DNA from: Sipunculus nudus
Lineage: Eukaryota > Annelida > Sipuncula > Golfingiida > Sipunculidae
Reading direction: 5' to 3'
NCBI GenBank assembly: GCA_026874595.1
Contig: CM049318.1
Span: 49,442,750 to 49,506,749, forward strand
Length of the DNA stretch: 64,000 bases
Shown here piece after piece: positions 1 through 64,000 of this stretch (the stretch's first letter is position 1; the number at the start of each line of letters is the position of its first letter). The position numbers and the translations under genes are program-made. The notes under the pieces were generated by a model. It made no database searches, was not told the DNA's origin, and saw only the letters and a list, made by a program, of their open reading frames with translations.

Positions 1-95
1 CCCATGTTTCGCAAAAATATCGGAACATATCGATATATGAAAACGATATTCGATACGCAATATATGGATTAGTATATCGCACACTCCTAGTTTAT
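1..95. repeat. TATCG-rich degenerate repeat
   Basis: Dense ATATCG/CGATAT motifs. Similar text occurs at about 32880-32990, 34405-34470, 58605-58670 and 63600-63680, so this is a dispersed degenerate repeat, possibly eroded ends of one transposon family. Confidence 0.4.
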
Positions 96-282
96 ATGCA
101 TTGGAGACTTCTGTATAATATCCAAGAGCGTTCTGTATAATTTCCATGTAATATGTCATATAAACCGATCTGTGTAAATTATGGTTCGTGCAATAAATTT
201 AAATAGTACTATCTTTTCTAGTTGGTATGCGTGTTTCGTCTCAGTGTTTATGTGCGTACAACTGCACATTTATACATGATTC

Positions 283-1385
283 TGGACCGGTGTAACAGGC
301 CAGATTATTCCTCCTGCCCAGTTTATACCCGGGTATAAAGCAGCCTAGGCTAGAATATACCCCGGGGTATATTCCGGCCTAGGCTATTTTATACCCCCCT
401 AGGCCAGATTATACCCCCACATGCAATCAGGTTTCACTGTTATTTAATGTATCAAAGTTGATATAATAACAAATTTTAATGTTATCCATAAAATGATATA
501 ACCGATCTGGTGGATAAACACCTGTACTCTCATGCATTTTCAATCACAAACACACACCCAAGGGTCACACACATATATATGTAATTGAATAGAAGCCTCG
601 TTATTTTAAATATTTTTTGTATTTAATGATACTATAAACGAACTGATTTAAAATGTTTCCTTGCACATGGAATAATGACAGCAGACTGAGAGGATAATTC
701 TCTATAATTATAATCTTCTTAAATTTATATGTATATGTATGTAGATATATGTTTTGATGCAATGTTTAATACCATAATGTATTATTCAGATTACCAATCT
801 CAGGAAGCCCCCCCCCCCCCCGCCCAACCCCACGATCCACCTCAGGGACACCCCCCCCCCCCACCCCACCCCCACCCCAAGGAAACCATCTCACAGAAAC
901 CACGATCTCCTATAGAGAAACTCAAGCCTCAGAGAAGCCCCAAACAATCATTATAATTATTACTTGCATGCATGAGAACATGCAGGCATAATGAAGTTAT
1001 TTAGGTTCATATACAAGACAAAACTTATAAGTATACATACTAACATAAATGCCGCAAATAGAATTAATCGCTCATAACACGAAAACTGAGTTTTAGCTAT
1101 ATCGTTAAAAAATAGTTCTTATTTTATCAGACACAATGACTAAGTCCATTTAAATTAACTATTGTGTTAAGCACAGCTGTTTTTATTGATATATATAAAA
1201 GATATGAGAAGCAATAAGGGGGTATAATTCAGCCCAGAGGGGTATAAAATAGACTGGGCTAGATTATACCCCGGGGTATAAAATAGCCTAGCCCGTTTTA
1301 TACCCGGGGTATATTCTGGCCTAGGCCAGTTTATACCCGGGTATAGAATAAGGGGGGTTTATTCTGGCCTATTACACCGGGTTGA
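283..1385. mobile_element. Foldback / MITE-like DNA transposon with ~140-bp inverted ends
   Basis: The left end from CCGGTGTAACAGGCCAGA and the right end, read on the opposite strand from CCGGTGTAATAGGCCAGA, match imperfectly over about 140-170 bases. Each arm is built of palindromes such as TTTATACCCGGGTATAAA and TACCCCGGGGTA separated by GGCCTAGGCC-like blocks. The interior of about 800 bases is AT-rich with two poly-C tracts (808-821, 851-862) and no transposase frame, so the copy is non-autonomous. I saw no clear target-site duplication. The proline-rich frame at 729-956 is poly-C translation, not a gene. Confidence 0.65.
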
Positions 1386-3480
1386 GTGCACGCGAGTATG
1401 AAAGTGGGACCAGTCGCACTGGCTTGGCAAGTCGACCGTAGCGCCATAGCGCATTATAAATTTACATATAAAACACATACAACTAATGCGTGGTGGGCCA
1501 CTTGCCCGCCATAGCCTCTTTGCAGTAAAGTAATAACATGTTATTTATACACCAACCACATACTTGTGATGTTGCTTTAGATTCACACCACATTACACCA
1601 CAAAGAACAAATAAGGCAAATGCCGGCGAATAATAAACTTGAGTAGTTTCTCACGCATCATTAGACAGTGTGGCAGTTAGCAGAGACTAAATGTGAAACG
1701 GAGTCAGTACGTTAGGACAAACTGGTCAGCGTGTGCCGTATCTAGGACAAAATGATCAATTGTTTATGACTTGCTCATTTTTACTTTACGATTCTTTATA
1801 TCCAATAAAGTCCAATATTTATCTTTTTTTTTTATTTCTATTCACAACGGGTATTCTACTTTATGAGCCTTTTGTGTACTGAAATTAGAGGTTTATGTAT
1901 TACTTCCAATTGTGGGGACATAAAAGCATAAACATTATTTTCGCTCCCCCCCCCCCCGCTCCCCATTTTCCGTAAACATATTCTTTCCTTCAGAGATAGG
2001 GGTGTTTTTAATAATTGCCAACATTGAACTTTTATATATGGAGTTAGCTCTGTTTTTCTTATTTAGTTACAGTATGTTTGAACGGGGACTTTATGTCATA
2101 GCAAGGCTATAACATTTTAATTTTCGTCATACTAACTCAAACCAGTTCTGTGCAAAATCCAATAAATGTAACATTCTTGACATCATTCTAAATATACCTA
2201 AAGTTGTCTTCCATTTAAATTAGACTCCATCAAGTTTACGTCATTTTAAACCCTTTAATTGAGTCTGTCTAGTTATATATGTTTCAATTAATTTTCCCTT
2301 TTTTATTGTTTAAATTTTTATTTAAACTTAGTAAAAACTAAAAAGAGTAGTATCATAAAATTATTTATTATATATTTTAAGTAAGAACGAACCAATGGCT
2401 TAAGCTTAAATTATATTCTTTTCTCTCATTTAAAACATGATATTAAACAAATGGTTGAAACTTTATTATCTTTCTTTTAATTCTTTATTTCAGCAATTTT
2501 TAAATAGAAAAATAGACACAAATAATTGCTTGAAATATATTATACAGAACACATATATTATTATTTAATAATTATATCAATATATAAGTAAAAACCACTT
2601 TTTGATTTTTTTAAATGTAAATTATTGGTTTCACCAGGGACACTTCTTTGTATATATATGTACGTGGAATTGGACTTTCTTGGAACAGTCATGTGGGGGG
2701 AGGGTGGAACAGAATCGATAGGGGTAACGGGCCATTTTTAGAACCACACTATAGTTACTAAAGAAAGTTAACGGAGCACTTCAAGATACCACAAACAGTA
2801 TTTTGGTATTAATCATGATGGCGAAATTAAGGCACACTCCGCAGAATCGGACTCCCAAAGAACGAGTCTGCGGATAAGGGTTTTGGGGGTCAAAATCTGC
2901 CACCCACAATGCAACGGGGCTTCTAAATACACCGGTGGCGTATGTATAAACAAATTTTACAATTGAAGTCTGCTTTAAATATATATAGTACAGCATCCTG
3001 AGATGCAGTCAAGACATTTTACCTTTCATCAGCAGGTCAAAAGCTTACATAATTAATCCTATCAAAGGCTTTTATTACATCGACGTAACAACAATATATA
3101 TTTGAAACTCGCTCAGTATAATTATATGATATTTACTTGAACATGGCAGTACATATACTTATAGAATTATTTTCTTTTAATGCAAATTGAAGCTAAGAAG
3201 TCTGATGTGTCATCTTATACTTCTGAAGCATTATTTCAAACAATTTGAATACTGGATCATATAAACTCTAGCCATGTAGTTGGAAGAAAGAGTTGTAGTA
3301 GTTAAACACTATATGGAAAATGGCAACATTTTATCATCACATTAAGACTATGAGGCAATTGTAATTTATCTGCTTTTACCCAATGTTTATCAGTTTTGAC
3401 AGGTTTATTGCTTGCCGGAAATCTTCGATTTCGGCAAGCATGTTCGTCAGTTGCGTATGTTTTGCGTGTTTGTTTGTCAC
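1386..3480. other. Gene-free AT-rich stretch
   Basis: No coding evidence. It contains a 12-base poly-C tract (1946-1957) and, at 2825-2950, a repeat copy (ACTCCGCAGAATCGGACT and CGGGGCTTCTA) that recurs at 22097-22215 inside intron 1 of the vWA/EGF gene. Confidence 0.5.
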
Positions 3481-4270
3481 GACTCTCCAGGCCACACTTT
3501 TGCATCAATCAACTTGAAACTTACAGGCTTGATTGACAAACCGATTTCTAGGTGCCCTATTGTTTTTGGTCAACATTGCTCCAAGGTCAAGGGTCAAGGT
3601 CACGACAGGTATGGTTAACGGTTTTTGCACATTAACTTCGCCATAAATAGGCTTATCCACTTCTGCAATAGCTCATTTTTTTGGCCTTTCTTTTGACATG
3701 TAGTTTACTTAAATTTTCCGTTACCATGGTTACATTTTTAGGGAAAAAATCATGGAAATTGGAAATAACACGACCATTTTTTGTAACTTTGTCAATTTTT
3801 AAGCTACAGACGTCTGGTTTTGGTCATTATGTACCTTATAGGCAGCTTGACATGATAAAACTGAAAGTCTCGCCAAATCTCGCACCATTTCTCGTCAAAC
3901 GAGAGTCTTCGAGATTTCATTAAATATGACCTACAGGTTGCATTTTTTTAACAATGGCTTTGAAATTGATATATTTTGTGTTATTTATAAATATCTCGAA
4001 ATCAGTTTTTCATTTTTTGGAAATATCCACCAGGGGGCGTGGTATCTGAAACACTGTAACATATCATTTTTCTGCAATATCTAAAATAATTTTAAACATG
4101 GCACAATTTTTATCGTTGTATCTTAAACTAGGAACATTGGCTTATTCCTCCGCACATGTAGCTTTGTGTTGCCGTTACCATGGTTACCAAATTTGTGGGT
4201 TAAACTTGACGATCTGAAAATATGCAGTCTAGTTTTTTGCACAAGGCTGCTTCCCCTTGGTTCTAAGTCA
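3480..4270 (+). repeat. Dispersed repeat with CAAGGTCAAGGGTCAAGG block
   Basis: Contains CTTGAAACTTACAGGCTTG and CAAGGTCAAGGGTCAAGGTC, motifs common in bivalve interspersed repeats, then a single diverged copy (about 3790-3930) of the 149-bp unit arrayed downstream. Short frames here are not genes. Confidence 0.5.
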
Positions 4271-5070
4271 TTCAGTTGCAGGTCTCGTCAAATTTCGCTC
4301 GGTTTATCGTCAAACGAGAAAAAACGAGATTTCACGGAAATGCTTATAACTCGGCGACTTTTACAGCTACACAGGTCTAGTTTTCGGCATTTCATAACAT
4401 ATGACCAGCTTGACACGCCAGAAAAGAAATCAGGCCAAATCTCGCACCATATCTCGTCAAGCGAGAAAAAAACGAGATATCATGGAAATGCTTATAACTA
4501 GGCGACTTTTACAGCTACTCAGGTCTAGTTTTTGGCATTTGGTAACATTTGGCCAACTTAACATAGTAAAACTGCGATACTTGGTGAAATCTCGCACTAT
4601 ATCTGGTCAAATGTGGAAAAACGAGATTTCACAGAAATGCATATAAGTCGGCGACTTTCACGGCTAGACAGGTCTAGTTTTTGGCATTCATTAACATTTG
4701 GACGGCTTGACATGACAAACCTGCTCGTCTTGCCAAATCTCGTACTATATCTCGTCAAGCGAGAAAAAAACATGATTTCATGTAAATGCTGATAACACGG
4801 CGACTTTTGCAGCTAGACAGGTCTAGTTTCCGGCATTTTGTAATATTTGACAAACCTGACATGACAAAACTGGAAATCTCGCCAAAGCCCGCACCATTTC
4901 CCGTCAAACGAGAAAACACGAGATTTCATGCAAATGCTTATAACTCAGCGGCTTTTATAGCTAGACAGGTTTAGTTTTCGGCATTTCATATCATTTGGCC
5001 AGCTTGACATGACAAACCTGAAAACGTCTCACTGCTTCTTGTCAAACGAGATTAACGGGATTTCATGAAA
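4270..5070 (+). repeat. 149-bp tandem repeat array, about five units
   Basis: The landmark CGTCAAACGAG and its variants recur at about 4309, 4458, 4606, 4757, 4904 and 5040, spacing 136-151 bases. Units share CTCGCACCATATCTCGTC, GAAATGCTTATAACTCGGCG and CAGGTCTAGTTTTCGGCATTT. Repeated small frames (for example 4166-4501, 4401-4646) come from this repetition. Confidence 0.8.
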
Positions 5071-5079
5071 AATTTTGAA

Positions 5080-8000
5080 CTTGGTCCCTTTTACACTAGA
5101 AAGATATGCAGCTGTTAAAGGTCAGCATGCATAAATAAACATATTATCCGTTTCTGCTGCCCCCCACAATGTTGCTCATTCATATGACTGTTTCTACATG
5201 CACTCTCTGTCTATCTGTCTCTATCATTTCCATTTCCGGCAAGCGCGTGACCTCTGGTAATCTTGTTAATATATTTCTCAATATCATCGTGCCACATTAT
5301 AGCAACACCGCCATGAAGTCTATACCTATTAGAATATCAATGTGTGCATCTATACCCAATATGTGTGTAAAACGATAATCTCTACGAAATCTGCTTAATA
5401 TGCCTGTTTGCGTTTCCAATAGCCGTTGTTTTTTTTTTTGCAATAAAGCTATTTGTAGGTATAGATTATTTTCTGAAAGTTGATCGCTTAAGTGTGCTCT
5501 ATTCAATTCTCGGGGGGGGGGGGGGGGGGGCTGTAGAGGTCTTCCTGTTGCCACCGATTAGTATGATTTGTCTCTACAAAAATGTTCTTGATGAACTGTA
5601 CCCTGCACTGCTGACAGACTATCTGTGTTGACTTCTGAGTCCATGAAATACTGAGTACAACTCTAAATCCTCTGAATTAAACTTTGGAAGTTTTCAATAT
5701 TTACAGCCGCAAATACGGGGACTTTGTTCCTTTTAATCTAATTTATCTAAGTCCCCGAAGGCCGTTAAAGATATCTGCTGCTACAGCTTCACATGCATAG
5801 CTAATTATAGTTTCTTCTGTGACGAGGATATATCGCCACATTTGTCGCTCGATATATTCTTTGCCTCTGCTATAGTTTCACTGTAAAATGTCAAACCAAA
5901 GTTTTTTTTTAAATATTTTTCATCTGTGCGTCTATATTGGTAACATCGTATATATGCTAATAGTTCATTGCATACGAGTGTTTGGTTCTCATATTCTTTG
6001 CCTTCACAACCTTGTGTTTTGCTCCCTGACAATTTTTTTTATTTAACCCTTTTGCCATAGCGTTTAGGCCACTTTACCGCAGCACAGGCACCACATTACA
6101 TGTCATCGTCAATTCTTGTTGCCACACAGGCGCTCTGTTCAGTACACATCCGAGGAATTGTATATGGTCCCTCCAACTGGGAGAGTCCTTGTCAGAATGA
6201 AGCTTAGCAGGTTAGGGGCCGTCTACACTTGGTAGCTCAGCTGCATTCGGTTCATTTGTGGGCTCAGGTGAAACCCATTCATGCATGACTTGTATTAATG
6301 ATAGTGTAGTACACAACCATAAACCGGGCTATTTTAGGATCACATGTTTTAACACTTGCCGTCTGTCAAGTGGGACTAATTATCTTCTTCTTTAGATACT
6401 TTTATTACCAACTTCAGCAGGGAACCTGTCCAATTTAATCTTCAGCAAAGAGCCCAGGAACACATGCAACCCTTTTTAATCATTTCAATTTAATACTTGA
6501 ATATTTTGTAAGCATATAAAATGCGAAATGTAAGCATAAAATGTTTCCTTGAAATGTAACAAATTGAAGGTTTGACAGTCCCACAGTGCCTAGCAGTAAG
6601 AGGTTCGTATTGAGTAGAAAGTAAGGAACTGCACGAGTCACACCAACATCATTCTTATCCTTGTTATCCTTCAAGTATCCATCCATCATCGGATGTCCGT
6701 AATTACACTAAACCTGAAATAACCAGGTCTAATTGAGAAACAATTATGACAGCAACGGAAATGCCTGAGAAGGTTTGCGCGGAATGAATCGCTCAGCGTT
6801 TGATAATGGATGTGAATATATCACGAAGATACTCCTAGGATAGTAAAGAGTCAAGGCCATCCGCGGCGAGAGTTTGCTAGCGATCAGACCCGTACCATCA
6901 AGTAGCAGGGCGGAATCCCCCTACGGCCAAGAAGGCAAATAAAAGAAGGATTGTACCGTTTCTCTTTGGGTAGAATGATTGACTAAATTGGAGAAATTGT
7001 ACACGTCAAAGCCACCAATGCAGTCATATTTTATCGTTTCACTGTATTGCTTGAAAAGGAAATGATAAAAATCATATCGTGACATACAAAGGACGAACTT
7101 TCTTAATTTTCCATAATCAAGTGCGGTAAAATTCAATTTATTACATCATCATTTCGCCCCAACAGGGACTAAAATTTACTCGGGGACGAAATTTACTCAC
7201 TCTCATCTGAACAAACCATACGTGGAAGTTTCTCTTAGATAAAACAAAATTAAAAAAGAGGAGAAAAAATACATTTTTAAAAATGTTCTGGACCTCCCGT
7301 GTAACAAATTAGTAATAATTTATCATATCTTTGGTCTTCAGTGTCCTGAACATTAATTAAAAAATGCGTGATGTTTAGGCTAAGTATTTTGATATTAAAT
7401 GCTTTTATTTACTCACTATTGTGATATAATTACATTTTTGAAAATAGATTATTATGGTTCAATTGGAGAGCACTGGTGGATGATCATCTTTCACACAAAT
7501 AAAGCGGAAAACAAGAGACAACATAATAATATACACGCAAGTACAACGAGCATGCATACATGATATAGAGTAAACAGGATACACCCACTAGAAGTGACCG
7601 TTTTTCTGGACACTGCGTAATTTCATGCCTCGTTTAACATTATTGTACGGCGATCAAAGATACAAAGGTAGATACAAAGATACGCCATGATCATACATCG
7701 CTGTTATGTAGAGTCCCTGCGCCTCTCCGCGGGCGTCAAACAGAATCAAACGAGTCTTAATTAATACTTTCGACTCTGCCTGGTTTCCACTTGGGCAGCT
7801 ATAGAAGTTTGATGTAATGCTGATGGATTGAATTTCAGACAATCGCCAAACTATTAGAAGTAGAGACACAAACACACATGTTTACATTCACGTGTGGGTT
7901 TAACGCACTGGACCATGTAAAAATAAAGATGCACCGATGTTATTTTGGTCAGGCAAGTTACAATTATGTTGACATTAAATAGTTTCCAAGTCGTTAACAA

Positions 8001-8990
8001 TTGTTTTAGAATTCCAAATTGTCAGATATTTTGCATATCATCGGTGAAAAGAACTTATCAATTGCCCATGACTGCATAACGTTGACGTCATCATTCGCAT
8101 GAATCTGAGAAATGCAATTCATAATAAGATTTGTAGCATCACGGGAAAATATCACGAGAAAACAAGGCACAAATCTACATGAAAAAACGGTGTTCAATAT
8201 GATTTCTACATGCCTGTGGTGTAAACTAGTAACTAGGTGTTGGTTTTGTAATTACGCACGCGGCATACATTAGTGAGTACATGATTATAAATGCTCTAGA
8301 TATTATGAAATAAAAACTCTCCTTGTTTACATTATGAACATGATTAAACGCGCGCTTTCTAACCTATGGTAGTATGTATTGTATGTGTGTCAGTTAGACA
8401 CTGCGTGGATCCATTAAAGTATAAATGTACAGGTGCTGATCTAGGACTTAGGTAAAGGAGGGGTCCAACCAAGAAAGACTTATGAGAAACTTTGTTAACT
8501 ATTGCAGGAACCCCGACCATTAAATACCCTTGAAACACAACTATTATATTCGTAACTATTTTAATGGTTGTCATGTCAGTCATACTGTGTATCTTAATGT
8601 TTACCAATTTGTCTGTTTTCTCTCAGAGTTTGTGATACTTCAAAATTATACGGACTTAAGTCATGCAGGCTTTATGAAAAGAAAGACTTTGTCAGTTTTT
8701 AATTTTCGCCGAGTTTTGGAGGCGTTTAATGTTTTTTTTAGTTGATTGTACATCTGGCTCCATGGAGAATTGCTGGTGGTGATGACAACTATTAGAGTAT
8801 AAAACTTGAGTGTCTCAGAATATCAGGAATTGTCTTAATAAATCCTTTACTGGCGAGATATGCGCGCTATAATTTAGCAGAATAACTATATCAATAATGA
8901 TAACTGTCGTTAGTAGAAGCAGCTGATATGGCGTCATGCTTTGTGGACTGGTAAGTATATGATGATCTTTTGGAATATTATAAGCTCTGG
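5080..8990. other. Gene-free stretch
   Basis: No convincing exon on either strand. A 19-base poly-G tract lies at 5512-5530. All frames are under 90 codons, lack family motifs and splice context. Confidence 0.45.
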
Positions 8991-9049
8991 ACATGTAAAA
9001 AGCAAGAAATACGATCACCCATGCAAAGGTTTGAGTAATCATGTCGTTT

Positions 9050-9123
9050 GTCATCTACACCATCGCCATCATCATTATAATTACAATTAATCGAACCACC
9101 ACCACCATCCTCATAATCATCTT

Positions 9124-9157
<34 letters not shown>

Positions 9158-9320
9158 TATAGCACAACTGTCACTACCATGCCCCCCCCCCCCCCCCCGA
9201 AAAAAACTGTAAAATTACATTAAAAGCGACCATCATACGACATCCAAAACTACCACTACCAAGACGATGATGATGATGCATAAAACTTCCATTATTTGAT
9301 GATTATGATGATGGTGGTGA
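9050..9320 (+). repeat. ATC/ATT trinucleotide-rich tract and poly-C
   Basis: (ATC)n runs around 9120-9160, a 17-base poly-C tract at 9182-9198, and a GATGATG run near 9265-9330. The translation of Ile/Thr runs here is a by-product. Confidence 0.7.
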
Positions 9321-9339
9321 TAGTGGTGATAATACTGCA

Positions 9340-11000
9340 TGATCCTTTGAAGTGACAGCTTTATAAAGAAAAGTGTTTAGTGTCATGTGCATTGAATCGT
9401 GAGACGAGGTAGAGAGAGGGCGGGAGGCGTACTCGAAGATTTGACGCGTTACTAAGACAAACTCGTTTCCTCTGCTATCAGGGTCAGGGGTGGTCACGGT
9501 AGAATGTCTCATAAAGCCGATGTTTTCTTTGTGGAGATGTTTGTCCTTTTTTTGAAGGCATCTCTGGATCGACATGCAACATGAAGCGTATCACACCGGC
9601 CTCATTCTCATTTTTGTCCCGTCCTATTCTCTCATGTCCCAAGTGTTTCAAGCTGTCATAACCACTGTTCCCTTGGTCTTCGTCTGATCAGGACGCCAAG
9701 GGCTGGCTTGGGTTAAGTTGGGCGGGAGCAGCTAGGTCGATCTACCGGTGAGTAATAAACGATTCTCTCAAAAATGCGCTTAAATAAGTACATTCTGGAA
9801 ATACATGGATCTGCATCTTATCCATGTACCTTATTTATAAAGTTAAGAAAATTACAATTTTAATGTAATAATGTATTAATAGATTTTGGTGTATTAAAAT
9901 AAATGTTATCATAAATTTCAGTTACGAACATTGATTTTAAATTTGCATCACCTAACTCCCTGTTGCAAAATATCATAAATTTAAACGGAAATTTGACAGT
10001 TATTAAAACTATACTCACTAGTTATTAAGAATTATTGCAAGAAGAAGTGCGCGTTGAATGTAACTGGCATTAATGAACTGACTGAGCTAGCACTGACGAA
10101 CTGACTGAAAAGTTTCTTTTATCTGTCTTAAACGTACTACGTTGAATTTCAAGATGTTCTTTTTTTTCAAATTCTACGTATTACCTAAGACCAGTACATG
10201 TACTCTTGTACCCAGCGACACGTTTTTTTAAACTTGTGTGTAAAATCTCATAATACAGTTAGTGAGAGGTGGGGATTTTAAAAATAAAATTCAAAGTGTC
10301 TAATAGAGATTATGATATCCTCCGATATCCACAACATCCAAAACGGTACAGTTGTTCTTTGTAATATATTCTAATAGTCAGTATTTAAATTATTTCAGTT
10401 CAGTATCCTTTAACTAATGTACTTAGCCATATTTGGAAAAAAAAATAGAAATTGGTTGTTATCTTTTGTTCGGGAGGATTTTTCATTCGCGATAATCGTG
10501 AAAGAAAAAAATATCGGGATAATGACACCTCCGTGAATAAGAGGCTTCATCTTCACCGCATGACAATTTTATGTATATTTCCCGCTCGACAACGCATGTA
10601 ATTTCAAACTTAAAAAGGCAAAAGATTTATATTATTAAAAATATCATATTCTATTTTAACTTTAAATCAAACACAAAAATATTGTTATAGATTTATTAGA
10701 TCCTTCATATTATCTGACCATAGGGACAAGAAATTCTACTAGCTCTCGTGAATCCGCGATAAATTGTAAGATAAAGCTTGCATATAAAATAATAAATGTG
10801 ACATTGGGTATACTGTGTGTAGGTGACCGCATGGTAGGATCGAGAAAATAGAACCCGTAAAATAATGAAAAAAGTGATTTCGCAAAAATTAGTCTTCCGA
10901 AAATGAAGCCAACAGCACAAACACAGACACTCTCACACCCTCACACACACACACACACACACACATTTCAACTATATATACTAACATATCACTAGGCTGC
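9340..11000. other. Gene-free stretch
   Basis: A slightly GC-richer patch at 9340-9730 has a 90-codon minus-strand frame (9303-9575) without recognisable domain or clear splice sites. A CA repeat is at 10940-10965. Otherwise nothing seen. Confidence 0.4.
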
Positions 11001-11191
11001 GTCTTGCAGAATTACTTTAGAGCTCTGGTTATATATCATAGGGTATTCTAGTAGTTGTGTTTTGCAGAATACTACACAGCTCTGGTTCCATACTTATGAG
11101 CACTCTAGCAGTTGTGTCTTCAAGAATAACCATAAAGCTGTAGTTCCATACCAAAGAGCACTCTAAGAGTTCTTTCTTGCAAACAAACACA

Positions 11192-11196
<5 letters not shown>

Positions 11197-11243
<47 letters not shown>
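11197..11243. repeat. (TA)n microsatellite
   Basis: Uninterrupted alternating TA. It is preceded by a run of related ~60-base units (11030-11170, containing GAATAC..AGCTCTGGTTCCATAC) and followed by another repeated pair with ATGTGGTTAGTTT at about 11289 and 11405. Confidence 0.85.
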
Positions 11244-11245
<2 letters not shown>

Positions 11246-12339
11246 AATATTAGAGGCTTATACAAACACAACACGTTTCAGATTAACATGTGGTTAGTTT
11301 CGAATATTCGTCAGCAGCCACGGCTAAGAATGACGTCAAACCAGATATATTTATATACCTTATATTTTTGGCTTATTCAAAAGCTACACATTGTTAAGAT
11401 TTATATGTGGTTAGTTTTTAATGTTCGTCAGTTGTTCTTTCTCGAACCTAACATGCCTTAGAATTACGTCAAACCAGAACAAACAGATACATTGTACTTT
11501 ATGATGTACACTGTTTACATGTCTGACTCCATACCGAAGGTGTATTAGACTGGACAGTTATTTAAGGCATTCGTCTGCGTAGGTGTGTATTCTGACATAT
11601 TTTGAATACGTGTTTAGTTTGATGAGTGAACTCATGCAGCATGCGTTTATAAATTATATTATAAGCCTTTTACCAACATAAATGGGTCCGCGAGATGAAG
11701 CGGAGTTTTTTGTCTGATGGGGGAATCAAAGCTATTGAAAATCTGTTTATTTCAAAATTATCAATACTTATTTTTACGCATTTACACCAACCATAATGCT
11801 AACCTGATAATATGGGTTGTCTCCCATCCCTATTTAATTAATCTAGCATCCAGTTATTATACTACTTTTCTTCAATACATTTGAACATGTAGAATAGGGA
11901 TGTTTTAAATTATTTTACGGTTAGTACCATGTTCTATAGAACACAATGTCAGTAATTTCAAGAGAAATTAAGCATCCGACAGTGCAAGATATGATTAAAA
12001 CCATTAAGCTTTTGATTAAATTGTTGCTTTCTTGGCGAAGAAAACATGCGAGACTAAAAAATTACCGTTTTATTAACAGTAGCTGCGAGCACGTCTCAGT
12101 CAGTGCAGACGTCGAATATGGTCTGTATTTATACCCTAGTGTGACGTCACACGGACGTTCCAGGGGCAAGGGACCGAGAATAAAAATCATGCATAAAAGC
12201 AAATTAAACATCAGAATGTCCTTATATATATGTTCGTACCAAGGTACATACAAATGGTGATATTAAAAACAAGAAAGAAGTGCTTTTACCGCAATAGAAA
12301 ATAACTTAAATGTAATTGTGACACAAAGAACCAATACCT

Positions 12340-12590
12340 ATATAGTAGTATCGCAGGGAGACAGATATTCTATGATTTCTAATGTATCATAGCAGGTGGA
12401 CAGATATTCTATGATTTCTAATGTATCTTCGCAGGAATACAGATATTCTATGATTTTTAATGTATCATCGCAGGTAGAAAGATAAACTATGATTTTAAAT
12501 GTACCATCGCAGGTAAACAGATAAACTATGATTTCTAATGTATCATCGCAGTAAGACAGATATTCTAATGTATTATCAGAGGAACATTCA
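12340..12590. repeat. 42-bp minisatellite, about 5.5 units
   Basis: Unit CAG..GACAGATATTCTATGATTTCTAATGTATCATCG repeats from 12355. On the minus strand the unit is 14 codons and stays open, giving a 105-codon frame (12338-12655) with CDDTLEIIEYLST-like repeats. No splice or promoter support; most likely a non-coding minisatellite. Confidence 0.75.
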
Positions 12591-13789
12591 TCCAATTCTA
12601 TCTGACAGTTCCGACAAATTATTAATTCTTTAAGAAACTGAATGTCCTTATTCACACGTAACTTTACATTTCAAGTTATGCCTCTAATATTAGCTCAAAT
12701 AAATCCCGTACATTCTTATTGCGCTCTCAGTGCAATTAAAAAATTACGACAGAATTCTTCACATTTGACATATTTGCACCCATGTTTAAAACTATTTTTG
12801 CAGTTTACCAGCTAATGGTTCAAAGCTTCTGACCACTTTTAAAAATACCAACATATGTACCAAGACTGTTACACCGGAAAATTAGTTCCCCTAGCCTAGA
12901 ATGAAAAGACAGTAACATTATATTAGATTCCCATCTTAGAAAGACATATGTATGTAAAAAAATTGCCTTGTTTTTAACCCACATGATCAATACCCTTCTT
13001 GTCTCCATGTATAAAGGTTCCTGTAAAATCTTATTCAATTATTAATATGCAAGGTGAAGTTTTGTTGATGTGCTAATGCTTTCCTATCTGTGCTTTGACT
13101 GTGACTATTTCAGGGCTGTAAAGTTAGGCTAACAGATCAAAGCTTGAATATATCTGAGTATATGTAAATTAGCAAGTTATTGTTTGAATTAGCTGCCTCC
13201 AAGATCTGAATAACATGAACGTGAAGACTTTTTATAAAAATTACCTTAATGTGCACGGTGTTCTCCGGCAAACCTCGGCCTTGTACGGCGACCACAAATC
13301 AGTAGGACACAAGGCCTTTCTTGTTCGGTGTCACGTTTATTCAACAAGTCGGCGTGATTCATAACGTTCAGCATCTTATGTAACCATAAAGTGTATCTAT
13401 TGATTTCCTGTCCATTGTTAAACAATTACACATTGGCAAAAGCATACAAGATGACTTAACATTAGGTATCAGAGCTTGGCACGATTCATGTTATTAGACC
13501 GGCGAAATCGGCAAATAATGACATATATAACAGTGTTTTGTTAATAACAAGGGTTACCTAAAGCGAACCGTGAAGGACAGAGGATGTTTGCTATTAACTA
13601 ATGAAATGAAGTGTGACTTTATAAAAAACGAAAAACCATGTGAAAGAATCTCCTTCAGACATGGTTAAATACACCACCCATAGTATCAGCCCATTTGTCT
13701 TCAAATGATATAAGAGGGTGTCTGGGTATGTTACTGTTACTCATCTTGCCTTTGTGTCATATGACGAACCATTACGCAACAGGCCGTGG

Positions 13790-13975
13790 AAACCTTGGCC
13801 GCGGCGGATCCAGAGGGGGAAGGGGGTTCTGTAATAGTCCTCCTGCCCTTGTCTCCAATGTCCCGAATCCTCCCCTGCAATTTAGCAGGTGCACCTGAAT
13901 TTATCAAGTGGGGGGGGGGGGGGGGGGGTGCATTTTCAGATCTTGATCTCCAAAACTTGATCAATAATGTCTAAC
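13790..13975 (+). repeat. GCGGATCCAG repeat with 19-base poly-G
   Basis: GCCGCGGCGGATCCAGAGGG followed by a poly-G tract at 13910-13928. It resembles 40420-40615, which starts AGCGGATCCAGGGGAGGG and has a poly-C tract, so both are copies of one non-autonomous element family. Confidence 0.5.
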
Positions 13976-13989
13976 TCCATAACGATAAA

Positions 13990-14450
13990 TAACCTCGATG
14001 CAAAGATAAAGGTAGGTCGGGGGTTTATAGTCTGATATCAGTGACGTCACTGTCATTCTACTGTCATTGTATTTTGCTTTCCCGTATCTTGTTTTTTAGG
14101 GCCTGTTATTTCTTGTGGAGTGTACAGCCAAGCAGTCACAAACAACGAAGTTTTTTTATTCTTTCCATTCTTTGCCTGCCGCTCATGCTTTATAAGTACC
14201 CTTTCATTCCTGGGTGTAGCGGGCGCACCGTTGTGGTAAAGACCTTGGCCAGGAAGGCGTTGTGAGGACTATATCGCGGAACGTGGTCCGTTCTAGCCGT
14301 CACTACACGACTAAGTATAGGCATTAATATTTGGATGGTAAGCCTATTTGACAGCCCGCACGCTGGTCGTAGACTCTCTAATGTCAGTGGGCCGAAATGG
14401 CGCTAAATTCCGATCAGGAAGCGCACAAACCATTAGGCCACCACGCTCAA
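13990..14450 (-). repeat. Dispersed tRNA-SINE-like repeat, copy 1
   Basis: Shares GGTTTATAGTCTGATATCA-like text and TTCCTGGGTGTAGCGGG..GTTGTGGTAAAGACCTTGGC with the copy at 17870-18240, where a tRNA-like head on the minus strand is better preserved. Confidence 0.55.
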
Positions 14451-14860
14451 TATATATTTTATTGCATCCTACCCACCAAATCTTCTATTCCATCAAGTAC
14501 ACAAGCGCGTTCATTAGTGGTGCTAAGGCGTTGATTATCATTGTGGAGTGTATCTGATTCGACCCCCACCAACCATTAAATACAAATTTGTAAAACACCG
14601 ATATAACCTGAAAGGCTCGCTATTAATAGTCTTTATTACAGGTCATTCCTAACGCCGTGCGCATGGAATCTAAAACCCAGACGGCTTAATTATAAAGTAT
14701 CATTTTTAGCACATGGCCCCCTTCATCTTCAAGTAATAGAATGAGCCACCAATGGGCCATAGACCTATCATTTAAAAGGCTTTACAACCAACGGACTTTA
14801 AACAGGATTAATTGGCGCATTGAAAAAAGTTCCTTGTGCAACAGCAAGGATTTCATCTGC

Positions 14861-14896
<36 letters not shown>
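14861..14896. repeat. (AT)n(GT)n compound microsatellite
   Basis: Twelve AT units followed by about six GT units. Confidence 0.9.
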
Positions 14897-15049
14897 TAAT
14901 AATGTAGCGTTTCGCCTATACACGTTAGGGTTTTTGAATTTAGGATTATTTTTTTATTTTGCTTGGGAAAAAACTGGAAACTGGATTTATACTTCCCTAT
15001 TGACGTGTATACAAACATGATGAAAGACAGGACCTGTGGAAAGAGATAA

Positions 15050-15230
15050 GTTTCATGTTAAGAGATGTTTGAATCCAGTCTTTGTCATAAAATTTCATGA
15101 GATTTCGTTCACATTTGCCTGAGTTATATTGTCAAAAATCACGTAAATAAACACAGACACACACCCACAAACACACACACGAACGGGACTTAAGACATAT
15201 CCTCCTGGCGGCGGCAATCAACTGTTCTCT
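15050..15230 (+). repeat. Tail fragment of the ~290-bp dispersed repeat
   Basis: AAATTTCATGAGATTTCGTTC, an AAACACACACACGAACGG run and CATATCCTCCTGGCGGCGG match the 3' part of copies at 18340, 19620, 32490 and 43440. Such tails resemble the ends of widespread marine-invertebrate SINE/LINE families. Confidence 0.5.
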
Positions 15231-16999
15231 GGTTGTTTTAAGAGACATGTACAGTGACATTTATGAAGAAAGGGTCACATTCGCCAGGCACATATCTAAT
15301 GACGGAATGACATTTACGCACGTGGCAAAACAGAAGTAGGAGCTCTTTATTTATGTCATATATGGTATTGTGTAAACGAGTGTTTATTGCTTTATTTTGT
15401 CCGTTAGGCTCAGAATAGGATTCCCTTACTTTTCAATATAAACCATCTTTCATTAAATTGCTGTCATGTCAGTTTTTTTTATTTGCCCTTTATAAGTAGG
15501 CAGTTTTAGATTTGCATCATCTAGTTGCGTATGGTTAATAATGTTTATGACTTTGACCTGCATTTGCTTATATAGTGGACTGACCTGGAATACTGGTATA
15601 GATAAGTAATTTACGTAAAGGGTTTAAGCAAACCATAGCCTTTATACCTTCAGTTACGTCATCTAATTTATCATATGAACCTGTTTCATGTTGTTAAATA
15701 CCATTGCCGAAACGGTTGAGGGCTTCGTAGTTTTTATCACTAGGAGTCCATGGATAAATGTGAATGAATTGCACGGGAACGAACCTCTACGTTATGTCAA
15801 AAGTCACGTGACCTTGCATTTGTTTCAGGATAAAGAACCCATTAATCAATGTGGTGTTTTAGCTGTAAGCCAACTAAAATGCAGTTGTCAGTGCACACTC
15901 CATCTTGACATGATTAATAACAGAGTGTTACATTTTTGAAAGGACTCCTTGGACTCACGATGGAGTATTAAGGGTGCGGCTCAAATCCATTTTTTACCAA
16001 TAATAAAGGTTCAGAAACACTTGCATTATATATACATTATCTCACGCTATAAGTTAAATCTTTTCTGATTACAGAAAATACAGGCAAAACCATCCCGGCA
16101 TACGGCTTTCTACAATACACCTGTTTTATACGTTGTTTTGATTCTGTGTGTGAGTTAACTGACATCGCGTGTGTCTGTTAACCATAACAAGACTGTGTGA
16201 TCAGAAGTCAGATCTTGCGCATGCGCGACACAGCCAAAACAAGGAGAAAAAAACAGGAAATAAAATAAACACAAGTGAAACATCGATTAACCCCTTGAAA
16301 CAATCTGGAATTGTGCATTAGCGTGGTACAGATTCTAGATTGCGTACGCGGTATGTTAAGTTTTACGCCATCGATCGCGTCCGTTGCAAGTTTTTTCCAC
16401 TTGTGTACAGGAATAAGCAAACGGTATTAGAACGAAATTTTGGCAGATATCATAATATTTAAAGAGAACTTACACTATAATTAAATTGTAATAAACATAC
16501 CCAATACGTGAATATGTCCCTTTAAATGATGTGGTACGAGGCCTCATGGTTAACGTGTTGGACTTCAGAATAAAGGTCCTTGGTAAAGTCCCCGACACTT
16601 CTCACAGCTGAAATCTCGTTGAACCACAAATTATCGATCTAACTTTTTAACGGCACGTTAAGACTTCAGGGTCATTCTTAGACTCTTTCACAGAGGTCTT
16701 AAAACCAGAATCTTGAATAATAAAATGTCATTGTTAGCATATGGTTATCCTCATCCACATTCAATAGACTTTGTAATCAACCGGCCATTGTCCTTTCCTT
16801 TCAGAAATATAAAGGTCTTATATAATCCTGTCATATTTTGTATCACTCTACAAATACCTCCCACAATCAAGAATAAGTTAATCTGTCACTCATTTGCGGA
16901 ATATTGAACACAAAGATTTGGGAGAACAAGAGATGTTAAACATAAGTTAGATTTTATCACATGTATTTGTCTTGTTTTTAATCAAATCTTATCCTGTTA

Positions 17000-17400
17000 G
17001 CTTATCAAATAAAAGGCCAGGAAGCGCAGATCCTACACCACAAAGCCTGTTCGTTTTGTTTATATCCATGTGGGTAAAAAATATGGGGTACCCGCCAAAA
17101 TAGTCCAAACATATTGAACACATTTGGCGGCAAGAGGACGAACCAGCGTTTTGAAAAGGGCGGTTTAAGTGACCTTTCAGCTTCTACACACATTCAACCC
17201 ACCACCTTAGTTAACTTATTTTTTATTTCATTTTCAACATTGCTACATTTACAAACAGCTTGTAGATAAACAAGCTCGCACAGCTCCTTAACAGAGGCAT
17301 TAAAAGAACTTTTTTAGAAAGGATTTACTTATAGTTCATTAATTTGTACGGAGAGCAAGACAGAAATCGTATAAGAAAAGGTAAGTGAATAGATGAATTG
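17000..17400 (+). repeat. ~400-bp dispersed repeat, copy 1 of 4
   Basis: Landmarks in order: CTGTTCGTTTTGTTTATATC, GTACCCGCCAAAATA, GGCGGCAAGA, ACCAGCGTTTTG, GTGACCTTTC, TACAAACAGCTTGTAG, GAGGCATTA. The same series occurs at 27570-27930, 56330-56720 and 57160-57550, all on this strand. Confidence 0.75.
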
Positions 17401-17869
17401 GGAATATGAATATTGTTTCTCTAAAATGTCAAATTGAGGTGAGTAACACTAAGAATCACGGTCCAGCCCACAATCTGCAGAAACACAAGATGTATTTTAT
17501 CACTAGATGACTCAGCGAGAAGCTGTCTAAAAATGTATTCCTATGGGTATTTGCACAAATGGACGGGCGCCAAGGGGTGTTATTAGTAACAGAGACAAAG
17601 TTCGTCATTTACAGTGTCAGTAATGTCTCTCACATTTGTAAGCAGGCTCATACTGAAACGCTGCCAACAAAGGATCTACGCTAGTTTTGATGGCATTCAT
17701 AACCTAATTGATTTTTTTTGGACTTTTGTTCATTTGTAGTTACTCAAGCTTTGCGTTTGTCAAAATTGTTGACTAGCCTTGTGCGAGCTTGTAGTTCAGG
17801 AATTAATGAGTCATTTTGGTTTTCTTAGCTGACAAATATTCCATATTCTCTCCCTCTCTCTCACTATTT

Positions 17870-18240
17870 AAAGGTAAACATGGAGGTTTATAAAGATCGG
17901 GGTTTATATTCTGATGTTACCGACGACGTCTCATCCGACTTTACACTTTGCCTTCCTGGTCTTTCGGGCCTGTTCATTCTTGTAGATTTTCTCGGCTCCC
18001 AAGGAGCATACAACCCGAGCAGCCATATCAGGCGCTAGAAGGTTATTCTACAGCTGTCTGCCTCTCATGACAAATACCCATTCACTCCTGGGTCGAGAGA
18101 CCACACCATTGTGGTAAAGACCTTGGATAGGACTCTCAGCGCAGACGGCGGTCAGAACGGAACGCGAACCCACAACCTTGCAGCCACAAGTAAAGCGCCT
18201 TATCCATTACGCCCTCACGCTCCACGAAATGTCATGGTCC
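17870..18240 (-). repeat. tRNA-derived SINE-like element, copy 2
   Basis: Read on the minus strand, 18235 to 18158 looks like a tRNA: TGGATAAGGCGC resembles box A and GTGGGTTCGCGTTCC box B. The rest matches copy 1 at 13990 and a partial copy at 25360-25600. Not a functional tRNA gene because no full cloverleaf could be drawn. Confidence 0.6.
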
Positions 18241-18339
18241 TTCATTAAAAAAATACCAAGAACGATATATGCTGCATCCTTAGATGTACGGGGATGTCTA
18301 GGGAATGACTTACAGTTAAAATTTACATTTATAAAACAG

Positions 18340-18640
18340 AAATCTGAATTCTGAAGAATGCAAGCCTCTGCCATGTGGATTTCTTTTTGAGATGCTCCCG
18401 TGATTGTATTTACTTATTCAATACAATTCCAAGGTTCATTCGTGCGTGAGCGACTTTATATTTGTGAATTCCGTGATCTTGTTCCTGAATTTGGATTATA
18501 TTCCGGATCCACATCAAATTCTTAGCGATTATTCATTGGGCCATTCCCGGAATGTCGAAAATTTCATGAGATACTGTTGGTCAGTGCCTGTGTGAAAAGC
18601 ACACACACGAACGTGGATGAAAGCATCCCCTATACTGGCT
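18340..18640 (+). repeat. ~290-bp dispersed repeat, copy A
   Basis: AATGCAAGCCTCTGCCATG, GGTTCATTCGTGCGTGAGCG, TTTGTGAATTCCGTGA, CATTGGGCCATTCCCGGAAT and ACACACACGAACG occur in the same order as in copies at 19620, 32490 and 43440. Confidence 0.7.
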
Positions 18641-18879
18641 GTGGCAATAATGTCACCTCATGTACTGTAAAACTACTTTCCCCACAAAAGACATCGAAAT
18701 GTGGTTGTAGGTAGGGGTTATGGTCTGTAAGACTTTTCTCCCCGACAAAGATATCCGAGAGCTGTGATCGTATAGACACGTGTTCTGTAAAGAACATGGG
18801 CACACCGTGGGAACAAGGCCTGCCCATTGAGCTTGCAGATCGCTAATCCTTGGTGAGGGCCGACCGTGAAAAATCTCAC

Positions 18880-18960
18880 TGCCTCGGCTGAGATTCAAAC
18901 TCACGATCTCCCAGCTTGAGTCCTATGCTCTACCTCTGGTCCACATTAGCCGGTTAGGAC
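18880..18960 (-). repeat. tRNA-like SINE head
   Basis: On the minus strand, AGAGGTAGAGCATAGGACTC then GAGTTTGAATCTC resembles tRNA box A and box B. A similar piece, CTCGGCTGAGATTTGAACGC, lies at 41897-41916. Confidence 0.45.
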
Positions 18961-19619
18961 CAGACATACATAACTTGAATAATCACATACACATTAATAC
19001 TGAAGAAGCTTGTTCTCATGATAACTGCATTGTAAAAAACTTGTACTATTACAACTCCCGAGTTACTTAGGTTAAGACAGAACTAGAAACTCTAGTAATG
19101 CCACCATTGTGGGGATGGTCATGGTGATTAATGTTATATGTAACGTTATATGTTGGGACATATTTCACGCTGAACAGCGGACTTTTTGCGACTAACATGT
19201 CTCCGACTAGAGTACATTAGTCCCCGACCTTTAACGCGTTAAGCGGCTTGCTTGGTGTCATTCCACAGCGCATGAATTAAGCTCGAGGCTTATACCATAT
19301 TAATTCTGTGAAAACAGCCTGACCTGTCCGTGTCTGTTGAGTTCGTCTGCGGGGTCCCTATTTATGATTTGTGGAGTTCAAATCTTCAGTATAAACTACC
19401 AGAGCCAAGTATTGGAGAAGGCAGGGCTCTGATAGGTTTTATATTTTGGTAAATTGGTGACGTAGTGAGTGTTCGGGTTTCTTTTGACCCGATCTCTGAC
19501 ATAAAAAAAAATACCTCTGGACGAGGTCTACAGCGCAAGAGTGCATCTTCTTCACCATGGAGTGAATGTGCAGTGTTTTTTTTTTGCTGTTGGCCAGAGT
19601 AGAAAGGGCTAGAGATCTA

Positions 19620-19930
19620 CATTATAAGAAATGCAAGCATCCACATTCCTGGCCTCCTTGTCGTGTAATGCTCCCAAAACCATGTTTGCATTCATTATTC
19701 GGCCCATGTTCCCAGGTTCATTTGTGCACAAGTGACTGTACATTTGTGTGTATTCTTTGAAAAAAATCCTGAATTTTGATCATGTGGCAGATCAACACCA
19801 AAATCTAATCGGTTCTTCATTGCCCCATTAGCGAATAGTCCTGAAAATTTAATGAGAGTCCGTACATGATTGCATAAGGTATGTTGCGAATAAAAACACA
19901 AACACAAACACACACACAAATTACAATAGT
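19620..19930 (+). repeat. ~290-bp dispersed repeat, copy B
   Basis: ATGCAAGCATCCACATTCC, GGTTCATTTGTGCACAAGTG, CACCAAAATCTAATCGGTTC and an ACAAACACACACAC tail; same order as copy A. Confidence 0.7.
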
Positions 19931-19949
19931 GATGATTAAACAATGTTTA

Positions 19950-22010
19950 ATATTTAAAAGTGTGTGTGTTGTAATTGTCTATTTCAGCGACTCAGATAAT
20001 TTAACAGTCACAGAGTCTCCCATAACACTGCCGGCAAGCATGTTTACCTGTGCCAGTGTGTTAGCCCTCTATTTTCTAAATTCCTTAATTCTAAAATTAG
20101 TCCGTTTACCGTTATCGTGACCGCAGAAAAAGATCCCCACAAACACGGGCCGCAAAGGTTCAAGTAGTAACTTCATCAGGATAAACACCTACGCTTTTTA
20201 ACACGCGAGTGAATGTTATACTAGGTTGATCATTAAGTTCAACGAGATACTTATCCGGCTTTCTTTGTTTGATATGATTTATTTCTTACCTGCGGTGTAT
20301 ACGGTTCACACCTTTGGATCCATGGAGACAAATGGGTGTCAAAGTAGCCTAGCTGATACCTGCACCATACAGCACGGGGACCCATTTTCTTGAGCCAGCA
20401 AATTGGCACTGAGAATTTTTTAAAATTTTACGTTCTTTTGTTTGTTGCAGCTGTTACTAAAATAAGATCGGTCTGAGGCATTTATTTCAAAAACGAAAAC
20501 GAATCTCTCTATAGCAGGTCGTAGGCGTAAGAACATTCGAAATGTTGAAAAAATATATTTTGCATCCTATGTTCTTATACTTTTATATTGCGAGGAAAAA
20601 AACAGACTTTGATTTTGCGATTTTAACTGCATGTTTACAGAGATTCAACGATGGTTTAAGATTACAGTCAGTCTTTACAAAAATCTTGCACAAGCACATA
20701 GCAATTGTTGAAGGAATAATTCCTGGAGCACCGGCGGGCTAAGATATATATTTTATTTACTCTTGAAAACAACTCTCTTTGCGATGATTATTGGCAAAAA
20801 AGTATAAGCTGTTCGGTGATGTAAAGTCACCATTCATTATTTCCGTAAATAATTGTGTGACACACAGATCTAAAGCTGAAAGCTGCAGGCTCACTACATC
20901 TTATCGTATTGTTTACAGATACTTAATCACAGCGTGTACTCGGTTTAGTTTGTAATCATGCAGATTCGGAGGCTAATTATTACTGTCAAAATGTCGTGCT
21001 CGGTAATTTCTGCTTGGCCGCGTCTTTGGAAAGAACTGTATCCTAAAAAATGCACCTAGTATTTGTTCATCTTCCGTTTTTTCTAGGTAATAAAACATCT
21101 TGTGGGCGTTATCCTATTATATTCATCTTTAGACAAAGGACATTGACAACACTTGGCAACTTGAACGACTGAAATGATGAGCTGTGCAGCTTGGAATTTG
21201 GGTGTTTGTACCAACAGTGAAACCTGTGTGATCAGACCATCCGTGGGACTGGATGAATGTGGTCTGAATTCACAGGTTATCTTTTTAGACAGGTTCCCTT
21301 TCAGACAGGTTCCACTGTAATGGTTTCTTAATAAAACACTCGGTATGGCCCTCTTATGACTGTTGATATACCATGGTTGCCTTAATATTAGTGGGGTAAC
21401 AATTTTCACTTGTTCAATGTTTCGCGAAAGCTCCATTTTCAGGATCTCACAATGCAGTAACTTAAATACATTAAACTTAATAATATGTGCGAAAACCCAT
21501 TACAGCTGGATAGGGACCCATTGGAAAAATTACTTAAAAAAAACAGGGGAAATTACTTCTCCAATATATACAGGTAACTTGATAAATCTGATATACTTTA
21601 CAATAGATTGGATTAACGGGCACTATACATGATATTTTATTATTTAGAGGATCAACCTTTTTTTGCCTTTGCACTGCCCTATACGATGGAGCCTCTAATA
21701 CACGCAAGTTTAGTTTTTGCGTATACAATTCTTTCGCGAATATCGTGAATTTGAGAACCTCGCGAACAATCAGAGAATATATTGGAGGGATGTTAGTGAC
21801 AAGAAAGATATAAAACAAAACTACACGGTTTTCTTTTTCCGTCTGTCTTTTTTCTCTTTCAGTCTGTTTATCCTGTGTCCTTATGTAAGCAGGAGGTTGG
21901 TGCTATTCAAATGGAATCACGTTTTCTGTGTATGTGAATAACATTAGACTGACCTTCCCTTATAGCTGCTTGTTTCTTTAGTTCTTTGTTTCTTGTTTAA
22001 TAATCTCCAG
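19950..22010. other. Upstream flank of the vWA/EGF gene
   Basis: No coding exon found. It should contain the promoter and an untranslated first exon if the acceptor at 22010 is used, but I could not place a start site. A TATAAAA-like motif occurs at about 21809. Confidence 0.4.
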
Positions 22011-22021
22011 GAGTGGAAGTC

Positions 22022-22079
22022 ATGAAGCTGTTGTTGGTGACAGTGCTGGCGTTACTGGCCTGCCAGGTGAACTCGCAAG
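22022..22079 (+). CDS. Exon 1: start codon and signal peptide
   Basis: Encodes residues 1-19 plus one base: a Met-Lys start, a hydrophobic core [11 protein letters not shown] and a polar CQVNSQ end, a classic secretory signal with probable cleavage around residues 18-19. The exon ends CAAG with donor GTAAGT, phase 1. A pyrimidine-rich stretch ending CTCCAG at 22010 just before GAGTGGAAGTC-ATG looks like a splice acceptor, so this exon probably begins at 22011 and an untranslated first exon and the promoter lie further upstream, not located. Confidence 0.88.
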
Positions 22080-25000
22080 GTAAGTTAACTATATCACACT
22101 GCGCAGAATCGGACTTTTCTTGTTAAGGTTTGTGGGTTTCAAAAATCCCAATAATCCAAAATGCACCGGGGCTTCTACTTACAGAGATGGCGATCGACTT
22201 AAGAATACAGAAGTGAAGATTTTTGCATATGTAAAATACGCGAGGGGATGACCATGCAAAGAACCATCTGAGATAAAAAAAGAAGTCATGGGATGACAAA
22301 GATAGTCAGTCACAAAGAAAGAATGCATATTGTCGGTAGGGTAGAAGTACAGTAAAACATCGCCACCGCGACCGTATCCAAAACAGAAATTTGTGACGTA
22401 AAAGTTGAAATATACTCACTGTAATAACAGCACGCAAATATACACTAGCTGGATTCGGGGACGGTTGGGGTACAACATTAGGCTCTACTTCGACGAAAAA
22501 AAGCTCACTGGCAGACCTTAAGGCAGGGGGTATTTGAACAGACTGCGTTGTCTTTTTAGGAGCACTTGTTGAAAACGGTACAGTGGTTGGCGTACTGAGC
22601 AATGAAGTAACTGTTGTGTAATACTACAGCGCCAGAAGCAGTTAACAAAGACGGTTATCGAATTGTGTAGAAAACATTCGATAGAAAAAAAACACTGCGG
22701 CGATTTTGATTTAAGTTAGATTTTATGCCAAATAGCATGACAGAAACAGTTTCAAAAGTTTTACATGAATATACATGTACTTAATATATAAAGAAGTAAT
22801 CAAGTCAAAAGATATATAGACCTAGTGACCTGTACGTGCAATAGTAAGAATGTATACATGACTAAGGTAAGTACAAAAGCTGAATAGTTAATCACGATTA
22901 ACATGTGACGTGAGTACAATAAGGTCATCATGAACTAGCACAAGTGACAGATTGATGTATCACACAATTGAATAACTCTGATATTAATGTGTAACATCCC
23001 TTGATGCATTTCACAATAAAAGAACAATGCACACGTAAAAAATGCATAATTATCTACATATAAAGCCTAGTTTTGAGATGGTTAGATTATCGGATGTTAT
23101 TAAGAGGCACCAATACCAGCCAAACGGAGAACACTAAGAGATGTCAGTATTGATTAATTGTGTTATGCCTGATTTAAAATGCAGTTTAACCATAAAGACT
23201 GGGTGGGTGTGACGATGGGACAGACCTGTTTTGTTTTCCGGCTACTGTCACACCAAACGTGTTACTATTTGATGCTTCACCGACATCCGTTTGCTTGTCA
23301 CATACATTTGTTAATTGAATTATCAATCAGAGATGTAGGACTTGATTCCGGACTTTGACTCGAGTCCTGTCTGAAGGCAACTTTTTCAGGGACTTGGATT
23401 CGAGATTCCTGGACTCGGAATCGCACTCGGACTCGGAGGTTATGACTCGAGAAATCAAGCCGAGTCCATCCCGGACTAAAAGGAAAAAAAAAACTACAAA
23501 AAAACAATTTTTTTTGTTTGTAGTTTGCGAACTACAAACAAACTATTTCAAAATAATAACACTGTATATACGAAGCATTAGCTCTGCATCAAGAGCTTCC
23601 GAATGACTCGGACTCAAAGAAGGTTGACTTGCATGTTAATATCTTATTGCTCTTAGCTCAGCCAAATGTACATGGTAACCTAATGATATTAAAATCTTTG
23701 TTCTTTTATTTTGTATTAGATTAACATTCTTAGTATTTCGTTGTACCTCGTTTTATATATCATTGTCATATCGATAAATTTTGTTCATTTAATACCTGGC
23801 ACATGACCCTTCTTACTCAAGAAGTATACTTCCGGTGCAGGCTACCCTGCGGAATGTAAAAAAATAAATAAACTAGTATGTTTTAATTCAAAACAGAGGA
23901 GGGTGATCCGTTGGGTCCACCAGAGAAATGCATGCTGAAAATCGACGTCACGTTCCTGGTAGATTCGTCGGCGAGTGTTGCTACTCGCGGCGGCTACTCG
24001 GAAGTTAAGAAGTTTGTCAAAGCCATCATCGAAAACAACATGGTGACTGACGAATATGCTCGCTTCGCCATGATCACTTTCAGTGACACCGCCCAGGTAA
24101 CTTTTGGACTAGATGACTGCGGGGAAGATGTCCAGTGTATGTTTAACTTCATCGATGCCGCGTCATTACAGGTAAAATATATGAAAACTATTGAAAAAAA
24201 TTGATGATTTGAAATAAAGGTCTAAAAATCGTAAAATAGTCATAAAATGTTCATTTTTCTGAAAATTTGTTTACAACCGGGTCATTTTTCTACCAAACTT
24301 GTCACAAATATATGTTCTTCACAATTTAATTGATCAGAAAAAAGTAGCTTTTAAACGATCTGTCAATCCCACGTAGGGAAAAATAAATATGTAAAATAAA
24401 TAAAGTTAATACTAATTCAGTAAAACACCCTATGTTTAGCGGCCACCTCAATATGTCGATCATCTGTTCACGGTCCCGACTCTCTTTTATTCTTCATATA
24501 AGATCTCGCTTTAACGACCGCCTTAAAAAATGCGACCATTTATTTAGGGGTCCGTGATGGTCTTAATTTCGAGGTTTCACTGTTTAAACATTATATATTA
24601 ATTTAATATGAATTCTAAATTTGATTTTTTAAATATTTTTGTGTTTAATAAAAGTAACATAATGAACCTTATTACGATATTAACCAGGGAGCCAACACAA
24701 ACATTAACGCTGCTTTTGAGCTGGTGATGGATGTCATCTACCGAGGTCCCGTTGCGGGCGACCGACCGGACGGAACAGACGTGGTCCTCCTGATCACAGA
24801 CGGTGAACCCAACATCGACGAGCAACGACTTCTCAGAACAACTACGATAGCCAAGAACAGGGGTATCCGTATCGCCGCAGTGGCTGTCGGGACGGACGTG
24901 TCGGACGATCTGATGTTCGACATCATCTCGGTTCCCTGGTATTTCAACTATTTTTACGCAAAAGATTTTACACAACTGAACGAGATTGTCCCACGTATGA

Positions 25001-28000
25001 AGGAGATGTACTGCCCACCCATCGGCGTCACCACCCCTTCCCCAGGTTTGTTCAGTTTCTTTCCTTATTTAAACGATGCACATTGATATATCTCAGATTC
25101 ATATATTCTATAATAATTTATTGACTACCATAGGGGCTTATAGACAGTCGACGGATATATACTCGGGTTCAGTCCCCGCCGTGGCCATGAAAGTGGGATG
25201 TATTGGCCCGTCCAAGGCCGGTTGTTTTTTTTCGGTATCCTCCACCTCTAGACACTTCCGAACGTCAATATTTGAGCCATGGAGAGTAATTATAATTATT
25301 AATCATAAGTATTATTGCAATCCATGTAAAATAAATAAAGATAAGAATTTAACTTCATGAGCCTTGAATAGCTGATTATAGCCTGATAAAACCGACAATG
25401 TCAGTCTCTTCCGACTATATCTTTCTGGTCTTTCGTTCACTATCATTCTCGGAGCTATTATCGGCTTCCTGTGGTGCAAACAACCCGTGTTTTAAAGGCA
25501 GAAGACGCATTATTGTGCGTTTGAACGCGGCAGCCATTCTAAGCAGGGTTCGAACCCACAGTCATGTCAAACGCCCAACGCCAACAGGACCAGCCCCCCT
25601 TAACAATTACATCTCCGCACTACAGAAATCCTTAATAATGAGAATTACAGTCGTCAACAAGGACCTTAATGTCTTCATTTTGTGGCTACATAGTACCATT
25701 TGCCTACTTATAGATTTTTAGCTCAGCTGACTGTAAGTCATCTGAGCTTTAGCAATCACTCTTTGTCCGTCCGTCTGTCCGTCTGTCTGTCTGTCCGTCC
25801 GTCCGTCCGCCCCTTAACCAGGCACAAATCGTAACTGCTGGTCCTGGAATCTTCTAACTTTACATCCAGAGAGATTCATGAAAAATCTCCTTGGAAACCT
25901 GGAATTAGGTCTCTGTTACCCATATTCTTCAAGCTATGGGGCTCTGAAGTATCCCCAAGACTAATGAAAAAGTTGATACAAAAGCTCAAGTATCTGAACA
26001 ACTAATGCATTGAACACCATGATTTTTTGCACAGATATTGATCATGGAGTGTTTCATCAGTTTCTGCAGACTGGTGGCGCCACCTGTATTTTTTCGATTT
26101 TTTTTTCTCTATTTTTGATACCTTAAAAGATACGGTCATCTGTTAACAGGGCACACATCGTGACTTCTGGATCTGGAATCTTCACACTTTACATCCAGAG
26201 AGGTCCATGAAAAGTCTCCATGGAAACCTGGAATTAGGTCTCTGTTACCAATATTCTTCAAGCTATGGGGCTCCAAAGTGCCCCCCCCCCCTCCCGAGAA
26301 AAATGAACAATTTGATACAAAAGCCCAAGTATCTGCACAACTTATGCATTGATCACTATGATTCTTTGCATGGATATTTGTCATGGAATGTTTCATCAGT
26401 TTCTGCAGACTGATGGCACCAACTGTACTTTTTTTATTTTTTTATTTTTTTTTCTATTGTCAAGACTTTTTAAAGATGCGGTCATCTGTTAACAGGGCAA
26501 CAATCGTAACCGCTGGCCCTTGAATCTTCTTACTTTACATCCTAAAAGGTCCATGAAAGTCTTCTTGGAAACCTGGAATTAGGTCTCTGTTGCCCGTATT
26601 CTTCAAGCTATGGGGCTCCAAAGTACCCCCCAGAATAATGAAAATTTGACACAAAAGCTCAGGTGTCTGAACAACTAATGCATTGATCACCATGAATCTT
26701 TGTATGGATTTGATCATGGAGTGTTTCATCAGTTTCTGCAGATTGGTGGCGCCACCTGAATTTTTTTTTATTTTTTACCATTTTTTCTCTATTTTTGAGA
26801 CCTTTAAAGATGCAGTCATCTGTTAACAGGGCACAAATCTTAACCGCTTGACCTGGAATCTTATTTATTTACATCCAGAGAGGTCCATGAAAAGTCTCCA
26901 TGAAAACCTGGAATTAGGTCTCTGTTACCTATATTTTCTGAGCTATGGGGCTTATAAGCACCCCACAAAATGATTGAAAATTTCATACCAAAGTTGGGCA
27001 CAAATAATAACAATTTAGCCAAGAAACTTCTAACTTGACATCCTGAGAGTTCCTCAAAAGTCTCCCAGATACTGAAATTCGGTCACTGTGACCTATATTT
27101 CCAGAGTTATGCGGTATGTTTGAGCACCCAAGAAATAATGCAAAATACACACAAATTGCCAGATTCCTAAGGAAAGGCTGGACATTATCTTAATTAATTG
27201 CCTGTGCAAGGACATATTGTCAACATGTCAGTCTGCTGAGCGTAATGACCTATTGGTCACTTGTTATGTTTTATTACATTAAGGCATTAAGTTTATCGCG
27301 GGAGTAACGACCTAGCCCGTATGAAAGGTTACGGCGAGAGCCTACATTTCTAATATTATACACTTTTCAGCTTTCCCAAGATTGTTAGCCGTTTTCACTA
27401 TTTTTAAATTAAAGAATACGTTCTCCTTTGTTTAACATTGTCTCCTTCCCCGTTTTGTGTGTCAAAACTGATCAGGGTTCAGTTAGATTGGTTTAATTAT
27501 AGGAGGCTTAGCCCCGATATCTGACGGCTTATAGCGAGAGTTAATATATTTTACCTTTTTTTTAAAAAAGTAAAAAAACCGAGGCTGTTCATTTTTTTTT
27601 ATATGCACATGTTTATAACATGTAGGGGCCCCGACAAAAATATAGACAACAAGGACATCTGTCGGCAAGTCAGACGAACCAGCGTTTCACAAAGCGCGTT
27701 TTACAACTAGTGATCTTTAAACTTCTGCACATATACGACCACCCATATGTTTTTGTAAACATTTTGTCAACACTGCTGTGTTTACAAACAACTTGTAGGT
27801 AAAAAAGCTCATACCTTCATCACAGAGGAGGTACAATAACAGGTAGTACCTAGAGTTCATAAAAATATACACAGAGTAAGACATATATTACATAAATTGT
27901 ACTGAAAAATAGGCAGGTGAATTACAGGCTTTAAATTTGTCAGAATTTTACTGTTTGCAAATGTTTGGACTACATTTTGACTTTTGTTATATAGCGTTTT

Positions 28001-28674
28001 AAGAAATGGAAAACGTGTCATATCGAAACCTGAAGGCTGAACTCTTGTTCGCCGACATTTGTACCAAATACTAGACGGTGTGAAATGAGTGTTATGTAGA
28101 GTTTATATTTAGTTTGAAGAGGGAATAATATTTTAATTTGAGGTATAACAGTGTCAACGGGAACAACTAAATATAAATTTTACAACATTTTTCCTATACA
28201 GATCCTGAGATCATATTGAACAATGAAAAGCTCTCAGTATAATAATATTACTATTTATTTATTCCAGTTATACTACTGTTCTTACTATTTTACATATTTC
28301 TGTACTTCTCATCTTTGTCCAGTTTACTTCGATTGCAACTACGACATTGCAATGCTGGTTGACATGTCTGGAAGCATCATCGAATTTTCCCCCTTTGATG
28401 TTAACTGGAAGTACCTGAGGAGGTTCCTGAAAGATTTTACAGAAAATACCAAAAATACATACCAGCAAGATGTTCTGCTCAGTCTCACAACCTTCCGAAA
28501 CTATGGAAATCTAAAGTTTAACTTCGCTGATTGCAATGGAAACACAAACGTTTCTTGTATGATCGAGGAGATTGACAAGCTCAGGGATCCGGTAAGTTAT
28601 CATTACATTCATTAACTTCATCAAAGTATATAATAAAAATAATAATAATATGCCACTACTGCTGCTACTAATTT

Positions 28675-28709
<35 letters not shown>

Positions 28710-30432
28710 ATAATAATAGTGAAACCACTTATAATACGAATATTACTGCCACTATACTAGTAGAGGTAGTAGTAGTAGAATGCTCGGCGGTTGCGACTGT
28801 CTGTATTCAATAAGCGCAAACTCGCACTCGGTAAACCTCGGCTGATTCCATCGGGAAAACAGTCCGGCAAGGCAAGGTCAAGGCCGGGTCAGTTAACAAA
28901 TGGACGAAAGTGTAACAGCGAACCAATGCATGTTGTGTACCTGTCCTCACAGATTCTACCGGTTAAGCCGATAAGAGAACACTGAGTCACGAAACAGAAA
29001 AAATCAAGATATATTCGTTTTCTGTATGAAAATAAAGTCCTCGCAAGGTGGACGATATATGCAGCATCTATGATAAATTAAACGTTAATGTTAAAAGTGC
29101 TGTCAGGACCACGCCAGATTTCATGTACAGCAATATATCAAGGCAATATCATGTACCTAATTATCGCTTATCCATGTATATTTATTTTAAACTTTGAAAA
29201 TTTAAATATTTTTCTTTACGAGTCAGTGGAAATGGTAACCGGGTAGATTTCCGGCGATGGGTGCCGTATATTTTGGTATTTTATTGAGTCATACACACAA
29301 GGGAGGCCTAATCGGCATCGATCGGCTGAGGTGTTCCGAAATCGTAAAATGGACGGAATTTTTCGCCAACTTTAGATTGTCCGTGTTCTGTCATATAGCA
29401 AATATTGTGTATGTCTGTGCAAGCAGTTCACTGAATCTTATATATACCGGGATCGGCCCAGGATTTTTCCCCTCAACAATTTGCCTTCCTAACAAAATTG
29501 GGGCTCGTCTAACGTTACGGACAACTTTGTGGCCCAGGGAATAAGCTCACCAAAGTGTGACTCCTGGGATAAATAGTCTTGTTCTGATAGCAGAACGCTC
29601 TTAAGAGGGGGTGTGTTACGGGGTGACATAAAAGCGGACCGAACTATCTCCCTAGTGAAGCTTGCTTTGCTAGCGAAGCGGTTGGTACGGCGGACATTTG
29701 CGCCACCGACCTGGGTTCGAAATCCCGGATCGGCCCAGGGTTTTCCCCTCATTTATTTGTCTTCGTAACAATATATATATAAATATATATATTGTTACAG
29801 GGTGACATAAAAGCGGACCGAACTGTGCTAGCGAAGCGGTTGGTTCGCAGGACTATGTATATATATACAGTGAAGCACCATTCATAAGAACACCGTTTGC
29901 CGGAATATTTACAGATGTAAATTTGGACATCTGAAAATGTAACCTGTATATATAGTTATGTTACTTTATTCAAAGTTGAAGATATATTGACGCCATTGTG
30001 TGCTTCAGTTTTACGATTCTCCCTCTTTCAGGATGGAGCCACTAACATGGTAAGGGCTTTCACTGAAGTCAGAGATAAAGTCTTCGGAGTACGTGGAGAT
30101 CGCTCGAACGTCCCAGATTTGATCATGTACATGACGGACGGTTTCCCCAATCCGTTCGACCCACAGCTCTTCCCTCTGACCCGCGATATTAAGGACAAAG
30201 ATAACATACGTATCTTCGGCATCGGTGTGACCAAAAAAGTGAACGTGTCAATTTTGTATGACATCGTCTCATACCCCCCAGAAGAAAATTTCCTCCTTGC
30301 CGACGATTTCGTGCAACTGGCCTCGAAAATCGATGAGATCATTCAAAGAACGTGCGTTGTGCCGACAACAACACCGGCGCCTACCACTCCAGTTCCTTAT
30401 AAAAGTAAGTATATTACCTTTCGCATTACTGA

Positions 30433-30496
<64 letters not shown>

Positions 30497-33400
30497 TATA
30501 CAAAAGTCTGATTTATATCATCAACCACACCCGAGTGGCTAGGAAACTGTTTACACGACTTGGCCCTTTCTTACGCATGGGCACACTGCCATCCATCCAT
30601 TAATATTACATATATGTCGCATTTGGCCGTTGTTGTCATATTTTGTTATAATTTATTTATGCCTTTTTAAATACAAAGTTTGCTTCTTATTGCCATTTTT
30701 TGTATAGCTGAGTAGAACCCGACACCATGGAAGTTGAGAGTTGAAGCTAACTTTGAAATTCAACTTCAAATTACAACTCACACCAAACACGCGGGCGTAC
30801 AAACGTCACACATATGTGTTTCAGTCATACTACTTTTTTCAAACATAAATAAAATGTCTGATGATTATAATGATGTGATGTTGAGGTTGTTGATGATAAT
30901 GATGTTAATGATGATGATGTTTGCGACGACGACGATGTTGCTGACGACAACAACGAAGGGATAATGATGATGTTGATGACGACGAGAACGAAGGGGATAC
31001 TGATGATGTTGATGACGACAACAACGAAGGGGATAATGATGATGTTAATGACCACGACAACGAAGGGGATAATGATGATGTTGATGACGACAGAAACGAA
31101 GGGGATAATGATGATATTAATGACGAAAACAATGTAATGGATAATGATGATGTTGATGACCACGAAAACGAAGGGGATAATGATGATGTTGATGGCGACG
31201 ACAACGAAGGGGATAATGATGATGTTGATGACCATGAAAACGAAGGGGATAATGATGATGTTGATGGCGACGACAACGAAGGGGATAATGATGATGTTGA
31301 TGACGACATCAACGAAAGGGATAATGATGATGTTGATGACGACATCAACGAAAGGGATAATGATGATGTTGATGACGAAATCAACGAAGGGGATAATGAT
31401 GTTGTTGATGACAACGAAAATGATAGTAATAATGATAATGTTGATGACGACGACAACGAAGGGGATAATGATGATGTTGATGACAATCACAACGATAGTA
31501 ATAATGATAATGTTGATGACGACATTAACGAAAGGGATAATGATGATGTTGATGATGACAACAACGAAAGGGATAATGATGATGTTGATGACGACAACAA
31601 CGAAGGGGATAATGATGTTGTAGATGACGACAACAACTAAGAGGATAATGATGAAGTTAATCGGCCACAGAACCGGAGAGTACAACTCAGCAACCGGGCC
31701 CCTAATCACTTAGTGCATATAAGCCTGTCAGTAAAACCTACGTATATTTGGTTCTGCATACGTTCGTCTGCAAAGAACTCAGGTTTAGGGGGACTTTTCA
31801 TTATATTTTGAAGAAACCTGCATCGAACTTAAAATTTTCAGTGCTGGTCTTCAAAATGGTGCTCTTTGATTCACATCGCGACCGATATGTTTGACTAGAC
31901 AGCGTCAGTTCTCGGTCTGTGGCTCACTTGAGTTTACGGCCGAAATCGCCTGCAGCTGGGCGCTGGCGGCCGACAAGGTCGCTACGATGATGAGGATGAT
32001 GTTTGCAACACTATTGACGATGATGATCCTGATGAAGACAACGACCATGATGATGTTGATGCCGATGATGATGGTATTTTTTTTTTTTTGCTTCAGGATG
32101 CTCTGATCCTGGTGACATGGTGTTCGTGATGGATTCCTCCGGGTCTATCGGGGGTAACAATTTCGAGACAATCAAGCAGTTTGTATCTGAGATCATCATG
32201 GGACTTCCAGTAGAAAACGACCAAGTTCGAATCGGTGTTGAACACTTCTCAACCAATTACAAGCTTGTCTTCCATCTAAACAAGTCAGTTCTTTTGATTT
32301 CTATTTTAACATTTAGATAGCACAAGAGACAGCATGATAACATTTTTAATATATTAAATTTCCTTTCATCATAAGTTAAAAGTTTCGAGCACTCCATTAT
32401 TCAGCTTATATATTTATATTCTCTATCTGGTTTTAAATCGTATCCCTTTTTGTTTGAACATTTACTAATTCCACATGTTATACTTAACTAGGAATATGCA
32501 TTCTAAGGAGTGCAAGCATCCGTCATGGGGGTCTCTAAAGGAAGATGCTACCAAATTGTGTTTGCATTAATTTTCGACCTATTTTCCTAGTTTCATGTAA
32601 AGATGACGGTAAATTTGTGAATGTTCCTTCATGATTTTCCTGCTCTGGATCCTAAACCGAATCCAACCGATTCTTCATTAGTCAATTCCCGAAATGGCCT
32701 TTATTGTGAACGAATAGACAAACAAACAAACACACACGAACGGAGATGAACGCACACCCTCTTTCAAAAGCATTTATATATAACTAGAAATCTGTTCTGT
32801 TAAAACCATATTTGGTGTGATAAAGATGGCATCCCTCGTTCTCTTTGTACATTTGCTACCGACATTTCACTATGGTAGTATTGGGATTATGGATACGGTT
32901 TCAGAATATATCCGATATATTGGTATATAGCTTTACGTTGATTCGCATATCATGATAGAATTTTCAAATATGGATATTTCCAAGTTTTTTGTTAAAAGTG
33001 GCTAAAACTGACTTTTGAAGTAAAAATAATATATCTGTTACAAATTTAGATATCTAAATGGGCTGGGGTTAATGACAGGCGAGGGTAAAAGCCGCTAAAG
33101 TGTTTTATAGAAGTTTAGTAGGAAATATTCAAGGTTGCGGGATATACCAAATATTAAATGTCCCTTATAGGAAATTTGCATAACTGCTCGATGACTAATT
33201 GGTATACAAAAAACATTTCCATACAAAGAAAAAGAAAAAAAAGTGCTGAACACAGTCATAATAAATAATCATACACAAATATTCTCTCCTCACATAACTG
33301 ACTTCCTGATAACTGCAGGAAAGTCAAGTGTCAAGTTAACAGTTTTATTGTTTAAGGACGGCAGCCTTGCGATGTGTACGCTCTTTACACAGCGCTTTAC

Positions 33401-34633
33401 CTATAGGGCTACTTCCTATATCGTAAGGCGCTGTTTGTTATGACCTCGTAATTTGCTTTGCAACACCAGAGGGGAGCACTGTATTTTTGTCCAATCAGAT
33501 TAAACTTTGTGCTGGAAGACAAAGCCAATCGAGGAATACACGGAGCCAATCATATTCATTTCTTTTTGAGTGACAGCTCCTCCCCCAGCGTAACCGTCTA
33601 AACAGGCCACAGGCTCAGAGAGAATTGCCCCTAACGTGGTTTGCTTAGGGCCTTGGCACATAGGATGCTCGGCCGGTGAGCTGTAATTCAAACGAAACGT
33701 AACAACAAAGGCTGCGTGCACACCTCGCTGGCTGGTTTCAGTTCTGTAGACAACAGATAATGGCTACGCTAACAAAGTCATAATGTCATAATCGAATCGG
33801 TCGATGATGCGAGATTGCAGAGGGAGCAATTTAAATTCGACCGGAAACTCATCAAACGGCGCTTGAAGCGCGGCAATGGGCGGAGCCAGGATGCCTGTTG
33901 AGTGTTTGTTTTTTGGCATCTGATTGGCTGCTTGTCACATCGTACGCATGTTTATTTCAGGGGACAACAAACCGCCACCTGGTGTCTAAATATATCATAA
34001 ACGGTCACAGCTGGCAGCGTGAAAATCAGTTGCTTCTTTAGAAGCGCAAGATTTCCGCTGCCTCGGGAGCGTATGCGATGTGGTACATTGCTGTGATTGT
34101 GCACTTAATCTATTCCTCTCTGTTCTAATCCACAGTCCCAAAAAAAAATCTCTAGTTGCCAGGTTATTTTCACATGTAAGCCCTAAAAAATTTGTTTTTA
34201 AATGTTTTTTAGGGTATTGTCAACAACAATTAAGTATTTTCCAAAGTAAAATTAGTACAAAATAATGCCATATTTCGTGTTTGTGAAAACAGTTCTGCAT
34301 AAACTTATATTGTGTCATTATATTTAACATGATAATGTATTAATTTAAATATATTATATTAATAATTTGTATACAATAAAAAATACACCTTTTTTATATA
34401 AAATTTGAATACCATCGCAATACGTATCGCAGTACGCTACCACATATCGCAATTTATTGCCAACGAAAGTTGTAGGCGATAACCAGCCCTAGGTCTACAG
34501 TTACGGGAGCCAAGGAGATTATTATTTTTAAGTTTAATACTAATACACACGTTTTAAATAGATTTTTTTATCAATCGCCTATACACAGCGAATCGAGACA
34601 AACAAACAAAATGGTTATAAAGGCTATAAATAA

Positions 34634-34681
<48 letters not shown>

Positions 34682-34943
34682 TACCGTTCAACGTCACGGT
34701 AAACTTTGTGGCCCAGGGAATAAGCACTCCAAAATGTGATTCTTGGGATTGATAGTCTTGTTCTGATAGCAGAATGCTCTAAAGAGGGTGTGTGTTAAGG
34801 AGTGACATAAAAGCGGAACGAACTGTCTCGCAAGTGAAGCTTGCTTGCCATCGAGGCGGTCGGTACGCCGGACTTGTGCACCACCAACATATGTTCGAAT
34901 CTAGGATCGGCCCAATGATTTCCCCCAAATAATTTGTCTTCGT

Positions 34944-35012
<69 letters not shown>

Positions 35013-38000
35013 AGCTATCCAGTCTGCCCGGAAGCATGTAATATACATATAAATATACATTGGGCTCTTCCATCGGTTGAGAGGTAGGGTAGAGACCCGT
35101 GGGGAGAGCAGTTTTGGCAAGCGCGTGTATGGACAGTAAAGCAATGGCGAAGCTAGTAGCCAGCAAGCCTCCGTCTTTTTCCAACGACGCTTCACCGAGA
35201 CTGGCAGTATACCAACATTTTGCAGAGAGAGAAAAAATTCGTGTTGTTGTATTTTTATTCTGGGTAAAACCGTACAATTATTCCAGATTTATAATCTTGA
35301 ACTAACTTTACAGAGTTTCCACGCCTCCTTAAGGTTCGAACAAGATATAATCTGCTTCATATAAAACCGGACGTTCCACATTGTTGATAGTTAACTAAAA
35401 TGTTATGCAGACTAGAGGGATATAAGATTGTTGGGACTATGTAAATGAATAAAGTGATATAACAAAACTAATGACGTAATCCAGGGGCGTAGCCAGGATT
35501 TATATGTAAAATTCTATGCTAGTTTGAGACTGTAAAGAAAAAATTAGATTCTACCGTAAAACTGCCTAGAACTGAAAAGTTACTGTAACATTTTTAAAAT
35601 ATTAAAAAAATAGAAACATCTGCCATAACATCGATGAAAATAGAGAATTGGTCAATAAGTGTTAATAATTATAATCAGTTTAATTTTGTTAACATTGGTC
35701 TGGATTGCATGATTCATTATCACAAGATTTTAAGTTATCTCATGAAATAAATCAGAAACAACAGCCCCGGGAGAGATTCCTTCCACCTTCTTTTTTTTTT
35801 TGCAAATGAAAATGTAAAGTAATTAGTATAGATGTAAACATGGCCATATTTTCATATGTACACTTTCTAGCAGATTTATAGTGTCTGGGAAGTTTATCAT
35901 TAATTATACTTGTAAAGTCAGCTGGAGGGGGATGTGGATCATGCTCCCCCTTAGACATCCCTCTGGCTATCGTGCGGAATTTATATCAAACATTACATTT
36001 TGCTTCATGTATTATGCTTTTTCTTTCACCAGACACTCAGATCGCCAGTCCATGGCTGATGACGTCATGACTATGAAGTATGCCGGGGGAAACACAGGTA
36101 CAGGGTACGCCTTGAGGTATGCACGCGACTCCATGCTGACAACTGGCAATGGCGACAGGCCGGACCGGAAAAATGTGGTGGTGGTTTTGACTGACGGCGG
36201 ATCACAGAACCAGAGACTCACAATGGAAGAAGCTACGAAACTTAAACAGAAGGCACATGTAGTTGCGATCCAAATCGGGTCGTGGGTAAACGAGGCAGAG
36301 CTCCACGGTGAGTTAATTATTATACATTCTTTCTTTCTGCTCATTTTTATGATGTCTCCGAAACGATTTTCATTTTTATATTCAATAATTTTCTTTTCAA
36401 CACCGACATCATATTAACTAATGAAATTATAATGTTATTAACAATAATGACTTAAACGTTCCCATCGTATTAACATATGATTGCTAATTCCTTAAACTAA
36501 TTGAAATGTATGAAAGAAATAAGCGATCCTTCAGTATAATTAATAACTCCTGTTATATTTTTACCACTTTAAGCTGTATAATCACATATGCACGTGTATT
36601 ATGAAAGAATTGAATGACTTGGGTACAGAGAAAAAAAACAACATATCACTTGATTTCAGTTTTTTCCTCTCAATATAATGAGGAATTAGTTTTCATTTTT
36701 TTTCTTATGTAGAATATATTTATGCCTTTTATCTGCAACTTTGTTGCTGGAGGAAGCGAATAAATAATATAAGTAAATCCTGCATGTGATGAACCATCCG
36801 AGTGTCAAAAGTATTCTAATGGTCTTTTTGGCTTCTTTTATACGGGTCTAATGTATGATTCTATTTCTGTACTTCTTTTAATAAATCGATCGACAGTCAG
36901 TATGACGTTTCATGCGTCTCTTCTCAAGCGAGTCCAGGTATGAAGCCTGGGAGGTCTTTGGTCCTTCTGCGATGGCCAAGCGCCAGAAAGATCTGTTGCG
37001 AGCGATATTCTCCCAGTTGTTAGCATCAATTCGGAATGCAGCCAATTCAGATTAAGGGCGTCGTTGTCCTAAGGTGGGGCCTACCTTTTGGCCTTGGAGC
37101 GTTAGCCAATTCTCCATAGAGAATTGCATTTGGTAGGCGGGTGTCATCCATCCGATATTCATGTCCAGCCCAGCGGAGGCGGTTGGGGCGTAGCAGTGTG
37201 TATGAATCAGAGCATGTTTTCTCCAGCAGGAATGAATTTCATGATATTTCCATCGTGTGTTAAACAGGTGCAAGAGCGCAGATATTGGAGTCTGGCAGCA
37301 AGTTTTGCAGCAAGTGCAGGCAAGAGTTCCTCTGCATTAATTATGAACCAGTCATGTTGGGATTTCATTTTTCGATGCAGAGTGCAACATCTGAAACGAT
37401 GGTTTGAAAGCAATTCCAGACTGGTTCAACTCCGTCTTGAATTTGGTTGTGAGGTTTTTGTGGGAGTGTGAAATTAGCTCTGTGATGTGCGTTGCCGTCA
37501 CTTTAAGGCAGGGGGAAGGTTTGAACTTTCCATGTTTGGCCTTTCTCAATGACAACCGCAGCTTGCAGCGCACCAGGGAGTGATCAGTATCACAGTCAGC
37601 GGAGTGTAAGGTACGGCATTGAGTTACCTCCCGTAGGTGTTCGGGCCTCTCAAGAATATAATTTAGCTGGTGCTAGCGACCTGAACGAGGATAGTGCCAT
37701 GTAACTTTGGAGCTTTCTGTCCCCTGGAAGTAGGATCCCGTGAGGCATAGCTTGTGGGAGGTGCACACTTCCAACAAGCGCTGTCCATTGCCATTCATGT
37801 TACAGAAGCCAAATTTGTCAGGCCAAGCTGAATGTACACAGCCATCATTAGCATTGGAATCACTGATGATTATTAATTTATTAGACATTCATTCTTTAGA
37901 GTTTTCCTGATTTTGGTATCGAGTTCCTCGAGATATTAGAGGCATTAATGGACAGAGCATACGCAAAAATAACTGTGTTGTGTCCGCTGTTGGTGTTTAG

Positions 38001-41000
38001 TCTAATAGACATCAGGCCAGGTCAAATCGGGACAGGTTGATCAACGTGTTGACACGCTCTGGCATACCAGCACCAACTATGGGTCAAATAGTTCATCCAC
38101 CTTGCAGCAGAGGTTGATACGATGATGTCTATGGCACCTGGAATACTGTCCACAGAGTCAGGACGGTAAATCACAGCGGCCCGGGAAGCAGATGAATGTC
38201 TCGATACGTCAATGATCACATGGCATCATACCAAGTTAGCTGGTCACTGCGGGCAACCCAGATCTTCACCAGACGTCGAACGCAAGTGCTCCGCTGGACA
38301 ATGTAGTTCTGAGTCAGGAGGTGTTACTATCTCCTAGGCAAGCATTCTATCACTAGCTCTCTGACTCGACGCTTGCCGTCTCAAGCAACTCTATTTCTCC
38401 ATTATGATGTCGAAAAACAGATTCTAAGCTACTGGCAAACCGAGAGTACTCTGTTACTCACTGTGCCGTCCTTTGTACAGAAACTCATAAAAATTCATTA
38501 TGTGTAAAACAGCAAACATCAAACTTCAAACATTTATTGTGTGTTGCTTAGTTCATGGTTAATTAAATCAGTTCAAGTGCCTTGAACAGTTAGCTTTACA
38601 AGTGTTTTTATAATTAAAACATATCGTTTCAGCTATTGCCAGCTATCCATATGATACCAATGTCATCAAGGTGAGCAACTTCTTGGCGCTCCAAAACATT
38701 ACAGATCAGCTAAGAAACCTGATCTGCAACAGTGAGTATGCTGCATGATAGATCCCTCCACCTAAATAACGGCAAACTTGCTGGATTATTGACGAATCAA
38801 AAACAATTTTACTTGTTTTATAGGTTTAACTTTAAATAAATATTTCTGAGCTATTTGTAGTTCTAAGCATTAACCTCTATCGGGTTATAAACAATGTTCT
38901 AAGATGCGTATATTCATATATGCCTCTCTCTAATGTAAAGCCTTGTTTGTATCCGATAGCATCATAGTATATAGTTAAAACCCCAAATAATATGTCTGGG
39001 CAATTATACCTATATTTTAACATGATGCTTGGGTTATCCTGTACATGTTACAGGTATGCTTCAGTTAATCCTATTTAGTCTAATATCTGAAATTGGTTGA
39101 GGTTTTATTTTCATCTGGATAGAATTGTGAAACCCAAATCTTCTGTGCACCACAATGTAGAACACATTCTCAGATTTTAGAACATGTACATACCAATGGT
39201 TCCCCGACCAGATGCTTGTAAAATATTAAGGAATATAAAAGAAACAATGCTTTTAGATGCTTATAGACATTTCTGAAACCTTAAAGTATGCGAATCGTAT
39301 TGAAAAATCAAATCTTCAAAATTAATTAAATTTTATACAAATCTTACCATTATCAATTTAATGCCCTGGTGTATCCTTGCATAGTGTCCATGTTAGAAAG
39401 ACGCTATTGTAATGATCTGACAGGAGTATTGTTATTTCTACCTTAGATAACAAGCAGTGCACTGACGATTACTGTGAAAATGGCGGCACATGTGTAGACG
39501 TCAACGGAAAGGCGATCTGTACCTGTCCAGATGGGTTCATTGGAGAGAGATGTGATTCACGTACGTATAGAGACATGCAATCATGCGTCTTTCTATTACT
39601 GGTATTCATATGTATTCCTTTATCATTTAAAGAGACCTGTTCTCATACAAGGAATGCGTAATATACATAAAATATAGTGTTTACTCCTTAAACTATTATT
39701 GTAACTGTCGTTATTTCATTTTAAAAATCGTTTGCTACTCATATGCGCAAGTGCAAATAATCTTGTACCGGGCGCATTTCGTAGTTCTAAACATAAACAG
39801 AGCGAGCACGCAACCTGATGGCCGTACCGCGCAGCTTCACAAATCAAGATTTTTTAGCCCCCATTCGATGGTTCTTCTTTCATGTCTCTTCTCCTTGAAT
39901 GGGGAGCTGTCTCTAGTCTTTCTATGATAAATATACATGTGCTTTCTCGCATACGGAACCATGACCTATACAAGAGGTTAACTCTGCCGTGATGGTCTTG
40001 CATTGAAACTTTTGCATTCGATGACATTTAACTGATAACGGGATACAATACACACACTTTTGCAAAATATTGTTGTACCATTAACACTGCAGTCTTTTCA
40101 TCTGATAATAACAATACCTTTTAAATAATACCACTTATGAAGCATAATAGGTTAAATTTACATAAAGCCGAAAGCTGTTTAAATCAGTTTATGATGATAT
40201 TGATGAAAAGCTCTGTTACCTTATGTTTATAAGATGTTGGTCTCTGCTTGTTTCATCTAGCATGCAAGGACCCTGCAGATATCATCTTCACCCTGGACAA
40301 ATCTGGTTCCATCGGGCCGCAGAATTTCCAGAAGCAGCTCGACTTTGTGAAGAACGTCGTCAGCTACATGAACTTTGACATGCAAAGGTATGTATATTGC
40401 AGGACACACGACCAGAAGCGGATCCAGGGGAGGGCTCCAGACCCCCCCCCCCCCATTCCACCGTTTTTCAGCCGCCGCAGCTTTTTTGAGGGTTTCAGAC
40501 CATTTTTGCGACCTAGATCCCCTTTTTCCGGACATGGGAACCTTTTATTTTAAGTTTTTTTAGTAAGGGCTCCTAGGTTGGATCCCTCCTTTTCCTAAAT
40601 CCTGGATCCGCCCCAGCCATCCTCGATTCCCTCTTTGATCGTAAGTATAAATGTATAACCGTGGACACAAAGCGTACTAACTGACGTGGCTAGTGAAGCT
40701 TGCTTTATTAGCGAAGCGGTAGAACGTCTGACTTGTGTGTCACAGGTTACGGGTTCAAATCCACATTTGGGTCTCTTTCACCCGTCAGAATGGTGGCAGC
40801 GGTGGGATCAGGGAAGGTGGTCTCATGGTTTAAAAATCCCATTCAGTTCAATTGTACGACCACCGCTGCAGATTAAAACGTCCTGGGATTTTTTTTCCTC
40901 CGTTAACATAGTATATAATACCAAATACAATAAACCGACATGCTACATTTAAAGGATCATTGAAAACAGATGTAAACCTTCAGCCATCCTCTCTGGAAAG

Positions 41001-43983
41001 TTGCTTGAACGCCATGTTTGTCCATAAAAGTAAAGCGATATGATTATCGATTAATCTGGTTGGGATCACATTCATTATCATGTTTCTGAGAGAGATTTAA
41101 AAATAAAGTGATAGTTCTGACAAAAACATCTTGAAAAACATTTACATGGTCTCTATAACAGGAACAACAAACCAAATAAGTTTTGTACTTGACCACTGAA
41201 ACATTGTAGGACTGTGAGAGAATTTTGTTATGATATGTCTATAGGCAAATTATTACGTAAAGGTGAAACATATCACCTTTTTGTTTTTTTTCAATAGTAG
41301 AAAATACATTACGTTTTACTTCTCTAATTATAGCTTATATTTCTAAACAGCGCGGTTTTTTATGAACATTTGAATGAATGTAAGTGGAAAATATCATTTC
41401 TTTATCGAAAATCTTTAAGTGGTAATCAATATTAACATTTTTTGCCGATACTCAGTTAAAATTGTATTATTAATCATTCGCCGAACACGGCCTGTAATCG
41501 GCGTAAAAATTTCGATATATTCAGGCTTTAATGTTTCCTTCACATCCATTGTTATATATTTTCCATGCCCAAACATATGGGAAAACTGGAAATACAGAAG
41601 TTAAAAGAATAACACACCTTCTGCTTTCATTTGGAAGAAATAATTGCAAAGTTGCAGTGGAAAGAGGTCAGCTATTTTTTTCTATCTAAGAATAATTACG
41701 ATTTTTTTTTACCAGTGATATCTGGAAAGCAAGTAGATCTTTGGTGTTACCTTTTGTTGCAATAAATATACCTTACATTACGCAGAGGATTGTGAGTATG
41801 TTTCTCAATAGGAGTATAGTACAGGCATCAGGCATCATAACGGAAGCTTCAACAAACGCTTATCATCACAAATTAGTTGTAAAATCTCACCGCTCCTCGG
41901 CTGAGATTTGAACGCACGACACGACAATAATTCTCTGAAACTCAACAGTGTTCACAAAGTCTGACTTAAATTGATTGGGACAAAAAGGCCTATTTTTAGA
42001 TGTAAAAATTCATAACAAGAACCAACATTTATATTTGGCAAACCTCTAGTTCTTCTGAATCTTGTTGCCAAGTGACATGACTTATGTGATTGGTTGCAGA
42101 CAGTTGCACTTTTCAGGATATGTATGACAAAGTATTAGCCGAATAGAAGATTTCAAGTACAGTTGCTTGAGCATGTGACCAGTGACCTTGACCTTCATGA
42201 ATAGGGTTGAGGTGTTGTAAAAAATATACTGTTTCAAACAGATATTGATTTAATTTCATTACTTCGATATTTTGCAGAATATGATTTCGATTGTATTATA
42301 GGTATTTACTAATTCCTTCATTTCAGCATAAGATCTGGAATAAATCTGCCAATTTTATGAAAATATTGCCAAATTTCAATGGGCACCCTATTGTGGTGCC
42401 GACTATAATAACTTTCTATACAAAGACAGGACTGTAGCAATGATTTCTGTCTATTTCAGAGCGGGCCTTGTCAGTTTCAGCGACCGGTCTAATCTTGATG
42501 CTGACCTCGGCGATCTCAAGACAAAGACAGCATTTTTGAATGCTCTCGACATTTATTATGCAAGAGGTTCAACAAACACCGCTGAGGCCCTCCGGACTGT
42601 CAGGGATACCTTCAGACGCAGAGGAACCCGAGAAGTCGAGTAAGTGACATTTTTTACAGTTTTTCAGCAAACAAAGATAATTTTAAGATCTGTGTAATTG
42701 TATACCGGTGTCCATGCAAAAACCGGTCTCACCTTTAAGTGCATATTTCTTCCGGTATACATTCTACAACTTGAAAATATTCTCAACACTAGTATTATGA
42801 CAGGTTGTTATCTGGTGGAATCAGGACATTCAGTACATTTAACGTAAGACAAAATATTCCCTTATTCAACGGTGAGGACATAGTTACTTACGGTCATTAT
42901 TCTTGCTTCTTCCCGGCCGATACGGTTCCAATCGCCACCAGATTGTGTCTTGACATTGTTCCCGGAGTATCCCCGTGACGTATTCCGTGTCTTTATCGCA
43001 CCAGACTAATTTATCCCTTGCATGAATAGCGAAGCTACAATTTTTCGAATAAATTAAAACCTGGATGTGGTACGCCGTATGTCGGAATTAAGGGCATATG
43101 TCCAGTTATTTATAATGATGCTTGAAAACTGACCATTAGTCAAGTTTTTCACGGAGTGAATATTATTCTCCTCTTTTCGGGCCGCTTCTTCAGGACCGGT
43201 ATCAAGGATACAGAGTATAATAATCAAGAGAATATATATATATATATATGGAGGGGGTTGTAGGATCTACCTTAATCCGTTTTGCACTTTTCTGCTACAG
43301 TGGTAAAGAAGTTACCCGTATTGCTGTAGTGCTAACGGACGGACGGTCTAACGACGAATCAAGAACATGGCAAGCGGCCATGGATCTCCGCAGCATGGGT
43401 GAGTTAACTCCGCACAGAAGCCCACCAGAAATCAACAAAATGTTTACTAGAAATCTGTATAATAGGAATGCAAGGCTCCCAAACTCGTGTTTGCATTCAC
43501 TTATTCGGCCAACATTCCAAGTTTCAGTGGTGCATAAGTGAGTCCACATTTGTGAATATTTATTAATGACGTTCCTGAATCCGGATCACTTTCCACACCA
43601 AAATCTGATTGATTCTTCAAGTTTTAGTTAGTCAGAAGTCACATAAATTCTATAGAAAAGGTTGAAGAAAAGCTTGCTTAAATCTCTTTGTTGAATAACT
43701 ATTGATGAAAACATCCTTGTGCAGGATGTATAAATTATTCAAGTACTTAAAACCTTATTCTAGTAACCAAAAAGTGGTACTTTGGAGTAGCCAGTATACA
43801 ACCTAACATGTATGTTTACGCAACATGACGGCCTGTGCCACACATCGCATACCTAATCATTGAACCGTATGTACAAGCTGACCTTCATATTTCTGTTGTC
43901 AGAACGGGTCAACGGAGTCTTCGCATGCTAACCTCGCTAATATAAACAATTGTGATTGTTTCAATTATATATAGAAAATATAT

Positions 43984-44033
<50 letters not shown>

Positions 44034-44697
44034 TATATATATATATTTAGTATTTTTATGTAGGAATAGATGTTTGTATTTGCAAAATGTTTAGGTAGTT
44101 ACCTGAATGTATGGGTACCTGTTGTTATATATGTACTTATGTGTGTTCATTTCATTAAATAATCCAAAATATAGAATGTCGGGTAAGAAAGATTTGGTCC
44201 CAGTAATAAATGTGTAAAAATAAAGTTATAGACAATAATAATATGACTGTTCCTAAACGGAGAATAATTAAAAAAATTTCAATTATCACTGCAAGACATA
44301 CTCATAAAATATGTAAGAAAGATATCTTTCTTGTTTAATACTGTCTTGGCAATATCTACATGAAAGTGCAAGTTAACATATATCAGTACTTAGAGGAACA
44401 AAAAAGTAAACGTCTTATCTCTTCCAGACGTTTATACATTTTTTTCTAATCCTTTTAAAGGAGATTACATAGATGTAAATATATATTTTATGTTGGTGGT
44501 CTGAAGATTTAATAATGTTAATAAACTTATTTTTCATTTTTTTTTACCAACAAATATATCATACATCTGGTAATAATTTTTCCTTCTATTTAAATTTTAA
44601 TTTTAAAATAGAACTATCTAACTGTATTAGCCTGATAAGTATTTTACAACGTATACATGATCAGACACATAACAGGATTGTGCACTTTATATTGACT

Positions 44698-44761
<64 letters not shown>

Positions 44762-45499
44762 ACCAGCAAGTCTTTACTACAAGTCTTCATTAAGATACTT
44801 GTAAAAAGGAGACTTCAGACGAGAGTCACGAACAGTAAAGAGGAAAGGCCTGGTCTCCGATTGTTTAAGGTGTGAAGTCGCCCGTCATGTTAAAAATTAT
44901 TAACGGTGCGTTATCTCATTAAATGGGCACCTAATGACGAGTACGTATCGCTCAGGGGGCGAGGGAGACACATTAAATAATTAAATGGCGTGTGACAATA
45001 TGTCGCCATCCAAAGGAATATAATAAAATCTGTCGGGCTCCCACATTATCAGTTCTGTAACAGTCGTAGATTTACTACAGTTGACGCTCTGGTTATACTT
45101 CTTGTTTGTACGTGCTTGATATCCTTCCAGTCATCGATCGTCAGAACAAAGAAATCGTGACACAAGAATCTGCCGAGTTTGTTTCATCCTACAAGAAGAT
45201 AATGTTATCACTCCTGGTTTTCTTCTTTTTTAATGGCAACATGCTTTTCTAATTATAATAAAAGAATTAAAAAAATAATGATAATTGCATTTTTTTTTCA
45301 GCATATCGTGTTTACATGAACGTATACATGTAAAGGCAAGGTCATGCTATGGCCATTTAAACAACGGACATAACTTAAGGATTAACCCAAATTTAAATCA
45401 TGATAAAATAAAGTAAATTTATAAACATATATCATGTAGTCCAAAAAGACGCATGAAAGCTGGCATGAATGCCTTCATATTCATTTTAACCGAGCGTAC

Positions 45500-45575
<76 letters not shown>

Positions 45576-46158
45576 GTTGGTAATTCACCTGTACAATATT
45601 TTATTCTCACCAGGTGTCACTGTGATCGTTATTGGAGTCGGCAACTCTTTCCGGCCTCTAGAATTAGAGAGCATCGCCAGTGATCCTGTCGGTGAGAACG
45701 TCTTCCACGTGGACAGCTTTGATGATCTGAAAAACATACAAAAACGACTAAACGTCGCAATGTGTAAAAGTGAGTACCAGTTTGACCTTCGAGGATTTTA
45801 AATATGATAAAAGTTGTTATCTTTGTTTTATAATTTTCATTATTAATATAAGATCTTTTTATCTTAATTCTAGGTGCAATAATATCAACAATTGCCATAA
45901 TGAAAATAATAATTTCTGTGATTATAATGATTATTATTAGTAGTAGTAATAGTAGTAGTAGGCATATTATTATTATGAGGAGTAGTAGTAGTAGCAGAAT
46001 TCGTAGTTGTAGTAGTACTACTTAGAAGTAAGATTAGAAGTAGATAGTAACGGTATTATCAGTGGTATATTATTAATGATATTTAGGTAAGGGCCTTTGT
46101 TTGCATAGATGGTATTGCCTCTGTTAAGGAAACGAATTCCGTTTAATAGCCATATGAA

Positions 46159-46229
<71 letters not shown>

Positions 46230-49200
46230 TGAGAGAGGGAGAGAATTTTTAATTGGGTTATAAGATTCCGATGTCATACCAGTTACCCCGGTGTTTAGGC
46301 GCATTTGCGCATTCCTGACGGTCAACCTTATTGCAAAGAAGGCATTCCCGATGTCTCTTGCTATAACAATTAGTTATTTGATTAGTTTCTAAGTTTTAAT
46401 GTCTCTTGCTATAACAATTAGTTATTTGATCTGTTTCTAAGTTTTAATGTCTCTTGCTATAACAATTAGTTATTTGATTAGTTTCTAAGTTTTAATGTCT
46501 CTTGCTTAAACAGTTAGTTATTTGATTAGTTTCTAGATTTAATGTCTCTGTGTATAATAATTAGTTATTTGATTAGTTTCTAAGTTTTAATGTCTTTTGC
46601 TATAACAATTAGTTAGTTGATTAGTTTCTAAGTTTCAAGGTCTCTTGCTATAATAATTAGTTATTTGATTAGTTTCTAAGTTTTAATGTCTCTGTGTATA
46701 ATAATTAGTTATTTGTTAGTTTCTAAGTTTTAATGTCTCTTGCTGTAACAATTAGTTATTTGATTAGTTTCTAAGTTTTAATGTCTCTTGCTATAACAGT
46801 TAGTTATTTGATTAGTTTCTAAGTTTTAATGTCTCTGTGTATAATAATTAGTTATTTGTTAGTTTCTAAGTTTTAATGTCTCTTGCTATAACAATTAGTT
46901 ATTTGATTAGTTTCTAAGTTTGAATGTCTCTTGCTATAACAGTTAGTTATTTTATTAGTTTCTAAGTTTTAATGTCTCTATGTTTAACAGTTAGTTATTT
47001 GATTAGTTTCTAAGTTTTAATGTCTCTGTGTATAATAATTAGTTATTTGTTAGTTTCTAAGTTTTAATGTCTCTTGCTGTAACAATTAGTTATTTGATTA
47101 GTTTCTAAGTTTTAATGTCTCTTGCTATAACAGTTAGTTATTTGATTAGTTTCTAAGTTTTAATGTCTCTGTGTATAAAAATTAGTTATTTGTTAGTTTC
47201 TAAGTTTTAATGTCTCTTGCTATAACAATTAGTTATTTGATTAGTTTCTAAGTTTTAATGTCTCTTGCTATAACAGTTAGTTATTTTATTAGTTTCTAAG
47301 TTTTAATGTCTCTATGTTTAACAGTTAGTTATTTGATTAGTTTCTAAGTTTTAATGTCTCTATGTATAACAATATGTTATTTGATTAGTTTCTAAGTTTT
47401 AATGTCTCTATGTATAACAATATGTTATTTGATTAGTTTCTTAGTTTTAATGTCTCTTGTTATAACAATTAGTTATTTGATTAGTTTCTAAGTTTTAATG
47501 TCTCTTGCTGTAACAATTAGTTATTTGATTAGTTTCTAAGTTTTAATGTCTCTTGCTATAACAATTAGTTATTTGATTAGTTTCTAAGTTTTAATGTCTC
47601 TTGCTATAACAATTAGTTATTTGATTAGTTTCTAAATTTTAATGTCTCTTGCTATAACAATTTGTTATTTGAATAGCTTCTAAGTATTAATGTCTCTTGC
47701 TATAACAATTTGTTATTTGATTAGTTTCTAAGTTTTAATACGCTCTGCTTACTTGATTTTCAGATAACACCTGTAGCAGGATGCCATGTAAGAACGGAGG
47801 AACATGTGTTGATGTTGTTAATGGCCGGATATGTCAATGTCCCGACGGCTACTCGGGTCCAGATTGCGGAGACAGTAAGTCTTTTAAGAAATAATAAACA
47901 CACAAGATTTACGGGACCAAGAGGCAAAGATATGATGCAAGAGGGCCATTTTTCATTTTTTATAAAGTAACTGGTCGAAACACATTAAGCTGATTTTTTT
48001 TTCAAGTTGAAAGAAAATAAAAAAAAATGCTTCAGTTCTTGGGATGTTACACGTAATAAACACAAAATTCGATACATGTTATAATTCTTCTAAGGAATCT
48101 AGGCTATACACATACACAGAAAAGAAAGCACACACTACTCACGCTATGCAGTATTCTACAGTATTACTACACATTAAAGTATATATACTAGAACAGATAC
48201 AGTTTCTAACAGTGACAGACGTTACTCTTCGCGTTGCTTCACCTTTTTCTTCCTGTTTCCGCCGACAGAGTGCAGCAGTAAGAAGGACCTTGGACTGCTC
48301 CTGGATGCCTCGGGATCAATCCGGAACTACCGTTTCCAGAAAGTGGTCAACTTCCTCACGAAGGTGCTGGGTAACCTGACCATCGGCCCGGATGACACCC
48401 GTGTCGGAGCAGTGTCCTGGAGCGACGTAGGGACGACGGAATTCGCCCTGGATAAATACAAGACTAAGGAGAACGTCATCCAGGCCGTGAGACACATCCA
48501 GTTCAAGGGCCGCCGCACTTACACCGCCAGCGCTCTCCAAGCTATGGGATCCAACGTGTTCACGAGGGCCGGGGACCGGCGAGATGTACCGAACTTCGTC
48601 CTCATGGTCACTGACGGTAAGTCACGTGATCTGATTGCATAACTGAATAACATATTCCGGGATGTAACCTTTTCTAGTGTTAAAGTCATCTTCAATACTA
48701 ATAGATGTACTCCAACGCTACTCATTCTCACCCCTTGATTCCGCGGCCCCCTCATTTGATCTATTTCATGAATAATGAATAAGGCAATTGAACCAATCAA
48801 ACGACTCGAGTACACTTGTTTAACGCGGATGTCAGGTGCGATGTTTAGATGACAGCTACGCATTGCCGGGAAGGCATTGAAAATATAACCAATCAAATGC
48901 CTTGTTCAGATGGCGTGTAACAGCATATTGTTTGCATTTTATTCGTTGAAAAATTGATTGGCAGTTGTGATTTTACGACGAACACGTGCCGACTTGTTCA
49001 TTATTCATCAAATAAACACTTGAGTTAAACACTAGTGTTGTAAAACCAAGGTCTTTGAAAGCGTAAAAACGGACTTGGTAGTATGAAGATTGGTGAAGTA
49101 GAAATTTCCTATGAATATATACGGTTCTGTTTACGTAATTGTTTTTATTCGCCGGTCAATTGACGGGAATGTTATGATATACCCACCGTCCGTCCGTCCG

Positions 49201-50451
49201 TTAATTTCCAATGTGGCCGCGATAACTTACCGGGGCTTTAATGGATTTTCACAAAGCTCACCATAACTGCTAACCCACAGTTTATCCCGCCCGAGTTATG
49301 GGCAACATCAAAGCATATTTAACAAGGTCACGGGTCACTAGGCTATTGGTGTCGCCGCGGTAAATTATGAAGTATATGAAGGATTTTTATTAAAACTCAT
49401 CAGAAATGTTCATCAAAAAGCCGGCGGCTCACATAAAAAATATCTCTCATTAGTTTGATTTCAGCAAAATCCATGAATATTTAATGAGGTCAGAGGTCAC
49501 CGCACTTTGGAGGCTCCTCTAGACTGACCAAAATCCTATGGATTTTCATGAAACGTACTCACTCTATATAAACACGTATATTATATATATTTTATACACA
49601 TCTCAGGTGGATCTAATATAAGCCCCAGAATGACGATCCCGGCAGCCCGTGAACTGAAACAGAAAGGGACCCATATCACGGTGCTCGCTCTGGGTGACGA
49701 CATGAACCCCAGGGAGCTGAAGGCGCTCGCCAGCGACCCCTGGCAGGAGAACCTCATCGAAGCAGAGACCGAAGACAAGCTGGATTCTCTGATAACAGAT
49801 GTATATAAGAGTACCTGTAATGGTGAGAATAATTTTTACTCCTTCGCTTGGAGGTATTATGTTTTCCCCTTTGTTTGTTTTTTTTAATATGATTGTTAGC
49901 AACATAACGCAATGTATATTGAGCGGATTTTTCATGAAAATGTGTGGAGGTTATATTGCTTCGTAATATTTGTATTCTTAAATGAGATGAAGAATTCATT
50001 TTTCCTGCCTTACCTTTGCCTTTTTTACTTTAACACAGATATCGATGAATGCGAGGCAGATCCATGTCTTAACGGCGGTCAGTGCAGGGATGGACTAAAC
50101 TTTTTCAGGTGTGATTGTGCTCGTGGCTTCGCTGGCGTCACCTGTGGCCTTCGTGAGTAAATTTGTGTGTCTAAGAAAGTTAATCAATATATGTTATAAT
50201 TCAAACAAATTCTATAACACTCTTAGGGGGAAAACGTAGCCAAATCATTTATAATCAACTAAATCATAATCTTTATAATATCATACTAGTTCAATCGCCT
50301 ATATTCGCCAAACGACGACTTAAATTCAAATTCCTACCGTTCTTTTTATTTATTTATTGATTGGTCGCCTTTGGAAATCGCAGATTCAAGAAATCAGTAA
50401 AGAAACGAACGCTTTTTGTGTACGCGATATTGAATAGCGTGCTGTCAAACC

Positions 50452-50530
<79 letters not shown>

Positions 50531-52683
50531 CTGACTGCGTCACGTTCCGATATTTGATATTATTTTTCTAACCTTTTCAAATCCGATACACCCATGAAAA
50601 CGCAGCGTAATGCCCTGTACACATAACGCTACGTCTTCGTTACTCTTGTGATTAAAACGAATCCCAGAGGTAAAGTGGACGCTGCTCATAAAACGCTACG
50701 TCTGAAATACGTTTCCGGACACGTGACAGGAGCGCTTTATGCGATATTATGCTTAGCGCACCAATGAACAGCCTGTTCTCCATACTTACATTTCGCAATC
50801 CGTCTCCTATATACTCAGAATTTTTTTTTAGAAAATGTTCAAATGTGACGTCCAATGAAAAACATAAAAAAAGTGTACATGCATATGACGCCACGTCGGC
50901 ATTGCGTATGCATTTCATCATATCAGAAACGTAACGCAGACATGACAATATATGTACAACCGGCTAAGGTCTCATTTAACGACTAAAGATCCCTGTGACC
51001 CCGGTTTTGGCGAAAGAGTAAGGTTTACTGTATGGTTAATGTTTTTTTTTATTTTTGTGCACAGAATGCCCTGAACGTCGTGACATAGTGCTGATACTGG
51101 ACGTGTCAGGTAGCGTTAACCATATCTACTCTATCATCCTGGAGTTCGCCAAGAAGGTCATCATGTCCCTTCCCATCCACAACGACCAGTTCAGAGTTGG
51201 TGTCATCACATTTGCCGATCGTGCCAACAACCTCATCACATTAAACAAGTAAGATACCCAATCTAGGACAAAGCAGTGTCAAAAGAACTGACTTCGTCAA
51301 TTAGAGCGACAGTTTAATTAGGCTTACAATGTTCACTGTTTGGTTCCTTTATCATGGCTACACACATCTGAGTTTATTCTGACCAGCTGAGCGACTTAAC
51401 CCGTCGGTCACTTGTAAAACAAAGAAGATCGAAATATTGTCGCTTTATTTATGAACAATGAAATCGAATCATATCCTGTCTCGTTCCATACGATTTTCTT
51501 CGGGGTGGTGGGGGGGGGGGGGGGGGGGGGGGAGGGAGAGGAGGCTACCTTTACTTTTTAGGAGTAGGGGCCAATGTATCGTTTGCCCCTTAGGTTTTTG
51601 GAAGAATAAAATGCATAATTTTAAAATAGCGATTTCGATATAATTTTTTACCCATATTTCAGTTTTAATGTTTCATAATTTTTAAAAATAAATTATCAAT
51701 AATGCATCCCATGTGTAAAAGGTTTTAGTAAATAGTCGAATTTTTGTAAATGTAATATAAAATTTTAATTTATTTGAAACAAAATTAAATGATAATAAAT
51801 GTTGAAAAATGACCAAAAATTTCTTTCTTATAACCAAATTATGTATTTTATAAGTGATTGAGTGAAAAAAAATCGTTTTTCTCGAAGAAACTTTGTCCCT
51901 ATTGTCATAAGAGCGGTGGACTAAGGGGGGGGGGGGGGGTCTGTCTGTTTCTCGACTACCTCACATTCTCTCATCAGAGAACCTCACTCTCTCATTTTAT
52001 TGCATCTAAACCCTGAACCTGGAAATATATCATTCTCCATTGAAGCATACACAATGGCTCAAGAGTGCGTAAATGAATATATTTGCAAAAAGCGTTCCTA
52101 ATATAAATCTTTTTTTGATAGATAATTAAATAGGAATATCATCATTTTATATCAAACATGAAGTGACAACTGAATAAAATTTAAAGACTAATTTTAATGT
52201 CAAATTTCAGAGGCGTGCACTTCAGAAAAAAAATCATAGTTTTCTTAATTTCAATGCAAGTTACCTGTCAAAAATGGTCCTTAGGAGATGGTTCTCACTT
52301 TTTTCACATATTTTATAGATACAAAACCACCGCGGACATTTTGAACGCCATGGTGTTCGCAAGGGAGGGAGAGAGGACATACACAAACCTGGCTCTTATG
52401 AACGCCAGGAGGGATCTGTTTTCAACGAGTTACGGTGCCAGACCTGGGGTTGAAAAATTTGCCGTTGTCGTCACGGACGGAATGTCTACCTCACCCAGTA
52501 AGTGTAAAAAGTTTTTTTTTGAGTTTGTACAAAGATCCCGTCACTGGTGTATTTTTTTTCTAAGGGGAGGGGGGGTAGAGCCATGGGCGTCGCCAGTTGT
52601 AATAGGTGGGGGTTCGGGGTGCCAGAGTAGGGTCGAATGGAGCAAGTGTCCGGCATAGGTGCTGGGGCACACCCATTATATAA

Positions 52684-52771
<88 letters not shown>

Positions 52772-54174
52772 AGACTGTCGAGATTAAAATCCGAGAATAA
52801 GTTAAATTATAATGAGAATCCACCTAGAACTTCAATATATATGAAACATTTTTAATATTGAAAAAAAGTTGCCATAGCATAAAAAAATATTGACAATGAC
52901 TGAAAATTGTATATTATTCAAATTATTTTAACTTTCTTAAATTATTTGTTTGAGATGCATGACTCATTATCACAATTCACCTGAAAATAAGAAATAACTG
53001 TAAGTAGATATTGTCTGGGGGGGGGGGGGGGTTGTTGGCCCTATGATTCCCCTCGACTACGCACCTGGGTGGGGGTGGTTGTGAGAACGGTCAGAACCGG
53101 GTAACTTATCATTCATTTGTGGCCGGCAACGAAGCTACCAAACTCCTGTTATTTCCACAGCACGTTATAATTATAAGTTATTAACCGACTTGTACCGCAT
53201 TGCCTCCGGATTCGCCTGACGGTAACCGTATCGGTATCAGGACTGAAAGACGCCACGGCTGAGAGAAGGCCAATACAGAAGGCAAAACTGCACAAATCAG
53301 TTCATTATAATTTTTTATTAAACTAACACTCATATTATCAACACAATTAACGGTGCACAGTTTCAGTGTGTTAATAACTGACTGTATGCAGGCGCACTCT
53401 AAAGTGGCACCTGGAGTCCCCACCTTTTGGTAGATGCTCTTAAGGTAAACATTGTATACTCAGTGTTCATTATCAGATCTAAAAGTTCCCTTAACTTTAA
53501 GCAAACCCTCTCTGTAGGAAATGTTGGAAATTTGGTAAAGATACATCAAAAGATGAGTAAAATATTTCCTGTTATGTTATTGTAAACAGTGTCCGAATTT
53601 GTCCAATCTAAAATAAAAAAAAACAGTATAAGCCATATTGCCTATGGTCATGATGTGAGCCTTCACTTACCTGTCGAACAATTTGAGGATCTTAGATCAG
53701 TAGACTTTATTATTCCGAGATATCCACGTTTAGGTAAAAACATGCTATGATAAAACTTTCACTACTTTTCTAAATACTGTCAAATTGTTAGAATAATCTT
53801 GTGGGCATCTAAACTAACATCTAATCACTTCGAACACATTACACTTCGTGACAAAAAAAAAATATTTATATAATTTTTTTCGGGTTTCAACAGGTCAAAC
53901 ATTGGAAGAGGCAAACAAGCTTCACGCTGACGGACATAGGATAGTTGGGGTGGCAGTCGGCATGGATGCGAATATGGCCGAACTTAACGCCATGGCGAGC
54001 GCACCGGAAGGATGGCACGTGATATCCATACCAGAAACAGGTGACGTTGAAAAAGGCGTGAACGACTTCATGAATATCGTCTGCTCAAACCGACCTGTTG
54101 TTGGCCCAGGGGGGCCGGTAGGTCCTGAAGGACCAATGGGACCGGAAGGGCCGGGAGCACCCGGAAGAAAATAA
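22022..54174 (+). CDS. Secreted six-vWA, three-EGF matrix protein with Gly-X-Y tail (complete 20-exon gene)
   Basis: Joined coding exons: 22022-22079, 23897-24171, 24688-25045, 28323-28591, 30032-30404, 32097-32283, 36033-36307, 38633-38731, 39447-39560, 40261-40387, 42460-42639, 43301-43398, 45614-45769, 47764-47874, 48269-48616, 49607-49822, 50039-50152, 51065-51248, 52319-52497, 53894-54174. Sum 4002 nt, 1333 residues plus TAA. All introns are GT-AG and every phase matches, which strongly supports the model. Order: signal peptide 1-19; A1 ~31-220; A2 ~235-428; A3 ~446-630; EGF1 636-667; A4 ~671-855; EGF2 860-891; A5 ~895-1080; EGF3 1086-1117; A6 ~1121-1304; Gly-X-Y tail 1311-1331. Each A domain is bracketed by a cysteine at both ends, as in matrilin-type modules. 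Family knowledge: vWA/EGF proteins of this kind act in the extracellular matrix and bind collagens or other ligands through the metal site. Inference: matrix or biomineral/byssal role is possible, unproven. Predicted N-glycosylation sequons at N306, N391, N620, N857, N929 and N1013. No transmembrane or coiled-coil segment seen. Confidence 0.9.
22080..23896 (+). other. Intron 1
   Basis: Holds a repeat copy at 22097-22215 shared with 2825-2950, and at 23340-23625 a low-complexity block of GACTCGGACTCG/GAGTCC motifs ending next to a poly-A run. A minus-strand frame at 22306-22602 is Ser/Thr/Pro-rich without domain evidence and is not called. Confidence 0.7.
23897..24171 (+). CDS. Exon 2: first half of vWA domain A1
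   Basis: Residues 20-111, entering in phase 1 after AAACAG and leaving in phase 0 before GTAAAA. It opens with an acidic EEGDP linker, the bracketing Cys31, then the MIDAS loop D42-S44-S46 (DSSAS) after the strand IDVTFLV. Two extra cysteines, C94 and C100 (in DDCGEDVQC), are matched in position only by A2. A TTG at 23911 is internal sequence, not a start. The exon ends immediately before the MIDAS threonine segment. Confidence 0.93.
24688..25045 (+). CDS. Exon 3: second half of vWA domain A1
   Basis: Residues 112-230 plus one base. Begins GANTN with the MIDAS threonine T115, continues through the strand [10 protein letters not shown] with MIDAS D149, and ends with bracketing Cys220 followed by a short proline/threonine linker ([10 protein letters not shown]). 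Acceptor TTAACCAG, donor CCAG-GTTTGT, phase 1 out. The reading frame runs on a few codons into the intron to a stop at about 25084, so an unspliced read-through product would end there. Confidence 0.93.
25360..25600 (-). repeat. Dispersed tRNA-SINE-like repeat, partial copy 3
   Basis: TAGCCTGATAAAACCGAC, TTTCTGGTCTTTCGTTC and GGGTTCGAACCCACAGTC match the 17870-18240 copy; the last is box-B-like on the minus strand. It lies in intron 3. Confidence 0.5.
25715..25815 (+). repeat. TTTTTAGCTCAGCTGAC block with GTCC/GTCT microsatellite
   Basis: TTTTTAGCTCAGCTGACTG and TCATCTGAGCTTTAGCAATC are an inverted pair, followed by (GTCC)n/(GTCT)n. This arrangement is typical of abundant bivalve interspersed repeats and heads the tandem array downstream. 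Confidence 0.65.
25815..27060 (+). repeat. ~335-bp tandem repeat array in intron 3
   Basis: The landmark CAGGGCACAAATCGTAAC recurs at about 25819, 26147, 26493 and 26827, spacing 328-346, with a shorter diverged piece from about 26997. Units share ACATCCAGAGAGGTCCATGA, CTGGAATTAGGTCTCTG, CAAGCTATGGGGCTC and TTTCATCAGTTTCTGCAGA. An 11-base poly-C is at 26281-26291. Confidence 0.85.
27570..27935 (+). repeat. ~400-bp dispersed repeat, copy 2 of 4 (intron 3)
   Basis: GGCTGTTCATTTT, ACATGTTTATAACATGTAGG, GGGGCCCCGACAAAA, CTGTCGGCAAG, ACCAGCGTTTCAC, ACAAACAACTTGTAGG in the order of the 17000 copy. Confidence 0.7.
28323..28591 (+). CDS. Exon 4: first half of vWA domain A2
   Basis: Residues 231-320. 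Starts VYFDC with bracketing Cys235 directly after the A1 linker, so A1 and A2 are in tandem with no EGF between them. MIDAS loop is D244-S246-S248 (DMSGS). It carries the extra cysteine pair C301 and C309 with a sequon at N306. Acceptor TTTGTCCAG in phase 1, donor CCG-GTAAGT in phase 0, the same phases as exon 2. The open frame extends upstream of the acceptor to 28223, but that part is intronic; an earlier AG at 28267 would shift the frame. Confidence 0.92.
28674..28706. repeat. (TAC)n trinucleotide repeat in intron 4
   Basis: About eleven TAC/ACT units, flanked by AAT and TAG runs to 28770. Confidence 0.85.
29445..29860 (+). repeat. Cluster of tRNA-derived SINE copies in intron 4
   Basis: Parts of three copies in a row: a 3' end at 29450-29500 (GATCGGCCCAGGATTTTTCC), a full copy at about 29515-29770, and a 5' piece at 29795-29850 that repeats GGGTGACATAAAAGCGGACC. 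In the full copy TAGCGAAGCGGT resembles tRNA box A and GGTTCGAAATCC (29713-29724) box B. The AT-rich palindrome at 29772-29795 separates the copies. Another copy is at 34690-34950. Confidence 0.75.
30032..30404 (+). CDS. Exon 5: second half of vWA domain A2 and Pro/Thr linker
   Basis: Residues 321-444 plus one base. Begins DGATN with MIDAS T324; D356 sits in YMTDGFP. Sequon at N391. The domain closes with Cys428, followed by a linker of about 16 residues rich in Thr and Pro ([12 protein letters not shown]), a likely O-glycosylated spacer. Acceptor CCCTCTTTCAG, donor AAAA-GTAAGT, phase 1. An (AT)n microsatellite starts 28 bases into the following intron. Confidence 0.92.
30432..30494. repeat. 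(AT)n microsatellite in intron 5
   Basis: About 60 bases of alternating AT with one TTT interruption, 28 bases after the exon 5 donor. Confidence 0.9.
30880..31650 (+). repeat. 36-bp minisatellite in intron 5, about 21 units
   Basis: Unit GGGGATAATGATGATGTTGATGACGACAACAACGAA with small changes. Because 36 is divisible by three, long frames open on both strands: plus 31137-31640 (167 codons, Asp-rich, 12-residue repeat [12 protein letters not shown]), plus 31144-31623, and minus 30825-31709. No splice site joins the Asp-rich frame to exon 5 in the right phase, so I call it non-coding. Confidence 0.85.
32097..32283 (+). CDS. Exon 6: first part of vWA domain A3
   Basis: Residues 445-506 plus two bases. 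RCSDPGD leads into the strand MVFVMD; bracketing Cys446 and MIDAS D457-S459-S461 (DSSGS) are present. Acceptor is a long T-run then GCTTCAG; the donor GTCAGT follows LNK in phase 2, the same place and phase as in exon 18 of domain A6. That shared intron position links A3 and A6. Confidence 0.92.
32490..32780 (+). repeat. ~290-bp dispersed repeat, copy C (intron 6)
   Basis: GAGTGCAAGCATCCGTCATG, CCGATTCTTCATTAGTCAAT, TTCCCGAAATGG and an AACAAACAAACACACACGAA tail match copies A and B. Confidence 0.7.
33460..33995. mobile_element. MITE-like inverted-repeat element with CCAAT and GC boxes (intron 6)
   Basis: Left end ACACCAGAGGGGAG..GTCCAATCAGATT; right end read in reverse ACACCAGGTGGCGG..AGCCAATCAGATG. 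The interior is GC-richer than its surroundings and carries several CCAAT motifs (about 33491, 33529, 33547, and reversed at 33922) and GGGCGGAGCC at about 33879. It reads like a promoter but the symmetric ends favour a transposon. Confidence 0.45.
34639..35009 (+). repeat. tRNA-SINE copy flanked by two (TA)n tracts (intron 6)
   Basis: (TA)n at 34639-34677 and 34948-35009 enclose a SINE copy at about 34690-34945 with AACTTTGTGGCCCAGGGAAT, GAGTGACATAAAAGCGGA, TGTTCGAATCTAGG (box-B-like) and GATCGGCCCA. It matches the 29515-29770 copy. Confidence 0.75.
35482..35970. mobile_element. CAGGGGCGTAGCC-type non-autonomous DNA transposon (intron 6)
   Basis: Starts CCAGGGGCGTAGCCAGG and ends near CTCTGGCTATCGTGCG, an imperfect inverse. 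The interior (GTTTGAGACTGTAA, TTCATTATCACAAG) matches 52575-53075 in intron 19, so both are copies of one family. hAT-like termini by appearance only. Its right end lies about 60 bases before exon 7. Confidence 0.5.
36033..36307 (+). CDS. Exon 7: middle of vWA domain A3
   Basis: Residues 507-598 plus one base. Contains MIDAS T528 in [10 protein letters not shown] and D561 in [10 protein letters not shown]. Acceptor TTCTTTCACCAG, phase 2 in; donor GTGAGT after [10 protein letters not shown], phase 1 out. Unlike A1 and A2, the intron does not sit in front of the MIDAS threonine. Confidence 0.93.
37050..38030 (-). pseudogene. Decayed, internally deleted LINE retrotransposon (intron 7)
   Basis: On the minus strand, several endonuclease-like pieces appear in order: about 38012-37935 ([20 protein letters not shown]), 37888-37676 ([15 protein letters not shown] and [18 protein letters not shown]), then across an in-frame TAG at 37673-37675 to [13 protein letters not shown] and [14 protein letters not shown] at 37672-37540. 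A frameshifted piece follows at about 37413-37280 ([19 protein letters not shown]). Then, with the reverse-transcriptase core missing, comes the C-terminal LINE motif [20 protein letters not shown] at about 37180-37115, continuing LYGEL. Similar to the endonuclease/RT frames often annotated as craniofacial development protein 2-like. Non-functional. Element limits may be wider, about 36890-38480. Confidence 0.8.
38633..38731 (+). CDS. Exon 8: C-terminal end of vWA domain A3
   Basis: Residues 599-631 plus one base; a 99-nt symmetric phase 1-1 exon too short and without a start codon to appear as an independent frame. It encodes the closing strand and helix of A3, [17 protein letters not shown] then a helix ending at bracketing Cys630. 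Sequon at N620 (NIT). Acceptor ATATCGTTTCAG, donor GTGAGT. Confidence 0.88.
39447..39560 (+). CDS. Exon 9: EGF domain 1
   Basis: Residues 632-669 plus one base; a 114-nt symmetric 1-1 exon holding one whole EGF module. Six cysteines at 636-667 in the order C-x4-C-x5-C-x8-C-x-C-x8-C, with CENGGTC and CTCPDGF typical of the fold. It lacks the D-x-D/N-E/Q calcium signature before the first cysteine, so it is a plain EGF. Acceptor CTACCTTAG, donor GTACGT. Confidence 0.9.
40261..40387 (+). CDS. Exon 10: start of vWA domain A4
   Basis: Residues 670-711 plus two bases. Bracketing Cys671 then strand DIIFTLD with MIDAS D682-S684-S686 (DKSGS). Acceptor TTTCATCTAG, phase 1 in; donor GTATGT after DMQ, phase 2 out. 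This intron is earlier in the fold than the first intron of A3 or A6, lying just before the second beta strand. Confidence 0.9.
40388..42459 (+). other. Intron 10 with two repeat copies
   Basis: 40420-40615 is the GCGGATCCAGGGG element with a 13-base poly-C (40442-40454) and inverse end CTGGATCCGCC. 40682-40960 is a tRNA-SINE relative: TTAGCGAAGCGGTAGAACG (box-A-like) and GGTTCAAATCC (40752-40762, box-B-like). 41885-41925 is a tRNA-like fragment. The rest is AT-rich without features. Confidence 0.6.
42460..42639 (+). CDS. Exon 11: second part of vWA domain A4
   Basis: Residues 712-771 plus two bases. RAGLVSFSD strand, then MIDAS T750 in [11 protein letters not shown]. Acceptor CTATTTCAG and donor GA-GTAAGT, phase 2 in and 2 out. 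The preceding intron is 2.1 kb and contains a SINE-like copy and a poly-C bearing repeat. Confidence 0.91.
43301..43398 (+). CDS. Exon 12: third part of vWA domain A4
   Basis: Residues 772-804 plus one base, 98 nt. Carries MIDAS D785 in [10 protein letters not shown] and the following helix [11 protein letters not shown]. Acceptor TTTTCTGCTACAG, donor ATGG-GTGAGT, phase 2 in and 1 out. Confidence 0.9.
43440..43650 (+). repeat. ~290-bp dispersed repeat, copy D (intron 12)
   Basis: GGAATGCAAGGCTCCCAAAC, TTCACTTATTCGGCC, TGAATCCGGATCAC and ACACCAAAATCTGATTGATT match copy B. Confidence 0.7.
43988..44046. repeat. (AT)n microsatellite (intron 12)
   Basis: About 59 bases of alternating AT with one AA interruption. 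Confidence 0.9.
44702..44758. repeat. (AT)n microsatellite (intron 12)
   Basis: Uninterrupted, 57 bases. Confidence 0.9.
45500..45569. repeat. (GT)n(GA)n compound microsatellite next to exon 13
   Basis: About ten GT units run directly into 25 GA units, ending 44 bases before the exon 13 start. Confidence 0.92.
45614..45769 (+). CDS. Exon 13: C-terminal end of vWA domain A4
   Basis: Residues 805-856 plus one base. Strand VTVIVIGVG, then a helix [10 protein letters not shown] and closing helix ending at Cys855. Acceptor TTATTCTCACCAG lies only 44 bases after the end of a (GT)n(GA)n microsatellite; donor AAAA-GTGAGT, phase 1. Confidence 0.9.
45910..46035. repeat. (TAG)n/(ATT)n trinucleotide tract (intron 13)
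   Basis: Degenerate TAG and ATT runs. Confidence 0.7.
46162..46225. repeat. (TA)n(GA)n compound microsatellite (intron 13)
   Basis: Fourteen TA units run directly into about seventeen GA units. Confidence 0.92.
46351..47739 (+). repeat. 48-bp minisatellite, 29 units, with higher-order structure (intron 13)
   Basis: Consensus pieces AATGTCTCTTGCTATAACAA, TTAGTTATTTGATTAG and TTTCTAAGTTTT make a 48-base unit repeated 29 times. Variant units (CTCTGTGTATAATAATT with a 2-base deletion; CTCTATGTTTAACAG) recur in fixed order: the seven units at about 46686-47017 are repeated in the same order at 47018-47354. The array ends 24 bases before exon 14. Confidence 0.95.
47764..47874 (+). CDS. Exon 14: EGF domain 2
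   Basis: Residues 857-893 plus one base, 111 nt, symmetric 1-1. Six cysteines between 860 and 891, with CKNGGTC and CQCPDGYSG. Sequon at N857 (NNT). No calcium signature before the first cysteine. It is too short for ordinary ORF detection and lies 24 bases downstream of a 29-unit minisatellite. Acceptor TTGATTTTCAG, donor GTAAGT. Confidence 0.9.
48269..48616 (+). CDS. Exon 15: first two thirds of vWA domain A5 in one exon
   Basis: Residues 894-1009 plus one base. Bracketing Cys895, MIDAS D906-S908-S910 (DASGS), T977 in RRTYTASAL and D1009 at the very end (LMVTD). The exon covers what A3, A4 and A6 split over two or three exons, so one or two introns were lost here or never gained. It is more GC-rich than its surroundings. 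Sequon N929. Acceptor CCGCCGACAG, donor GACG-GTAAGT; phase 1-1. Confidence 0.93.
48674..49040. mobile_element. MITE-like element (intron 15)
   Basis: Left CTAGTGTTAAAGT and right, reversed, CTAGTGTTTAACT form terminal inverted repeats; inner TTCATGAATAATGAA and TTCATTATTCAT and two ACCAATCAAA motifs add symmetry. About 360 bases, no coding capacity. Confidence 0.45.
49185..49600 (+). repeat. CCGTCCGTCCGT-headed interspersed repeat (intron 15)
   Basis: A short CCGTC run followed by GATTTTCACAAAGCTCACC-like and CAAGGTCACGGGTCAC-like text, resembling repeats common in bivalves. Confidence 0.45.
49607..49822 (+). CDS. Exon 16: C-terminal third of vWA domain A5
   Basis: Residues 1010-1081 plus one base. 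Starts GGSNIS (sequon N1013) completing the TDGGS motif across the splice, then helix AARELKQKG, strand ITVLALGD and a closing helix ending with Cys1080. Acceptor ACACATCTCAG, donor AATG-GTGAGA; phase 1-1. Confidence 0.92.
50039..50152 (+). CDS. Exon 17: EGF domain 3, calcium-binding type
   Basis: Residues 1082-1119 plus one base, symmetric 1-1. Begins DIDEC, the calcium-binding EGF signature, with six cysteines at 1086-1117. The third-to-fourth cysteine segment [10 protein letters not shown] fits the C-x-D/N-x4-F/Y-x-C pattern for Asp/Asn beta-hydroxylation. It is the only one of the three EGFs with both features. Acceptor TTTAACACAG, donor GTGAGT. Confidence 0.93.
50454..50526. repeat. (TA)n(TG)n compound microsatellite (intron 17)
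   Basis: About 38 bases of TA then 34 bases of TG. Confidence 0.92.
51065..51248 (+). CDS. Exon 18: first part of vWA domain A6
   Basis: Residues 1120-1180 plus two bases. Cys1121, MIDAS D1132-S1134-S1136 (DVSGS), then helix and strand [10 protein letters not shown]. The donor GTAAGA follows TLNK in phase 2, matching exon 6 of A3 exactly in position. Acceptor TTTTTGTGCACAG. Confidence 0.92.
51249..52318 (+). other. Intron 18 with two long poly-G tracts
   Basis: Poly-G at 51510-51532 (23) and 51925-51939 (15) enclose an AT-rich block of about 400 bases, the layout of a small non-autonomous element. Confidence 0.5.
52319..52497 (+). CDS. Exon 19: second part of vWA domain A6
   Basis: Residues 1181-1240 plus one base. 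MIDAS T1201 in [10 protein letters not shown] and D1234 in VVVTDGM. Acceptor is weaker than most (CATATTTTATAG), phase 2 in; donor CCCA-GTAAGT, phase 1 out. The frame is open upstream of the acceptor to 52197, but that part does not fit the domain and is intron. Confidence 0.9.
52558..53075. mobile_element. CAGGGGCGTAGCC-type element, copy 2, with (TA)n(GA)n (intron 19)
   Basis: GGGCGTCGCCAG at the left and CGACTACGCACCTGGG at the right are inverse partners. GTTTGAGACTGT and ACTCATTATCACAA match the intron 6 copy. It carries a (TA)n tract 52689-52740 running into (GA)n to 52768, and a 15-base poly-G at 53017-53031. Confidence 0.55.
53894..54174 (+). CDS. Exon 20: end of vWA domain A6, Gly-X-Y tail and stop
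   Basis: Residues 1241-1333 and TAA at 54172-54174. Completes A6 (strand [10 protein letters not shown], closing Cys1304) and then a tail with six Gly-Pro-X style triplets from 1311 to 1328 ([18 protein letters not shown]) ending APGRK. Acceptor CGGGTTTCAACAG. An AATAAA overlaps the stop at 54170-54175; a donor-like AAG-GTAGGA at 54191/54192 suggests the transcript instead continues into a spliced 3' UTR. Confidence 0.93.
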
Positions 54175-54191
54175 AATATGACTGAAATAAG

Positions 54192-54799
54192 GTAGGATGT
54201 ATTATAGGCTATATATGTAATCATACATTAAACGTAGTAAATCATCTAGAGTTATGCGTAGTCTAAAAATTATACACGCCGGCCACTTAAAATTCATTTA
54301 AAATGTCCACGTGTAACCCAAACCCTACATATGTGCGGAGCTCATTGGGATATTTTTCTTTCTTAAATATTCTTTCTTGTGTAAAGTATGTTTCCTTAAC
54401 GTAGTTGATCATTTCACTGTGTTTTGTAGTATTGTCAACATACCGTCTAGTTTACCGTCTCTAAACTGTTTGTCTTCTTATAAGAAATATTAAAGAAACA
54501 GATTTCTTGAAAAACTGTACCATTCTGCCCAGCACTGCCTTACGTATCTGGTAAAAATATTGCTTATGCAGTTTGGGTGAATTTCTTTGAACGACCTAGT
54601 ATATTTTTCTGAAAAAAAGTAAACTAACACCACGTAGATATACAAGTACAAACCGCAGCCTACAGCCATTAAATTATAATTACTTGAGAAATAACAATTA
54701 TGTGTCTTTATGTTAACCACGTATTCACATGATATATATAACATCGTCTTCCTTGTATAAAACTTAGTCTGATCATTTTCGTGTTATTTATAATTCCAG
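54192..54799 (+). other. Probable 3' UTR intron of the vWA/EGF gene
   Basis: AATAAG-GTAGGA 17 bases after the stop, and TTATTTATAATTCCAG at 54799, form a plausible intron of 608 bases in the 3' UTR. The last exon would then start at 54800. ATTAAA at about 55146-55151 could serve as its polyadenylation signal. Not proven; the AATAAA overlapping the stop could alternatively end the transcript near 54190-54200. Confidence 0.4.
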
Positions 54800-55199
54800 A
54801 TTGTCAGCAATGAAGTAGAAGAAACGTACACAGACTGTGGATAACCAAGACCATCTTACAGATAATCATATTTTGGTTACCATAATGCTTATGCAGCTTT
54901 CAATCACACATAACCTAAATTCCATCATTTGAGAGGCGTTAGCGCTCTTTATAACAGTCTGTGTATTTCAGGAATATATATAGACGCCATGCACAGATCT
55001 TTAGCGCAATATTCCTTCTACAGTTCAATGACCTTGACCCTTGCCACGTGACTTTCAGTCTTGTCTTTTTAGTCATATGATTAATGATTTTGTCACGTGT
55101 CAATGCATGGACTCACGATTGAAGACATTTCAAAGATTATTATGAATTAAATGGTAAACTGTTTATGTTAAAAATTGGCCAAGTATATTAACAAAGTGA

Positions 55200-55653
55200 T
55201 ATGTCTAGAATAGAATTTATAGTATGCCTGAGGTAGACATGGTGCTGATCATTTTAGCAATTTCATATCGTTGTATTTCCAGCGTATTGTACTTCTTTCA
55301 GCCATCATCACACTAATACCCTAGTCTTAGATATTTTTGGTCAGCATTTGAACTAACCATACTGCTCTCACCGTATTGCATTATCGCTCGTGCTTTAGAA
55401 TGTTAGATCATATATACAGTGCTGCCACTCTATACCTTTTAAAAGTAACATATTTTTTTTCTGGAAAGACTTTTTTTATACCTTTTAATTCTTTTTAAGG
55501 GGTTTATACTTTTTTATACTTTTTCTATAATCTTTAGCTTCAGAAGGTTATAATTGGTTGTTTTCCTGAACCTATTGAATGCAGTAGACTTGCTCTGTTA
55601 ATATGTCATAATAGTGTCATTTTATTACCGATGATTTATTTTTTACAAGAACA

Positions 55654-55713
<60 letters not shown>

Positions 55714-56250
55714 CTACCTGAAGCATGTTAAGAAGATTCGCATGCTGTGATATCGTACAACAGTTGCGTTGTTTGGCATTGATTTTTTTATTTTTTTTAT
55801 ATAATCCAGACAATTTTATACTTTTTTCCTTTTAAGCCATGAGTGGCATCCCTGTATATACCTCAATCGAACTCTGCTGCTTTCTCAGCTGTAAGTGTGC
55901 ATTAGTGTGAACCATCAGTCAATTATCATGTATAGTTTAAGTGCATTTAAAAGGGAATCTTTCACCAGTAATCGAATCTGACAACATGCTCACTGCTAAA
56001 ATCTCTTGTGTGCCATAATTGTATGTATAAGCATATGGCAAATAAACAACATAAACTAATATACAGTGACTTGTGTGATTTCTTTAACAAACGTGTCAGA
56101 GGTCAATATGGGGATTACGTGCGAAAGTGGATATATTTTTTTTTATTTCAAGACGGTCACGTTTACATCCATATAAAACTTTCATTTCCCCTGTGTTACT
56201 CCCGTCTCCTTACTCCGCACAATAATTAACAATTTACAGGTGTGATTAAA
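55200..56250 (+). other. Downstream flank with T-rich repeat and (TA)n
   Basis: No gene. 55430-55640 is a T-rich block with CTATTGAATGCAGTAGAC that recurs at 56800-57000 (CAGTTGAGTGCGGTAGAC). (TA)n at 55657-55711. Confidence 0.6.
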
Positions 56251-56329
56251 GGGGCCTTTTCCTATATCTGACATTTATAAACTAAAGGTAATCCCTTGGA
56301 GTTTTTTTTTTTTTATAAAAATAGGCCTG

Positions 56330-56720
56330 AAAACGTGGATATCACTGCACACAGGCTGCTTGTTTTGTTCATATCAACATGTTTATAATGTGTGGGGGCC
56401 CGCGAAAATAATCAAAACACATTCAACAGAGAAGCCAGAGCTTTGCTATAATGGCGTTTTGCAACAAGAGACCTTTCTACCTCCACACATATACAACGTA
56501 AAACCTTTTTTTTTTGTTTGTCAGCATTACCGTGTTTACAAAGACAATGTTGATAAACAAGTTCATACATCCTCACGGAGGCGTTATAACCAGAATTACC
56601 CTTAGATCATTAGTAAATATACAGGAGAAACTAGAAATCACAAATTCTTTTTTTTTTCAAAGGGGAGATGAAATGACAGCTTTAATATATCGGTCGAGTA
56701 TAGATGGGTAGCTTTAGACT
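56330..56720 (+). repeat. ~400-bp dispersed repeat, copy 3 of 4
   Basis: CACACAGGCTGCTTGTTTTG, GGGGGCCCGCGAAAATAATC, GTTTTGCAACAAGAGACC, GTGTTTACAAAGACAATGTT. Part of a larger duplicated segment with copy 4. Confidence 0.8.
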
Positions 56721-57159
56721 GGGAAAATATGTATTTTGATATAAGGTCAACATCCTATTATTAAACAACTGACTGTTTTAAGTAACATATTGTTCTTCAG
56801 GCAAGGCTTCTTTTTTATAGTTTTTTTCATACTTTTTTTAAGGTTAATACTTTTTTTTATATCTATGTCCCCTTAAATCATTATCTTCAGGTAGAGATTT
56901 TGTAGACTGTTTACCTGAAACAGTTGAGTGCGGTAGACATGCTCTTTTAATATTTTAATATACTGTACATTTTACTAGCGGTGATATTTATTTTCTGCGA
57001 TCTTGTAAATTATTTACAGAATCTCAGGATATATGGAATACCAGAATAAATTTATATACTTTCATACCTTAAACGGGCCTAATCAACTATCTGACCGTTG
57101 TAAACTAAAGATTATTCCTTATAGCCTTTATAAGAATAGGTAAGAAAAAGTGGATATTA

Positions 57160-57550
57160 CCACACACAGGCTGCTTGTTTTGTTTATGTCAACCTGTATT
57201 TAATATATGGGGGCTCGCCAAAATAATCAAAGCAAATTCATCGAGGGCATCTGGCGGCAAGAAAGAGAAGCCTGAGCTTTGTTTATGGCGTTTTGCAACA
57301 AGTGACCTTTCTACCTCCGCATTTATGCGACCTACCACCTTAGGTTACATGTTTTGCTCTTTGTCAGTATTGCTGTGTTTGCAAACACGTTGTTGATAAA
57401 TAAGTTTATACATCCTTCACGAAAGCGTTATAAGAACTTTTCATAACCAGAATTACCCTTGGATCTTTAATATTTACACAGAGGAAGCAAGAATAACATA
57501 AATTCTTTTTCAAAAGGTGGATGAATAGGCATCTTTAAGCTTATTTAGAA
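57160..57550 (+). repeat. ~400-bp dispersed repeat, copy 4 of 4
   Basis: CACACAGGCTGCTTGTTTTG, GGGGGCTCGCCAAAATAATC, GCATCTGGCGGCAAGA, GTTTTGCAACAAGTGACC, GTGTTTGCAAACACGTTGTT. It retains the GGCGGCAAG part missing in copy 3. Confidence 0.8.
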
Positions 57551-57559
57551 ATATTGCAT

Positions 57560-59060
57560 GTTGTAAAATTGTACAAAAATTGTGCTATATGGCATGACTT
57601 GAATTTTTTCAAACAATTTTATTCTTTTTTCTTGTAATATTTTTTTTCTTGTAAAATTCTTTTATACTTTTTCACTTAAACTCATACTGGCAGCACAATA
57701 GGAGCGCGTTTTTTTTAAATAAATCATAATCACCGACATCACATTTTTTCAGTATCCATCATGCCCTCCAGTAGGAATTTTCGTAGTGGTGTCTTCTGAA
57801 AGCTATGTAAACATTCTAATCAAAATATGCTTGTGGGGAATTTACAATTTGGGTTTCACAGGTAGCCATTTTGAAAGTATTTTAACAATGTACAAAAAAT
57901 ATTTCCATTTTAAATATAATGCGTTATGCATGAATATGAGGGTTGGGTCAATTTTTTTTTATATTATATATTTTTTTACATATTATACAAGCAATTTAAG
58001 TGTACTATTAGTTGTCATTTATACAAGCAATTTAAGTGTACTATTAGTTGTCATTTATACTACGCATGAAATACTGATAGAGTGGTAAAAATGTATAATT
58101 TTATATGTATAATTATATAAACAGATAAATAATGATAATGAGACGCCATTTGGGTGTTTGCCCCGCCTCCCAGCAGCACAACTGCCGCCAAAAAGTTACG
58201 AAAGGTGCGTGCAATCGCCGTTAGCGGTCGCCCGGTATCATTCGAGTCAGTCTGCTCACACAGATACCACGGGAGTGACATAGACCTGTATTTGACTCAG
58301 GCTACAAACAGAAGAGCGATAAAGTAATTAAATCAATATGATGGAACAGAAAAAATGATATAACATGATAGAATATGAATCGATATAGATATAATAAGAG
58401 AGCATAGATTAGGAAAAATTAGAAATTTTGAAATAAAATATGATAGAAAGGAACAGAATAAAAATGGAGAGAGATGAACTAAGCAAATCATAACATGATA
58501 AAGTAAAAAATATGAAAGAGAAAGTATTTACAGATTAAGATTAGGAAGGAATCGTAGTGAACTGAAAAAAAGAAAAGATTAGAAGGCCTGGATATCGCCT
58601 TCAGTTTTCGTATTGAAATATATTGCGATATTTGTTACCGTATAAGGATACGTATTGTGATATTTCATTTTTATCAATTTAAAGGAAGTGAATGTATTTT
58701 TCCATAAAAGTATATGCAAATCAGTATATTTCACCCAGAATATATGGCAAAAATTACTCCGTTAAGTATTTAGTAAAGTATTTACAACAAGGAATTTTTC
58801 ACAGTCGGATTCACGGTGTTTCGGATTCCCTTAGACCACCCGGATGATTTCGTAATCACTTCAGCGTGGATGTAGTTTGTTGGTGAAGGCGCTTCTTGTC
58901 TCCTGTTACCCCACCAGCCCGCCGGAGTATCTGGCGCCCGCTGGGTTCAACAGATGACCCCCTGTGATGTAACCCCGAGAGCTGGTCAGCTGGTAGGGCG
59001 CCCCCGCCGGCGTTTATGGCACCTAGAGGTAGCTGTTTAAGCATGGTAATGTAATTATCA
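57560..59060. other. Gene-free stretch with GC-rich patch
   Basis: 57990-58060 has a 32-base direct duplication (TTATACAAGCAATTTAAGTG twice). 58140-58260 and 58800-59050 are GC-richer; the minus frame 58856-59044 has no recognisable domain. 58605-58670 is a TATCG-rich repeat. Confidence 0.4.
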
Positions 59061-59087
59061 AGCGAACCGCATGCACGGACACTGGAC

Positions 59088-59195
59088 TGCAGTCCTATTA
59101 TTAAGAAATGAGTCCGTTATGCGCTCGGCGGCAGAGTAAGACTGCAGTCTTATTATTATGAAGTGAGCCTGTAATCCGCTGGGTGGCAGCCGTTT
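59088..59195 (+). repeat. Two-unit direct duplication of about 55 bases
   Basis: ACTGCAGTCCTATTATTAAG..GGCGGCAG at 59090 and ACTGCAGTCTTATTATTATG..GGTGGCAG at 59142. Confidence 0.6.
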
Positions 59196-59329
59196 TTTGT
59201 TAGCACGCGGCGGTTTTGAAATAAGGAGATGATATTAAATGTAGGACCCTGCCTTTCCTCCCGTCTAATTGCCGAAACGTCTTTGTTACAATAAAACAAG
59301 TTGGCTGAAGACTTTGCGACTGAATACTG

Positions 59330-60312
59330 TGTGTGTGCGTGTGTGTGTGTCAGGCAAACTGTGTAATCAGGCATTTCGTGTATTGACATAAAAAAGAATT
59401 TCAGGTGTTACGTGTAATGACTGATTCAATCATGCATTTCACGTAATGACAAAAATTTCAAGGCATTTCGTGTAATATATGTTTTTATGGCTCAGTCATT
59501 ACACGAAATGCCTAATATCTTGGTTGGTATATAGATGTATATTACTGCTGAATGACAACACACAATGTTTCGTGGAAACCAGTTTATTTTAAGTTTTTTC
59601 TTTACCTTTTCCTGCTGTCATGATTAATGCACTGAAAATTAGCCTTTAATGCACTACCACCTCCTTTAGTCACACAATAACTATTCTCAAATATCTATCT
59701 ATACTATATAATTAACTGTAAGTTCCGGATTGTAATTTTCCAATAAAAATCGCTCAATGCCAGGGTTTCTCAGATCTGAGGAGATCAGTAAAATAATATA
59801 TCACGAACACATGATGCAACAGGCATGATATGAGCTGATCAGTGGCGAGCAAGTGTTTTACATAGATTTGCCTGTGACTATATACGATGAAACTTTTGCT
59901 GCTCAGATCTGAGCAGATCATAAGAAATATACACAGGAGACCTACAGATGGTGAAACAGACACGAAGCGAGCAGATCAGAAACGAGAAAGCAGTTTGACA
60001 AACTATACATGACCCCTTTTGCTAAAAAAATGGTTATTTATCTTCTTTTCCCTGGTTATATGACATTTTTATAGAAACATACAATAAAATTAAAAAATAA
60101 AAACCGCCCGCCCGCACCGTTTTCTGAAACAAAGTGCCTGAGAAACAGACTTTTTATTTTGCCTTAGGTTAATTTTGTTTTGCAAAAACGAACACGTTCA
60201 ATTGAAAATAGGCTATTACACTATTTGCGTAAATCGTATCTGGCGAATTGTGTAATAATGATCACCAGACTTAGTCATTACACGTAATCCCTGGAATTTT
60301 AGTGTTACACAA
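59330..60312. mobile_element. Inverted-repeat element with recurring ATTACACGAAATGCC motifs
   Basis: TGTTACGTGTAATGACTG near 59407 and, reversed from about 60290, GGATTACGTGTAATGACTA are inverse arms. The 15-mer ATTACACGAAATGCC or a close variant appears at least five times at the left end in both orientations, including a hairpin pair at 59461 and 59498. No transposase frame is visible. Confidence 0.5.
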
Positions 60313-60832
60313 GTAGCGTATATATATCACTGGTTCGCAGGACACACCTAATATTCATGTAAACTACAAGAATTCTATTTAATTTAAATGGAATGTTTCA
60401 ATATATACCTAAAATTCCCTTACATTCAGCTACATATGTGGAACATTTTTACTATTAATTTACTACTAATTTAGGTGAACCGAGGTCTAAGTTTCTATGT
60501 ATAAACAAAAAAAAATCCCTTGGCCCCATGTTACATCTACTGTGAATATACATTACTGGCAGAAAACGGATTCAGTACTTGAAACATAATTTATGAGATA
60601 AATTAAGAGGTATCTCTTGGGGTCGAAATATTTACTGACCAACTTTGTGTGCCATAAACAGAAAATTCATGCCTTTGTTTAAAAAAAAGGGCTTTGCATG
60701 TTAACGCGGTAACATTGTAAGGTATTTGAAATGGTCTAAATGAACACATAATCATTCAGTTATGAATTTATAATGATAAATAGATGTGTGTATTGTACAC
60801 ATAGATAACCACGCCAAGATCCCCCATCAAAC

Positions 60833-60836
<4 letters not shown>

Positions 60837-60908
<72 letters not shown>
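60837..60908. repeat. (CA)n(TA)n compound microsatellite
   Basis: About 32 bases of CA followed by 40 of TA. Confidence 0.92.
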
Positions 60909-60911
<3 letters not shown>

Positions 60912-61071
60912 ACTATAACAAATCGGTCCCTAAAGCGCTAACTGCATCTTGTTTTCCAAATTACCTCCAAAAATCTAACATACAGTCGAGAACAGAGCAA
61001 CCAAGTAGCGAACCAAGCGGAAAATATGGTACTAGCAAGGTATGGTACTAATAATGATATATCTGAAATAT

Positions 61072-61074
<3 letters not shown>

Positions 61075-61121
<47 letters not shown>
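61075..61121. repeat. (TA)n microsatellite
   Basis: Ends 10 bases from the stop codon of the minus-strand frame at 61131. Confidence 0.9.
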
Positions 61122-61123
<2 letters not shown>

Positions 61124-61130
61124 TGGAGAC

Positions 61131-61463
61131 CTATAAATCATAATACTCAGTGATGGCTCTCTTTATTTCTGCCGGGAAGTGTCCCGACTTCGTCAGTTCA
61201 AATCCGCGAAGCCATATTTGATTCCGGTGGGCCTGGTCATCCCATGTGGGGAAGGTTTTTAGGATGTACGGTGTCACCGTCCCATGAAGCCCGCCTTTGT
61301 GCCACCGCACTGTCACGCGGTCACCGTCGATGGCGATTACTTTCGCTGTCTGTGGTCCATCCAAATGATGGCGTGGGATATCAAGCAGACACATCATGCC
61401 AACTGATAAAGGCAGCATTTCTTTTGATGAACATTTCCGTCTCTTTTTCTTGCCAATCACAAC
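61131..61463 (-). CDS. Putative terminal exon of a minus-strand gene, unknown function
   Basis: 111 codons including the stop, starting at a good acceptor (ATGGCTTCCTCAG) and reading VVIGKKKRRKC, a basic start, then a segment KVIAIDGDRVTVRWHKGG followed by a Trp- and charge-rich stretch ending ITEYYDL. The VIAIDGD-VTVRW pattern looks like a small beta-barrel such as a Tudor/SH3-like or integrase C-terminal domain, but I do not recognise a family. Base composition is clearly higher in GC than the flanks. Could be host or transposon-derived. Confidence 0.45.
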   Translation of the reverse strand, partial: VVIGKKKRRKCSSKEMLPLSVGMMCLLDIPRHHLDGPQTAKVIAIDGDRVTVRWHKGGLHGTVTPYILKTFPTWDDQAHRNQIWLRGFELTKSGHFPAEIKRAITEYYDL

Positions 61464-61583
61464 CTGAGGAAGCCATATAACATTACGGTTAAAATAGTAT
61501 ATATTGATGTTGTATACAGTGCTGCATAATAATGGAGCGGGGAGGCGATGACACAGTTCCTAAGCATTAAGCCTGACAAACGG

Positions 61584-61585
<2 letters not shown>

Positions 61586-61633
<48 letters not shown>
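61586..61633. repeat. (TA)n microsatellite
   Basis: Within the proposed intron of the minus-strand gene. Confidence 0.9.
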
Positions 61634-61636
<3 letters not shown>

Positions 61637-62070
61637 GGTTTATAAGCATATCAAAGGGTGAGCCGAAGGAGGGCCCCGCCCCACCTCCACACACACAAGA
61701 CCTTGTATGCAACATAGTTGCTATATAGTTTCCTCTAATCCCAGCAATGAGTTCATTTGCAAATTATGAAAAAAAAAATGGTGGGGAATGTTAACATAAA
61801 CATAAGTTTCAGTATGTTATTATTTCATTTGGAAAAACTTTAATATGGATGAAAAGCGATCTATCCGTGGGATGTTATACCTGAGTTTGACATAAGATAA
61901 CAGATTTAATTAATCCTGTAATCCACACAAATGAATAAGCAACAGTTTCCCTTGTTCGGAATATTAAAAAAAATACAAACATTTGAAGGTCTAGTTTGAT
62001 TCTCTGCAGAATAACAAAAAATCTATGATTTCAATCTCGACGTGGAATAAGAGGTTGAATATCCGCATAC

Positions 62071-62262
62071 TCCTAAATGATGAGCATGCATTTCTAAAAG
62101 CTCTAAACATGCACGGCTGCTCATGATCACAAAGTCTAACGGGTTACCTAACCGGGGGATACTTTTCTTCGCTACTAATTTTCTCCGCCCGTGCCAGAGG
62201 TCCTCCCAGAGTAGGTCTTTCTTTCCGCTGGCATGCTGCCAAAATTTCGGGTTAGACGCCAT
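62071..62262 (-). CDS. Putative first exon of the same minus-strand gene
   Basis: 64 codons from ATG at 62262 (MASNPKFWQHASGKKDLLWE) to a possible donor GGA-GTATGC, phase 0, which would join the 61463 exon in frame for a 174-residue product. The frame otherwise runs to a stop at 62023. An in-frame TGA lies just upstream of the ATG. The donor is not strong and other partners are possible. Confidence 0.3.
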
Positions 62263-62289
62263 GTATTTTGTTCCTCATCTGCTGAATAT

Positions 62290-64000
62290 AAATTAAAGTA
62301 AGTAAAGTAATAATCCTTCATCATATCGGGCTTAACATGAATTAATTACAAATTCATTTTTTTGCACGTTCATTTTCACAGTTCTTTTTTTTATTTTTCA
62401 TTAGACATTCACGGACAGATGTTTAAACAGGAGCGTGAGGGGAGCAAAAGGCTCGCCAACATAAAATCTGTTCAACGAATATATAAATGGACTTCAATTT
62501 TTATATATCGCCATACATTTTAGATCCTTCAAATAAACCAGTATTAAATAACCCTTTAATACAATGTAGATTATGCAAATTTTAATCTATGATGAAATTT
62601 ATTTCAGTTAAACAAAATTCATGTAAAGAGATTCAATTGTTCTATAAAACCTGCATGCCTTTAGAGGAAAATATAGAAAAAATTCAAAATGAATGACTGT
62701 CCATTAATAAAGAACATCTGATTAAATGTTCCATTGATCTTAAACCAAGAAATGGTCGTTAAAATTTACTTTGCATAAACAAGTTCCGTATGGGCAAATG
62801 TTATGGATATGGTATTAAGTTGCAAATCTGACCCGTAGGTCTGTATATACAGGTAGATTATTTCTTTTTTACAGGTTGAAATAGATCAAAATGTTTTCTA
62901 TATGTTTTCTAAATGTTTGTACCATTATATTTTGAAACATGTTAATATATACCTTGTATCTTAGGAGAGGAATTAATATAGGGCTATGCCCTGTTTTCCG
63001 ATCCTTATTGATGATTCAATAAACTACTGTTTACACCAAAATGTTTTCTATATGCATATTACAATAACTATAAACTGATTTTATTAATAAATGATACTCG
63101 GAACGGTGTAAATTTGTCATGCAATTTTTAAACCTTTTTGACAGTATATAAATAAACATTTAGGAATCAAAGATTTCTTTAGAAATTATATACAAGTGCA
63201 AATAATTTGACAATAAAAAATCCGTACTTTGGTTTCACACCAAGAGGTACAGATGGTGTGCGAAATCTCATCCGTGTTTACCACATCGCAAAGCTGCTGT
63301 TTTCATGCACAAAATTATTCATTTGACACTGGATCTTGTTGCAGTTACTTTGTGGAAATATGCGTGGTATCAGTAAGTCATGAAGGAGACATCAAAATTT
63401 CCTGGGACGGACATTTGAATATATGTTCCGTCGAGCCTACTTGAACATCTTTCCTACTAAATTGAAACAGACACCGCAGCGGCTTTCACTCTAAGCATTT
63501 CACTTATCCTAACCAGTTTAGATGTCTAAATTTGTAACATAAACCTTATTTTTACCACAATATATCAGTTTCAGTCACGTTTGACAAGATATGATAAAAA
63601 ACCATATTTGAAAACGATATCACGATATACACAATATGCAGACCGCTGTATCGTGATATAACGATATATCGATACTATTAAACACGGTTATAGATCAAGC
63701 GTGACGGGGAAGGGGTGACCTTACCTGTAGGGACCAGGTTGTCTCCGTTTTCTGGTAATAAACACGGGTGACTGATTCACAAGATGCTTCTTAGTGCTTA
63801 AATCCTACACAAGGCAAGTTGAAACACATCAGTTGTATTGCCTTGTCAAATCCAGAGGGAGGTCAGTGCCTGGCTTGGGCACATCGATATACATGATCTT
63901 AACACATGCAGGACCATTACGCTGGATTATATTCCGAATGAACAGAAGGAAGATCTTGTAACTGTGGTCCAAAACCAATGCGAGACACCTAACAAACTGA
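62290..64000. other. Right flank, no firm gene
   Basis: AT-rich to 63600, then a TATCG-rich repeat at 63600-63680. From 63720 to the window edge GC rises; a donor-like CTACAG-GTAAGG on the minus strand (63725/63724) and an open minus-strand frame 63829-63999 could belong to a gene entering from the right, but the plus strand is also open there, so I make no call. Confidence 0.35.

What the first reader, a model, noticed from the sequence alone, without database searches (positions are those of the whole stretch)
22022..54174. Complete gene for a six-vWA, three-EGF, Gly-X-Y-tailed secreted protein
Twenty exons join with matching phases into 1333 residues in the order SP-A-A-A-EGF-A-EGF-A-EGF-A-(GXY)6. 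Known matrilins have at most two A domains with EGF repeats and a coiled coil; this protein alternates A and EGF after an A triplet and ends in a collagen-like tail without a coiled coil. I know of no named protein with exactly this architecture, so it may be a lineage-specific matrix protein.
Basis: partly seen in the sequence, partly recalled or inferred. Interest (0 to 1): 0.75.

Follow-up and report, generated by a model that had tools for sequence, protein, structure and literature searches.

The report
Six-A-domain secreted matrix protein gene
This stretch holds one complete 20-exon gene for what looks like a secreted, multi-module matrix protein that probably cross-links extracellular fibres; its parts are all familiar, and only their exact order, with a very short collagen-like tail, seems to be a new variant.

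Summary
Rebuilding the gene gave 20 exons (22022-54174, +), 19 of 19 introns GT-AG with matching phases, 1333 residues and one terminal stop. Pfam finds six VWA and three EGF domains above cut-off; the order SP-A-A-A-EGF-A-EGF-A-EGF-A-(GXY)6 is correct. A profile scan found no other A or EGF fragment in the window. The nine module boundaries that carry introns are all phase 1. A1 and A2 are a distinct pair (extra Cys pair, shared phase-0 intron); A3-A6 form a second group. All six A domains keep the MIDAS residues. The 34 mature cysteines all lie inside domains and the tail has no Y-position proline, so disulphide-linked or triple-helical trimers are not expected.

The protein fails a defining feature of matrilins, AMACO, Pif/BMSP and collagens, but VWA proteins are abundant in molluscs (164 in one pearl oyster, PMC5597905), and a VWA+EGF protein is reported from Perna nacre (PMC6641155). 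"Lineage-specific" and "molluscan" could not be tested: no animal genomes are held here. Verdict: a soundly modelled new variant of a known kind. The collagen stub is the one point of wider interest.

The parts
22022..22079 (+). exon 1: start codon and signal peptide ([19 protein letters not shown])
   Evidence: signal peptide judged by eye, no program run
23897..24171 (+). exon 2: A1 first half
24688..25045 (+). exon 3: A1 second half and Thr/Pro linker
28323..28591 (+). exon 4: A2 first half
30032..30404 (+). exon 5: A2 second half and Thr/Pro linker
32097..32283 (+). exon 6: A3 part 1
36033..36307 (+). exon 7: A3 part 2
38633..38731 (+). exon 8: A3 C-terminal end
39447..39560 (+). exon 9: EGF1
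   Evidence: PF00008, 4.1e-7
40261..40387 (+). exon 10: A4 part 1
42460..42639 (+). exon 11: A4 part 2
43301..43398 (+). exon 12: A4 part 3
45614..45769 (+). exon 13: A4 part 4
47764..47874 (+). exon 14: EGF2
   Evidence: PF00008, 1.1e-8
48269..48616 (+). exon 15: A5 part 1
49607..49822 (+). exon 16: A5 part 2
50039..50152 (+). exon 17: EGF3, of calcium-binding type by consensus (recalled) and by its solved matches (Notch, factors IX and X)
   Evidence: (PF00008, 2e-7)
51065..51248 (+). exon 18: A6 part 1
52319..52497 (+). exon 19: A6 part 2
53894..54174 (+). exon 20: A6 end, six Gly-X-Y triplets (54103-54156), stop codon 54172-54174; AATAAA at 54170

Best explanation
One complete gene for a secreted, multivalent extracellular-matrix adaptor of about 145 kDa (pI about 5). 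Shown from sequence: six A domains, each with the residues of the metal-ion-dependent adhesion site (MIDAS); three EGF modules; phase-1 introns at the nine module boundaries that carry one; 34 mature cysteines, all inside domains and even in number in each. Inferred: the protein is secreted and monomeric, a beads-on-a-string whose A domains bind collagen or other acidic matrix ligands through MIDAS, with EGF modules (one of calcium-binding type) as spacers, so that one molecule bridges several fibres, as is thought for mussel PTMP1 and collagen. The six-triplet tail is short, lacks Y-position proline and has no cysteine after the A6 pair, so it should not trimerise; it is either a small ligand motif or a leftover of a collagen domain. 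The gene was most likely assembled by phase-1 exon shuffling: a tandem duplication for A1/A2, and repeated duplication of an A-EGF unit for A3-A6.
For: Gene model; Pfam. Across three searches that together cover A1-A6 and the EGFs, the two best-ranked solved sequences are each time collagen VI alpha-3 and mussel PTMP1 (60 of 157, 66 and 161 matches shown). Collagen VI alpha-3 ranks first by summing many A domains; on A1-A2 its best single stretch has 28.9 bits against 45.5 for PTMP1. D-x-S-x-S, Thr and TDG are invariant in six of six A domains, flanking Cys in six of six. Cys ledger: 35 = 1 in the signal peptide + 16 in A domains + 18 in EGFs. A1/A2 share an extra Cys pair (columns 71, 79) and a phase-0 intron at column 91; A3-A6 are 30-34% identical to one another. 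No other A/EGF fragment found in the window. PTMP1, two A domains, binds collagen (PMC4754843, abstract and passages).
Against: No transcript, proteome or orthologue evidence was available. MIDAS residues do not prove ligand binding, and the ligand is assumed by analogy. Disulphide pairing and monomer state are inferred from counts. No signal-peptide or coiled-coil program and no structure prediction was run. A1 and A2 are 30% identical to each other, no more than A3-A6 among themselves, so their pairing rests on the shared cysteines and intron.
Confidence: 0.6

Rival explanations
1. A former VWA-containing collagen that lost its triple helix: the six triplets are the stump of a longer Gly-X-Y domain that once followed A6, as has been proposed for some molluscan VWA proteins.
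For: GXY stub fused directly to A6 in the last exon, AATAAA overlapping the stop; collagen VI alpha-3 is the top-ranked solved sequence; PMC5597905 discusses that some VWA proteins may be collagens that lost triple-helical repeats (passages).
Against: The collagen VI rank comes from summed domains; on A1-A2 the single-domain match to PTMP1, which is only two A domains, is better. No collagen-like run in the 9.8 kb downstream on the + strand at 5 of 5 or 7 of 8 triplets; a more decayed exon would be missed. Gain of a few triplets is equally possible, and there are no relatives to polarise the change.
Confidence: 0.25
2. The gene is longer than the model: a donor-like site inside the GXY stretch (54117|GTAGGT) splices to a collagen domain beyond the window, and the stop at 54172 marks a short isoform.
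For: The site scores 7.9 on a generic donor matrix, more than 8 of the 19 used donors and as much as one other; the site is in phase 0 within the collagen repeat.
Against: 42 GT sites on the window's + strand score as high; no collagen-like run in 54175-64000 on the + strand, while the longest intron of the gene is 3.7 kb.
Confidence: 0.12
3. A shell, byssus or glue matrix protein specifically (biomineralisation or adhesion), rather than a general connective-tissue adaptor.
For: VWA proteins are in molluscan shells, VWA/EGF 'matrilin-like' genes in a semislug's foot (PMC5597905, PMC6641155, PMC11178922; passages); PTMP1 of byssus is among the best matches; acidic pI.
Against: No chitin-binding domain at E up to 0.1, no Asp-rich stretch in the model; the organism is not identified; no expression data.
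Confidence: 0.3
4. Two neighbouring genes fused by the model (an A1-A2 gene and an A3-A6 gene), or a short A1-A2 product made by reading on past exon 5.
For: A1/A2 differ from A3-A6 in cysteines and intron pattern; reading on past the exon 5 donor meets a stop at 30509-30511, so a short A1-A2 product is possible.
Against: The exon 5 donor (9.4) and exon 6 acceptor (4.0, the best of those listed) match in phase; the exon 6 frame has no ATG between its upstream stop and the splice site. A separate signal-peptide exon for A3 was not searched for.
Confidence: 0.06

Closest known systems
AMACO / VWA2 (vertebrate)
   Same: Secreted, several A domains with single EGF modules between and after them; A domains probably closed by flanking cysteines
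   Different: Three A domains, two EGFs, a Cys-rich domain, order VWA-Cys-EGF-VWA-VWA-EGF (PMC10095167, PMC5774751; passages)
Matrilins
   Same: A domains plus EGF modules; matrix adaptor
   Different: At most two A domains, EGFs in series, C-terminal coiled coil (recalled); here six A, single EGFs, no room for a coiled coil
Collagen VI alpha-3
   Same: Long run of A domains; top-ranked solved sequence by summed score
   Different: Long triple helix and microfibril assembly (recalled); here six triplets, and EGF modules between A domains
PTMP1 of mussel byssus
   Same: A-domain matrix protein that binds collagen; second-ranked, and the better single-domain match on A1-A2
   Different: Two A domains only (PMC4754843, passages)
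Pif / BMSP shell proteins
   Same: VWA proteins of mollusc shells; BMSP has four A domains (PMC3374290, passages)
   Different: Chitin-binding domain and a mineral-binding part; no chitin-binding domain here
Perna viridis nacre protein Unigene34815 (best hit: C. gigas collagen alpha-3(VI), VWA+EGF)
   Same: Bivalve VWA+EGF matrix protein annotated as collagen VI-like
   Different: Order and number of domains not given in the table row seen; may or may not be an orthologue
Hcol3 (Hydra, recalled) and Nematostella NV2.11346
   Same: A domains alternating with a small Cys-rich module, one with and one without a triple helix
   Different: WAP instead of EGF (PMC12549020, passages)

Membership tests
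Matrilin | A domain(s) with EGF-like modules | tested here: met
Matrilin | C-terminal coiled coil that trimerises the chain (feature recalled) | tested here: not met
   29 residues follow the last A-domain Cys and are mostly GXY; by reading, no coiled-coil program run
AMACO/VWA2 | VWA1-Cys-rich-EGF-VWA2-VWA3-EGF order | tested here: not met
   order against PMC10095167
VWA-containing collagen (VI, XII and others) | Long Gly-X-Y triple-helical domain | tested here: not met
   six triplets only; no other collagen-like run downstream on the + strand within the window
Pif/BMSP | VWA plus chitin-binding domain | tested here: not met
   no chitin-binding family at E up to 0.1
SVEP1/polydom | Sushi, HYR and pentraxin domains beside VWA and EGF | tested here: not met
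   none at E up to 0.1
VWA superfamily, MIDAS-bearing type | D-x-S-x-S, Thr and Asp of the MIDAS in a VWA domain | tested here: met
   six of six A domains by sequence; fold not modelled
Exon-shuffled extracellular module protein | Modules bounded by phase-1 introns | tested here: met
   9 of 9 intron-bearing module boundaries phase 1, against 4 of 10 introns inside modules; the A6-tail junction has no intron
Orthologue of a described molluscan VWA+EGF protein | Same domain order with one-to-one sequence match | not testable with these tools
   no animal proteome or genome held; prokaryote and viral scans empty

The most novel reading that the evidence does not exclude
The protein is a caught intermediate in the loss (or the gain) of a collagen triple helix by an invertebrate VWA matrix protein: a six-A, three-EGF chain whose six-triplet stump still marks where the helix joined, and which has changed between a trimeric collagen and a monomeric adaptor.
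Probability: 0.22. Interest if true: 0.5.

Novelty: new variant of a known kind. Interest (0 to 1): 0.28.

Why it matters
It adds a fully modelled architecture to the large, little-characterised set of invertebrate VWA matrix proteins. Its collagen stub bears on a question discussed in PMC5597905 (passages): whether VWA proteins of molluscan shells are collagens that lost their helix, or forms that never had one. Orthologues with longer or absent tails would decide this for one gene.

Tried and rejected
(1) An acidic exon in intron 5. The 36-bp tandem repeat at 30934-31658 reads ([12 protein letters not shown])n in a 231-codon ORF and ([12 protein letters not shown])n in a 294-residue ORF on the other strand. 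The acidic reading would have made this an Asp-rich mineral-type protein. Rejected: in the D-rich frame 9 synonymous and 59 non-synonymous changes are what neutral placement gives (9.4 and 58.3), and the 21 AG sites in that ORF have at most 8 of 19 pyrimidines before them. On raw counts two other frames show a synonymous excess: + frame 1 (30 against 14.4, with 2 stops) and the minus hydrophobic frame (32 against 22.5). With each distinct change counted once both fade (9 against 6.0, P 0.12; 10 against 9.0, P 0.40).
(2) Further A or EGF modules or pseudo-exons: a profile of the gene's own domains over 2918 six-frame ORFs of 15 aa or more found the 16 A and 3 EGF exons; the best other hits have E = 3.3 (A) and 0.54 (EGF).
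(3) Downstream collagen exons: none at the thresholds.
(4) Relatives: the whole protein against prokaryote genome contigs and A6 plus tail only against viral contigs: 9 pattern matches each, none confirmed, as expected for an animal-type gene.
(5) tRNA and Rfam scans: nothing.
(6) RGD at residue 341 in A2: three of the other five A domains (A1, A3, A5) read GDR at the same loop, so the motif may be incidental.

Literature: ten searches of the held library. 'Six VWA domains' returned 4 papers, by title two on collagen VI and two on Plasmodium. I read passages of 15 papers, none in full. PMC11291548, on VWA diversification in Pif/BMSP, was seen only in a search listing. 'Not seen in print' therefore covers these searches and passages only.

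Full report
Check of the observation. I rebuilt the gene from stop-to-stop ORFs and splice-site scores and joined the exons. Exon 8 was missed by my own filter and found by eye. Generic donor scores of the 19 used donors run from 3.7 to 12.5, so the weakest rest on phase and domain fit. Chance is excluded: with the stop frequency of the gene's own introns, 1333 open codons have a probability near 10^-38; the other two frames of the spliced sequence hold 70 and 80 stops; GC is 0.36 in introns and 0.50 in exons. Pfam gives six VWA (PF00092) and three EGF (PF00008) matches above the curated cut-offs. A profile of these domains run over 2918 six-frame ORFs found the 16 A and 3 EGF exons and nothing else better than E = 0.54; since it was built from these same domains, this tests for stray copies, not for the domains themselves.

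Anatomy. From residue 20 on, the chain is 144.9 kDa with pI 5.0. Aligning the A domains suggests two kinds. A1 and A2 share an extra pair of cysteines (columns 71 and 79) and a phase-0 intron at the same column (91); each is followed by a short Thr/Pro linker. A3-A6 carry only the two flanking cysteines and are 30-34% identical to one another; A1 and A2 are 30% identical to each other and 18-26% to the rest. A3 and A6 share a phase-2 intron at column 70. Each EGF is one phase 1-1 exon. The nine module boundaries that carry an intron are all phase 1, against four of the ten introns inside modules; the A6-tail junction lies inside exon 20. This is the pattern of exon-shuffled extracellular proteins (established knowledge).

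What the sequence says about function. All six A domains keep the MIDAS residues, so metal-dependent ligand binding is plausible for each. Of 35 cysteines one is in the signal peptide, 16 are in A domains and 18 in EGFs: none is left in linkers or tail for links between chains. EGF3 matches the calcium-binding consensus (recalled) and, in the solved sequences, EGF modules of Notch and of factors IX and X; EGF1 and EGF2 match the O-fucose consensus (recalled). The tail [18 protein letters not shown] has proline only in the X position; six such triplets without a trimerising neighbour should not form a stable helix (inference from general collagen chemistry). I therefore favour a monomeric, multivalent adaptor that bridges matrix fibres. 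In three searches covering A1-A6, collagen VI alpha-3 and the mussel byssal protein PTMP1 rank first and second. The first place of collagen VI comes from summing its many A domains; on A1-A2 PTMP1 gives the better single-domain match (45.5 against 28.9 bits). PTMP1, with two A domains, binds collagen (PMC4754843, passages).

Comparison with what is known. By the tests run it lacks a defining feature of each named family considered: no room for a coiled coil (matrilin), other order (AMACO; PMC10095167), no long helix (VWA collagens), no chitin-binding domain (Pif/BMSP), no Sushi or pentraxin (SVEP1). It may work like them, but is filed under none. Related mixtures are reported: 164 VWA proteins in the pearl oyster genome, with disordered nacre after silencing six of them (PMC5597905); a VWA+EGF protein with a collagen VI best hit in Perna nacre (PMC6641155); VWA/EGF 'matrilin-like' genes in a semislug's foot (PMC11178922); WAP/VWA alternation with and without a helix in cnidarians (PMC12549020). 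I read passages of these papers, not whole texts.

Limits. No animal genome or transcript set is searchable here; the prokaryote scan (whole protein) and viral scan (A6 and tail only) confirmed nothing, and the window's own genome could not be reached in eight identical requests. Mollusc origin, lineage specificity, orthology and tissue are therefore open. The inner donor-like site at 54117 scores as well as many used donors, so a longer collagen isoform beyond the window is not excluded. The acidic repeat in intron 5, the most tempting extra exon, failed the coding tests.

Verdict. Observation confirmed; interpretation partly supported; new variant of a known kind. The short collagen stub is the one feature with reach beyond annotation, because it bears on whether some invertebrate VWA matrix proteins are collagens that lost their helix.

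Noticed in passing
30934-31658: 36-bp tandem repeat, about 20 copies, in intron 5; open on both strands (231-codon Asp-rich ORF on +, 294-residue hydrophobic ORF on -). The D-rich frame looks neutral and has no good acceptor; synonymous excess in two other frames fades when each distinct change is counted once.
   Followed up: yes
46351-47739: 48-bp tandem repeat, about 29 copies, ending 24 bases before the EGF2 exon (47764), so that the array abuts the 3' splice site.
   Followed up: partly
25827-26993: 334-bp tandem repeat, 3.5 copies, in the 3.3-kb intron between A1 and A2.
   Followed up: no
4307-5023: 148-bp tandem repeat, 4.8 copies, upstream of the gene.
   Followed up: no
37352-37888, minus strand: Two ORFs that look like pieces of a non-LTR retrotransposon endonuclease in intron 7 (resemblance recalled); neither matched Pfam at E up to 0.1.
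   Followed up: partly
61131-61559 and 62023-62274, minus strand: Two ORFs that may be exons of a minus-strand gene or transposon; only a sub-threshold KOW-like match for the first (E = 0.041), none for the second.
   Followed up: partly
31968-32073: GAT/GAC-rich acidic reading frame just before the exon 6 acceptor; a stop separates the exon 6 frame from it.
   Followed up: partly
54170-54175: AATAAA overlaps the stop codon; if used, the 3' UTR would be only some tens of bases.
   Followed up: no
22010-22011: Pyrimidine-rich 3' splice site 11 bases before the start codon, suggesting a non-coding first exon upstream.
   Followed up: partly
54117-54122: Donor-like site (7.9) inside the Gly-X-Y coding stretch, in phase 0; possible route to a longer isoform.
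   Followed up: partly
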